From Artemia franciscana (Eukaryota > Arthropoda > Branchiopoda > Anostraca > Artemiidae): a stretch of DNA of 64,000 bases. Below, piece after piece: positions 1 to 64,000 of this stretch. The translations under genes were made by a program, and so were the position numbers. The notes under the pieces were generated by a model, which did not search any database, was not told the DNA's origin, and saw nothing but the letters and a program-made list of their open reading frames with translations. Each line of letters begins with the position of its first letter. Positions within the stretch are counted from its first letter, which is position 1. The stretch lies in assembly GCF_032884065.1 (NCBI RefSeq), contig NC_088872.1, positions 32,460,917 through 32,524,916 of the forward strand, read 5' to 3'.

Positions 1-2140
1 CATAAAAAAGACAAGTCAATATTTTTGAACAAAAAAATATTTCTTAGACTAGATATATATGTAACCAACCTGAAATTCAAGATAAGATTGATTCCTTTAA
101 TAAACAGTAGCTAGGTAGATAAATAGCAACACAAATGCTCCAAGACCTGTAAAGAAGAGGAAGAACACTCATCTTATTAATTTTTACTATTTTGAAATGA
201 CATTTTTGCCTTTTATTTCCTTTGATTCGATTGCATTCAAAATCATAGAAAATTGATTCTTAAATAAACTTTTGCGTATTTTTATGCACATTTCCTTTCC
301 CTAACAATCTTCCCCTATAGATTTTCCTTTCCAAACTCTTTCCATATAAAATGTTTGTTATTGTGACAATTACGACCCCCCCCCCTACTGCAATGCCTCG
401 ATACAGCCCTGAATGATACATAAAAACGCTGCTGATTTTTTGGTTTGTATTACATTTTCGTCTTATTTGTCAATCAACAGTTTGTTCATATAGATCCAGC
501 AAAATCAACAAAACCGTAGAACATAGCCCGGGGCATATCTTGATACTGGGCGGGGGGTTATAATAGAAGTTAATATATTTGGAAAGAGTTTTGAATGTTA
601 CTATTGCAGCTAGTGTAGAAAAAAAGAATCTTCCGCCAAAATCACCAGTTTCCCAACGTTTCGCTTGATATTTTTTTTTCAGTGATTTGTCGTTTTTAAA
701 CCTTTAAAACTTTTACAAAATTCATTAATTAATTAACAGTAATTCATATGTTGATTTTACACTTAACTTATTATATGCCTTTCTTCCTGCATGTTTTCCG
801 TTTTGTTGTCACCCTTCACGTTTTAAAAATTTGGTTTCAGGAAACTTTAAAAAAATCAACTTCTGTTCGTTTTTAAACTGACTAGCCTGAATCAAGTTTC
901 CATTTAGAGTAAAGAGTAACATCAAAACCTGCATGAAGAAGAAAGAATATCAAGGCCTTATATAAAAAAAATCGACTCAAAATAACCTCAGTCCCGAATC
1001 AATGTAGAAATTCACTAATTGTAAACCCCAGAGTTGGTGCACTTCAAAGAATCCACAAGTAGCTCTATTTTTCTCGTAAATCATGTATTTTGCGAGTTTT
1101 CAAACTGACCCTCACCATCCCCAGAGATAACGAACTTAGTCTTATTTTTAAATTGTTTTTTCAAAGTTTAATCCTCCCCAAGCCCCCTTCCCCTGAAACC
1201 TGAACAATTTACGCGCACGGGTCTAGTCACAATCTCACCAAATTTCCATCTGTCACGTACATTGCTCACACTAGCTTTCAGTGAACTGAGTAATTGAGTA
1301 ATTATCGCTGCATAAAGTACTACAGGTTTTGACTTTTCATTGCTCAAGAAACTGACAAAGAAAGCAGATTGGAACGGTTTGGCTTACCATCTAAATTAAA
1401 ATTCCCTTTCATTGTCCTTTACAGCATAGTTTAAAAGAATATCCAACGCTAAAAAAGCAATCTCATCATGTAATTAAACACTTATGCGAAGAAATCTCAA
1501 ACTATCACTAAAATTCATTCATAAAAAATACTTGAATCATCGAGCGAAAAGACACCGCGTTAGTAGTTGAAGTCAGTAACAAAACAATAAGCGGTACTGA
1601 AACAAAAAGTGTTTGAAGCTGGCATTAGCTGATGTACTCATTACGCCTATAGCAAGCAAATGGCAATGTTGTTCTGATTTAAAATTAAAATTAAGTATGT
1701 TTGAATTTGCGGGTTGATTAGGTTACTGAAGAAATTCTTACGTGTTTATATTCACTTCTTGCATCTTCTATTCTTAGAATTTTTAAGCTTAAGAAAAAGG
1801 AAATATAATTCCATGGCTCTTTGTGCCGAATTATAGGATTTAAGGAGAATTTTTTTTCTTACAGTTTGGGGTCAAGCGAGTGGTGGGTCTCAGTAATGGG
1901 ACAAAAAGGGTATAATATTATAAATAAAATAAAAAAATAAGATTAAAAATATACTAAATTGGGAATGACTCGTTGAAAGAGATTCTTGTAAAGGGAAAGG
2001 GGTGAATGCTGGAAGTATTGTTGAATTGGTGTGAGTTGTTTCTTTGTTTGTTATTTCTTTTTTTGCAGCCGTGGCTCGTGCGGCTTTGAAGCATGAGATA
2101 TATATCTATCTATCATGTCTACGACGTTATGTGTAATTAA
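1..2140. other. AT-rich sequence, no gene recognised
   Basis: No open frame with coding character and no repeat that recurs clearly elsewhere in the window. A few C- or G-runs occur (about 376-386 and 549-557). Confidence 0.5.
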
Positions 2141-2142
2141 TG

Positions 2143-2475
2143 AAAAAAAAAGTCTACTGAAAGTAAGCAGCAACATTAAAACTGAAGCCGAACATACAGT
2201 ATTATGTATACGAGTTGGGGTGCGCTCGTCTCAATATCCCACTTCTTTCAGCAAAATTTTTTAAGAACTTTTAAAAAAGGTTCTGATTCTAATTGTACAA
2301 CCATTGAGTATAAGGAATTGTTCTTAAAGAATCAAAACAGAAGGTCAAACTTTAGCGTAAAGAGCGAGTAATTGAGGAGGGGGCAACCCACCCCATATGC
2401 TGAATAATTTTTTTTTGTTTTGAGTTTTAATGTTTCTCTTTACTTTCAGCAGAAAAAACAACTTTTTTTTAAATT
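2143..2475. repeat. MITE-like inverted repeat, copy 1
   Basis: The left arm contains GAAAGTAAGCAGCAACATTA; the right arm carries the reverse complement of the same motif (GTTTTAATGTTTCTCTTTAC). Inside each arm lies a GCTCTTTACGCTAAAG-type block, here inverted as CTTTAGCGTAAAGAGCG at about 2352. Arms are about 130 bp. The same family recurs at 7.7, 8.2 and 14.7 kb, with decayed arms near 49.6 and 49.85 kb. No transposase is visible. Confidence 0.6.
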
Positions 2476-3700
2476 TGATTTCTTAACGTTTTTTAAATAA
2501 ACCCGGGAAATTCACCCCTTCCATGGAAAATCCCCCCGCGAAAAGTTCCTCCGTAAAAAGTTACTCTCATGTCAAATTATTCTGATGGGAAATTAACCAC
2601 GGAAAATTCCATTATCGCTATGAATTCCCCCAAGAAACTTTCTTGCTTACGATTCCGCCTGAAAAATACTCCTTAGTATACTTTTATTTGACGAAAGACT
2701 TAAATTTATCTAATTTCTGATTTTTTAAGGGCATGGGGAAATCCTCCCCGCGTGGAAAACGTTTGCCGAAAATCCCCCCAAAGGAAAGTTTCTCTCGTTT
2801 GAAATCCCCCCTCCCCTTTTCACGTAGACATTTCCCAGAGAATTCCAACTCCGTTGAAAATTTACCCCAGACAATTCCCCCAAAGCATCTCCACATATAA
2901 GATGGGTCTCTAACGAGAAGATAAGGCAAATAAAACAAATCTCATATACAAACTCTATCAATTTCCACCGTGTAAAATTTCCCTTCCCCTGGATAGTTTG
3001 CCACCGGAAACTGCCATCCCAATGGGAAATTTTCCCGTAGGAGATCCATCCCCAGAAAATCTTTCCTGTGAAAAATATCGGTATACTTCCTTGTAACAAA
3101 TACTATATGTAAACAATTGACAAATTTAATAGCTGATTGCCCTTCCTCCGATGGTTTTGGGGGATCATGTCGTCGCCAAAGACATAGTTATTGTACCCTT
3201 CAACTATACTGAACAAAATGGCAATCTCAAAATTTTGATCAGACGAACCTTTGGGGGGAAAGGCACGTGAAGGGGCTATTTGACCTCCAATTTCTTGGAT
3301 AATTAAAAGGGTACTAGAACTTTTAAATTTTCGTTAAAATGAGAACTGGGGAAAAAACAAATAAACACACATCCGTTATCTTTCTTCTGGGAAAAAAAAC
3401 ACAAAATTCCACATTTTTACGGATAAGAGCTTTAAACCTCTACAATAGGGTTCTCTGATATGTTGGATCTGATGGTGTGATTTTTATTAAAATTCTTTTA
3501 CTTTGAATGGGCGTTCCCCCCTTTTTCAAAAACCCAGCAAATTTTTTCAGGCTCACAGCCTGTGATGGAAAAAACTAAGCTTAATGATTTTGGAATCATT
3601 TGAATACAACATAACAAGCCAAATTGTTTTGATATATTTATTGATATCAAAATTCCGTTTCTTAGACTTTTGGTTACTATCAAGCTGACTAGACTTTCCA
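2476..3700. repeat. Composite repeat: C-rich linker plus single B-type unit, copy 1
   Basis: It begins with a degenerate run of short GGAAAATTCCCCC-like units (about 2500-3080). It continues with one B-type unit (3120-3480) and then a segment ending near 3690 in a TTTGGTTACTATCAAGC stretch. The whole arrangement is repeated in the same order at 8490-9310, so this is one mobile element type rather than random debris. Confidence 0.55.
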
Positions 3701-3889
3701 ACTATGCTGAAAAAATGGATATCACACAATTTTGATTGAATGTGTTTGGGAAATTTATGGGCGTGAGAGGGAGCTGGTTTCCCTCTAATCACATTTGTAT
3801 TTTGAAAGGGACACTAGAACTCTCAATTTCTAAGCCCATCAATTTCAATTTTCAAAGATATTGCTGATACACTGTTTTGAAAGTATGTA

Positions 3890-4740
3890 AGAAAATACTA
3901 TTTCTGATTTAGTTCAAGTTTCCCCTCAACATTTCCTAAAATTTTCACTTTAATATGCTCAACCTTTGTAATACTCACTACAGAAGTGGTAGTTGTACTA
4001 ATAGTAGGCCTAGTGATAGTAGTAGTGGCGTGCAAATATTGCCTTTTGGTTGATGGATCTTCCCCTTTAAACCTGGAAAGGTCCATCTCAATACCCTAAT
4101 CCATACTGGAGATTAGCCCTTTTGACAAGTTACGTGCACATAGTGTCTTTTGATTTAATTTAAACTTTCCCTCTATATTCTCTAAAACTTTCACCTCAAT
4201 ACCCTTAGTCTTAATAGTACTAGTGTCATAGTATTAGTGGTAGAAGTAGGAGCCGTAGTAGCAGTAGTAATATGCACTTGTTGCCTTTTGGCTAGTTGAA
4301 CATCCCCTCATTATGCCCTGGAAATTTCAGCCCGATACGATGAGCCGTTCTAAAGATATTGTTGATATGCCCTTTTGAAAATCTGTATGCATATAGTACG
4401 TTTTCATTTAGTTCATCTTTTCCCTCAACCTTTCTTCAAATATTCACTTCAATAGCCTCAGTCTTGGTAGTACTCACTACAGAAGCAGTAATATAGTCGT
4501 AGTCGTTTTACTAGCTAAAGTAGTAGCAGCATTGATAGAATCGTGAAAATATTTCTTTTTGGTCAATTGGTCATCCCCCTACCATTTACTGAAAGTTCCA
4601 TTTTAATACACTCAGTCATTCCTGAGTTACGCCATTTTGACAACCCACATGTATATAACGTCTTTTGATTTTGTTCAACACTCCCGTCAATATTCTCTGA
4701 AAGGTTTACATGAATGCCCTTGTCTTTTTGGACAATAAAT
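3890..4740 (+). repeat. A-type tandem array (about 230-bp units with TAG trinucleotides)
   Basis: Three to four diverged units. Each has, in order, a TTTCACTTCAATACCC-like block, a run of imperfect GTAGTAGTA, a TATTGCCTTTTGG block, a block near CATTCCTGAGATATTG, then ATAGTGTCTTTTGATT. The same unit order is seen at 34.4-34.9 kb, and reversed at 9.85-10.8 and 28.9-29.24 kb. Confidence 0.65.
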
Positions 4741-6524
4741 TCCGAACATGACGACCTTTCTCAATACCAAATGCTATTTGTAAACTTGGGACAAATGGCA
4801 TAACTTAAAGCCCTTGCCTGAGGGCTGTGAGGGTGGGGGGAGATAGCATGATGGATATAGTTACTGGACTTTTAAACTATGCTGAACTAAGTGGGAATCT
4901 GAAAATTTGAATGGATGATTTTGGGGAAATGACTGGAGTGGGGGGGGGGGGTTGCCCTCCAATAACTTATAACTCCTAAAAAGGATACTTAGGAAGGGAA
5001 CTAGAGTTTTCAATTTCCAATCGAATTGGCCCCCTCCAAAGACTGTACAGCCAGCCCATCCACAAAAATCATCTAATTTCTTTTTTCAATGGACTACTTG
5101 TAAGAGTTACTGCCCTTGTCCCAGGGGTTGGGAGGATTTACCAACTCCTGAAATATAATTATTTGACTTTTAAGCCATTTTGAACAAAATGGTTATCATA
5201 ACGTTTTGATCAGATACATTTGGGGAAAAAGGGCGTGAGCTGGGGGGAAGGCCTGGTTACCCTTCGATCGCTTTTGGCTCTCAAAGAGGGCACTAAAACT
5301 GTCCATATCTAATCGAATGAGCTCCCTCCACCATCCTTTCCATAAAAGCCTTATATGTTAACAATGGGCAACTAGCATAACTGACAGCCCTTGCTCCAAG
5401 GCCTGGGGGGAATTATCAAACCCAGAACAACAGTTATTTGACCTTCGGACTATTTCAAATAAAATTGTTAACTCAAAATTTGAATCGGAAGCATTAAGGG
5501 GAAATAGTGGTGGGGGTGCCCTCAAATCACTTTTGACTCTTAAGAAGGGAACTAGAACTTTCGATTTAAAATCGAATGAGCCTTCTTCGAAGTTTATACG
5601 AACATTTCTTATATGTTAACAACGGCCAACTTGCATAACTTACAGCCCTTGCCCTACGGGCTGTGAGGGGTTTTGTCAACCCATAAGGCATAGTTCTTTG
5701 ACCTTTGAACTATTTTAAACAAAATGGCTGTCTATAAATTTTGACCGTATACATTTGGGTAAAGAAGGCGTGGGTGGCTAGTTTGAGTCGACATTAGTAG
5801 ATATTGAAAAGATTGCACAAAATTGTAACATTTCGAGCATTTTTGATTCTTAAAAGAGAACTAAAACATTCAATTTTCAATCAAATCAGCCTCCTCCAAA
5901 GTTCATATGACCACCTCTTCCATAAAAACCTTATTTTCCCCCTGTGCGTAACTTTCAACTCTTGTCCCCAGACTCTTGGGGGTTGTATCGACCTTGAATA
6001 TTTTGAACAAACTGGCTATCTTAAAATTTCGATTGTATACGTTTGGGAATAAAGAGGATGTGGAGGGGAGGCTAGTTGCTCTCCGTTCACTTTTGACTCT
6101 AAAAAAGCCCCTAGAACTTCTGATTTCCAATCGAATGAGCCCCTTAAAGTTTAATAGGATCGCCCCTTTCATAAAAACCTTATATGTTAATAATAGACAA
6201 CTAACATAACTTAAAGCCCTTGCCCTGAGGGATGTGGGGGAGTTGACATCCCAAAAGACATAATTAATAGACCTTTCAACTGTGCTGAACTAACTGGCTG
6301 TCTCAAAATTTTGTTTGAATGTGCTTTGGGAAATGATTGGCGTGGAGGGGGGGTGCCCATCACTTTTGACTCTCAATAAGGGCACTGGAATTTTCTATTT
6401 CCAATCAAACGATCTCCTTCCAAAGTTTCTACGACAATATTCCTTCATTACGAAGTGCCTTGGTCAGAAAATAAATAGTGTGCCCAATTCGCTCTTTACT
6501 TAGGCAGCGCCATTGCGCTGCCTA
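4740..6524 (+). repeat. B-type tandem array (about 300-bp units) ending in a hairpin
   Basis: About six diverged units, each with an ACAGCCCTTGCCC block, a G-rich stretch, CAAAGACATAGTTA, AACAAAATGGCTATC, a GGGG-rich stretch, a CCCTCCAATCACTTTTGA block and CTAGAACTTTCAATTTCC. The array directly follows the A array and stops at a perfect 10-bp-stem palindrome at 6501-6524. Short open frames here are accidents of the repeat. Confidence 0.7.
6501..6524. repeat. Terminal palindrome of the B array (10-bp stem, 4-nt loop)
   Basis: TAGGCAGCGC, loop CATT, then GCGCTGCCTA: a perfect stem. Homologous palindromes sit at the corresponding end of the B repeats at 28333-28356 and 50536-50559. Confidence 0.8.
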
Positions 6525-6529
6525 CGATA

Positions 6530-7385
6530 ATTTATGTTTGGTTTAGGTTTGACTTGATTATTGAATTCGTTTTAACTTTGAAGTATTATTTGACTTTTAG
6601 ACTCGTCTTTGGTTTAACATATCTCTTTACTTTTGTTTGAAAGACTTCCTTTTGAGAAAATGTACTTTTAAATTAATATCTGTTTGTTTTTAATTGACAT
6701 TGATTTTTTATTTTGAATCAGAGTAAATGTTAGCAATGTTTTTTTTATAACTTCAGAATTAAAATTTTGGTTGGCTAATTATGTATTTCTGTCAAAATTT
6801 TGTGGTGAGATTTAGTGTAAGTTTACTATAGATTTTTGGATGGATGGGCCTCCTATGTAGAAATAGTCATCTTGACCCAATCATGTTACAACCTAGATTA
6901 AAGACGAATATTGATCGACCGTTTCATTTACTGATTTTTGTCTTATTGAGAAAATCCCTTAAATTTTTTACTTTTTGACCAATACTTAATTTATCTACTG
7001 GTTTTGTTAAAATTGAAAGATTATAAGATCATTTATTAAAAGGAGGTTATGATCTGTTGTTTAAAAATAAAAAATAGGACTACAAAAAGAAACACAACTA
7101 CGTTTATTTTTGGTGAAGTTCCTTTGGCTTTTAAACGTTAATTGATGTGTCCTCAATGCCTAGAATTTTAAGCTGTTCGGCATAAAAATGAATATTTTAT
7201 CTCTAAGAATCAATACAATTGAATTTCCTTCAAACATTTGTCTTCCTTGAAAAGTTGCCTCCTCCCCCCAAAGAAAAAATAATCCAATTGATCCCCCTGG
7301 TCGATATTCCATCGAAGTTTTGTGTCCTTTGAATTGCTAATTTTTATCATGCTCCTATCCTCAGATCTTGCAGATACGTCATGTT
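6530..7385. other. AT-rich sequence without recognised gene
   Basis: The left part (6530-6660) shares a TTTGGTTTAA...CTCTTTACTTTT pattern with 30600-30720, so it is probably another dispersed repeat. The remainder shows nothing I can name. Confidence 0.4.
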
Positions 7386-7700
7386 GATACCCAGTATGGA
7401 TAGAGTGTAGTTGGATTTAGTTCAGTATCTCCCTCAACATTCCCAGAAAGTTATAACTTAGAACCCTTAGCCGCTTCAGATATATTGCAAATTAGCCCTT
7501 TTGACAAACTGGATGCACATAGTGTTTTTTATTTTGTTAAAAATACCCTGAAATCTTTAATTTATTACCCTTAGCCGATACTGAGACATTGCAGATGCAC
7601 CTTTTTGACAACATGGACCCAAATCCTGTGTTTTAGCATTAATACCTTTATACATTCCTGAGATATTGCATAAACCTTATTCTGACAACCTGGACGCATA
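7385..7700 (+). repeat. A-type repeat, partial units lacking TAG runs
   Basis: Two truncated A-type units with the GATATTGCAAATTAGCCCTT and CATAGTGTTTTTTATTT blocks, but without the trinucleotide segment. Confidence 0.5.
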
Positions 7701-7725
7701 GACTGTTCTTTGATTTAATTAAACA

Positions 7726-7935
7726 AAAAAAAAAAAACAACAAGTTTTTTTAAATGAAAGTAAGGAGCGACATTAAAACCTAAAACGAACAGAAATTACT
7801 CCGTATATGAAAGGGGCTTTTCCTCCTCAACGCCACACTCTTTACGCTAAAGTTTGACTCTTTCTCTTAACTGTACTTTTTAAAACAGTAAAAAACTTTA
7901 GCGTAAATTTTTTCGTTTTTTTTTTGTTAAATTTC
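7726..7935. repeat. MITE-like left arm, copy 2
   Basis: Carries AAAGTAAGGAGCGACATTAA, then GAACAGAAATTACTCCGTAT and CTCTTTACGCTAAAGTTTGA. It matches the left arms of the 2.1-kb and 14.7-kb copies and ends in an inverted CTTTAGCGTAAA block at about 7893. Confidence 0.6.
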
Positions 7936-8219
7936 TGGAACATTTTTGAATGAACGCATGTTTTGATCTTGGGTCTCCACACATAAATAATTAAAACAAA
8001 TTTGCATATTATTTTCTTTGGCTAAATGGATTTTTCATAGTTTTAATCGGAAGATTTTGAGAAAAAAGGAGCGAGGGAGGAGGTCTAGTTGCCCTCCAAT
8101 TTTTTGATTACTTAAAAATGTAACTATAACTTTTAATTCTTTACGAACGTTTTCATAAGTAAAAAATACACGGAACTTACGAAGTAACTTACGTAGCGAA
8201 CTTCTGTATTCGTATGTTT

Positions 8220-8475
8220 TTATCGCGTATATGAGGGGGCTCACCCCTCGTCGATACCTCGCTCTTTACACTAAAGCTTAAATTTTGTCCCAATTCCTTA
8301 AGAATGACCCCTGAATCGCAAAGGCCGTAGAATAAGTAGTTGTAATTACTAAAAATACTTTAGCGTAAAGAACGAGGTATTACGAGGAGGTAAACCCCTT
8401 TTATGCGTTATAATGTCTGTTCATTTTAAGTTTTAATGCTGCTCCTCACTTTCAGTAGAAAAATTTTTTCATATT
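8220..8475. repeat. MITE-like inverted repeat, copy 3
   Basis: The left part has CGCGTATATGAGGGGGCTC and CTCTTTACACTAAAGC. The right part has CTTTAGCGTAAAGAACGAGG, and GTTTTAATGCTGCTCCTCAC at its end. It lies immediately upstream of the C-rich linker, as copy 1 does. Confidence 0.55.
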
Positions 8476-8489
8476 TATTTTTTTTAAAT

Positions 8490-9310
8490 AATGCTAGAAA
8501 ATCCTGCGCCCCCTCCATTGAAAGTCTCTTCTTCCATGAGAAATTCCTCCATGGAAAGATCCTCCCACGTAACCCCTCCCCTCAACTCTCCCCCCCAAAC
8601 CAAAAAAATCCCCCTGAAAACATCTGTATACTTCCCAGTCACCATTACTATATGTAAACACAGTTCAAAGTTTGTAACTTGCAGCCCCTCCCACGGGGAC
8701 TGCGGGGGAGTGAGTCGTCCCCAAAGACATAGTTATTAGTTTTTTCGACTATGGTGAATAGAATGGCTATCTCAGAATTTTGATCCGGTGACTTTGGGGA
8801 AAAATGAGCGTGGGAGGGGGCCCAGGTGCCCTCCAATTTATTGGTCACTTAAAAAAGGGCACTAGAACTTTTAATTTCCGTTAGAATGAGTCCTTTCGAG
8901 ACATTCTAGGACCAATGAGTCGATACGATCACCCCTGGGAAAAAAAAAAAAATAAATAAACACGCATCGGAAATCTGTCTTCTGGCAAAAAAAAATGCGA
9001 AATTCCACATTTTTGTAGATAGCAGCTTGAAACTTCTACAACAGGGTTCTCTGATACGCTGAATCTGATGGTGTGATTTTCGGGGGTGTTTTCCCCTATT
9101 TTCTAAAATGAGGCAAATTTTCTCAGGCTCGAAACTTTTGATGGGTAAGACTAATCTTGATGAAACTTATATATTCAAAATCAGCATTAAAATGCGATTC
9201 TTTTGATGTAACTATTGGTATCAGAATTCCATTTTTTAGAGTTTCGGTTACTATTGAGCCGGGTCGCTCCTTATTACACATTCGTTACCACGAACTGTTT
9301 GATTCAACCT
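8490..9310. repeat. Composite repeat: C-rich linker plus B-type unit, copy 2
   Basis: A better preserved version of 2476-3700: short GGAAA/CCTCC-type units, a TATACTTCCCAGTCACCATT block, one B unit (8650-8950), then a tail ending in GAGCCGGGTCGCTCC and a small hairpin (TTCGT-TACC-ACGAA, 9281-9294). Part of the linker also recurs at 17190-17340. Confidence 0.6.
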
Positions 9311-9399
9311 GCCTTGAAAGCTTCAACATAATGCTTTCCTTCGTTCGTTGAGGTATTTTAGATACGTACTTTTGATACTTTTGATACGCAGATGGTCTT

Positions 9400-10800
9400 T
9401 CTATTTAGTCCAAAAAGCCCTGAAAGTTCCAATTTAATTCCTCAAGCCATACCTAAGATATTACAAATACACCCTTTTGACAACCTGCACACATACAGGA
9501 TCATTTAATTTAGTTTTACATCCCCTAAAATTCCCTGTAAGTTTTGCCTTAATGCCCTTTAACTTTTTGGACACCCGCGATCATAAATGCCCCCTATTAC
9601 CTAATAATAAAGCTAATATGTAAGCAATGGGAAGCCTGCATAATTCGCCGCCCTTGCTCAAATGCTTTGGTGGTCAAATCATCCCCCAATACTTCAAGAT
9701 AGCTATTTTGTTCAACATAGTTAAAGGTCCAGTAACTATGTCTCAGGGTATGTCAACCCCCCAAAGCTCTCGGTGAAGTTTTGTAGGCTGAGCAATCGGC
9801 CCATTGTCTACATATAATATTTGCTATTGGGAAAAGAGGGTAGGTTGGACAAATATATAAAAAGGACCATAGACAGTCAGGTTAAACTTTCAGAGAATGT
9901 TGAGGGGAGTGTTGAATTAAATGAGGTCACGTTATGTGCATTTTAAGTGAACGTTAAGAGTGTAACTCAAGAATAACTGAGGTTATCAAGCTATAACTTT
10001 AAGGGAATGATGAGGGGGGTGATCAGTTTACCAAAAAGGTAATAGTTGCAGGCTACTACTAGTACTACTACTACTTCTATTACTACCACTTCTGCCGCTA
10101 CTGCTACTGTGACTACTATTTTTGTAGCGACTACCACTAAAGCTGAGGATATTCAGATGAAGATTTGAGAAAATGTTAAGGGAAAAGTTTAGCTAAATCA
10201 AACCAAACTAAGTACACGTAGATTGTCAAAAGGCCGTATCTCAAGAATGGCTTGAGGTTTTAAATTGGAACTTTCAGAGAATACCTAGGGGGAAGATCAA
10301 TCGGTAAAAAGGAATTTGTGCACGCTACTACAGCTACTACCACTACTATTACTCCAAATTCTCCTTGTATTGTAACTACTACTAGGGCTAAGTGCTAATT
10401 GAAAAATTTAGGAAATGTTGAGGCTTAAGTTGCACTAAATTCAAACACACTATGAGCATAAAGAATAGCAAAAAAAGATAACAGCAATATCATACCAACG
10501 GTTTATAATATTGAGTTGAAACTCTTAGGGTTTTATGAGGGGGGTGTTCAGCTGACCAACAGACAATATGTTCATACTGCTATTGCTGCTAGTACTACTG
10601 TTACTGCTGTTAGTACAACTACTAATCCTACTACTACAAATAAACTAACTATTATTACTACTATTACTGTGACTACTACTACTTCAGCTAAGTTACAGGG
10701 TATGAAGGTGAAAATTTGGTGAAATACTGAGGGGTAATTTAAACTAAATCAGAACACACCATGTCTATGCAGGTTGTCAAAAGGGTATATCAGCAATATT
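9400..10800. repeat. A-B / inverted B'-A' palindromic array
   Basis: Forward A (9400-9560) and B (9560-about 9685) blocks are followed by a B block in reverse orientation (about 9690-9800; AGCTATTTTGTTCAACATAG). Three to four reverse A units with CTACTACTA runs follow (9850-10800). The orientation flips at about 9.69 kb. Confidence 0.6.
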
Positions 10801-13641
10801 TTAGAAACGGTACAAGAAAATGTCATTTATGTTAAAGTAAATTTCAATTTAGTGTTTCGCTTTTATTTATATTGTAATTCTTACAAAATTGATGCGATAT
10901 GATTGTCTTAAATTGACATATTCCAACAATTAACCTTAAAATGTGACAATCTTTGGAGAACATCGGTGAGATGCCAACCAAACCTAAGCATCTTTAGACA
11001 CCTTACTTAAATTTAGATATGAAACTAAGAGCATTTTGCGAACCAAGTAATTTTTCTCGTAAACTTAGATGTATACATTAATGCTATAGGTTGTTCAGGT
11101 ACTACCAGTGTCGTCGTTGAGGGGGAGGGCAAGGAGAAACAGCCCCCCAGTAACTCGGAGAAAAATTATTAAGCAACTTTAAAACTGTTAGTAAAAGTGC
11201 GAAAATGTACTATATTTCCTGTTTCGCCATGTTTGCTGAAGTCAAATTCTTTCCCCTGATAGGCAAGGGTCTTATACGTCCTAAGATCTATCAGTTCAAT
11301 GTAAGATTTTCTTGTTTTAAAACTTTTAAAAATAGATATGAATACACCCCCTACATCTGAAAATAGGACAGACATGGAATCACTGAAAAATAAGAAAGCA
11401 TTGAAAACAAGAATTAATTCATTGAAAAACATTAAAAGAAATCATTGAAAAATAAAATAAACTTTGTGTTTTCTATAATAATTTTTTACTGTAGCTAGAT
11501 AAGTCAAATCGGTTGTAGCTTAGTCATAGAAGTTAGTAGAGAGGAGGGATCAGCTCCAGAAATCATTTGTTTTTTAATTTTTTTACTTCCAATATTTTAA
11601 TCGAAACTCAAAATAGCTCCAAATTCTCTTATTTGTAACTGAAACAACTAGTTAGCGCTGATAACGTCCTATTCCTTGCGTTTTAGATTCACATACTAAC
11701 CCATAAATGTAGAACTGTCTCTATGTAAAATACCGTGCTAACTTTTCGCTGTTTGTGCTTTTCTAAATATTTCTTTTAATCACCACCAAAAAAAGAATTG
11801 ACATAAATGTGCTTGGCATTATTACTGGTATTAGTCGCATTTCCCGTAACACCAGCATTACTTATGTAACATTTATATCTGCGTCAGCATGCTGCATGAA
11901 ATGCTTGCTGCAAATAGGATAAAGTGAATCTGAACTATATATGTATGTTTTTCTCACAATTTAAAAATTTTATGCTCACAAATAAGCGGTTCCAACCCAT
12001 ATTCCTTATCTATTGTTATCAGTTTAACATGCAGCGCTAAGAGACAAAGCTTCGCTTGGTGAAGAGAATTTTAGATATAAAAAAAAAACATTCAGCCCCC
12101 CACCCTCTGGAAATATGTAACTCCCACACGCTGATTTACACACTTTAAAACTTTTGTGCAATTTTACTAGATTTAATTTTTCTTAACAAAAATACAAGGG
12201 GGGAGGTAATTTTCTAACTCTATGCGTAAATTTTTCCGTCCGATTGGCATCTCTGGTAAGTTTTGATTAATATATGGTTTCTACCACAAGCCTGCCAAGA
12301 ATTGTTCAGATTTTCTGGATATTCTTAATCAAACAATGTTCAACGAGTAAGTTAATAATTAAGACATTTTTTTTATACTTTATATTAAAATAATGTCGCT
12401 ATTTCAAAAGTAAGAAAAATTTTCAGGGGATTTTTCACAGAACAGAATTTCCACACGGGTGGGGGGAAATTTGTCCACCGATTGACAACAACCTTTTTGT
12501 CCAAATGAAATGAAAAATGAAAAGATATCCTAAAGCAGACTTTTTGGGTGTCATTTGTCACTTTGTGATTGCCTTATAAGGTCAAATTTATAAAGAGTAA
12601 TTAAATAAAAAAATTAGTTTATAAATAAGTCCGTAATTAGCTCTCTATGATGTCCCTGTGTCCGACCCAGCCTTTCCATCCCAAAATGTCGCCCAAATTG
12701 CACTTGTGGAATCACCATGTGGCGTTTTATTACGCTATATTGAGTCTAGGCAAATAACAAAACAGTGAGAAGATTTATTTTTATGAGCCCTTGAGCAGCT
12801 CTCTATTATGTTCCAGCGCCTTAATGGCGACGAAGAAAAATAAAAGGACATCTCTCTGCTGCCCAAGTAAAAAAAAAGAAGTGATTGTTTTTGTTGTTCA
12901 GTGAGAAGGGTTACACTGTATAAGGTTTACACTGTAAACAGGGGTTTACTGTATAAGGTTTCAACAATGGTAATTAAAAGGGCGTATTTTTGGTTTGCTA
13001 AGGAGTCATTTTCAAGTCACTTCCAGCTGAATGACGCGACGCATGAGGCTGTTAGAATAGTGCGTAGTTCAACTGCAAGATTTTGACTCTTATGATAAAC
13101 GTGGGAGTTGAAGGGAGTGGAAAGGGGATAAATACTTTAATATTAACGGCAAAGAGTCCAAGCTTATTGAACTCACTATCACCCACCCGAAAGTGTTTAT
13201 AGTACACTACTGCCATCTGCATGAACTCATTGCTGACAGCCTTAGTAAAAGCAGACTCTACCACTTAATTTATGTTTCTTTGATGCGTGTGCATTGTTTA
13301 TTTATGTATTCTATAATGTTTTTGAATTTAATCGAGTATCCCTTGAAAAAAATGTCCTATTGAAGACTTACGGAAGAAAAGGGCCATCTTTCCTTTTTAA
13401 CTGTTTGGTACATCTTCCCCCCCCCCATCAGGTGGAAGAGTGCAAATGTGCTCCCTGGGTCGGTACAACTGGGCTGCTACGTATTATATAAATTATTAAT
13501 TTAGAATAAGCCTATCCTTAGGCTAATAGAACCAAAAAAGGGCACAACTCCTTACTTTCTTTAGTTCAGAACTAACATTATAAAGTGATGGAAAGTAGAA
13601 CAAGAAGAAAAATGTACAGAAAAGGGATTTGATTCCCATCT

Positions 13642-13893
13642 ATGTCTTCTTGTAGTAACACAAGAACAGAAAGTGAAGACAATCTTAACAGTGAAAGCAG
13701 CTCAACTTTGACCAAATTAATTGACAAACAATATTCAATCAATGGTTCAACCTCAGCCTTGACTCACATTTGTGATGGATACTTCCAACAAAGAGACTTG
13801 ATTTTCCCTTTGACTAACAGAGGAGAATTCGGAACAGAATCCTCAGAATTATCTGACATCTTTATAACACACTTAGGCTTGTGCTTTTCATAA
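13642..13893 (+). CDS. Candidate small ORF, 83 aa, unrecognised
   Basis: The composition is unusual for this AT-rich DNA: rich in Ser, Thr, Glu and Asn, with few hydrophobic runs. A stop lies in frame a few codons before the ATG. I see no domain. It could be a small gene, an exon, or a relic of a transposon gene; chance is also possible. Confidence 0.22.
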   Translation: MSSCSNTRTESEDNLNSESSSTLTKLIDKQYSINGSTSALTHICDGYFQQRDLIFPLTNRGEFGTESSELSDIFITHLGLCFS

Positions 13894-14226
13894 GTTTTCA
13901 AAAACTCTTTTCTCCACGGGTAGTTTTAGGGAAGAGGGGCTGAGAGGGCACTCGCCCTGGGCGCAAAAATTTGTAATCATTTTGTATTGTTTTTAAAACT
14001 GTATCTTTGTTAAAATAAAGTAGAGGTCGTAATTGGCAGTAAGTTACTTATCTACTGTAACACATATATAATAATACTCAATACTTACTTTAAGTATAAG
14101 CAAACTGAAGTGGGCAGAACCACTACTGCTTTCCCCTGAAGGAAAGCATATGCCCATTGACTATCGGGATGGGGACCCCTCTTACCCCTTCCCCCAATAA
14201 AAATGCTGTGGTTACGTCCCTGGGCA

Positions 14227-14421
14227 CTACTGTTTCTTTTTGACCAGTGCAGCATCTGTAATTTTTCCCCACATCACCTCGACGTTGGAGAGAATTCTCG
14301 TCCTATTTACTGCCCTTAACATTGAAACCTCCAAGTGATGCAAGACGGGATAGTATAGTCGATACACTTCTGCCACTTTGTTGTCAATAAGGAGAAATAC
14401 AAGATTCACCCTCATTGGCAT
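14227..14421 (-). CDS. Candidate coding fragment, 64 aa, unrecognised
   Basis: The minus-strand frame reads like protein (HHLEVSMLRAVNRTR, then EVMWGKITDAAL), with a mixed charged and hydrophobic pattern and a normal spread of codons. No upstream partner exon or full-length domain was found. A fragment of an old mobile element or a lone exon are the options. Confidence 0.25.
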   Translation of the reverse strand: MPMRVNLVFLLIDNKVAEVYRLYYPVLHHLEVSMLRAVNRTRILSNVEVMWGKITDAALVKKKQ

Positions 14422-14683
14422 TGTTGAAACAGAGAATTTACAAAAAGTTTTGCTGAACTAACTAGTAAGTTACTACTGGGACTGACCAAAAAAAAATTAG
14501 AAAATCTAAGTTTATGGTATTTCTTACTGTGAATAAAAAATATCTTGTATGAAATTGATTTAAAAATGAAGGTAAGTTACGGTTATGATGTATCTGTTGT
14601 AACAATATCACCGATCAAAACTATAACAATTTAAAAGCAATTATAGTTTTGAGTGGAAATTCGTAGATATTAAATAAAAAAAG

Positions 14684-15006
14684 AAAAAGTTTTTTCAACT
14701 TAAAGTAAGGAGCAACATTAAAACTTAAAACAAACAGAAATTTTTACGTATATGAGGGGGTCACCCTCTCCTCAATAACTAACTCTTTACACTAAAGTTT
14801 TTTTAAACTTTAAAAGGGTTTATTATCCTAATCAAACGGCCTTGGTGATTCAGGAGTCATTCTTACATAAACAGGAAGAAAAATCAAACTTTAGCGTGAG
14901 GAGCGAGATATTGAGGAGAGGGAGACATTGCTCATATGCATAGTAATTTATGCTCGTTTTAAGTTTTAATGTTGTTCCTTACTGTCAGTTGAAAAAAGTT
15001 TTTTTT
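14684..15006. repeat. MITE-like inverted repeat, copy 4 (best preserved)
   Basis: Arms of about 130 bp in inverted orientation: AAAAAGTTTTTTCAACTTAA...GTAAGGAGCAACATTAAAAC at the left, and its diverged reverse complement at the right, ending GTTGAAAAAAGTTTTTT. Internal paired blocks are CTCTTTACACTAAAG and CTTTAGCGTGAGGAGCGAG. The total of 323 bp and the absence of coding capacity fit a non-autonomous DNA transposon. Confidence 0.7.
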
Positions 15007-15029
15007 TAATTTTTTTTCTGATCGTTTTT

Positions 15030-17148
15030 ATGGCACTTAGGTATTAACCAAGTGACATATAGCAATCGCAAATTCTGTCGGTCTGTCGGTCCCGGTTTTG
15101 CTACTTTGGGCACTTCCAGGTAGGCTAGGACGATGAAATTTGGCAGGCATATCAGGGACCGGACCAGATTAAATTAGAATATTAGAATAATTCTGAAAAA
15201 TTAGAAAAAATGAGGTATTTTTAACTTACGAACGGGTGATCGGATCTCAATGAAATTTAATATTTAGAAGGATATCATGTCTCAGAGCTCTTATTTTAAA
15301 TCCCGACCGGATCTGGTGACATTGGGGGGAGTTGGGAGGGGGGAACCTAAAATTTGGAAAACACTTAGAGTGGAGGGGTCGGGGTGAAACTTGGTGGGGG
15401 AAATAAGCACAAGTCCTAGATACATGATTGGCATAACCACACCAGATCCGCTCTCTTTGGGGTAGTTTGGGGGGGGGGGTTAATTCTGAAAAATTAGAAA
15501 AAACGAGGTATTTTTAACTTACGAACGGGTTACCGGATCTCAATGAAATTTTATATTTAGAAGGATATCGTGCCTCAGGGCTCTTATTTGAAATTCCGAC
15601 CGGATCTGGTGACATTGGGGGGGGGGGGGTTGGGAGGGGGAAACCTAATTCTTGGAAAACACTTAGAGTGGAGGGATCGGGATGAAACTTGGTGGGAAAA
15701 ATAAGCACATGTCCTAGATACATGATTGACATAACCGGAACTGATTCACTCTCTTTGGGGCAGTTGGGGGAGGGGGGCTAATTCTGAAAAATTAGAAAAA
15801 ATGAGGTATTTTTAACTTACGAATGGGTGATGGGATCTCAATGAAATTTGATATTTAGAAGGATATCGTATCTCAAAGCTCTTATTTTGAATCCCGACCA
15901 GATCTGGTGACATTAGGGGGAGTTTGGGGTGCGGGAACCTAAAATCATGGAAAACGTTTAGATTGGAGGGATCGGGATGAAACTTGGTGGGAAAAATAAG
16001 CAGAAGTCTTAGATGCGTGATTTACATAATTGGAACGGATCCGCTCTATTGAGGGGGGGGGGTTAATTCTGAAAATTAGAAAAAATGACGTATTTTTAAC
16101 TTATGAAGGAGTGATCGGATCTTTATGAAACTTCATATTTAGAAGGACCACGCAACTCAGATCTCTTATTTTAAATCTCAACCGGATACAGCGTAATTGG
16201 GGGGGGGCAGTTGGGGGACCGGAACTCTTAGAAAATACATAATGCGGTGAGATCAGGATGAAACTGAATGGGAAGAATAAAAACCTGTCTAAGATACGTG
16301 ACTGACATAACCGGACCGGATCTACTCTCTTTGGTGGATTTGGGGGAGGGGGGGGGGTAATTTTGAAGATTGAGGTATTTGTAACTTACGAAAGGGTGAC
16401 CAGAGCTTAATGAAATTTGATATTTAGAAGGATCTTGTGCTTTAAAGCTCTAATTTTAAGTTCCGACCAGAATCTGTGACACTGGGGGGAGAAGGAGGGG
16501 GAAACCGGAATTCTTGGAAAACGTGAAAATTGGGGTATTTTTATCTTACGAATAGGTGATCGGATCTTAATGAAATTTGACATTTAGAAGGAATTCATGT
16601 CTCAGAACTCTTATTTCAAATCCCGACCAGATCTTTTGACAAGGGGGAGTTGGAGGGGGAAATCTTGGAAAACACTTGGAGTGGAGGAATCGGGATGAAG
16701 CTTGGTGGATAGAATAAGCAAATGTCCTTGATACGTGATTGACGGAACCGTACTAGATTTACTGTCTTTGGGGGGGAGGGGTTCAGTGATTTGGTGAGTT
16801 TGGTGCTTCTGGACGTGCTAGGACGATGAAAATTGGTAGGCGTGTCAGGGAGCTGCACAAATTGACTTGATAAAGTCGTTTTCCCAGATTCGACCATCTG
16901 GGGGGCTAAAGGGAGAGGAAAAATTAGAAAAATTAGGTATTGACAACTTACGCGTGGGTGATCGGAACTTAATGAATTTTGATATTTAGAAGGGCATCGT
17001 GAATCAGAGCTCTTATTTTAAATCCTAGCCGGCATTAAGCCTCGTATTTTCCTTTTAAATCAATCTATTGATTCATAGAATTTTGTTAGAGCTCATACCA
17101 TATAATCTCTTGGCTCTTTAGCTCTTCTTGCCTCGTCACAAGTGCCAT
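15030..17148. mobile_element. Non-autonomous element of about 295-bp tandem units with 9-bp terminal inverted repeats
   Basis: The ends are ATGGCACTT (15030-15038) and AAGTGCCAT (17140-17148), exact reverse complements. The left end also forms a small hairpin (CACTT...AAGTG). A leader follows (GTCTGTCGGTCCCGGTTTTG, 15080-15100). Diverged repeats then begin near 15187, 15481, 15779, 16063, 16358, 16525 and 16918, each with GAGGTATTTTTAACTTACGA, GATCGGATCTCAATGAAATT and TATTTAGAAGGATAT blocks. Spacing is 284-297 bp, except the last two, which look deleted or rearranged. A second leader-like block recurs at about 16800. There is no transposase. The architecture recalls Helentron-derived or bivalve 'pearl' elements, but this is inference. 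Confidence 0.65.
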
Positions 17149-17169
17149 ATGAGCTCTTAGCTCTTGTTT

Positions 17170-17345
17170 AAATAACGCTAACTAATCCAGCTCCCCCTCC
17201 ATGGAAAATTCCCTTCCTCCACGAATACTTCCTCCATTAAAAGATCCTTCCACGTAACTCAACCTCCCCTCCACCAGGAAAAATCTCCCCTGAACAACGT
17301 GTGTATACATCCCAATAACCAATAGTATATGCAAACAACTGGCAA
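17170..17345. repeat. C-rich linker repeat, third copy
   Basis: Matches 8500-8660: CCCCCTCCATGGAAAATTCC, then TCCACGTAACTC, then a TATACATCCCAATAACC block and TATGCAAACAACTGGCAAA. The B unit that normally follows is missing. Confidence 0.55.
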
Positions 17346-17974
17346 AATTCGAAACGATTTAGTCAACTTAAGAGCTAAATTCAAAATTAGGATTTTGTAC
17401 CGTATTGACACATCAGTAGTGAAAGTAGCACAGTTTGTCATAGAACAATGTGCTAACTTTAATCTTTAACCTACAATTAATTTAAAGAATATAGTCGTGT
17501 GGGGAACTTCAAGCTATTTTTTGATGAATTACCGAGCAGTTAACCTCAAAAGACGTTCACATTGTATTTTAAAATCTGACAGCCACATCCGAGTGTAACA
17601 TAATTTGTATTTTGCTCTGCGGTTCTCCTAATGTTACCAATATTTGTAGAAACAGGACAAAGGAGCTTATTAAAGCTGAAGATAAAAAACTTACCCTCGG
17701 TCACCTATGATACAAGAAAGACTGCATCGTCTGACGTCAGCCCTTGGTGAGCATGACCTGGCACAAATAATGACCTTAGTCTTTGGTTGATACATTTCTC
17801 AAATATAAAGCCAGGTAACAGAATACTTAATTCTGTTTTGCTACCGGAAAGTGTAAATAATTGTCAAATGGTTTTTCTTATCTGACCGTAAGTAATTATT
17901 TTTGATTTTATTATTTTTACAGGCTTTGCGGCGTCATCAAAGGTGATAATATGCCACTAATCCTGATAATTACT

Positions 17975-18385
17975 TTATTTTCCAACACTGAGGTATTTGT
18001 TACACCTTCTTTTGAACGCGTCAAGGGAAGTATTTACTGGGATTACCTCTGTCGGAAAGCTATTCCATGTGGCGACTGATCGCCGGTCGGAACTCGTTTT
18101 CAGATATTCTTGGTGGGGAATGCCCTGCTCAAGGTAGACCTGACGAGCTGTAGTTTGACGATTTGATCGCAAGGGCTTTGCTGCGTCATGAACGAGCTTC
18201 GATAGTTCTTCTAATGGGGGGCTATGCATGTACTTGTAGAAAACCGACATGGAAGTGATCCTGGACCAACTGCGGGGTTTTAGCTTTCGTTTTGCCAGAG
18301 GTTGCTCCATTAACTGCTCGATTTTGAATCTTTTGGTGTGGAGCAATGCGGCTTTTTGGTGCATCAGCACAGAGAGGACATGCAT
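17975..18385 (-). pseudogene. LINE ORF2 C-terminal region, broken
   Basis: 136-residue frame with the typical LINE tail (RSVATWNSFPTEVI then LDAFKRRCNKYL). It overlaps the preceding thumb-domain frame at 18222-18608 in another phase, showing at least one indel between them. Confidence 0.75.
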
Positions 18386-18693
18386 ATTCTATGACAGGTC
18401 TGATGCACAAAATGAATAGTGGCAGAATAGACTCATCAGGGATGAGAATTTTGCATGCTAGGATAACTCCTAGCTTTTTAGAGCAGAAGGATTTAATTTT
18501 ACTGGTGTGCTCACTCCATGAAAGATCCGAAGAGAAGTTAACTTCTCTACGGATATCAACTCCTGTTATTACCTCTCCTTTGAAGACGAAATCAGGATGA
18601 GCCCTCATATTACGTGCCTTAGAAATTGGTAACTCTTTCGTTTTTAATTCGTTAAAACTGACAAGCCATGCATCTGCCCATGTCTCATTCTCT

Positions 18694-19119
18694 TTAGTTC
18701 AGCCTGAAACTCCTCGTGGGTTTTACTGGGATCTTCAGTTTTTGCAATTGATGTTTTGTTGTCGTTTCATCAGAAAAGTGGTGAGTTTTCTTCACAAGGT
18801 TGTCCCCTAGGTCGTTTTTGAATACCAAGAAAACAGTTGGGCCAAGATTACTTCCTGGGGATACTTTTAATAAGACTGGGTGCTCTTTTGATATGAAGCT
18901 GTCAAGGACAACTTGCAATGAGCATTGACGATCAAAGTCAGCAAGCACCTCAAATAGTCGATCATCAACTCCATAGGCTTTCAGTTTACAAAGAAGTCCT
19001 TTGTGCCATACACGATCAAAGACTTTTGCAATGCCAAAGGATAGAAGGCAAACATCATGCCCCTGAGAAAGGAGCTCAATCAACTCTTGATACTTCGCAA
19101 TCAGACAGTCTACATTCAC
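18694..19119 (-). pseudogene. LINE reverse transcriptase palm fragment, broken
   Basis: Contains RT motif A remains (FGIAKVFDRVW), the following KLKAYGV and motif B (SPGSNLGPTVFLVFKNDL). The catalytic YADD-type box is FSDE. The two catalytic positions are changed and the frame ends soon after. Confidence 0.8.
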
Positions 19120-20360
19120 AGGACAGCAGACCTATTGGATGATACGATCCTACATTAGTAAGGTCAGACTCTGCCTTTGGAACAAGGACCACATGAGCAA
19201 TTCTTCAGGCTCTTAGGAACGATCCCGCTGCAAAGTATTTTCTATACAGAGAGGCAAGAAGACCAGCAAGTTCTGGGGCATGTTTTTGAGGATGAGATTG
19301 GGAATCGTGTCAGATCCTTAAGCTTTAGTGACATCTAGCTGGCTTAATAGTTTGAGCACCTAACTAGTAGTTATGTTAACGCCGCTGATTTCCGCATCTG
19401 TTCAGGGTGAAAAAGAGGCAGGGGAGCCTCCGGCGGCACCAAATTGGGAGACCTTTGAAAAAACTTATGAAACAGTATCTGCCTTTTCCTAGCCTGACTG
19501 GATCATCGTCCCTTCAACATGAAGCGAGGGAATTGATATTGGTTTAGATGACGTTAGAACTTCTTTGACGACCCTCCACCACCGCTTTGCAGGGGCACTT
19601 TTTAGTTTATCTGCAAACTTGTTTTTATAATCGGATTTTGCTTGACGTGTGGCTTTAACAGGCTTGTTCCGGGTACTAATAAAAGTTGCCTGGTCCTCAT
19701 TGGACTCAGACAAGTGCCATTTCTTGTGAGCCTTCTTTCTGCCCCTGGTTGCCTTTCTACATCCAACATTGAACCAAGGCTTATCTCGAGATGAGACTTT
19801 TATTGTTTTTCATGGGAAGAATTGCTCAATGGCTTCCGTAATCGGCTTAAGCGCCGCTGCTTCACGGAGGACCTCTTTTGAAAATCTACTCCAAGGCTTT
19901 GCCGATGAAAAATTTCGCAGACAATTCCAGTCTGGGCTGTAATACTGCTTGAAGATCTGCTCATATTTTACAGGTGGAGGTATTTTGAGATTTTCACAAG
20001 ATTTAGCTGTCAGATTTTTGCTGGCAAAAAATAGCTTTTAAAAGTAAAGGCATTCAAATGATTAGTTAAGAAGAGATTAAGACGGGATGATCCATAAGGG
20101 CCAATATAAGTGTCAAATTCAACAGGCTATTCTAGACTATAAGCAAGACTCAGGTTTAGCAGAGCTAAGCCTTCCATATCAATCGTACGATTTTTCAACC
20201 AGTGGCCGTAATGAGTGTTCAAGTTTCCTTGGATGATTATACTTGATTTAGGGAACTTTTGCTTTAATCTTCCAGCAATCTTCCAGATGTTCAGTTATTT
20301 TCATCTTTCGTGGGCTAGAGACTGTACCAATAACCAATGATTTTTTTGGTAGGTGTACTC

Positions 20361-20654
20361 TCACCCAAAGAGCCTTTTTATTGCTAGGAATCGAAAGTGA
20401 CGAAAATGGAATGTTATTTTTAAGGTACATAGCAACACAGCTCCACTAAAAGTCGAGCTTCCCTGGTTTTTGCAATCCCGCCTTAGAAGAGTGTAACCAG
20501 GAATATTGATCTCACTATCAATGCCACCAAAGTTCAGGTTTGTCTCGGACACACACATGACAGAAGGGGAGACCTCATTCACCATATGTTGAAGTTGATC
20601 CAATCTGGATCGGAGACCATGTACATTGTAATAAGTAACAGTAAATGTATACAT
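20361..20654 (-). pseudogene. LINE AP-endonuclease N-terminal fragment, broken
   Basis: N-terminal part of an exonuclease/endonuclease/phosphatase-fold domain: TYYNVHGLRSR, then VMCVSETNL with the catalytic Glu, then GYTLLRRDC. The downstream endonuclease motifs are not continuous in any frame. Confidence 0.75.
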
Positions 20655-20664
20655 AAAATTGTCT

Positions 20665-22250
20665 TGGGACGCGAGATCGGTCGTCTACTGGAAGGAATTC
20701 TAATTGAAGGCTGTTTTTTTTGGTTAGTAAATACCGACAAAATGGGTAATTGGCCCAAACAGCAGAATATAGTTAAATTATTCTAATGAGTTAAATAACC
20801 TATAATCTACTGGTGGAACTATTTTTGAGGTATGGAGGAACCTAGCAGCACTTTTACTTAGGGTGACATAAATCTTATTTTAAGCCAGTATTTCAAAGAG
20901 GAGAAAGTGAAGTACATCCCCCCTCCTAAACTACCGGTAAACTACCCCCTATTCCCGTGCTGGAAAAGACAATCCTACAATAAGTGTGTTGGAAAATAAT
21001 AGAATTGAAGAAGATATTATGCATTACACTTTTTTTCATAAGATCTTTGATTTGAAGAAAATGAATTTGAAACATTAAAATAACAATAAAAAAGGGAAAT
21101 CGAAAAAAAGAGAGGACAGAAGGGAAAAGAAAATATTGTATATTTGGTATACCAAAGAGTAGTATACAGCTTTCGTATATAGCAATCAAAGAGGTGTGTG
21201 CATAAGTGATGCACATTACGCGGTGTCTGGCACTTTTTTTAAGGGAGCATATTTTAGAGCTTTATATGGCTTGAATCAAAATCTTTGCCATGACACAAAC
21301 CCTGAGTTCTTTTACTTGTCCAATGGGATTTCCACTTATCAGAGTTTAACCCCTAAAAGATAACAACAGATACTTATCTGGCCACATGTCACTTAAAACG
21401 GCACGAATAACTACGAGAATAACAACATTTTTCACATGTAAAATATCCTATATTATTGCTTTAATGCTATGTGAAGTTCTGACAATGAAGAGGCTTGGGT
21501 TTCGGGCCTGTTTCTAATTTTACAGCCAAATACACCTTCAGCAATTATTTCAGAGCTGGGTAGCCTAATGCAATTTTTGTGGCCAGGAGTTTAATTGTAA
21601 GATTGCAAACTGTGGTTGTCATTTGCCTTTCTTAGTCATTCCATTCAAGATGCCTTGGATACTTTTTATTATGATAAATTGTCTTACTGCTCTGAAAAGG
21701 GAAAAATATTTCAATTGCATATTATAGGAAAATTTCAGTAGGCTAATCAATTTAAAGTCCTAAATTAGCCAGGAAAGTGTTTTTTTTTTTTTTCACTAAA
21801 AAATCACAACCTTCTTTGAACTCCAATTATATAGCCCTGTTTTTGGCCCCCTTGAGCCAGTATCCAGTTCCTGATTGTCATTTACACTAAATTTCACTTT
21901 TTCTGTTACTCATTTCTTGTCAATATTCCTAAGGGGTCATAGTTAAGCACTAGAGAAGTAATTGTTAAATAACATGTGCTTATGTATATATAGCTTTTTG
22001 CTACTTATTCTTCTCTGGTTATATAATGCTTGATGTGGTATAAGCCAAGAGAAGGACCTGTAGACCTATAGAAGAAAACCTGTTAAAAAAGATGATTCAT
22101 AGTAATTTACATAATAATTATAGCTAACACATTCTGCATGCAGCCCTGCTCTACTTTAGCCCCAACCCTCCTAATATGGAAATCTATAGCTGAAATTAGA
22201 TATTTTCTATTGATTCTGCCAATCTACCCTCAACCCTAGTACCTGTTAAT
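20665..22250. other. AT-rich sequence, no gene recognised
   Basis: No coding character and no clear repeats, apart from homopolymer runs such as the T-run at 21781-21793. It may contain LINE 5' sequence near 20.7-20.9 kb. Confidence 0.4.
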
Positions 22251-22354
22251 TGAAGCAACTGTGGCAAAACAAGAACTGGAAAAACAAGTAAAAGGTGGCA
22301 GAAACCATTGGAAATATATAATTTGGGCTATATATTTGCAAATTGGGCATGTTA

Positions 22355-22885
22355 GGGGTAAATTTTTTGTTGTTCATATTTTGAATTACAAATAAAATGA
22401 ATATACCACTTGATGCCTTTTTGTATGTTCTTTACAAATATAATAATTGCTTGTATTGCTAGTTCAAGTTTAAGCACTTTTTGACCTTACTTAACCTAAC
22501 AAATTTTGGCAGTGAAAAATATACATTATTTTTTCAAAAATGACCAAAAACACATACTTATAATTGAAAATTTGGCATCACAGAAGAAGAAAAACAGCAT
22601 AATATTGTAAAATTTATTAATCCAACTTAATTGTTGAGAATCAGTGCTCATAGATTACGCAACATTTAAAAAATGGATTAAAAATGAAACAGTGAGTTCA
22701 AGACCAATGTTTTAAGCTTTTTTATACCCAAAAACTATTTGGGTATATTTTGGTCATTTTCAAGAGCTCAAAAACTTGCAATTGAAGCACTTATTATGTT
22801 TGTAAAGAACATAAAAAAGGTATCAAAGGGTATGTTCACTTTATTTGTAAATCAAAAATATGAACAACAAACAATTTACCAATTA
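22355..22885. repeat. Fold-back element with about 95-bp inverted arms
   Basis: Left arm 22355-22450 (GTTGTTCATATTTTGAATTA...TGTTCTTTACAAATATAATA). Right arm 22785-22885 is its reverse complement at about 85 percent by eye. The inner sequence also carries paired AAAATGACCAAAA blocks (about 22535 and 22750 inverted). No coding. The sequence just outside the left arm (22255-22345) recurs at 26525-26635. Confidence 0.65.
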
Positions 22886-25195
22886 TTAGTATAGCTGCAT
22901 GATTTTCCCCTGGGTACATAGGCTAAGTGGGAGGTCACTTATACCTGATCCTGTCCCAGCTGTTTTTACTTGTTTGAAAAAAATCCAAAGAAAGTTCCCA
23001 TTGAAAAGGAAAGAGACCAAAAGTGAGATTAAATTTGTCACAGCTTGGAGGTTTGCCCCTTCAGTCTGTTTAAAGAAAACAGGTTCATAATTGAAGCTTT
23101 GTTCATTTCAACCTTAGGGATGATCTACATTTGTTACACTTCATTAAATGGTTGAAGAGGGATACTTTTTTATTTGTCTTGTTTGTTTTTTACATGATTT
23201 TTTTAATCTTTAAATTGATATACATTTCTTACAAATTAACTAGTCATACCAAGTTCCATTTGCAAGTTTTGATCTACTTCGTAACCTGGTCTCAAAATTG
23301 CATATAAATTTAGTGAAGCTAGGAAACATAGAACTCCCCTCAGTTTAGAAGAAAATGGATGGACATAAGTAGGTTTTAATACACTGAAGTCCTAGGGCCA
23401 TGGCAATTAAAACAAAACAATGAAGATTAACTTTAAAATGTTTGACATTACATAAATATAACATTCACAAAGAAAAACCATTCACAAAATTTTACTTTTG
23501 TGCTCAGTTGCCAATCTGAGTAATTGCCCTAAATTTTTAAACCTTGCAAAACATTCACCAGCCACCTCTTATGACCTACACTCTTGTCTGTACATCAACA
23601 ATTCATTGAAAAGGAAGGACCGCCTTACTGGCATTTCTTCCTTTGTACTTATATTTGATGGGTTTAAAAGAAAGCTTCTATGGCTAAGTCAGAAGCCCAG
23701 CGCTAATGCCAGGAATTAAAGCTGTGCCCTTTGGATAAAGGATTGTCAACCTAGAGTGGCAGCCACTTAGGAAGGAATGCAAATGCCACCAGAGAAAAAA
23801 AATTATTTGGAAAAAGAAAATATTGAAAAAAAAAAAACAACTCAAGTCATAGTTGCTTCCATTTTTCACTGCTGTCCCACAAACAATATGTATTTTATTT
23901 AGGCAAATAAATTTTAAGACAGGTATCAACAAAACTCCATCAGGGATTGTATTTACTTAAGGTACAATCAGCAATATGAGTGCTTAAAGTTTTGTGATAT
24001 TCAAGTCTTGAAATAATAAAAAAAAGAAAAATTATATGTTCTATTTGTTTTCCACCAGCCTATTTGAGAAAAATCATTTGTGACAATAATACACCCATGG
24101 TTGGCTCAGAATCTCTCTAAAATGCTTTAAACAGAAGGAATTTTAAAAACAATTATACTGATCAGCAAGAAGAATATTAACATAACTCTCTAAACTTGGC
24201 ACTTTTTAAGACAATTTTTAGCAAAGCAAATGTAAAACTTTAATGGTGTCCTATGTCATCTAAAAAAAAAACAATTAAAATGTGTCAGATGTGTTTTGAT
24301 ATAAGATGCCTCAAAGACTTTTAGTTGAATCTATGAAATGAAGGGCCAGGTATTCCTTTACATTTTATACAACAGGTAAAAAGAAAAACAGTTCAAATTT
24401 TTAACAAAAGAAGAAGCTTGATGTAAAAAAATAAATGTATTTTTAACAGAAAGCAAATGACATCAATGGAATCAAATAAAACAAAAATTCATGGAGAATA
24501 AATAATATAAGCCATATATTTAACCTATAATGAGGTGGCATTAAAAGTTATTTCTAAAATTAGAAAAAACCAGTGTTAAGGCTTAAAGTTCTGCTCAATC
24601 AACAGGAATTATCTTTTCAGAACTAAGGCCAGAGAAAATGAAACTGATAACCAAAAAATAAAGCACCCAAAAACTTCAGGACCCTCTAGAGAAAAAAGAA
24701 GTAGAAGTAGGTACTTCAAAACACATTCCTGGGACATACTTTAGCCTGTAGACACATACCTGGAAGTTTCATTTTCCTAGCCTAACCTCTTTCAAAGATA
24801 GCCAAAAGTAGCTAAAGTAAAATTTTACCCCTACTTTACCTTAAAAATCCAGTTTAAATAGCAATCTCAACAAAAATAGACTATATAAAAGGCTATAGGT
24901 ATTGTCCTAATCATTCTAATTTTTTTAACTAAAAATTAAAGGATGAATTAGAAACTGGGCCTGTTTAATATAGTAATATTTGACTAACTCACCAATGTGA
25001 TAGCTGCCTTCCAAAGAACCAATGTTTTTGATAACCAAAAAACTTTTCTTCTGACTCCTTATGAAGCTTAGCCTATGCAAGACGGGCCTAGAACACCAAA
25101 AACCCTACAGAGCCTAAGGAATATGCATAAGATTACTTACAGATCACTGAAAAGCTAAGATTATTTCCACTATTTACAGGTTCCTTGTCTTTCCT
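22886..25195. other. AT-rich sequence; one diverged repeat copy
   Basis: No supported gene. The segment 24681-24830 (CTCTAGAG..., AGTAGAAGTAGGTACTTCAA, TAGCCTGTAGACACATA) is a diverged copy of the arm repeated at 25.88 and 26.36 kb. Confidence 0.45.
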
Positions 25196-25199
25196 CTAG

Positions 25200-25470
25200 A
25201 CTTAACGATTTCACATGTTTATCCATTTAAAAACAGCCGTAACATTGACGTCACTTGTCCCCAATAGTCCTTTTTTTTCGAGGTTAGAAAGTGCAAGCCC
25301 ACGGACAAGTAATCCTGAACATTCGAGGGCGTAATCCGAGTAACCTCTGACGTCATGTGCGTCTCATAAAACGCTTGGATTAATAAGATTAGTAATCGGA
25401 CAAGTAGAAGAACACGGGAAATTGAATCTCGAAACGCACAAATTTGAATAAGAAACACGTGACAGATTAC
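25200..25470. promoter_or_regulatory. CpG-containing island with two CRE palindromes and an E-box
   Basis: Two perfect TGACGTCA octamers (25246-25253 and 25348-25355) lie 102 bp apart, with a CACGTG inside AACACGTGACAG at about 25455. CpG dinucleotides are clearly denser here than in the surrounding AT-rich DNA, and no family repeat overlaps. This looks like a promoter or enhancer. No adjoining gene was recognised, so the target is unknown; a distal 5' exon of TRAPPC2 14.5 kb away is only a possibility. Confidence 0.4.
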
Positions 25471-25881
25471 TGTCTTAACAATAAAGTCTTTAAGACTTCT
25501 CGTTTGCCTGTGTTAGAAAGAACAAGCCAAGAAATATATCCTGGTATATTGAGTAAACAAGTAAATTCTTCTCTTCAAAGTCTCTCCTTTGTCTCTTTGA
25601 TTTTAGTTAGCTTAGGCTATTCATTAATCTTTTAAATTTTCAAGGTATCAATGGTGAACATGTTAGTCTGAAGCACAAGTGATAAATTCCAGTTTACTTT
25701 GATTACAAAAATATTGATGAATATGAGCCAAATTATAGATTCAGTGCTTTATCTAGAGGTAGGCCTAGCCTAGTTCTAACTGCTGTTGCAATTAGGCCTA
25801 CAGGTAAAATTTTAAGCAAGGGGCTTTGGTAAAGGTCCAGAGTTAGGGCTATTGAGATGGAATCATATTGAGAAAACAAGG

Positions 25882-26516
25882 TAAAATTCTAGTTAATTGA
25901 CTTCTTGCTATCTCGGAAAGGGTTTAGATTAGGAAAGTGAAACATTCAAGGATGGGTCTACAGGCTAAAGTATGTACTGGGAAGGTATTTTCAAGTACCT
26001 ACCTCCACTCCTTCTCCCTCTAGAGGGCTCTGAAATTTGCCTTCATGACAGGTCTATATCTAGGCCTATTGAAATTTTGACAAAATAACATTTCACCTTG
26101 ATTTTCAGTTACTAGTTGCTTCTGTCTGCCTTTACTTCTGAAATTTGCAATTCCTGTTATTTAAGTAGAATTTTGAGCCATATCAATGTTTTTTTTTCAA
26201 AATTTAAGAAATGTATTTGCATATCTCTAAAACCATATAAAATAGGATTGAGCAAAGTTATAAAGGTGAAAACAATTTTGTTATACTTCAATTAAGCAGA
26301 AGAGATCTATCTTGCAAGGTTTCAGTTTTATAATACACATATATTTAAAGGTCATCAAAGGTCAGGGCCCTCTAGAGGGAGAAGGAGTAGAGGTAGGTAC
26401 TTGAAAATACCTTCCCAGGACATACTGTAGCCTGTAGACCCATCACTGAAAGTTTCATTTTCCTAACCTAAACCCTTTCCAAGATAGCAAGAAGTCAATT
26501 AACTAGAATTTTAAAT
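25882..26516. repeat. Fold-back element with about 150-bp inverted arms
   Basis: Left arm 25882-26030 and right arm 26364-26516 are reverse complements at roughly 90 percent by eye (TTCTAGTTAATTGACTTCTT, GGTATTTTCAAGTACCTACC). The inner edge of each arm is the palindrome CCCTCTAGAGGG. A third, older copy of the arm is at 24681-24830 and a scrap is at about 26800-26830. Confidence 0.75.
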
Positions 26517-26524
26517 ATTTACCA

Positions 26525-27365
26525 CAAATTGAATCAGTTGTGGCAAAACAAGAACCAGAAAAGCAAGAGTGACTCTTGGTAAGAATACATACAAAATATA
26601 TGATTTGGGCTATATATTTGCACATTTTGGGGAGGGTGCTGGTAAAGTTCATTTCTGATGCAAATAAATATTATACTTGGATTAAGGATGAAATTCTGAT
26701 TCTAGTGGTTTGTCTATTTCTTAACTTGTCAACTCTAAGGGGTATAACCTCCTAGGAATTGTTCCATAGCCTAAATGATCCTTTGTGAAGATATTTTGAA
26801 TTTCCTACCTCTGTCTCTTCCCCCTCCAAAGGGCCCTAATTTAAAGCTAAACCATTGCAAATAGAACTGTTGCTGAAATAAGGCAAAAGAAAAGTGTTAT
26901 AAGGGTAAATTTGATATGGTTGACCACAACTAAAGGCAACATGCTAAGATAAATTATGTGCATGCAACTGAACCCCTGTGCAGCTCAACCCTACTTAACT
27001 GAACCCTTGTGCAACTTAACTGCTGTAAACAGCTTTACACTATTCTACAAATATGAGGCAATATCATGGGGCAAAACACAAGCTAGAATCTTTACATGTT
27101 CAATCTCATTTGAATTGTTTGTTTTCTAAAGTTATTACATAAGTGCCTGTCAATATCATTTGTAAAAAAGCTCTGTTTTGTTGTCCTAAAAAAGAAAAGA
27201 AATCAGACATCACTAACCATAAAAGGCAGATTTTTTTCTCCAATGAATCAGACTTTTCCTGAACATTGAATAACAAACTTCTAAGTTAAAAATCTTTGAA
27301 CTTTGTAAATTTAGATAACCAATTTTTGATTAGATGGCTTTGGAGAGATTGTAGCTAAAAATGGC
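26525..27365. other. AT-rich sequence, partly repeat-derived
   Basis: 26525-26635 matches 22255-22345 (TGTGGCAAAACAAGAAC, then TTTGGGCTATATATTTGCA). The rest has no recognised content. Confidence 0.4.
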
Positions 27366-27369
27366 ATGT

Positions 27370-29240
27370 TGCACTCAAAACTTTTTCAACATTCCCCTCA
27401 ACATGCCAGAAAGTTTATTTAATACTTTCAGTTGTTCTTAACATATTGCAGATGTGTCTTCTTGTAAAACTGGATGCACAAAGTGTCTTTTTATTTAGTT
27501 GGAGATGCCTCTAAACATTTCCCACACAGTGTCTCAGCAGAGACCATCAGTCCTCCTGTAGATATTGCTGGTATGTCCATTTCACAACCACTAAAGGAAA
27601 AAACTGTTTTTTGATTGTGGTTGGCATTCTTCTCAATATTTCTTTAAAATTTGACCTTAATACTCCAAGCCTTTTCATATATTCAGGATTAAATACACCC
27701 TCTTCTCTTGATAAAAAGTCTTATGTGTGAACAATAGGTAACTTGCATTTCATATAGCCATTGCACCAAGGGATCGGCTTGTGAACCCTGGGGGCATAGC
27801 TATTTAGCCTTAGGGCTGTTTTAGGTTAACAAGCTACCCCAAAATTTTGATCTAATGCATTTGTGGGAGAAAATGGCAGTTGAAAGAGGAAGTCTGGTTG
27901 CCTTCCAATTACTTTTTATTCTTAAAAAATGAACTAGAACTTTCAATTTCCAATCAAATGAGCTTCCTCCAAAGTTTATACTACTATCCCTTCCATAAAA
28001 ACTTGTATTTTGACAATGGGCAACTTGCATAACTTACAACCCTCTCCCTGGGGGCTGTGGGGGGTCTTGCGAATCATTAAGGCATTGTTTTCAGCCTTTG
28101 GATTATATTGAATAAGATTGCTGTGTCAAAATTTTGATTTGATGCATTTGGGAAAAAAAAGAGCATGGGGAGCATAGTTGCCCTCCAATCACTTTTGACT
28201 CTTACAAAGGTGTTAGAACTTTCCACTTGCAATAAAATGAGCCCCAATCAAAGTTTATGCAACCAACCCTTCCATTTGAAATGCATCTGGAAAAATTGTG
28301 ATAAATCTTTGAAGCCTTATGGATCTTTAGTATAGGCAATGCTATAGCATTGCATCTGAAACAATTCTGTTCCATGTACTTACTGCATTGTTTTCTTCTT
28401 TTTTTTTCAGTGTTTTTTGAGTAGTTAAGACTTGGACAGGGAGCTGGGAATAAGTTTAGTTTTGCAGCATTGGTAAATTCTAATTACCACAACTTGAACT
28501 TATCTTATTTTTCCACCAATGAAGAGTTTTACTGTAGTCATTTAGCTAAATCTAAAACAAAGTGATAAAGTGGGCTACCATTTCTCTGCTATGCCCCTTT
28601 TCACTTCTCTCCCCCCAAAGACATCCAATAAAATTTTAAGATAGCCATTTTGTTCAACATAACTGAAAAGTCCAATAACTATGCCTCTGGGGATGACAAG
28701 ACCCCAGACAATTAGGGCTGTAGTTTGTAAAATTTGTTCACTATTTAAATATGGGATTAGTGATTTGGAAAGAGGGGTGAGTATGTCAAATTCTTTTGTT
28801 TCAAAAAGTGTAGGGGTATTAAGTTGAAGCTCATATTGAACCTTAGGATGGGGGGGGGGTGTCAAGCTAAATCAAATATGTTTTATTCATGTAGTCTGTA
28901 AAAAGGACATACCAGCAATATCCCAGAGGTGGTGTAGGGTGTTAAGTCAAAACTTACAGGATGCAATGAATGGAATGTTCAGCCAACCAAAAGGGAAAAC
29001 GTGTTTGCTACTATTACTACAACTAGTATGGCTGCTACTAAAATTAGGGGTACTAACGTGAAAATATTAGAGGATTTTGATGGAGAAATTGAACTAAATC
29101 AAAACACTATGCACATGCAGTTGCAAAAGGACATACCAGCATTGCCTTATCAACAGCTTTGAGTATTATGTTGGAATTTTCAGATATGTTGATGGGAAGG
29201 GTGAACTAACCAAATTGCACTGTGTACATACTGCTTATAC
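27370..29240. repeat. A-B / inverted B'-A' palindromic array, second example
   Basis: Forward A-type units (27370-27715), forward B units (27720-28310), a spacer with the 18-bp perfect palindrome at 28336-28353, a reverse B unit (28580-28770) and reverse A units (28870-29240, with CTACTATTACTAC). The order mirrors the 9.4-10.8 kb locus. Confidence 0.6.
28336..28353. repeat. 18-bp perfect palindrome at the end of the B units
   Basis: GCAATGCTATAGCATTGC equals its own reverse complement. It aligns position by position with the 6501-6524 hairpin, with the stem preserved by paired changes. Confidence 0.75.
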
Positions 29241-29770
29241 TTCCACAGCTACAAATGCTACTACAACAGTTGGCCAATTTTGGGGGCCCCTTCCTATCTT
29301 TAACAGGGATAAGTCCAAGTTGACTATCCCCTCTCAATTTGTGAGCATACCAGTACAAGATTTTACTATCATTCTGTCTTGCTGTATCTTCAATATCTTT
29401 GGCAATTTCATCCATAGCCTCCACTTTACACTTCCTTAAAATTCAAAGGGTAGCACTTTCTCCACTTTCTTTATGTTCCTCCTATTTTCATGTGATCTAT
29501 AACTCAAATAATTTTTGTATTGGTCCCTCCTCCTCTCTATTAAACATAAAGTATTTTTACTAATATTCCTAGCTAAATTTATAACTTTCTTCCCTAAGAT
29601 ACCATTAGCGACTTCACAAACTATTTTCCTAAAATCAATCCATCCATGTTCTACATTGTAAAATTTTAAACTCTCCAATTTAGTTTTTAACTTTTCTGGA
29701 AAGTTTTTCTATTAAATTCTTATCTGGGAGTCTATCAGCATTGGCAACTAAACAGACCTTTTTTTTATGA
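29206..29770 (-). pseudogene. RTE-like LINE fragment (endonuclease-RT linker)
   Basis: On the minus strand, about 29760-29436 reads as a diverged copy of the 45.85-46.1 kb LINE: ADRLPDKNL, ESLKFYNVEHGWIDFRKIV, GILGKK, LCLIERRRDQYKNYL. It is followed by KDIEDTARQNDSKILYWY at 29424-29206. Frames are broken. It sits next to reverse A-type repeats. Confidence 0.7.
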
Positions 29771-31300
29771 ATGATCTTGACAGGCATTTGTATCATGACT
29801 TTAAAAAACAAACAATTCCAACAAAAAGTAAGTAAGAAATACAGCACTAAACCCTTAAGGTCCAAACCGGCGGTGCTGATCTCTGTTTCATGGTCCTTCA
29901 GCCAGGAAGTGCAATAGGGGGCTGGGGGCCAAGCATTCTGTGCTCTCACACACCCTTCCTCATTACCTTCCCCAGATTTCTCCATCCCAACAAGGTTGAA
30001 CATTTAAAGATTCTTGCTTGTGCCTTACCCTATGATGTTGCCTCATATTTGTATAATACTAAAAAACTTATTATGGGGGTTTAGTTGCACGAGGGGTCAG
30101 TTACACAATTGTACTGGGGTTCAGTTGTACAGGGTTCAGTTACGTTGGGATTTATTAGCTGTGGAACCTTTAGATTCCTTATGTTATGTTCTTTTCAAAT
30201 ATCATGGTTGCTATGTCATTTCCAAAATTGTATTTCTACTCTACACTCCTCCCCATACTCACACACCTATTGTGCTAAAATTTTCTCTTGTGTGATGTTT
30301 GTACATCCGAAATTACTGAGACTTTTAAGAATAAATATCAATATATACTAATCTCCCAATCTATATTCATTAGTACTTTTCAGTAATCCTGGTTAGTTTA
30401 GTGATTTTGTTCTTTTTTTCTTGATGCTGCAATAAAAAAAAAATATGTGGCTTGAAATAAAAAGAGTTTTCAAGAAAGTGAAAATAACATTTTGGTCTTT
30501 AGATGGCATAGGAGGCATTAGGTTTATTCCAGTTTGTGGTGTTTCTGTTTGTTTGAAGTTATGATTATTTCTTGTATTTCCTGTTTGTGGTGGGTTTCAT
30601 TTATTTATTGATGGTGGTTTTTGTTGGTTTTAACCTTGAATTATTGTTTGAGTTTATTTATACTTATCTTTGGTTTAATGTAGCTCTTTACTTTTCTTTG
30701 GAAAAGTTTTTTTTCTGTAGGAAAAGTTTATTTTCAAATTTACAATCGAAGTCTGAATATATCAGCACAATGTCTCGAAGCCTTTATCAATGCAGAAAAA
30801 AAGAAAAAGCAAGACAAAAAAAAAGAAATACTAGCTTAACCATAGGCTATAGAAAAAACACATAAAAGCTGAGAAAAGAACAAAGGTTATACGATTTTTT
30901 TTAAAGAAAAACAGTGTTTGACAGAATATATGCAATAGGCAATGTGCAAACACTTGGCAGGGTGACTGCTATACAATGGCAGATCTAGACAAAAAATCGG
31001 GGGGGAGGGACTGTGACAAGGGTGCCAGTTTTTGACCGGATTGACAACTTTACTTAACAAAGAGTGAAAAACAGAAAAAACGAATAGTGGGCACCAGGAA
31101 AAACCTTGGGGAGGGGTGGAGATTCCCCTCTCCCTGGATCTGCATGTGTTGCTATTTATGCTATTAGCCTATATATGTCCCGAGTTTTGTTTTGGCAGGA
31201 AATTGTAACGAATGATTTTTTTTTGCTTAATTAACCTATTTAAAACCTTGTTGAAATTAATAAAATAAAACACAGATCAAAGATCTTTACTATTCTTTTT
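29770..31300. other. AT-rich sequence with dispersed repeat remains
   Basis: No gene recognised. About 30600-30720 shares a pattern with 6530-6640 and 33050-33480 (GTTTCATTTATT..., TTTGGTTTAATG). Short GTTCAGTTGTACAGGGTTCA-type units near 30090-30140 form a small tandem repeat. Confidence 0.4.
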
Positions 31301-31319
31301 TTTGAAAAATTCATCCGAT

Positions 31320-31655
31320 TTTTTCGAAAAGTGTGGTTCAATCCCGCTTTCTGGGGCTATAATGAAAGAAAGGTTGAGATGGCTAGGCCACGTTCTACGG
31401 ATGAAGGATGACAGATTACCGAAGATTGTCCTTTTTGGCCAACCGTCTGGGGCTACACGGAAAGCAGGTCGTCCTTGTCTGAGTTGGGAGGATGTCATAA
31501 ATAAAGATTTAAAGGAAATGGGAACTTCCTGGGAGGGTGTAAAGAGGGAGGCTTTAAATAGATTAGGTTGGAGGAGGAGCGTGCGTAGCTATGTTGGCCT
31601 CAGGCGGCTTGGTGCTGCAGTGAGTTATTAGTATTAGTAGTAGTAGAATTATTAA
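31320..31655 (+). pseudogene. RTE-like LINE 3' end (ORF C-terminus and tail)
   Basis: Encodes the family C-terminus: ERLRWLGHVLRMKDDRLPKI, then ATRKAGRPCLSWEDVINKDL, then SWEGVKREALNRLGWRRSV. It ends in GAGTTATTAGTATTAGTAG, a TAG-rich 3' tail. It is homologous to 54065-54395 on the other strand. Only the last part of the element is present, as expected of 5' truncation. Confidence 0.85.
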
Positions 31656-32602
31656 AAGACCTTTTTAAACTGCACTTGATTTTTAACTAATTTGACCTAG
31701 GTTAGCCTGTATATAAAACAATAAAAAAAAAGTTTCATTTTATTAGTATTTCATGTTAGAAGAAAACTTGGACCTACATTATAGCAGATACACTTGCCTT
31801 TCCTTGTGTTAGTACTTGAATTATAATACTTGACTTGTTTAAAAACAACAGATATAGTTTACTTGGGATGGGTTTCTTTAGTGTTTCTTTTTTGTATAGC
31901 ATTTTTGTTTTCCTTATTTGCGCATATTTCATTTGTTCAAGCTAGTTTTTTTCTTATTTTTCCTGTTGAGAAAGGCTTCTGAATGTGAAACCAAGATATT
32001 CAAGTATTAGCTACTATTTGTAGAAAAAAAGTCTCTTGTTTTTAATTTTAATGTTTACTGTCTAATTATAAGTTCTACCCTTGTTCAATAATTCTGTTTC
32101 TATTAAATCATAACCCAAATGTCACATTATCATGTTTCAATGGATAAGATGAACCAGCCAGCCCCAGTAACAAGGGGTTTAAATTATGCAAATTGTTCAA
32201 AGTTTGATTGTGCTAGCCTTGCCTTGGGCGTCCAATGCACTCTGGACCTCCAACTGATCTAAATCCTAGCTTTATGATTTTGATGACTTAATACAAGTCA
32301 TTTAAGTTCAGGTTGCAGAAACTGGTTGGTTGGGGATCGGAAAGGTGAACATGTAGCCCTTTGTTTAAGCTGGAATCATGCAAAAAAATTTAATTCACTG
32401 TAGGCCAGCAGCCTATCCGCCATCTCTATCTACCACCAACTTTTTAATGGAAAGATATGGGTGCCAACTTTTGGGGTACCAGTTTAAAGGAAATAGAAAT
32501 TCGCCTCCTTTTAGAGTTTACCACACAGAGGAACCTTTCATAAATTGTTTAACGAACAAAATCAACGGGAAATTATACTTACCCAAAAGTACGTTTGTCT
32601 TG

Positions 32603-33965
32603 AACAGTCTTGGAAAGTACAAATAAAATCAAACTGAATGTTTGATATATAATACTTTTAATTGTTAAAACATCATTGAGTTCAAGATTTTACTTCACTG
32701 TAATTCTAATTTCATTTTCAATGCTGTAATAACTGGGAAAGAAAATTTTTGTAATATAATTGGTTTTCAATGAAGTACCAATGACGCAGTAGGCTTTAGA
32801 CTTTTACAGTTAGGGAAGGGGGCAGTATCCAAATTCTTTTCGGTAGTGAAACTATATTTGGCTGGAACAGTCTTGGAAAGAACTAATAAAATTAAACTTA
32901 ATGTTTTATATATAATGATGTTAGTTGCAGAAAGCTCATTAGTTCAAAATTTTATTTTACTGTAATTTTTATGTTTATTTTCAATGTTTTAATAAATACA
33001 GAAGAAAATATTTGTAATATAAATCGTTTTTAGTAATTTTACAGTGACAGAAAGAGAAAAAACTTGAATTCTTGTTTGTAGTGATTTTTGTTCGTTTCAA
33101 GCTTGATTTGAATTATCAATTTAAGTTTCACCCGTTTTAAAATGTATTTATTCATTTACATTAGTACCTATCGTATGTATGTTTGCTATGATTGTTTGTT
33201 TAATTTCTGTTTGTTTTAAGTTTCATTTATATTTAAGTAGCAAAATATTTTTGTTTGTTTTAAGCTCGATTTGCATATTCAATTTAAGCTTTATTCGTTT
33301 TAATTTTTATTTATTCATTTTGTGTTAGTACCTGTTGTATGTTTTAGCTATGATTTTTTTTTTTTATTTCTGTTCATTTTGGGTTTCATTTATTCTTTAA
33401 TAGTAATTTCTGGTTATTTTGAGTTGAGCTGTTGTAAATTTCTATTTCTTCTGATCTTAGGTTTGATATGGCCTATACTTTTCTTCAAAACACTTTTTTT
33501 CGTCAAGTTCAAAAAAATTAATTTCTTTTTGTTTTTGATTGCCAAAATTTCAAGTTTTTTCAAAATTCCCAATTTCAAAGTAATTGTTTATTTCAAAATA
33601 ACTTAACAGTCTTGGCAAGAACCAATAAAATTAAACGGAATAATTTATATATAATGATACTAATTGCTGACAGCTCACCAGCTCAAGATCTTGTTTCACT
33701 CAGAGATGGATTTAAAGCCTTGACACTTCTAGGCCCAAACGTTTTTGCCACTCAGTTTTTTCAAGATTTTGGGAGAAATCCCCAAAACTTTGGGAATCGT
33801 TAAAGCCGCAGGGCTTAGTGGGCCTATGGTAAATCCTGGCCTAGTTTCAGTGCTATTTTCATTTTACTTTCAATGTTATAATAAGTACAAAAGAAAATAT
33901 TTGTGCTATAATTCGGTTTAGTAAAGCGGCAAATACGCAGTAGGCCTTATGCTTTTACCGTCAGG
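32603..33965 (+). repeat. 263-bp repeat unit, three copies
   Basis: Units start at 32603, 32866 and 33605 with AACAGTCTTGG, then AATAAAAT(C/T)AAAC, TATATAATGAT-like and AAGAAAATATTTGT blocks. The first two are in tandem. The third is separated by a T-rich repeat (33050-33600) and has an insertion of about 145 bp at roughly 33690-33840. GACGCAGTAGGC / TACGCAGTAGGC marks the unit ends. Confidence 0.6.
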
Positions 33966-33969
33966 AAAA

Positions 33970-34375
33970 CGGTCAGTAGCCAAACTTTTGTTTTTAATTA
34001 ATTTAAAAAACTTTTTCGCAAAATAAGTTTTTCAAAGAAAAATAGAGCTCTATTTAGCCAAAAATGAGCAGAAATAAAGTCAAGTAATCTTCCAAGTGTG
34101 TATCTACCACAAACCACTATCAATAAATAAATAAAACTCAAAACGAACAGAAATTACAATAAATAGCCGAGTCAAACTCGAAACGAGCAGAAATTAACAT
34201 GAATAAGGCTGATAACCCCTGTTCCTTCTCATAACCAAAACATAGTTTGCGCTTTTCTGAAAAAAAAAAACAAACAAAAAACAAATAACTGTGGATTGTC
34301 AGTTTAGTTGACATATACTGATATTTCGTCCTTAAAGTTTTGATAATTTTTTAATTACGAAAGTGAAAACATTTA
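33970..34375. other. AT-rich spacer
   Basis: Contains two short AAACTCGAAACGA(G/A)CAGAAATTA-type units (about 34135-34205), related to the inner part of the MITE arms. No gene. Confidence 0.4.
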
Positions 34376-34379
34376 AAAT

Positions 34380-34930
34380 GTGTTTTGTTTTGAGTGTTGT
34401 TGCTGGTATGTCCTTTTGATAACCTGTAGATTCATATGCTTCTTGAAATTTTCAACTCAATGTTCTAAACATTACAAGTAGTTTTAATAGAGGTAGTATT
34501 AGTAGTAGTAAATTTAGCAGTAACATTAGCATTAGCAGTATTATGCATGTATTGCCTTTTGGTGCGACGATCTTCCCCTTCAAGAACTTTCTCTGAAAGT
34601 TCCAACTTAAATGCACAAATCAATTCTTGAGATATGGTATTTTGACAATTTGCATGCACATAGCGTCTTTTGGTTGATACGAATTTCTCCTCAATACTGT
34701 GAATGGAGTAGTCTGGCAATAATAGTGGTGGTAGTTGTAGTAGTATTGGTTGCATGCAAATATTGTCTTTTTGATCCTATCCCTTATCATTTCCTGAATT
34801 TCCCAAATTAATATACTCACTTAGCCTATTCCTGTTTTACACACTTTGACAATCTTTATGCACATAATGTGTTTCGATTTAGTTCAGACATTCTCTGAAA
34901 GGCTCACCTGAATACCCTTCGTCTTCTTGG
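34380..34930 (+). repeat. A-type tandem array
   Basis: About two to three forward A units with TAGTAGTAGTA runs (about 34497-34510 and 34735-34745), GTATTGCCTTTTGG and CATAGCGTCTTTTGG blocks. It precedes a B array, as at 3.9-6.5 kb. Confidence 0.6.
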
Positions 34931-34949
34931 AAAGTAAAGTTCAAACATG

Positions 34950-36560
34950 CATACTTTTCACAATCGCATATACTATGTATAAACTATGAACAAATTACCT
35001 ATCTTACAGCCCTTGTCCTGAGGACTCTGGGGAGGTTGACATCCCCAAAGACATGAATACTGGTCCTTTCAATAAATCTGAACAAAATAGATCTCTTAAA
35101 ATTTCGATCGCATATGTTTTGGGGAATGATAGGCCTAGGGGGCGGGGTTGATTGCCCTACATTCATTTTTTACTCTTAAAAATAGCGCTAAAACTTCCGA
35201 CTTTCAATCAAATGAGCTCCATCTGATCCAAAGCAACTTCCGACTTTCAATCAAATGAGCTCAATCTGATCCAAAGGTTATACAACCAACCATTCCATAA
35301 AATCCTTATATTCCCCTGGGAATAACTTACAACCCTTGACCATGGACTCTGGGGGATTATGTCCAGCCTAAAGAAATTGTTATATGATTTTTGGACTATT
35401 AGTAACAACTATTGGACTGTTGAATGCCTATCTCAACATTGTGGGATATCTCAACAATATGTTAGATTGTGAGAATGCCTTTCTCACAATTTCAATTGAA
35501 TTCATTTGGAAAAAGAGGATGTCAGGGAGGGGGAGGCTAGTTACTCTCCCTCATGTTTGAATCTTAAAAGGAAATGAACGACCAATCAAATGAACGCCTT
35601 CTAAAATTCACAGGATCCCCAGAAACCCTTATATAAGGGTAAAAAACCCTTACCCCCAGACTCTGGAGGATTCTATCAACCCCAAAAGCTTTGTTTTATG
35701 ATCTTTGGACTATTTTTGAACAAATGGCTATCTCAAAATTTCTATCCAATGCATTTGCGGAAAATATGACTTAGGGAGGGGGATGGCTACCCTCCAATCA
35801 CTTTGAATCATAAAAAAGGCACTAGAACATCTGATTTCCAGTCATATGAGCCCTTCTAAGGTTTTTATGACCACCCTACCCATAAAACCTTATTTGCCCT
35901 AGAGGCATAGCTTACAACCCTTGTGCTGAGGACTGTGGGGGGGGGGGCTGTCATCCTCAAAGACATAATTTCCAGACTTTTCAACTACGTTGAACAAAAT
36001 GGCTATCTTAAAATTTTGATTAGATGTTTTTTGGGGCATTGATGGGCAAGGGGGATAGTTGCCCTCCAATCACTTTTCACGAATAAAATGGGCACTAGCC
36101 CTTTCAATTTCCAATGGAATGAGCTCTTTTCGAAGTTTTTACGGCAACAAATGACCATCTCAAAATTTCTTATCAGATGCATTTCGGGTAAATACGAGGT
36201 GTGGGGGGGGGTCATCTACCCTCTGTTCACTTTGAATCTTAAAGGGCACTAGAAGTTCTGATTACCTATCCAATGAGCCCCCCTTCGAATTTATTACGAC
36301 CACCGTTTCTATAAAAACTTAAATGCCCCTAGGACGTAACTTACAACCCTCGCCCTGAAAGCTTTGGGGGACAGTCTATCTCAAAAGACATAATTTCTGG
36401 ATCTTTTAACTTTTTTGGTCTAAAAATTCTTCTCGTAGTCTTTGGTCTATTTTGAACAAAATGGATACATAAAAAATTCAGCATTAAAATTCCAAATTTC
36501 AAATTGAATGAACCCTTTCATGATATGTTATAACCGTTAGCTCAGTACAATCGCCCCTGA
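34950..36560 (+). repeat. B-type tandem array
   Basis: About six diverged forward B units with CCCTTG(T/C)CCTGAGG, CAAAGACAT, AACAAAATGGCTATC, CCCTCCAATCACTTT and GGCACTAGAAC blocks. One unit contains a fresh 43-bp internal tandem duplication (35193-35278). Confidence 0.65.
35193..35278 (+). repeat. Recent 43-bp tandem duplication inside a B unit
   Basis: 35193-35235 and 35236-35278 are nearly identical (ACTTCCGACTTTCAATC... then CTGATCCAAAG) with about two differences, far fewer than between neighbouring B units. Confidence 0.8.
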
Positions 36561-38440
36561 ACACTCCCCCCCCCACCCCCGAAAAAAGAAGTAGAAAACC
36601 ACAGTAAACATACAAACGAAAAAACAACAAACATGACCATTGCTCTTAGCAAATATGCCAAATTTTGTGTTTTTATAAGTAGGGGATTAAAACTCCACTC
36701 CGTCGTTTTCAGACACGTCAAATTTGATAGTGTTATTTTTTTTTTTTTTTTTTTTTATCAAAATGGCACCTCAATTTGGGAAGATGTTTCTCTCTTTTTA
36801 AACCTATATGTATTTTCTTATGCTAGAGATTTTATCAGTGATCGTATTATTAAGAATCAGTATAAAAAGCCGGTTCTTTTGTCGTGTAAATTGGAGCAAA
36901 CTTCTTCTTAAATAGAGTTATGGTGTCTATCTCGTAATCTTAAAATTTTGCTACTAAAATTTTTACTTGTATTCATCTGAAGGCAGCTTAAAAAAGCCAT
37001 TAACTTGATCCTTGGGTCATCCTTTAGACTTATTGTATACAAATGAAACATACTTTCGAATAGAACATTTTTATACAATGCATAACTTCATTGCTATCAT
37101 GTATTTGAATGTGACGTCTTACACCTGAATTTTTTTTTTTTTAATTAAGGCTTTAGAGTATAATTAGTCTAAGGGTGCACATCATGCCCAAGACTTACTA
37201 AAATGTTGTCATGCCCCACTTGGGGAATCACGGGCTTACATGCTGATCATTACTATTCACTCGGTACCATAAAGAATCAACCTATCTCGTCCATTGTAAA
37301 TATTTTTAGTTTGTGTGGCCGAACTGTTAAGAATTGATTGGGCGGTCTTGCCGTAAGTTGTAGAGTTTGGATAAGGAATTCAAATAAAAGCCGACATCTA
37401 CTTCCCTTGAGATCTTAAATAAACCTTGTAACGTCTCTTGTTTTTTTGCTGGAGATAGCTATATTTAGTTTTAGAGAAACTTAAATCATTGGAAAATGTA
37501 AATTTAGTTTTTTCAATCAAACGGAGCAGAAATTCCTTTTTAAAATTTAGGAAAGGGTTGTCCCTAAAAACATCCTAATATTCTAGCTAGGAAATTACTC
37601 AAATCGCCTCAAAAGAAATGTCATTTGATTAATTTGACAGCTCTTCAAATTTTCTTTGCTGCAACCCGCTTTGATTGAAAGCTTTGCCGACAGAATTCCA
37701 TTTTCTTTTCGATTAAAGTTCATAATCAAATCATATTCTCGGTAGGTTTTGATGATGAGTAGTCCCCTCGCAGAATTTGCTGATGGATCCTTTGCCTTTG
37801 ATCCGAGATCCGTTGATTTTTGAATTTAAAAAAAAAAGGGAATAGTTGTGGGAAAAGTCAAAGTCATTGGCCAATTGTAGAAAAAAAAAGCCAAAGACAG
37901 ATTGTTCAATTAAGTGGGCAGCCCAGTCAAGGGTTAATTTTATCCCTTTGATTGCCGTTGTTACTGTCTACCCATTTATGCTACCCCTTTCCGTGCATGT
38001 GTGTCCCTTCACAAGTGCCGAACTAGAGTCGTACCTGTTGGAGGTTCTCGCTGGGGAACACACGCAGTCAGCCGACATTGAGGGTCACAAATGTTTAAAG
38101 TTTCGGATCCTCTTAAAACAAGCAGAAAATACTATGAATGAAGAAACTAAGCCTAAAATGAACCGAAGCTATTAAAAAGTGGATTTAAACCTGAAAGGAA
38201 CTGAAATTATCAAAATTGATTTAGGGTGGCAGTCCCCTCCCCCCATCAAGCACTCTGAAAGGTTAGATTATCATTTGTGCTTTATTTGAAGCTAAATGAT
38301 ATTTTTTTTTCAGTTGTAACTCTTGCTTAGTCAGTTGCTTTTTTGCATATTTGAAAGGAACGTATTTTAAAGAGAAGAAACAAGTATTTAAAGAAAAAAG
38401 GAAAAACAAATTAATTGTCACAAACAGTTATAGACTTTTT
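36560..38440. other. No recognised gene
   Basis: Includes a 24-base T run near 36736-36760. A short open frame at its right flank (to 36911) and another at 37846-38175 have no recognisable family. The left margin still belongs to the B array. Confidence 0.4.
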
Positions 38441-38469
38441 TGAATCTGGCGTTATTGCTAATGCAAAAA

Positions 38470-39400
38470 ATTAATTTTGGGCGAAGGTTGCGCCTAATGA
38501 TAATTGCCCACGGTGCATCGGCACGAAAGCTTCTACAAATAATGTGAACGATATTCTTGACCTTGTTAAAAAATCGGACTCTGAGGAGGTGTCGGCTCCG
38601 ATTTAAATTATCAAGTCTCCCACTGAGGTTCCCAGTCTGCCCGCTGTGGCCTACTCTAGGCTTTCTACAAAGATTAATTGTGTGGAAAAACTACTCAGTG
38701 TTGCTGTGACAAAACTGGGTGCTTATGAATTGAATTACCAGCAACTGCCAAAGCCTGCAATTCCTGACTCGCATGCTACTATTGTTGTGTTTGACAACTG
38801 ACAATGTTGTTGTGATAAATCAGATAAATAGTCATGAATCTATCACTAGTATACGTCATGTACGTGACAAACTGATTATCAATATAGATAAGTCAGTTGC
38901 CGAAGATTTCTGTTTGTCAGTAACTGGATCGATAACTGGCTCTTCTGCGAAAGAGCAAACTAAGAAGTTTTACGGCCTCTTGAAGGGGATTCCAAGCGAT
39001 TTCGAATTATCTCACCTGATATCCTGCCCTGGTGTTTTTGACACCTCTAGGCTAGGGAGATCCACTGCGGCAGACTTGAATTCTCTGATGCAATGTCAAG
39101 AGCCGAAGCATCCAGATCTGGTCTTAAAGTAGGATATGAAAACCTACGTATTCACGAGTTCAAGGTGACCCCCAGTTGTTGCAACATTTGCCGGTCCCCT
39201 GAACATATCCAGTCTTCTTGTTCCAGTGTAACACCAAAATATGCGCGATGTGTCGGTCCCCATGTCTCAGACGGAGGCTCGCCTTGCAATTTGTCACCTA
39301 AGTGCGCAAACTGTGGAGGCAATCATGTTTCGTTTAGCTTCACATGTCCTAAAGTGAAAGCAATTGCATTTTACAACTTGCCAAAATTAATTAATGTCTG
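38470..39400 (+). pseudogene. LINE ORF1-like nucleic-acid-binding protein with CCHC zinc knuckles, frameshifted
   Basis: Three frames follow each other: about 38540-38800 (NVNDILDLVKKSDSEE, PAVAYSRLSTKINCVEKLL), 38790-39132 (HVRDKLIINI, KKFYGLLKGIPSDFELSHL) and about 39132-39390. The last holds zinc knuckles: C-x2-C-x4-H-x4-C (CNICRSPEHIQSSC), a middle one whose first Cys is Tyr (YARCVGPH...C), and C-x2-C-x3-H-x6-C (CANCGGNHVSFSFTC). This is the ORF1 layout of Jockey/CR1/I-type non-LTR elements. No endonuclease or RT follows on this strand, so it is an isolated piece just upstream of TRAPPC2. Confidence 0.7.
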
Positions 39401-39429
39401 TATCAGTATCAGTCGTGTCTTTTAATATT

Positions 39430-39940
39430 AATATTAGTCCTATTTTAATTTTAATGTACTATCGATGAACTGTACTGTAAGTTTGACATTGTATGCTTTC
39501 AGGAAGATCTTTTGACTGGAATGAGTGTTAATTTCCTGCGCCTCTGTGCTAATCACTTTGCTTTCACAACAAATGCTATTTCTATTTCTAGAAGGCCTTC
39601 CGGGGGCTTAGCATGTAAATATCGGAAAATTGCTCTATTGAAATATTTCTCCCAATATCTCATGAGAAATCTTGAGAATACAGAATGGATAAATATCTCC
39701 TAGTAAAAATCTAGATGCAGGAGCTTCAAATTTTGTTTTCTTTTTTGAAAAAAATTACCCGTTGTGTTATTTGCACTAGTTTTATAGATATCTGTTGTGT
39801 CGATAAAAAATAAAAGTTCTTGTTCTTTTAAAATTTGAATTTTGCTCTAGGCCTATATTTCCATCAGAAACCTATGTTTTTGTTCATAAAAATAGTAATG
39901 GATTTTTTTTTCTTTTGGTGCCCAGCCTACTGTCAGTTTT
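39430..39940. other. Region upstream of TRAPPC2 coding exon 1
   Basis: AT-rich; ends in the pyrimidine-rich acceptor used by the first coding exon. No promoter elements could be singled out. Confidence 0.35.
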
Positions 39941-39948
39941 CCTTTCAG

Positions 39949-40050
39949 AGTGTATCTGGAAACATGGGTACATATCATTTTTTGATAGTAGGTCAACACG
40001 AGGGACTTGTGTATGAAATGAACTTCATTGGAAATCAAAAAGACCAACAG
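39949..40050 (+). CDS. TRAPPC2: TRAPPC2 coding exon 1
   Basis: Exon bounded by a pyrimidine-rich acceptor (AG at 39947-39948) and a strong GTAAGA donor at 40051. The first 15 bases are 5' UTR; the ATG is at 39964. It encodes the first beta-strands of the longin fold ([10 protein letters not shown]...YEMNF). A second AG at 39949-39950 could serve as an alternative acceptor without changing the protein. Confidence 0.93.
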
Positions 40051-43000
40051 GTAAGAAATGAATTTTAACGCACTATGTTTTTGTAATGAATATTTGCTTT
40101 TTTTTCAAACAAGATTGAAGTATAAGAGTATATGAAGTATATTGAAGTAAACGGGACAAGCCTTTGGCTTAAAAAAAAAATAAAATGAACTATAATATAA
40201 CTTAGGGTCACGGAAAGAGAATACTGTAGTTTGGACAGTAAAAGCTTCAGTGGAAAAGCTCCGTAAATTATGCCTTTGCATCCATATTATGTTTTGACTT
40301 TAGAAGCCGAGTCCCAACAAAGAAAATGCATAAAAGCAACATTTCTCATTTGACAAAAAAAAAAAAATAGATTTAAACTTCTCTGCAATCACAGGGATGT
40401 TGTGATTATTCATAAATAGAATGCTTTTTATTATGACAGCTACTTTATAAACAGTTGATGATTACACTAATTTGCAGATGCATGTTCTTTATTAAAAAAG
40501 GTAGTGTAATAATAATTTTTCTTTTTTAAAGGAATTTGTCCTAGAGGCTTTTGTTTTTTTTTGTTAAATTTCTATAAACCAACCCAAGAGAAAAAAAAAA
40601 ATGCACCTGTGATCCTTTTTTTGCTCCGTGCTCTCTTCTAATACTAGGCCTAACTATATTATTCATATGCACTATATGCTCTTTGAGGAATCAGAAATCT
40701 TTTAAAAAAGTCTTTTGACTATTTTGTTCAACTTTCACTAGGGCCAGTAATAGAAATTAGTTATTTAGGAAAACTACATTCAGCATTTAGATGTGAATAG
40801 CTCCTGGAGAAGCTCTGGATGTTATTAAGTTGGAAAAATCTACCAGCCCGATGACTTCCTCAGGCGTACATTATCACACTTAAGGGTTTTCCAACCCTTT
40901 TCCTACAAAAATAACCTTATAAACTAAAAATTACCAATGTTTTTATTTGATCAGCGGGAACTTGCCATTTCATTGTTAGATTGCGATGTTCTATGGTAAA
41001 TCCCAGCTTCTGACACTCAATACCTAGAACACGACACTCTCTGAGAACTATTATGACACATAAGATATTTTTTGGTCATTTTTCTCCAAAAATATCCGTT
41101 TATATTAGAATCGATTGTTTAAACTTAATGAAAAATTCACAATAACTTTTCTTCTGATGACTCCTGGAAATTGAGGCCAGCTTGGCACAATCTACCAGCC
41201 TGACGACACCTCTGGCGCATATTATCATACTTAAGGGTTTTTCAACCTTTTTCCTACAAAAATAACTTTATAGACTAAAAATGACCATTGTTTTTACTTC
41301 AACAGCGAGAACTTGCCATTTCACTATTAGATTGCGATGTTCCTTGGCATTTCACATCCCCTTTCTTCTTAATTCCAGTGATTAAAAAAAAATCCCCTTT
41401 ACTGTTAAAAAGAATTTTTTGAAAAGCCTTTTCTTGAATAAGTCTTTTCCTTTTTTCCATAACATGTAGAAACCTGGAACAAACTGTAGACATCAAGACC
41501 AAGCCCTAGAAATCCAGGTAAACTCAAAGGAATCGTGACCAAACTTTAGAAATCAAGAGCAACCTCTAAAATCAAGACCAGTACATAGCAATCAAGATGT
41601 CAATATGTAGGAATCCAGGGGATTCATAGAAATCATAAACAATGCATAGAAATCCAGAGGAATTCATAAAAACCAGGGCCAACCCTATAAATCTAGGCCA
41701 AACCGTAGACATCAAGATCAATGCGATGAAATCAAGAGGAACGATCCTTAGAAATTATGACCAGTGCATAGAAATTCTGAGGGATTAATAGAAATCATAA
41801 CCAATGCATAGAAATCAAGACAAATTGATAAAAATCGAGACAAATAAAAAAAAACGAGACCAAACTGTAGAAATCCAGAACAATCCTTAGAAATCGAAAC
41901 AAATACATAGAAATACAGGTGAACTCATAAAATCGAGTCCAAACTCTAGAAATGAAAACCAGTCGATTGAAATCTTAACCAATACATAGAAATCCGGACG
42001 AATTCATAGAAATCATAAGCAATCCATAGAAATCCCCACAAATTCAAAGAAAATCAGGGGTCAACCCTAGAAGTCCAGACCAAACCATAGACATTAAGAA
42101 AAAACTGTAGAATCCAAGGCCAGTTCATAGAAATCATAGTCAATGCATATGAATTCTAAGGAATTTATAGAAATCTCAACAATCCAAAGAAATCCAGACG
42201 GATTCATGAAAATCAAGACCAACCTGTAGAAATCAAGGCTAACCTCTAAAAATCAAGACCAATCTGTAGAAATTAAGAGGTCAATATGTAGAAATCCAGG
42301 CGAATTTATAGAAATCATAATCAATACATAGAAATCCAGGCGAACTCATAAAACCAGGGCCAACCCTACAAATCGAGACCAAACCATAGAAGACAAGATT
42401 AATTAAGAGATCAATATGTGGAAATCCAGAACAATCCTTAGAAATCATGACCAGTGCATAGAAATCCACACCAACCATAAAAATCAAGACCAAACTGAAG
42501 GAATCAAAGTCAACCTCTAAAAATTACGACCAACCTGAAGAAGTCAATATGTGGAAATCCAGACCAGGGTGGGCTAGCCACATATTGGCACGGTGGCGTG
42601 AATATGCATAGTGTTGTCTCAAATAAATGTGGCATTTTCATTAAAAGCTCTCAGAAATAGCTCTTACTAAGGCTTAAATTTAACTCTAATATCAAACCTC
42701 CACCCCTGAAATTGCTTGCTACAGTTCTCACCTTTCTCTCACGTTTTTCGTTCATGTCTAGGTAAATTCAAGCGTTTAAAGCTTTTGTGTGTAGTAGCCG
42801 GTAATTTTAGTTACAATTTGTATGGAAGTTGATTCTCAGGAATCTCTACAAACAAGTGTTCTCAATTGTATATTTAGTGATTGGTTCAGAGCTGCTTATA
42901 AGGATTCTGGTTTCCGTTATTACCGCACGTCATATGAACAGGTAATCTGAATAACATAGCATTGTCCTTTACCTTCGAGTCTGAACAAACTAATCTTCAA

Positions 43001-44552
43001 AGTGAGTACCAGCTATAAGGCTTTTTTTTTTCTTTTCTTTTTCCATTACATTTTAGTTAGTGTTCACTTAGAAAAGCACCAAATAAATCGATAAAAATGG
43101 TAGAAAATTTCCAGGGAGTTCTCAATATCTTGTTCAGATTTCCTTTCAAATAAGATCTGAATTCCATTTCACCTTTTGTAAATTTCGTTTAATTTCTCGA
43201 AAGATGAAATAAGCTTTAGCTTGAACATACATTCCTCGAGGATTCTTTTTTTGCCCTGAGTTGTGCTATTTCTGTTCGAAAAACTTAGAAAAATTTCATC
43301 CGAAGGGGGTTCGTCAATTCGGACCAAGTCACACCATAGAACCAAGCAAATTTGGTCAAATTTGCGAAGAGATTGTCATAAACCACGGTTCGGTATCGTA
43401 TAAAATCTACATATCAGGACTAAAAGTAAATTCAGCAAATTTCTTGAACTCCATCAAAAGATTCTTGTGGACCGGAATTCTGTGAAAACTATGAAGAATG
43501 AATGCACTCTCATTTTTCAGGCCTATTTTCAGAAACGTAACCACAGGCCCTTAGCCCATCTTTTAGATATCCCTGAAGGAGAATGGCATGCTCACTTTCA
43601 ATCCAAATCTTTGTCTCCAAGCACTGTCTTCGAATTTCCTGACAGGGAAATCTTGCATCCGCTGTCTCATAGTGGAATCAGGGTGGACTTTTCACGAGCT
43701 TTCCTAACCAAAACCGCGACTGCTAACAGCACTGAAGGATATTGAGGGATGACGCCCCTTGAGGAAATTATAGCCTAGTAAACGATACAGCATTTGAGCA
43801 TAATTCTGTTTGATAGATAATTATTCTGTGTTTTGTCTGTTTTGGTGTTTTTTTTTTTTTTGGGGGGGGGGGCTGAAATACCTCTTCCTAGCTGATTTAT
43901 CTATTATGGGTTGCCTTCCTGTAGTAGCATAATATTTGTAGGCATGAATATATAACGAGTCGCAGGTATTAGGCTCCAGATTGTCTGTGCGGGATTTTGA
44001 CTCTTGTTGATAGAAGCATCGCCAAGGTTGGAAAACCTTGTTGTGACCAAGATGGGCCCAGGATTGCACCAAGCCACCATTCATACTGGAAGTCCCAGGG
44101 GCTTCTTGCTGTTTGGTTCTAAGCCTGCTTAAGCGCTTCGTGTAGATTCGAGAAGATGTGTTAGTCCCCGTCCTTTACTGGTTCTGGGACCATTGCTTTT
44201 TCCTGAGGCCATAATAATTTCAACGATTTAAAGAATATAAAAATCGCAACTTGGAATGCTATAACGTTAAAAAATAACTACCGTATCGACATTTTAACTG
44301 GCGAATACAGACGCTTCGAACTGGTCTTTTTAAGAGTTCTACAAATTCATATCCTAGGGATGGAAAAATGAAAGTGGGTGATATATTTATATACTCAGGC
44401 AGGAAGGATGGGCTGCAAAGGCTGGGAGTGAGTACGGTTTATGATGAACAAGGAAGCTGCTAAGTCTTGTTTAAGTTGGGAAGGTATTAATAATAGAATA
44501 CTAGTCGCTCATTTTATGACTAAAATATGCAGGGTATCAATCATAATAGTGT

Positions 44553-44589
<37 letters not shown>

Positions 44590-47500
44590 GTATATTTAAA
44601 AACTATCGTAGCATAGCTAAATTAAGTTTTGTACAAAATCATACATTTAAACAAAAATCATACACTACAACTCAGCATTGAAAATTGATGTGAAGAAAGG
44701 CACAAATGAGTTGGCGTAACGATTAGTTCGTACTTTAGGGGGTAGAAGTTTATTATGTAACCGAGTTCGGCTATTGGAGAGGGGCTGATTTGGGCAGTAG
44801 TGATCGGTGGCTCTTATTGGCTAGGACGGATTTTCTAAATTGCTGAATAAGGTGTTCAAGCCGGATTTTAAGTGGAGATAAATTTAATTTAGCGAGGGCT
44901 TGATCATAGGGTATGTCGCGGTTTCGGAGTACAATCCTTGTTGCTCTTTTCTGGACGGACTCTATGTCGCATAATAGGTACGCTGTGCGGATAGCAGATG
45001 GACCCCACACCGGGCACGCGTAATCGAGCAACGGGTGAACATAACACATTTAGGCATGGAGAAGACTTTCAGTATTACACCCAAAACGCCTCATTTTGGT
45101 AAGTGTCTGAAGGCTTGCATTAGCCTTATGGACGGTTAAATTAATATGGGCACTGAAACTACAGTCACTAGTGAAAGTTACTCATAAGATTTTTATTTCG
45201 TTCACAATTGGGAAAGGGACTTGAGACATATCTATATTCCGCTTCAGAGGGTTGAAACGAACTATCTTCGACTTGGCTACGTTGATGGTAAGATCATGAC
45301 TTGAGCATTCGGTCTTAAGCTGATCAAATAACTGGTCTGAAAACTGCTTTGTTACGATAGTGTTTTCGACCAGGTAAGCGAACACTATGGACAAATCATC
45401 TGCTGCTGTGGCACCGATTGATGGAGACAGTAGTGGCTTACAGCTACAGGAACAAATAGACGGGATACCAGGTAGAAATGTGGTATTTTAATCAGGAGAT
45501 TTTAATGCATATGTTGGTAGGAATAGCGATAGAGGGTATCCTAGCCTGGATTAATTTGGTGTAGGAAAAGAAAACCGTAATGGTCGCAGACTATTGCAAT
45601 TTTGTAAATATAAAAATCTACCTATAACCAATGCGGTATTTGGTCAAAAAATAGTCCATAAATTAACATCGTGTTCGCATCATGGCAAGACAGCTAACCT
45701 TATTGATTATGTTATTGTAAACAGAAGACTGGCAGGATCGATACAAGGTACTAGGATGTTTAGGAGTGCTATTGTTTATATCAAAAGCAAAGATAACAAT
45801 CTAGTAGTGTTTAAGGTTAATCTAAAGCCGAGATTTGGGAAGGGTAACTACCTTCCGAGAAGCTATAAAGTTGGTAGACTCCAGGATGAGAATTTGAGAG
45901 AAACATTCCAGGAACAGTTGAACATTGAAATGGAGAGTCTGAAATTTGACAGTGTAGAAGATGGATGGAAGAATCTTAGGAAAATAGTTTATGAAGTCAC
46001 TAATGGTGGCTTAGGGAAGAAAGGTAAAATCACAGCTAGACATATTAGTGAAAATGATTTATGTTTAATAAAGAGGAGGAGGAGCTTGTACTAGTATTAT
46101 TTAAGTGATAGATCGTATGGAAGTAATAGGAATGTAAATAAAGTGGAAAAGGCATTAAAATATGAATTAAGGAGGAGTGAAGTTGAGGGCATCAATAAAA
46201 TTGCTGAAGATGTGGAAGATGCAACAAGACGGCATTACAGTAAAATATTGTAGTGGTATGTTAATAAATCGAGAGAGATTAGTCAATCTGGACTGGACTT
46301 AGAATGTGGTCACAATTAGTGATAAGGAAGGCAATAAAGAGAGATGGGCAAAACATTTTGAGAATGTGTTACACCATGATAGGGCCACGGGAAAAGATAT
46401 AGAAAAGGTGGAAAAGTTTGTGACGCTTTGGATATGAAGGAAGATTTATTTTGTGAGGAAGAATTAGTGACAATACTAAAAGGATTAAAACATTTTAAGG
46501 TTCTTTGTGCTGATAGTGTGGTAAATGATATTATTTTAATTATGATGGTTACAAGGTTACAGATAAGTTACTGATGATTATGAATCTTATTTTTGAAAAA
46601 GGGAAGTACCTAGCGATAACCACTTTAATAAGAAAGGTGACAAGAGTGAGTATGATAATTGTAGAGGCATTAGCCTGGTTTCTGTAGGAAGCAAATTACT
46701 TAGTATGATGATACTTTTTAGACTTAGACACGCTGTGGATAAAGTTTTAAGAGAAAGAAAAGTGTGGTTTTAGGAAGAGGAGGGGATGTGTCGACTGAAC
46801 TTTTACACTTAGTTTAACAATTAAGAAGTGCTTGAGTCAGCAAACCCATTTAGTCCTCAATTTATAGATTTAAGCAAATGTTTGATTCAGCTAGTAGAAG
46901 AACTCTAGCAAAGATCCTATTCTTTTATGGTATACCAGATAAATACATTAAAGTGATAAGTGCTATGTACGAGAATAACATTGGTGCAGTTTAGTTAGGA
47001 AGCGATGTTTGTAGCAAGTTTCGTATTAAATCAGGAGTTAAACAGGGTTGCGTCCTAACTCCATTTATATTGCTCATTTTAATGGGTTAAATCCTAAGGA
47101 GCACAGCAAAGGCAATGGGAGAGCACGGAATCAATTGGGGAAGTAAAACTTTCCTAAACTTAGACCATGATAATGATTTAAGCATCCTTGATGAAGGTCT
47201 TAGCAGAATGAGTGGAGTTTATTTTATGTTGTTTTCTTGTGTGTTTTGTACTGTCTTCGTTTTTTTTTCTCTCTGTCCTTTCAAGTGTCATGTTTTCAGT
47301 AAATAAAGAAATATAATTTTTATCCCAGTAATCTGGGCAATATATACATTAGAATAACATAATGTTGAGCTCGAGCAGCAACCAGAGCTCATTTGTCGTA
47401 AAGTTTTGGTAAATTTTAGGGCCTAAAAAAAGAAATACATCGTTTTTAGCTCCTGTAATATTTTCTTATTAATAATGTTATCAAAAGTTGAACCAGTTAG

Positions 47501-50500
47501 CGGAATATTAAGGGAATGGACAAAATAGTGACCAAGTAATAACATGTTGAAACTAAAAACACATCATTAATATATTGAACCTCTTTCCGTCTTAAACTTG
47601 AATAACAAGGCTTATGTGGTTGAGTAAGCAGCACTCTAAAAACCGGTTTGTTTAACTTGGAATGACCCACCATGCTCTTTTCTATGATGATCAGCAGGAA
47701 GTACGCAGATAATTTAACTACCAAATCGATTAATGAAATATTTGCTTTATTGGTTCAAGATCAAAATTTTTTTTGCCAGCGAAAATACTATCTAAAAAAT
47801 CGACCACATTTCGTCAAAAAGTAACAAGAGGTACCACAACTTATTATTTTTAATTTTTTTTTCCTGGTCCGTAAAAACACCTCAAATGGTAGCCTAATTT
47901 TGTTCCATGGGTAACATGGAATTGCGTGCCTTGTTGATCACCCAGGTTTGTTTTATTTCCTTATCTTCATTTTTCCCAATAATTTAGTCTAGTTGCATGG
48001 AACATATCTTAAGAGCATCCAAGACTGTTTTAACCCCTCCTTCCTCCCCCACCCCCTTCTTGGAAGATCAAGAGAATTGTCCATAAAACAAGAATCACCG
48101 CGCTATCAAAGAGCCCAACTTGCAAATTATAAGGATCACCGTGTACACTGTGAGAAGAACTATTTTTTTTTAAGTAATTTTTTAGTAATTTTTGTAATTT
48201 TTTCTATTCTGCAGAATATGACAATTATATGTTCGTCCTCTTTCGTTCTAGGTTAACTTTATCGCGGGATACTAATTTGTAATTTGACTCATTGCTGCTT
48301 CTTCAAGATTAAGCGAAAAAAGAAAATAATAAAACACCTTAGAGTATGGAATATATCTGTCTTTATTTTATTTTCCAGAGTTTTGACGAACATCGCCATT
48401 TAATACATTTTGTTGGGCATAATTCTCTGGATGTTATCAATGAAACAAGGCTATCCACAAACGCAATGTATCTAAAAACAGTGGATAGGTTCAATGAATG
48501 GTTTGTTTCTGCGTTTGTAACTGCTAGTCATGCCAAATTCATAATGCTCCATGATATTAAGAATGATGAAGGGATTAAGAACTTCTTTAATGATGCCTAT
48601 GAACATTATATCAAGGTACGTAAAATACTTATAGATAGTTCGAATCAAGAAAACTACCGACTAGAAAATATTTTCTGTTTAGAAAAAAAAAGAACTATAC
48701 TGTGACCTAGCATTGTTGTGCCTAGTTGCTAATCTGAAACAGGAGTGCCACTCAATTTGAAAAAAATAATCAATGCCAAGCCTCATATAGAGTGGTAACC
48801 AGTATTTATCGAAGCTATTATCAATTCTTTGGTATGGTGGCATTTGGTTTTTAAGGTATAAGGGAACAATGTAAGGTAACAGTGTCCTACCCGAAACAAA
48901 TGGTCACATCTAGCATTTTTAAATTTTTTTTAGAAAAGCAAAAAGCTTTTCAAATTTTTCTCAAGAACAAGGTTTTATTGCAGCTTTTAAATAAGAAAAA
49001 TATCATGTGTTGATGAATTAACTTTAAAAAAAAAAGAAGAAATGTACATTCTATGAAAAACTGGAGAGTTTATTATATACTACTTCTAACTTTTGATTTT
49101 ATTCTAGAGTCCTTGAATAGGACTCTAGAAACACAATAATTAAAATAGGCAACATCCCTCTTTATTAAGCAATAAGAAAAAATGTTTGTCAATTTTTATG
49201 CTTCATCCTAATACAGAACTAGCAAAAAAAAGGTTATACAATAATTAAAACTAAAGACGACTAGAAATTATTTGGTATATTTGGCATAATTTTTTGGCGA
49301 AATTATTTGGCATAATATATATTATATTATTTGGAGGGAGTATATGTGAAGGCTATTCCCTCCTTAATACCACAATTTTTAGCTTAAGTCTGTGAATTAA
49401 GCACAGGGCCAAGTGGAATAGAATAAAAGTATTTCCCATAACATCTCAAGAATAAAAGAGCTGATTGATGTGTATTTGCTTAAAACAATATAAGCTTCAG
49501 TTGTAATGTTTTAAAAGACAATCGGTTACACATTTTTGCACTGACAAGTCCTTTCAGCACAGCTTTATAATTTGTCAGGGTAGAGGGAGGGGGTATCCCC
49601 CTCAAAAACAGTATATTTTCTATCCACTTTAAGCTTCAAAGTCGCTCTTCACTTTCATATGATTTCTTTTTTTATTCAATATCAGTAGAACCCAAGTTGC
49701 AGGACTAAGTACATAAAAATCTCTACAGTCATTACTTCAAGTAAGTAGTCGTAGTTCCGATAATATTATAATTCCTTATTGTAGAGAACAAGTGGCTAAG
49801 GAGGGAGTATCCGCCTAAAATACAGATCAATTTCTGTTCATTTCAAGCTTTAACGTTGCTCTTTACTTTCGTTTGAATTTTTTTTATAGTTAAACCTAAG
49901 TTATACACACGTAAAGATCCCTATATTCATGACTTCAGATAAGGAGTGACTGTTCCGATAGTGACCGAAACTATATGTGCATCGAAGCAACCATTATTTT
50001 ATGCTGATTCCAAGCATTTATAATCTGTTAAGTTTTAACTACCCTAACACTTACCTTAACTTATAGAAAATTGACAGAAACTAACCTAATCTGTTAAATT
50101 TTAATATATTTTAGCATAAGTAAGCTCATATAATTTCATTAAAAGTAGAAAAAGAAAGATGATGTGATCTCAATGAAAATTGCAACATAAATTCTGGAAT
50201 CCTAAGCACCCCAAATTGAATCTTCAGCCCCTATGTAATTAAATGTGAATTTAATATTGGTCGTGTCAATGATGCACATCTCTTTGTCGAAACAAGAAAA
50301 ACTGAAGCAACCCAAAAAGGGAAGTGGTTTTTATGAAAATTCAACATGTATGACAACATGAAAGCTATTATTTGCAAAAATGCAAAGTTCCACATTTTTT
50401 TTCTGTGAAGAAAAGACCCAACAGAGTGTGTTCTTTTTAGTGTTTTGGACGTTTGTTTTTTTCCAAGATGATAGTATCAATTTATATCGTTGATTATCGG

Positions 50501-52030
50501 GAAATATTGGCTCTAGAGGGATCTAGGTAGTATCATAAGCAGTGCAATGGCGCTGCCTAAGTAAAGAGCGATGTGGGCCATTTATTGTCGTAGGAACTTC
50601 GGAAAGAGTTCATTCGATTCGAAATTAAAAGGGCTAGTGTCCTTTTTAATAGTCATAAGTGATTGGAGGGCAACTACCCCCCCCCCATACGCCCACCATT
50701 TCCCCAAACACATCCAATCAAAATCTGAGTTAGCCATTTTGTTCAGAGTAATTGAAAGTTCCAAAAGTTATGTCTTTGAGGATGACTACTCCCCCTATAT
50801 CCCTCAGGGTAAGAGTTTTAATTTATGCTCTGGGCGCATATAAGACATATATATATATAGAAAAGGTGATTGTAAAATTTCCGGAATGGGAGCATTTGAT
50901 TGGAGATCAGGTGTTTTATACCCTTTTTGAGATTCAGAATGATCAGAAGGTGGATACCCCCATACCTTGTATTTTCCCTAAATATATCTGATAGACATTT
51001 TGAGATGGCAATTTGTTGTCACAGAAACTTCGAAAAGAGCTCATTCGATTCGAAATTGAAAGGTCTAGTGCTCTTTTTAATAGTCGAAAGTGATTGGAGC
51101 GCAACTACCCCCCTCCCACGCCCACCATTTCCTCAAACATATCCAATCATAGCCATTTTGTTCATCGTAGTTGAAAGGTACGGAAATTATGTCTTTGAGG
51201 AAGATAACCCCCTGCAGTCCTTGGGGCAAGGGTTGTAAGTTATGCCCTATAAGGCGCATATAAGGTACATACAGAAAGGGTTATCGTATAAACATTTGAG
51301 GGGGCTCATTGGATCAGTGTTTAGAAGTTCTAGTACCCTTTTTATGATTCAGAGTGATTGGGGGGAGATACCCCTCACACACCATGTATACCTAAGTTAC
51401 AGTGATTACGACGACGTGAAAACCGGAGTGAACTCTTGGTTATCGGAGCAGGCGGCAAGTTTTTATCAAGAGAGTATTTTAAAATTGGCTGAGAAGTATG
51501 ATAGGTGTTTGAACAAACTTGGCAATTATGTCGAAAATTAGAATAAAAGATGAATTTTCTGAATATAAATTTACTTTTTTGAAATAATCTTTCGTTGTGT
51601 ACTTATGTTCAAACGAACCTTAATTAAAAACAGCCCGTACCATAGTAGGCTATACAAAATAAGTTTTAGATTTATTCACCCTCGTGGCAATCAACTTAAT
51701 TTCACTAATTTAATAAGACCCTAAAAGGACTTCTTGCTTTTAAATCTACTCCGCTGACATGAGTAATAATTCGTTTTAACTTACAAGTTTTCTAAGACAT
51801 CGACTGGCGATATTCGAAGCAGATCTTTTGAGTTATAGAATGAATAGCAGTCATACTTTAAACTAAGCATGGTTATTCTACCACAACTGACCTTGGATTA
51901 TTACTTCAAGACCTTTCTTTTTTCTTTTTAGTTGTGTATGAATCCATTCTACAACTGTAAATCTTACATTTCCTCGCCGTCTTTTGACAAGAAAATACAG
52001 TACCTTGGAAGGAAATTCCTGGCAGTTTGA
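39964..52030 (+). CDS. TRAPPC2: TRAPPC2 (sedlin), complete three-exon coding region
   Basis: Spliced gene for trafficking protein particle complex subunit 2, a small longin-fold subunit of the TRAPP tethering complexes acting in ER-to-Golgi and Golgi traffic. Coding exons are 39964-40050, 48379-48615 and 51932-52030, giving 29 + 79 + 32 = 140 residues, the length of human sedlin. All joins are phase 0, and both introns are GT-AG. Recognisable blocks are [16 protein letters not shown] near the N-terminus, [20 protein letters not shown] (residues 59-78), [17 protein letters not shown] (83-99), and MNPFY with a C-terminal QYLGRKF. Asp47, Ser73 and Phe83, sites of missense changes in human X-linked spondyloepiphyseal dysplasia tarda, are kept at the same numbers; Val130 is Ile. 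The start has A at -3 and G at +4, and an acceptor lies 15 bp upstream, so a non-coding 5' exon is expected but was not located. The two introns (8.3 and 3.3 kb) are filled with transposon debris. Confidence 0.95.
40832..41346 (+). repeat. Direct duplication of a 170-bp segment in TRAPPC2 intron 1
   Basis: Copies at about 40832-41000 and 41168-41346 share AATCTACCAGCC(C/T)GA, CACTTAAGGGTTTT-like, CCTACAAAAATAAC and GAACTTGCCATTTCA blocks, at roughly 85 percent by eye. The interval between copies suggests a unit of about 335 bp. Confidence 0.65.
41462..42568 (+). repeat. 1.1-kb degenerate minisatellite (about 20-bp units) in TRAPPC2 intron 1
   Basis: More than 50 imperfect units around TAGAAATCAAGACCAA, in variants such as CATAGAAATCCAGACGAATT and CATAGAAATCATAACCAATG. 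Higher-order grouping is visible, since the same variant series recurs (for example near 41630, 41760 and 42300). No coding. Confidence 0.8.
42822..43745 (+). pseudogene. Unrecognised coding-like segments inside TRAPPC2 intron 1
   Basis: Segment 1 (42822-42941) starts with ATG, gives 40 residues including [20 protein letters not shown], and ends at a possible CAG|GTAATC donor. Segment 2 (43261-43485) follows an AG and reads in phase 0 with it: [19 protein letters not shown], then [21 protein letters not shown] one-base slip near 43450 leads into segment 3 (to 43745): [19 protein letters not shown], then [20 protein letters not shown]. Amino-acid composition and codons look coding, unlike the surroundings, but I know no family. 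It may be a decayed nested gene, or a first ORF of the LINE that begins just downstream. Confidence 0.4.
44557..44586. repeat. (GA)15 microsatellite at the LINE insertion junction
   Basis: Thirty bases of GA lie exactly where the plus-strand LINE endonuclease is interrupted and the minus-strand LINE sequence starts. Confidence 0.9.
44600..45415 (-). mobile_element. LINE reverse-transcriptase fragment nested in another LINE
   Basis: On the minus strand, about 45415-45182 encodes [18 protein letters not shown], which keeps the two catalytic aspartates (A-A-D-D), then [16 protein letters not shown]. After a frameshift, 45049-44771 encodes the thumb: [44 protein letters not shown]. The C-terminus is lost and a 3' UTR-like stretch runs to the GA repeat. 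It is 5' truncated and differs from the 17.9-20.7 kb LINE. Confidence 0.8.
45594..46094 (+). pseudogene. LINE endonuclease C-terminus and linker, longest surviving frame
   Basis: 166 residues: [17 protein letters not shown] is just at its start, then [18 protein letters not shown], then a linker with [20 protein letters not shown]. The IDYVIVNRR block is the conserved endonuclease segment of RTE/CR1-type elements. The frame ends at a stop inside the linker. Confidence 0.8.
47210..48345. other. TRAPPC2 intron 1, right part; no recognised content
   Basis: AT-rich. An AATAAA at about 47302 could belong to LINE-related or unrelated transcripts. No coding. Confidence 0.35.
48379..48615 (+). CDS. 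TRAPPC2: TRAPPC2 coding exon 2
   Basis: Acceptor TTTTCCAG at 48371-48378 and donor GTACGT at 48616. Seventy-nine codons in phase 0 carry the most conserved core, beginning [11 protein letters not shown] and ending AYEHYIK. The reading frame stays open into the intron to 48705, but similarity to the family stops exactly at the donor. Confidence 0.95.
48720..50535. other. TRAPPC2 intron 2, left part; decayed MITE arms
   Basis: Two decayed right arms of the MITE family (about 49570-49680 with GCTCTTCACTTTCAT, and 49790-49900 with TTTAACGTTGCTCTTTACTT). A TTTGGCATAATTTTTTGGCG cluster occurs at about 49270-49335. The 50390-50450 stretch resembles the tail of the composite repeats. No gene. Confidence 0.4.
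50536..51382 (-). repeat. Inverted B-type array with terminal hairpin, in TRAPPC2 intron 2
   Basis: About three reverse B units. It opens with the palindrome at 50536-50559, followed by AGTAAAGAGCGA. Each unit then shows GGGCTAGTG(T/C)CCTTTTTAATAG, GTGATTGGAGGGCAACTACC-like, GCCATTTTGTTCA and TATGTCTTTGAGGA blocks. The array ends where mariner-like sequence starts. Confidence 0.65.
51383..51541 (+). pseudogene. Mariner-type transposase C-terminal fragment
   Basis: The last 52 residues of the frame match the C-terminal pattern of Tc1/mariner transposases: [20 protein letters not shown], then [20 protein letters not shown] and a stop. Only this tail is present. The open frame extends upstream to 51242, but that part is B-repeat sequence. 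No catalytic DDD/E residues are included. Confidence 0.6.
51932..52030 (+). CDS. TRAPPC2: TRAPPC2 coding exon 3 (C-terminus)
   Basis: The acceptor follows a 20-base pyrimidine tract (AG at 51930-51931). Thirty-two codons and TGA encode LCMNPFY...[12 protein letters not shown], the C-terminal helix and strand of sedlin. The exon is too short to stand out as an open frame and was found by matching the known C-terminal motif. An AATAAA at 52560-52565 is a candidate poly(A) signal about 530 bp past the stop. Confidence 0.93.
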   Translation: MCMNPFYNCKSYISSPSFDKKIQYLGRKFLAV

Positions 52031-53330
52031 TTAATAATTATGTGACATGTGGAAAGTAGGTGACCGACAAAAATTTGTGATTAAGTGGACATTGAATGCC
52101 TATTTCAACAAATAATATGGTCTTTCTAGTTGATATCAAATCCAACATTATAAATTACTTTCCCTTTGTTGCCATGGAGTGAAACTATAAACAGAGAAGA
52201 ATATACATCCATCCTAACTTTCGGAAACAAGAACAGTTGTGATTCGAGAGGAGAGTCAAATATGGTTTGATAATAGATTATACTTAGTCTTTATTTGGTG
52301 AGTTTCAGGTCACATTTTGAAACTTTCTTTACTTTTTGAGGGTTAACTGCTCTCTTAAGGAGGAAAGCTGTTTTAACTTACAAACACCCAGAGGGGACAG
52401 GGGGAGTCCCTCCGAGATTGTTCCAAAGAGCTCCCACGAAAGACCAAAAATTTGCCCTAGAAGTGCGATTTTGAGGCATTAGATCTTCCCCCTCAAGCAA
52501 GGAAATGTATTATAATTCCGCTAAAAAAAAATGATAGATCACCTAACATACATAGCATTAATAAAGTAGTTGTATATCTGTGGTTTGTTGTAACCTATTT
52601 GTGTGTAAATATCATTGCTCTTACCTTTTTCCTTAGACGCAAAAATTATTTTTCTGTTTACTGAAGATGTCATTTCGATCGTCCACGCTGAAAACGCCTT
52701 GAAGGAGGCTAGGAATTTATACCTAGAGTCTAACCTGATTCTAGGCAGTTGAAAGTGAATGCCTATGCATCCGGAGTTGTGAATATGGTAACTCAGCCCC
52801 CCCCCCACCTCTCCCATAAGCTTGCCTATGTTTCAAAATTGTTCTCAAAATGTTTGATTTGTTTTTCTGCGTAGTGAATCCTGATTTTGACATATGAAAT
52901 ATCTTTTAAATAACTCTGAATGGTTTTAAGTTGAAAAAAGTATTTAAAATAAATCTTAAAAGCTGTTACTCGTTAAACTTATAACCAAAAAAAAAAAATC
53001 CGCACCACAAAATGTCCCAAAAATAGTTTTCCAATTTGCAGAAGAGGCCTATTAAAATTGTGCGCCTGTGCGTTTTTGTCTCGTAGAAAAAACGGAAGAA
53101 AACAGCCGAGAAAAAAAAACAGACAAATATCCTATTTCATTTTCTGCTTCCAAGAAAGCATAAACACAAACAGAGTTAGTAAACAGAAATAGTGTGTGTG
53201 CTTAATCATGACAGGCTCTACCCCGGGGGTAGACAACCTTTTTTCGCTGCAGGCCAGAATTAGCGAAAATACAAATATGAAAAGGATATTCGGCTCATTG
53301 CAAGTCCCCTTTTTATACAACCTTATGTTA
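52031..53330. other. TRAPPC2 3' flank
   Basis: No second gene recognised. It contains the candidate poly(A) signal and a C-run near 52798-52807. Confidence 0.35.
52560..52565 (+). promoter_or_regulatory. TRAPPC2: Candidate poly(A) signal for TRAPPC2
   Basis: First clear AATAAA hexamer I find downstream of the TRAPPC2 stop. The implied 3' UTR of about 550 bases is plausible. In such AT-rich DNA the hexamer can occur by chance. Confidence 0.3.
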
Positions 53331-53334
53331 GCCT

Positions 53335-53620
53335 TTCTAGACGAGTGTTAAGTACCCTAGAGTTGAAATCCTGATGACAGGGGTTCGAGTCCTGGTGTCG
53401 CTGATTATTTGGTAGTGGACGGAGGTCAGTGGTGTGACTAAAAGCCCAGCCATTGTCGATCCAGTTCTAATTGAGCACCTCGAGAAATCGGGGGGGGGGG
53501 GGGGACGTAGAAAGCATCGAATGATTTGCCCTCCAGCTAAACATTGCACTCCCGGCCAAAGGCAGAGAATCAAGAGTACCTGCGATACGCAGACCATTTG
53601 TCAATTGTGAAGAAGTTTTT
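53335..53620 (+). mobile_element. tRNA-derived SINE
   Basis: GGTTCGAGTCCTG at about 53382-53394 matches an RNA polymerase III B box (GGTTCGANTCC), with a possible A box about 45 bp upstream. The unrelated body (GGACGGAGGTCAGTGGTG, AGCCCAGCCATTGTCG) contains a G run, and the element ends in a T-rich stretch at 53615. It is not a functional tRNA: no cloverleaf can be drawn confidently. A SINE is the best reading. Confidence 0.5.
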
Positions 53621-53639
53621 TTTTCTTTTTTTTTTTAGT

Positions 53640-54060
53640 GAATATAGTTTCACCAAAGGCTATTTAAGGCACTAGTTAGCAAAGCATTAGACTTGTTTGT
53701 CAATATGCTTGGCCATATCTTCAACACAATGGTAAACTTTTTTAGTTAGCAATGACGTTTCTTTGATTCTCTCTTTTTTTTTTCTTTTTTTTTTGAAATA
53801 GTGTCATCAAATAAGTGTTCAGGACAATTTCTAAATGTCGTTTCCCAAAATTTAATACACGTCTAGTAATGTATTCGGATTCATCATCATTCGTCTTTTC
53901 ACCTACATCTTCAAATTTTGAAAAAAGTACTGCTCAGCATTGTAAGTCCTGGTGATGATTGCGTCTGTACATAAAGCGCATATAAATTTATCAACACTTT
54001 GATTACATCTATGGTCTTATGTCCAAACATGTTGGAACAACTTCTTTTTTTTCTTTGTTT
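53640..54060. other. Spacer with T-rich runs
   Basis: Contains TTTTTTTTTCTTTTTTTTTT-type runs near 53770-53795. No gene. Confidence 0.35.
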
Positions 54061-54064
54061 GTTC

Positions 54065-55180
54065 ATCTAGAATACTACTACTAATAACTCTCTGGACTAC
54101 CAAGCTGCCTGAGCGCAGCCACGCACGGAACTCCTCCATCCCAATCTATTTGAAGCTTCTCTCTTTACACCCTCCCAAGAAGCTCCTATTTCCCTTAAAT
54201 CCTTCCTTATGATATCCTCTGACTCCATTAGCGGACGACCTGCTTTTCGTTTGGCCCGAGACGGGTGGCCGACAAGGACGATCTTTGGCAATCTGTCATG
54301 CTTCATCCGCAGAACGTGTCCTAGGCTAGCCACCTTAACCTTTCTCTCATTATAGCCCAAGAAGTTGGGACCGAACCACGTTTTTTGTACAGCTTACTGT
54401 TTGTGAAACGGTCAGTCGTTTAGGTACCCAAAACAATCCGTAGTCAATTTCTCTGGAAAACATCGAGCACATCCTTCTCCATTTTTTGGAACGCCCACGG
54501 TTCCCGACCACACTTGACCACTGTAGCTCCCAATATCCTAATCCTGGTTCGCAGACTTATCTTCCTATTCTTCCAAACTTTTTTCGATTGTGAAAAAACA
54601 CCATGGTCCTTGGCTATTCTATTTTTAATGTCTTCACGACACCCACCCTCTTTACTAATAATACTACCTATGTACTTGAAGCTATCTTTTTGATTTGTCT
54701 TCTCATTATCCTGTATGACCTCTTCACCTTCACTTATTCCTAGTCTTAACGACTTAGTGTTCTTAATATTAATTTTCAAACCTGTTCTTGAATCTTAAAC
54801 GGACAAAACTTCTAAAAATCCATTAATTTGCTAAAAATTTTATATAAGACGCTTAAATCTTCAGTATAATCTAAGTCTAGGAGAGTTTTACCTTAATTGA
54901 TTCCCTGTTCTGTCATTGCCTTTCCTCTGCTCCTTAATACAAAGTCCATCAAATGATCCATGTAAGAGGGGATAGGACGCAACCTTGTTTAACTCCTGGT
55001 TTAAGACAAAACCAGCTACTAATGTCATTTCCTACCTTAACCGCAGCAATGGTATTCTCGTATATAGTCCTAGGGACACAAGGACAGGACCTTCTTTAAA
55101 GCTCTTCTAACATCTGAGTCAAGCGTTTGCTCATAATATATAAAACTAAGGACTAAATGCGTTTGATGACTCTGGTACTT
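54065..55180 (-). pseudogene. RTE-like LINE 3' half (RT thumb and C-terminus)
   Basis: Minus strand. About 55050-54840 holds the RT core remains, with the YADD box reading YTED. 54779-54444 encodes FKYIGSIISKEGGCREDIKN, RIRILGATVVKCGREPWAF and LDVFQRN. 54360-54097 encodes GHVLRMKHDRLPKIVLVGHP and SWEGVKREASNRLGWRSSV. The tail at 54062-54090 is the reverse of TTATTAGTAGTAGTA, as in the copy at 31.6 kb. Frames are broken; the element is dead. Confidence 0.8.
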
Positions 55181-55188
55181 CTCAATTA

Positions 55189-55560
55189 TTAATGTAAGAG
55201 TGAAAATTTGGTCAACGAATTCTCTACCCTTCCTAAAATTACGCTCTTTTTTCTTAAAAGTTTATCTACAGCATCCTTAAGTCTAAAAAGTATCATCATA
55301 CTAAGTAATTTGCTTCTTAAAGTAACCAGTCTAATGTCTGTATAATTACCATGCCCACTCTTATCACATTTCTTATGGAGGGGTTTAATTAGATTTCCTA
55401 AAATCGCTGGGTAATTCCCCCTTTTCAAAAATCCTATTCATAATCTTCATTAAATTATCTCTAACCTCACAACCACAACATTTAAAATATTCTTCGCTTT
55501 CATCTGACGAAAAGCCTTCCACCAAACCAACCGACGTTCTAAGATTTAATTATCACCTAC
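55189..55560 (-). pseudogene. RTE-like LINE RT fragment, first of two in a row
   Basis: 79-residue frame with GNLIKPLHKKCDKSGHGNYT, then [20 protein letters not shown]. It covers the same RT finger region as the fragment at 55675-56001. The following GFRKGR block is altered. Confidence 0.7.
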
Positions 55561-55569
55561 ATTGGTCAG

Positions 55570-60800
<5,231 letters not shown>

Positions 60801-60819
60801 AGGATTTGATTAGATCCAA

Positions 60820-61060
60820 ATATGTATCAGATTTTTTTTATTTCTATTGACATAAAAATCACCGAAATCACTAATTCAGGAACGTCAGGCAAGCTCCAAA
60901 TGTATACATGGGAGGTATTGGAAGATTCCTTGAGAGTGCGTCCTGCCTTATTATGCGCTAAACACATACGCCTTTTTACCGACCGCTTTCGGCAGGAATC
61001 TTTTGGACAGGAATGGATATGAAAAAGTATTTTCCAACGAACAGCAAGCCACACTCCATA
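60820..61060. other. Locally CpG-richer patch upstream of the second gene
   Basis: Contains several CpGs (GAGTGCGTCC, TTACCGACCGCTTTCGGCAG) in otherwise AT-rich DNA, with overlapping short open frames on both strands. It could be a promoter or an upstream exon of the gene starting near 61962, about 0.9 kb away. The evidence is weak. Confidence 0.22.
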
Positions 61061-61960
61061 CGATGAGAATGGCCGTCAGCATTTCTAGAAGGGATTTTTA
61101 TTTAAATATTCTGTCAAAATCTTTATATCCCGAGAGCTTACGATTTTAGATTTTAGCTCTTGCTCGTCTTTTTGCTTTGAAGTTATAACCACATGTTTTA
61201 ACGAGAAAGTACTGTGTAATTTCTCTAGCTGTTATGTATAACTATCCAAATTAGAATCAAATTGTAATAGATGTTACTACCAAATGTTAGCTACGAAGGG
61301 CTGATTCATGGATGCAAGCATGGTTGAGGGAAATAAGTGGCTAAAGCTTTTTTCCCATGGAGATTCATAGAATGAACATAGGTATTTCCATTATAATATT
61401 CTTAACGAGTTTTGCAATTACTGACTGTCATTACTAGTCCCTTCTTTTGCTCAAAGCTTATTAAGCAGCAGAGTATAATGAACTTAACACTATTTTTCTT
61501 GACTTTAGCATCCAGAAATGATTTCTAGCAATACCTGTTGATCTGTTTTTATGTTTCAAGAAGGCTATGCAACTCTATCATGACTATGCGCATTATGACC
61601 TTCGATCTTAAGCATTCTATTACCCTTTTCAATGGTATGTTAGAATACCATGACGTTTATGACAAATATGTCTTCCTTCTAAATTAAGACAAAAGAAGTT
61701 TTTTTTTTCACTTTCCACGAGTTATTTCATAAATTGACTTGGAAAGTAAAGTAGGTGCTATTTGAAGAAATGCAGCTCTAATTTTTACTGTCCGTCTATT
61801 AGAGGCCCTATGCTTAGTTCTAATTTTTGTAAAAATATCATGGTGAATTTTTATAGATGTTCGCTAAAATTAATTTTAGCCTTAGTCCCTTTTTTAACAC
61901 CAATTTATTTATCCCAGTTTTCATTAGTTTATTTCCTTTTTAACACGAATATATTTTACA
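61060..61960. other. Region upstream of the second gene, probably intron or promoter
   Basis: AT-rich, ending in TTTTTAACACGAATATATTT and ACAG, a plausible acceptor. The frame of the downstream protein remains open from 61750, but this stretch translates to hydrophobic AT-rich residues typical of non-coding DNA. Confidence 0.35.
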
Positions 61961-61977
61961 GGGATAACTTGATAACG

Positions 61978-64000
61978 ATGCCAGCAATCTCATTCAAATC
62001 AATATTTAATATACAGAATGGATCAAGCTGTCAAAATCATATGCAGTTTACTGATCCTATTAATTCAAGTATGTTTTGTCAATGTGTATCTGACATAGAG
62101 GTAGAAATAGACGACATAAAATTCTGCGCTTGCTCAGATATTTCTATTATCACGGACATTAAAGATACTTATACGCTAGTGAACGGTAAACTGTTGCGTC
62201 AAAAAACTTTTAGTGTAGCTGAAGATGAAACATACTGCCAATGCACATCGTCCAAATTTATATGCAGTGATTTCCTTATTTGTTCAAATTTAAGATGTTT
62301 AAACAATAGAATGGTTGATCTTGTTACCTCTAGAAGAGCACTGCGTCCCTTTAGACACGTTTATGTAGATGGCGAAAACACTTGTCCAAGGAGTCCATCC
62401 ATAGCAAGTGTCACTGAGTTGATTCATTTCAAAAAAGCAAGTAAAAATCAACTAAAGAAAGGTGCAAAAGCTCTACGTGATCCAAGTTATAATTCAACTC
62501 TAGAATGGCTGAAAAATTGTAACCTCGTTGAATCATTGTCGCAAAATATGAGACAAGAACGTTCAATCTTGTCTCCACTCAGATTTCCTCAGTATTCTAA
62601 ATCTACTAGAATTGTGGAACGCTTAGCCAGAAAACGTAAGAAAAGTAGCGCAAAAAGTAAAAAAGAACAAACGCCACATTTGGAAGAAAACCAAGAAATT
62701 GGCTCAAAAGTTTCATCTGTAATTGCCAATAATTATCAAAAACAAACTTTTGAAAAAGAAAAGGAGAGTATAAAAACATGCCGTGGATATAAAACTTTAA
62801 CCGACGTTTCAAAAATATCAACTAGTAAAAAATTTGGGTTGACTTACGATGAACTTCGTAAGCTTAGAAATAAAATTACTAACGAACGAAATACTGGAGA
62901 AGTTTCTAGCCCCAAACAGCAAAGAAACCAGAAGTGTGCAACAAATAAGTCAATTGTATCATCATCAATGGGTACCAGTAAAGACTCCACGGGGATTATC
63001 TCCATCTTAGAATTGAAACAAAAGTTAAAGGGCTTTAACTTGAGAAATAAAGAAAAGATTGCCACAGCGGGATCCTTTTCAAACAAATTACCACCTACAG
63101 TTGACGTTAGCCTGTATAGAAGTTCCAGCAATGAAAGAGAAAATGGCTCAGAAAAAAGCGAAGCTGAGAAAACCCAGCCTCTAGAGAGTCGTGAATCTTT
63201 TCTTCCGAATAAAGAATGCATGCAAGAAACGCTCAAAGCAAAAACTTGTGGAAGGGAATTTTCAAGACATTATTACTTTGAAAATCACCAAAGGGGATCT
63301 TTGGAAAATATAAGGGACCAAAATCAACCCGTAAACAAGCAAAAAATAAAAGGTCTACATGCGAAAAAAACAAAAAACCTTGCAAATTATGACCTCGAAG
63401 GTCAACCGAAAAACAATGATGATTTCAGATCAGAGATGGATGAATTGAGACAGCATGAGCGTCAACTTATGGAGCCCTCAAATCATTCTAGTGAAGTACT
63501 CTGTTCTTTAAATTCAACTCGTAATGATTCTTGTGAGTTTCCTAGAAGAAGTTTTCCTCAAAATTATGTAGATAAAAACTCAGTTTTGGGAAATCCAATC
63601 TCTAGTTCACTAAAGAGAAGAGTAGAGCCAATTGATTATGTGGGAAACATTGTTCCAGTAAAATATAAAAGTAAGCATCCTATGGAGAGTCAGATATGCT
63701 CAGATGGTAACTTAAGGAAACTTTGGCTACGAAAGTCTACCGGGAAGATTATCAATGACAAAGAGGTAATTGAAAAAATAGGAATGGAAAATATTGGTTC
63801 AAAGAAACTGAATAGTTGTGCTCAAGGCCACCTCTCGAAGCAAAAACTACGTAACATAAATACAGGACAACGTCATAATAGAACACAAGGGCAAACTAAT
63901 ACAGAACTGGTAAAAAGCAAGCAAGAAAAGAAAGATGCTCCAAAGTATAATAAACAAAAGCCTACGGCTGGCTCACCTGGTGCAAAATCATGCCATTTTA
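61978..64000 (+). CDS. Large unrecognised protein, partial (runs off the right edge)
   Basis: An open frame of 674 codons with no stop from the ATG at 61978 to the window end. The frame is open back to 61750, but similarity to coding sequence appears to start at a good acceptor (ATTTTACAG, exon start about 61962), so this is probably an internal or first coding exon; an in-frame ATG at 61810 is an alternative start. I do not recognise the family. Residues 18-107 are Cys-rich, with three aromatic-Cys-x-Cys pairs (34/36, 50/52, 87/89) followed by Cys96, Cys102 and Cys107; the last block weakly recalls a von Willebrand C-type pattern. Residues 216-229 are strongly basic (ARKRKKSSAKSKK) and could be a nuclear signal. 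From about 220 onward the protein is Lys/Ser/Asn/Gln-rich, without membrane segments, and probably disordered. Codon use is even, and the antisense strand has only a chance open frame. Real coding is likely; the function is unknown. Confidence 0.8.
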   Translation, partial: MPAISFKSIFNIQNGSSCQNHMQFTDPINSSMFCQCVSDIEVEIDDIKFCACSDISIITDIKDTYTLVNGKLLRQKTFSVAEDETYCQCTSSKFICSDFLICSNLRCLNNRMVDLVTSRRALRPFRHVYVDGENTCPRSPSIASVTELIHFKKASKNQLKKGAKALRDPSYNSTLEWLKNCNLVESLSQNMRQERSILSPLRFPQYSKSTRIVERLARKRKKSSAKSKKEQTPHLEENQEIGSKVSSVIANNYQKQTFEKEKESIKTCRGYKTLTDVSKISTSKKFGLTYDELRKLRNKITNERNTGEVSSPKQQRNQKCATNKSIVSSSMGTSKDSTGIISILELKQKLKGFNLRNKEKIATAGSFSNKLPPTVDVSLYRSSSNERENGSEKSEAEKTQPLESRESFLPNKECMQETLKAKTCGREFSRHYYFENHQRGSLENIRDQNQPVNKQKIKGLHAKKTKNLANYDLEGQPKNNDDFRSEMDELRQHERQLMEPSNHSSEVLCSLNSTRNDSCEFPRRSFPQNYVDKNSVLGNPISSSLKRRVEPIDYVGNIVPVKYKSKHPMESQICSDGNLRKLWLRKSTGKIINDKEVIEKIGMENIGSKKLNSCAQGHLSKQKLRNINTGQRHNRTQGQTNTELVKSKQEKKDAPKYNKQKPTAGSPGAKSCHF

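Follow-up and report, generated by a model that had tools for sequence, protein, structure and literature searches.

We analysed a window of 64,000 nucleotides of the Artemia franciscana genome, in which arrays of B-type units end at short palindromes. Self-BLAST placed the B units carried by one element at 4775–6440 (+), with C units directly before them (3840–4780 (+), self-match offsets of 246 and 498 bp). Further B units precede a hairpin site at 28333 (27840–28275 (+)) or belong to a reverse-oriented element (50576–51389 (−)), and self-BLAST together with alignment assigned a B unit at 8649–8899 (+) to an element ending at 9264. B units lie before the end module and match themselves at offsets of 282 and 287 bp, or 417 bp in the 50571 array. 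An element body at 8357–9254 (+), made up of an A half, a B unit and a long right flank, is collinear with 2349–3680 (67–68% identity, two blocks). GTAAAGAGCGA occurs at 2357–2367 (11/11) and has a 10/11 copy at 8365–8375, each in an A half that lies upstream of a B unit. The ends follow one order: the array stops at the same unit phase and is followed by a right module, TCGCTCYTTAYT, a stem-loop and a short tail that marks the limit of homology. The stem has at most 10 bp and the loop 4 nt, at a fixed distance from the motif; the stem letters differ from site to site, but most of them remain paired.

The 12-nt motif TCGCTCTTTACT at 6489–6500 (+) is a candidate 3' subterminal repeat, identical in 50571(−) and 58744 and matching 10/12 in 9264. 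The hairpin follows at 6501–6524 (+) as TAGGCAGCGC CATT GCGCTGCCTA. A sequence-only reading of the window had given its stem letters correctly, and the 10-bp stem pairs at 10/10 positions (DNA fold −12.9 kcal/mol, z −4.95). The tail CGATAA (6525–6530 (+)) is the putative 3' edge of the element, and similarity to the 50571 copy stops about here. That copy has the exact motif TCGCTCTTTACT at 50560–50571 (−) and then a hairpin at 50536–50559 (−) with the one mismatch and one wobble that had been described, C.A and G.T on the (−) strand; it folds at only −4.2 kcal/mol (z −0.81), no better than its own shuffles. The two copies are 43/49 identical in the end module (6482–6530), and the alignment collapses beyond it. 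Their arrays are 67–71% identical in two matches of more than 300 bp, with shorter matches of up to 82%.

The site at 28333–28356 (+) reads TAGGCAATGC TATA GCATTGCATC (DNA fold z −2.52). Relative to 6501, stem pairs 7–18 (G-C to A-T) and 8–17 (C-G to T-A) have switched on both arms and loop pair 11–14 has changed from C.T to T-A, and 28336–28353 is an 18-bp perfect palindrome. These changes had been read correctly, but two broken outer pairs, 1–24 (T.C) and 3–22 (G.A), had been omitted. CTGA spans the last base of this 24-base site. A diverged copy of the motif lies at 28321–28332 (+) (GATCTTTAGT versus GCTCTTTACT, 8/10 with a 1-nt shift and 2/12 ungapped). At all three sites where B-type arrays had been said to end, the array does so at the same unit phase (3/3).

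Our follow-up added two sites, 58744–58787 (+) and 9264–9307 (+), that were missing from the earlier list. The former was first met by a scan with stem letters and the latter as a motif match; a scan by the flanks alone came later. At 58744–58755 (+) the motif TCGCTCTTTACT precedes a hairpin of a different stem sequence (AGGTTGTGGC / GCTGCAACTA, loop TATT, 58756–58779 (+), fold z −2.99), which has 8/20 letters in common with the 6489 stem and contains three G.T pairs and one A.A mismatch. Upstream of it lies a degenerate B-type unit (58310–58440 (+)): 58281–58745 aligns to 8801–9265 with a z of 11.2, and the flank alone is not significant in this comparison (z 2.1). The fifth and weakest site has the motif TCGCTCCTTATT at 9264–9275 (+) and a hairpin of a third stem type (ACACATTCGT / ACGAACTGTT, loop TACC, 9276–9299 (+), fold z −2.53), in which the inner pairs form 5/5 and the outer part is imperfect. 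Its P value for Watson-Crick plus G.T pairs was 0.15, and it could be a chance flank match. The stems of the two added sites have only 4–8/20 letters in common with those of 6489 and 50571(−).

The flank-only scan used TCGCTCTTTACT, 24 free bases and TGATA, thus zero stem letters, over 127,912 positions; the tail letters were picked with 58744 and 9264 already in view. The best four matches were 50571(−), 6489, 58744 and 9264, in that order, each with a hairpin at the same place. At fixed geometry they form 8, 10, 6 (plus three G.T) and 6 Watson-Crick pairs out of 10, respectively, against a background mean of 2.71 (P of at least 6, 0.036). The 21 matches ranked next paired at the background mean, with a highest count of 5, and 28321 was not among the 25 best matches listed. 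Giving the left motif priority in the ranking left 58744 third and moved 9264 to tenth. In 40 shuffled windows, a flank score of at least 14 arose five times, one of these being 15. The motif alone, at 9/11 letters or more, does not predict a hairpin because only 6 of its 30 matches have a downstream hairpin with P < 0.05, and 9264 (P 0.15) is outside these six. Motif plus tail predicts the hairpin for the best four flank-only matches.

The model of the three original sites with structure (R2) picked up 58744 with an E value of 0.023; a three-site model without structure did not find 58744 at that place. Models R2 and R3 missed 9264. A search with the model of all five sites (R1) returned no sixth copy, its next non-overlapping match having an E value of 1.2. 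Pattern scans of viral contigs and genome contigs gave 0 matches, in collections where records of the window's own genome were possibly left out; one viral-contig pattern did not exactly copy any stretch of the window, and its negative outcome carries little weight.

We then scored pairing and covariation across the five sites, all within the one 64-kb window, with 500 shuffles as the control. The sites align without gaps, and in the DNA fold of each the loop occupies nt 23–26 of the 44-mer, the loops being CATT, CATT, TATA, TATT and TACC. Paired cells made up 84% versus 60.7% in shuffles, and both sides had changed in 7/10 pairs. The covariation score was 0.700 versus a shuffled mean of 0.234, with 0/500 shuffles as high; without 9264 it was 0.650 versus 0.265 (0/500). 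The three original sites alone showed no covariation by the same control (129/500 as high). The suggestion that the fold matters thus gains support from the addition of 58744 and 9264, and the three sites from which it had been drawn are insufficient. Under random placement of an equal number of changes, the paired changes from 6501 to 28333 have a P of 0.001–0.003 over 12 pairs with the loop included, or 0.015–0.046 over the 10 stem pairs, values uncorrected for the choice of the site because it is palindromic.

The window as a whole has a mild excess of palindromes. With loops of up to 8 nt, those with stems of at least 8 number 23 (mean 13.5, maximum 21 in 12 dinucleotide shuffles), those of at least 9 number 12 (4.0, maximum 8), and those of at least 10 number 4 (1.25, maximum 4). 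A G+C-rich palindrome of the class of 6501 (stem at least 9, G+C at least 0.5) appeared once in the 12 shuffles. Among 10 array edges tested for hairpins, P fell below 0.05 only at 6440(+) (0.017) and 9697(−) (0.032), the best hairpin of the latter being long and imperfect. At the edges that precede 28333 and 50536 the best hairpins had P values of 0.26 and 0.16, unremarkable for a 120-nt stretch of the window. By this test, hairpin strength alone is no marker of array ends.

Taken together, these features suggest that the palindromes are probably the 3'-terminal stem-loops of non-autonomous Helentron-type (HINE/DINE-1) rolling-circle transposons that carry satellite-like B, and also C, arrays. 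We draw the match to a Helentron 3' end from the one-phase array end, the right module, the 11–12-nt motif, the stem-loop and the homology edge. Helentron-type elements have a stem-loop a few nt after an 11–13-nt motif; here 5/5 sites fold, and the motif is 12/12 in three, 10/12 in one and diverged in one. A central tandem-repeat array, common in such elements and not obligatory, is present as B units with C units before them. Subfamilies are defined by at least 80% identity over the last 60 bp. The identity of 6489 and 50571(−) covers the last 49 bp only, and the remaining sites would be other subfamilies.

This kind of element is already known, and stem divergence with kept structure has a precedent in DINE-1 (PMC2374699). 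As described there, DINE-1 has a stem of 7–11 nt a few nt after its 3' subTIR; the stem sequence differs among species while the structure is kept, and compensatory mutations were remarked upon. DINE-1/INE-1 of Drosophila, which are non-autonomous Helentrons, share with our sites the central tandem repeats, the stem-loop a few nt downstream of a motif and the varying stem letters in a kept structure (PMC2374699, PMC4067079). Their motif has 13 nt versus 11–12 here, and they are described with a 5' subTIR, a microsatellite and a TT target, whereas the likeness here rests on the 3' end and the repeats. Stems were compared between species in the DINE-1 account, whereas three stem types stand behind a similar motif within 64 kb of one genome here. 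Cg_HINE of Crassostrea gigas is reported to have central satellite-like repeats and, after the last repeat, a 60-bp right flank with 3' subTIR and palindrome, the arrangement seen here; the element may hold two consecutive repeat clusters, as C then B here, but its left flank (subTIR, inverted repeat, microsatellite) has no counterpart that we could define (PMC7492417). In Helentron-type elements the 3' motif is the inverted counterpart of a 5' subterminal motif. Inverted motifs within 5 kb upstream of the five sites reach 8–11/12 at best, and random 5-kb stretches reach at least 10 in 187/300. HINE families of Metaseiulus occidentalis likewise carry a 3' subTIR, and their palindrome lies close to the 3' end, at a reported distance of 8–35 bp, whereas the homology edge here comes only about 5–6 bp after the palindrome (PMC4067079). 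Helentron-type elements insert into TT without duplicating the target, and an autonomous partner that shares their ends encodes Rep/helicase/endonuclease. We found no Rep/helicase in 12 ORFs scanned against Pfam, of 25 ORFs of at least 105 aa in the window, and 0 Rfam matches in the window at gathering score. Our searches returned no literature treating helitron, covariation and hairpin together, and nothing on these repeats among the matches listed for Artemia satellites and transposons.

The sites had earlier been compared to Helitron ends. The layout of motif and stem-loop better matches the Helentron/HINE type (PMC7492417, PMC4067079, PMC2374699), and canonical Helitrons, with 5' TC and 3' CTRR termini and insertion between A and T, are an extremely improbable source of these ends: the 3' hairpin and rolling-circle logic fit, and Helitrons make up 8.81% of the Artemia franciscana genome according to PMC11492255, yet a 3' CTRR about 11 nt after the palindrome does not characterise these ends. 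Within 30 nt after the palindrome CTRR occurs only in 50571(−), at nt 10 and 20, and in none of the other 4/5 sites. A LINE or SINE origin, with the sites as the retroposon's 3' tail and reverse transcriptase binding its RNA hairpin, is a reading that we consider unlikely. In RNA, the four G.T cells of 50571(−) and 58744 would become G-U pairs, reverse-transcriptase fragments exist elsewhere in the window, and the DINE-1 authors raised the same possibility for their element (PMC2374699). However, two C.A cells are also present and would favour the other strand, and the hairpin is followed by a TGATW-like tail and then unrelated sequence, neither poly(A) nor a microsatellite tail being present. 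SINE and LINE tails do not typically carry arrays of such units either.

Paired changes could also arise without selection if extrusion or template switching let one arm be rewritten from the other, as had been proposed alongside the fold. The 28333 site looks the part, as two adjoining stem pairs changed along with the loop pair to give a perfect 18-bp core, but pairing is lost at two of its outer positions; two uncorrected changes persist in 50571(−), the copy most similar to 6489, and 58744 retains its three G.T pairs and A.A mismatch. Such correction also fails to account for a constant flank motif, loop place and tail amid stem turnover, and we regard it as very unlikely. Equally improbable, in our judgement, is that these are unrelated hairpins in which mutable CpGs mimic covariation. 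CpG observed/expected is 0.56 in the window, CpG transitions account for the change of pair 8–17 at 28333, on each of its arms, and for the G>A that 50571(−) has at position 17, and chance is further favoured by the failure of the three original sites in the shuffle control and by the doubt over 9264. Yet pair 7–18 lies outside CpG, the stem differences of 58744 and 9264 exceed such decay, and the best four flank-only matches carry hairpins at the predicted place.

For the Helentron-type ends that we favour, the hairpin most likely functions as a terminator of rolling-circle transposition. Rolling-circle transposons are assumed to use their 3' hairpin as a stop signal, and its reading by the transposase was tested in Helraiser, where a stem swap is reported to retain about 90% activity and a loop change to act like deletion of the palindrome (PMC4778049). 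The Helraiser/Helibat Helitron resembles our sites in its 3' hairpin, a terminator with an exchangeable stem and a loop that is not; our sites lack its CTAG end and 11-nt spacing (PMC4778049). The Rep/helicase of an autonomous Helentron, which may lie outside the window, would copy the element as a displaced strand, and the motif and folded stem-loop would mark the 3' end at which it stops and nicks. Since pairing, place and loop would outweigh the stem letters, the stems of source elements may diverge mostly through paired changes; dead copies such as 50571(−) would collect unpaired changes. Several stem types behind one motif in one genome offer a natural experiment on what is fixed (motif, loop place, tail) and what drifts (stem letters), and the elements are a plausible carrier for satellite-like arrays of the Artemia franciscana genome.

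More speculatively, and with considerable doubt, the 12-nt motif, loop place and tail might be a fixed code for one shared transposition machinery, with a free stem that may be under diversifying pressure between families; the A fold-back repeats might make use of this machinery as well. The term fold-back ends, earlier applied to the B-array-end palindrome, fits the A family (14690–15005) instead. The 13 aligned A-family ends have a CTCYTTAC-like motif in common, and some have a small TTTC...GAAA palindrome of other geometry; we left these ends out of the support for the hairpin reading. The 11-mer TCGCTCTTTAC has 5 exact copies in the window versus 0.025 expected by base composition, and two of the five, 2367(−) and 8259, lie in A fold-back repeats.

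A sequence-only reading had noted palindromes where three B-type arrays end (6501–6524, 28333–28356, and 50536–50559 on the reverse strand) and proposed, from paired stem changes, either that the fold matters or that one arm is corrected from the other. When checked in the window sequence, the positions and letters of all three palindromes were as stated. At 28333, the 18-bp palindrome is indeed perfect (28336–28353), but the full 24-base site has two outer pairs broken (1-24, T.C, and 3-22, G.A). With as many changes as each arm really carries placed at random, the retention of pairs at 28333 had a P of 0.001–0.003 over 12 pairs (loop included) and of 0.015–0.046 over the 10 stem pairs; the ranges reflect the transition bias used, and P includes no correction for the choice of a site that was noticed for being palindromic. 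One paired stem change at 28333 (7-18) is not at a CpG. The other (8-17) could be decay because both arms changed by a CpG transition and the CpG observed/expected ratio of the window is 0.56. The two closest copies are 6489 and 50571(-) (sites are named after the first nucleotide of the 12-nt motif before each hairpin). Their stems differ by two changes in the 3' arm, one leaving a C.A and one a G.T, and neither is compensated. The three sites failed the column-shuffle control: 129 of 500 shuffles scored as high. The evidence for paired changes from these three sites is weak to moderate. With 6501 as the reference, four stem changes break or weaken a pair, two each at 50536–50559 and 28333–28356; every one is in the 3' arm, but four are too few to test.

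We scanned both strands (127,912 positions) for the flanks only: the 12 letters TCGCTCTTTACT before the palindrome, 24 free bases, and the five letters TGATA after it. The four best matches were 50571(-) (17/17), 6489 (16/17), and two further sites, 58744 (15/17) and 9264 (14/17), the tail letters having been picked with these last two already in view. All four carried a hairpin at the place that the geometry predicts, with 8, 10, 6 (plus three G.T), and 6 Watson-Crick pairs out of 10, respectively. Matches ranked five to twenty-five had a mean of 2.7 pairs, which is background, and at most 5; the 28333 palindrome (28321) was not in the best 25. With the left motif given priority in the ranking, 58744 was still third while 9264 dropped to tenth. 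Flank scores of at least 14 occurred in five cases in 40 shuffled windows, one of them 15; thus, 58744 is firmer than 9264. A (TA)111 microsatellite at 56119–56340 must raise the background of palindrome counts in the flank-only and pair-count tests.

DNA folding of 44-mers placed a 4-nt loop at nucleotides 23–26 in all five sites, 28321 included, with z-scores of −4.95 (6489), −2.52 (28321), −0.81 (50571(-)), −2.99 (58744), and −2.53 (9264). The stems themselves have turned over in sequence while the motif was kept in 58744 and 9264: the 12-letter motif of 6489 is matched at 12/12 and 10/12 letters, yet of 20 stem letters 58744 shares only 8 with 6489, 7 with 50571(-), and 6 with 28321, and 9264 shares 5, 4, and 3. 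The five sites align without gaps (MAFFT). In this alignment, 84% of cells are paired (shuffled mean, 60.7%) and 7 of 10 pairs show both-sided changes (shuffled, 2.7). The covariation score was 0.700 versus 0.234 for shuffles, none of 500 matching it, and fell to at most 0.270 when the partner was slid by 1–3 columns. Without 9264 it was 0.650 versus 0.265 (0/500 shuffles). A covariance model of the original three sites detected 58744 (E 0.023) and missed 9264; a three-site model without structure did not find 58744 at its place. Related sequences can exceed shuffles even without structure, so the covariation is good evidence rather than proof. The proposal that the fold matters, which the three sites alone did not carry through the shuffle control, gains its support from the five.

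At the three original sites, the B array ends at one unit phase and is followed by a right module that the motif and hairpin close. Between 6489 and 50571(-), the right module is 43/49 identical, the arrays are 67–71% identical in two matches of >300 bp (up to 82% in shorter matches), and similarity ends ∼5–6 bp past the palindrome. An inverted B fragment, 28613–28705(-), lies ∼260 bp past the 28333 palindrome, so that two arrays face each other. Site 9264 follows a B unit (8649–8899) at a distance of 365 bp. Its element (8357–9254) is collinear with 2349–3680, both being composites of an A half, a B unit, and a long right flank; the similarity of 2349–3680 stops at 3680, ∼10 bp short of the motif and so before the hairpin. 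Another fragment of the composite, 17164–17337, is 77% identical to 8480–8660. Upstream of site 58744, at ∼300–430 bp, is a degenerate B-type unit, which is supported over the whole stretch (z 11.2); the flank by itself lacks such support (z 2.1, when a random control reached 2.7).

This arrangement is consistent with the 3' ends of non-autonomous Helentrons (HINEs). Oyster Cg_HINEs are described as carrying satellite-like arrays and, after them, a right flank of 60 bp that holds a 3' subterminal motif (subTIR) and a palindrome (PMC7492417), and subTIRs with a 3' stem-loop are described as common to mite HINEs and Drosophila DINE-1 (PMC4067079). In DINE-1, stems are reported to vary in sequence among species with their structure retained, and a function in terminating rolling-circle replication has been put forward (PMC2374699). 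In a reconstructed bat Helitron, exchanging the stem is reported to keep ∼90% of activity and changing the loop to have about the effect of removing the whole palindrome, while read-through rose when the hairpin was lost (PMC4778049). As that system would predict, our sites keep motif and loop position while the stem drifts largely in pairs; loop letters are partly kept (CATT, CATT, TATA, TATT, TACC). Selection would act on source elements, and unpaired changes in a close copy fit decay after insertion. Inverted motif copies lie upstream in A halves (2357–2367, 8365–8375); as candidate 5' ends, the best upstream scores were no higher than in random 5-kb stretches, and no 5' end was defined. 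No Rep/helicase was found in the 12 scanned of 25 ORFs of at least 105 aa in the window, the canonical Helitron end CTRR is missing at four of the five sites, and Rfam families gave no match in the window. The palindromes are real and probably functional, and Drosophila already has described examples of this kind; the most notable feature here is that a single motif precedes three stem types within 64 kb.

G+C in the window ranges from 0.29 to 0.44 per 2-kb step (34.7–34.9% reported for Artemia assemblies, PMC11492255). An A-family fold-back element of ∼310 bp (14690–15005) has inner arms with CTCTTTAC motif variants adjoining CTAAAG; related A pieces carry TCGCTCTTTAC without mismatch at 2367(-) and 8259. 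An open frame at 48343–48705(+) matches Sedlin_N (Pfam PF04628, E 2.7e-26) and is probably a host-gene exon. Two reverse-transcriptase fragments (RVT_1) lie at 18694–19131(-) (E 2.5e-6) and 55675–56067(-) (E 3.9e-5), both under Pfam's curated cut-off, and a 298-bp tandem repeat (4.5 copies) spans 15188–16489.
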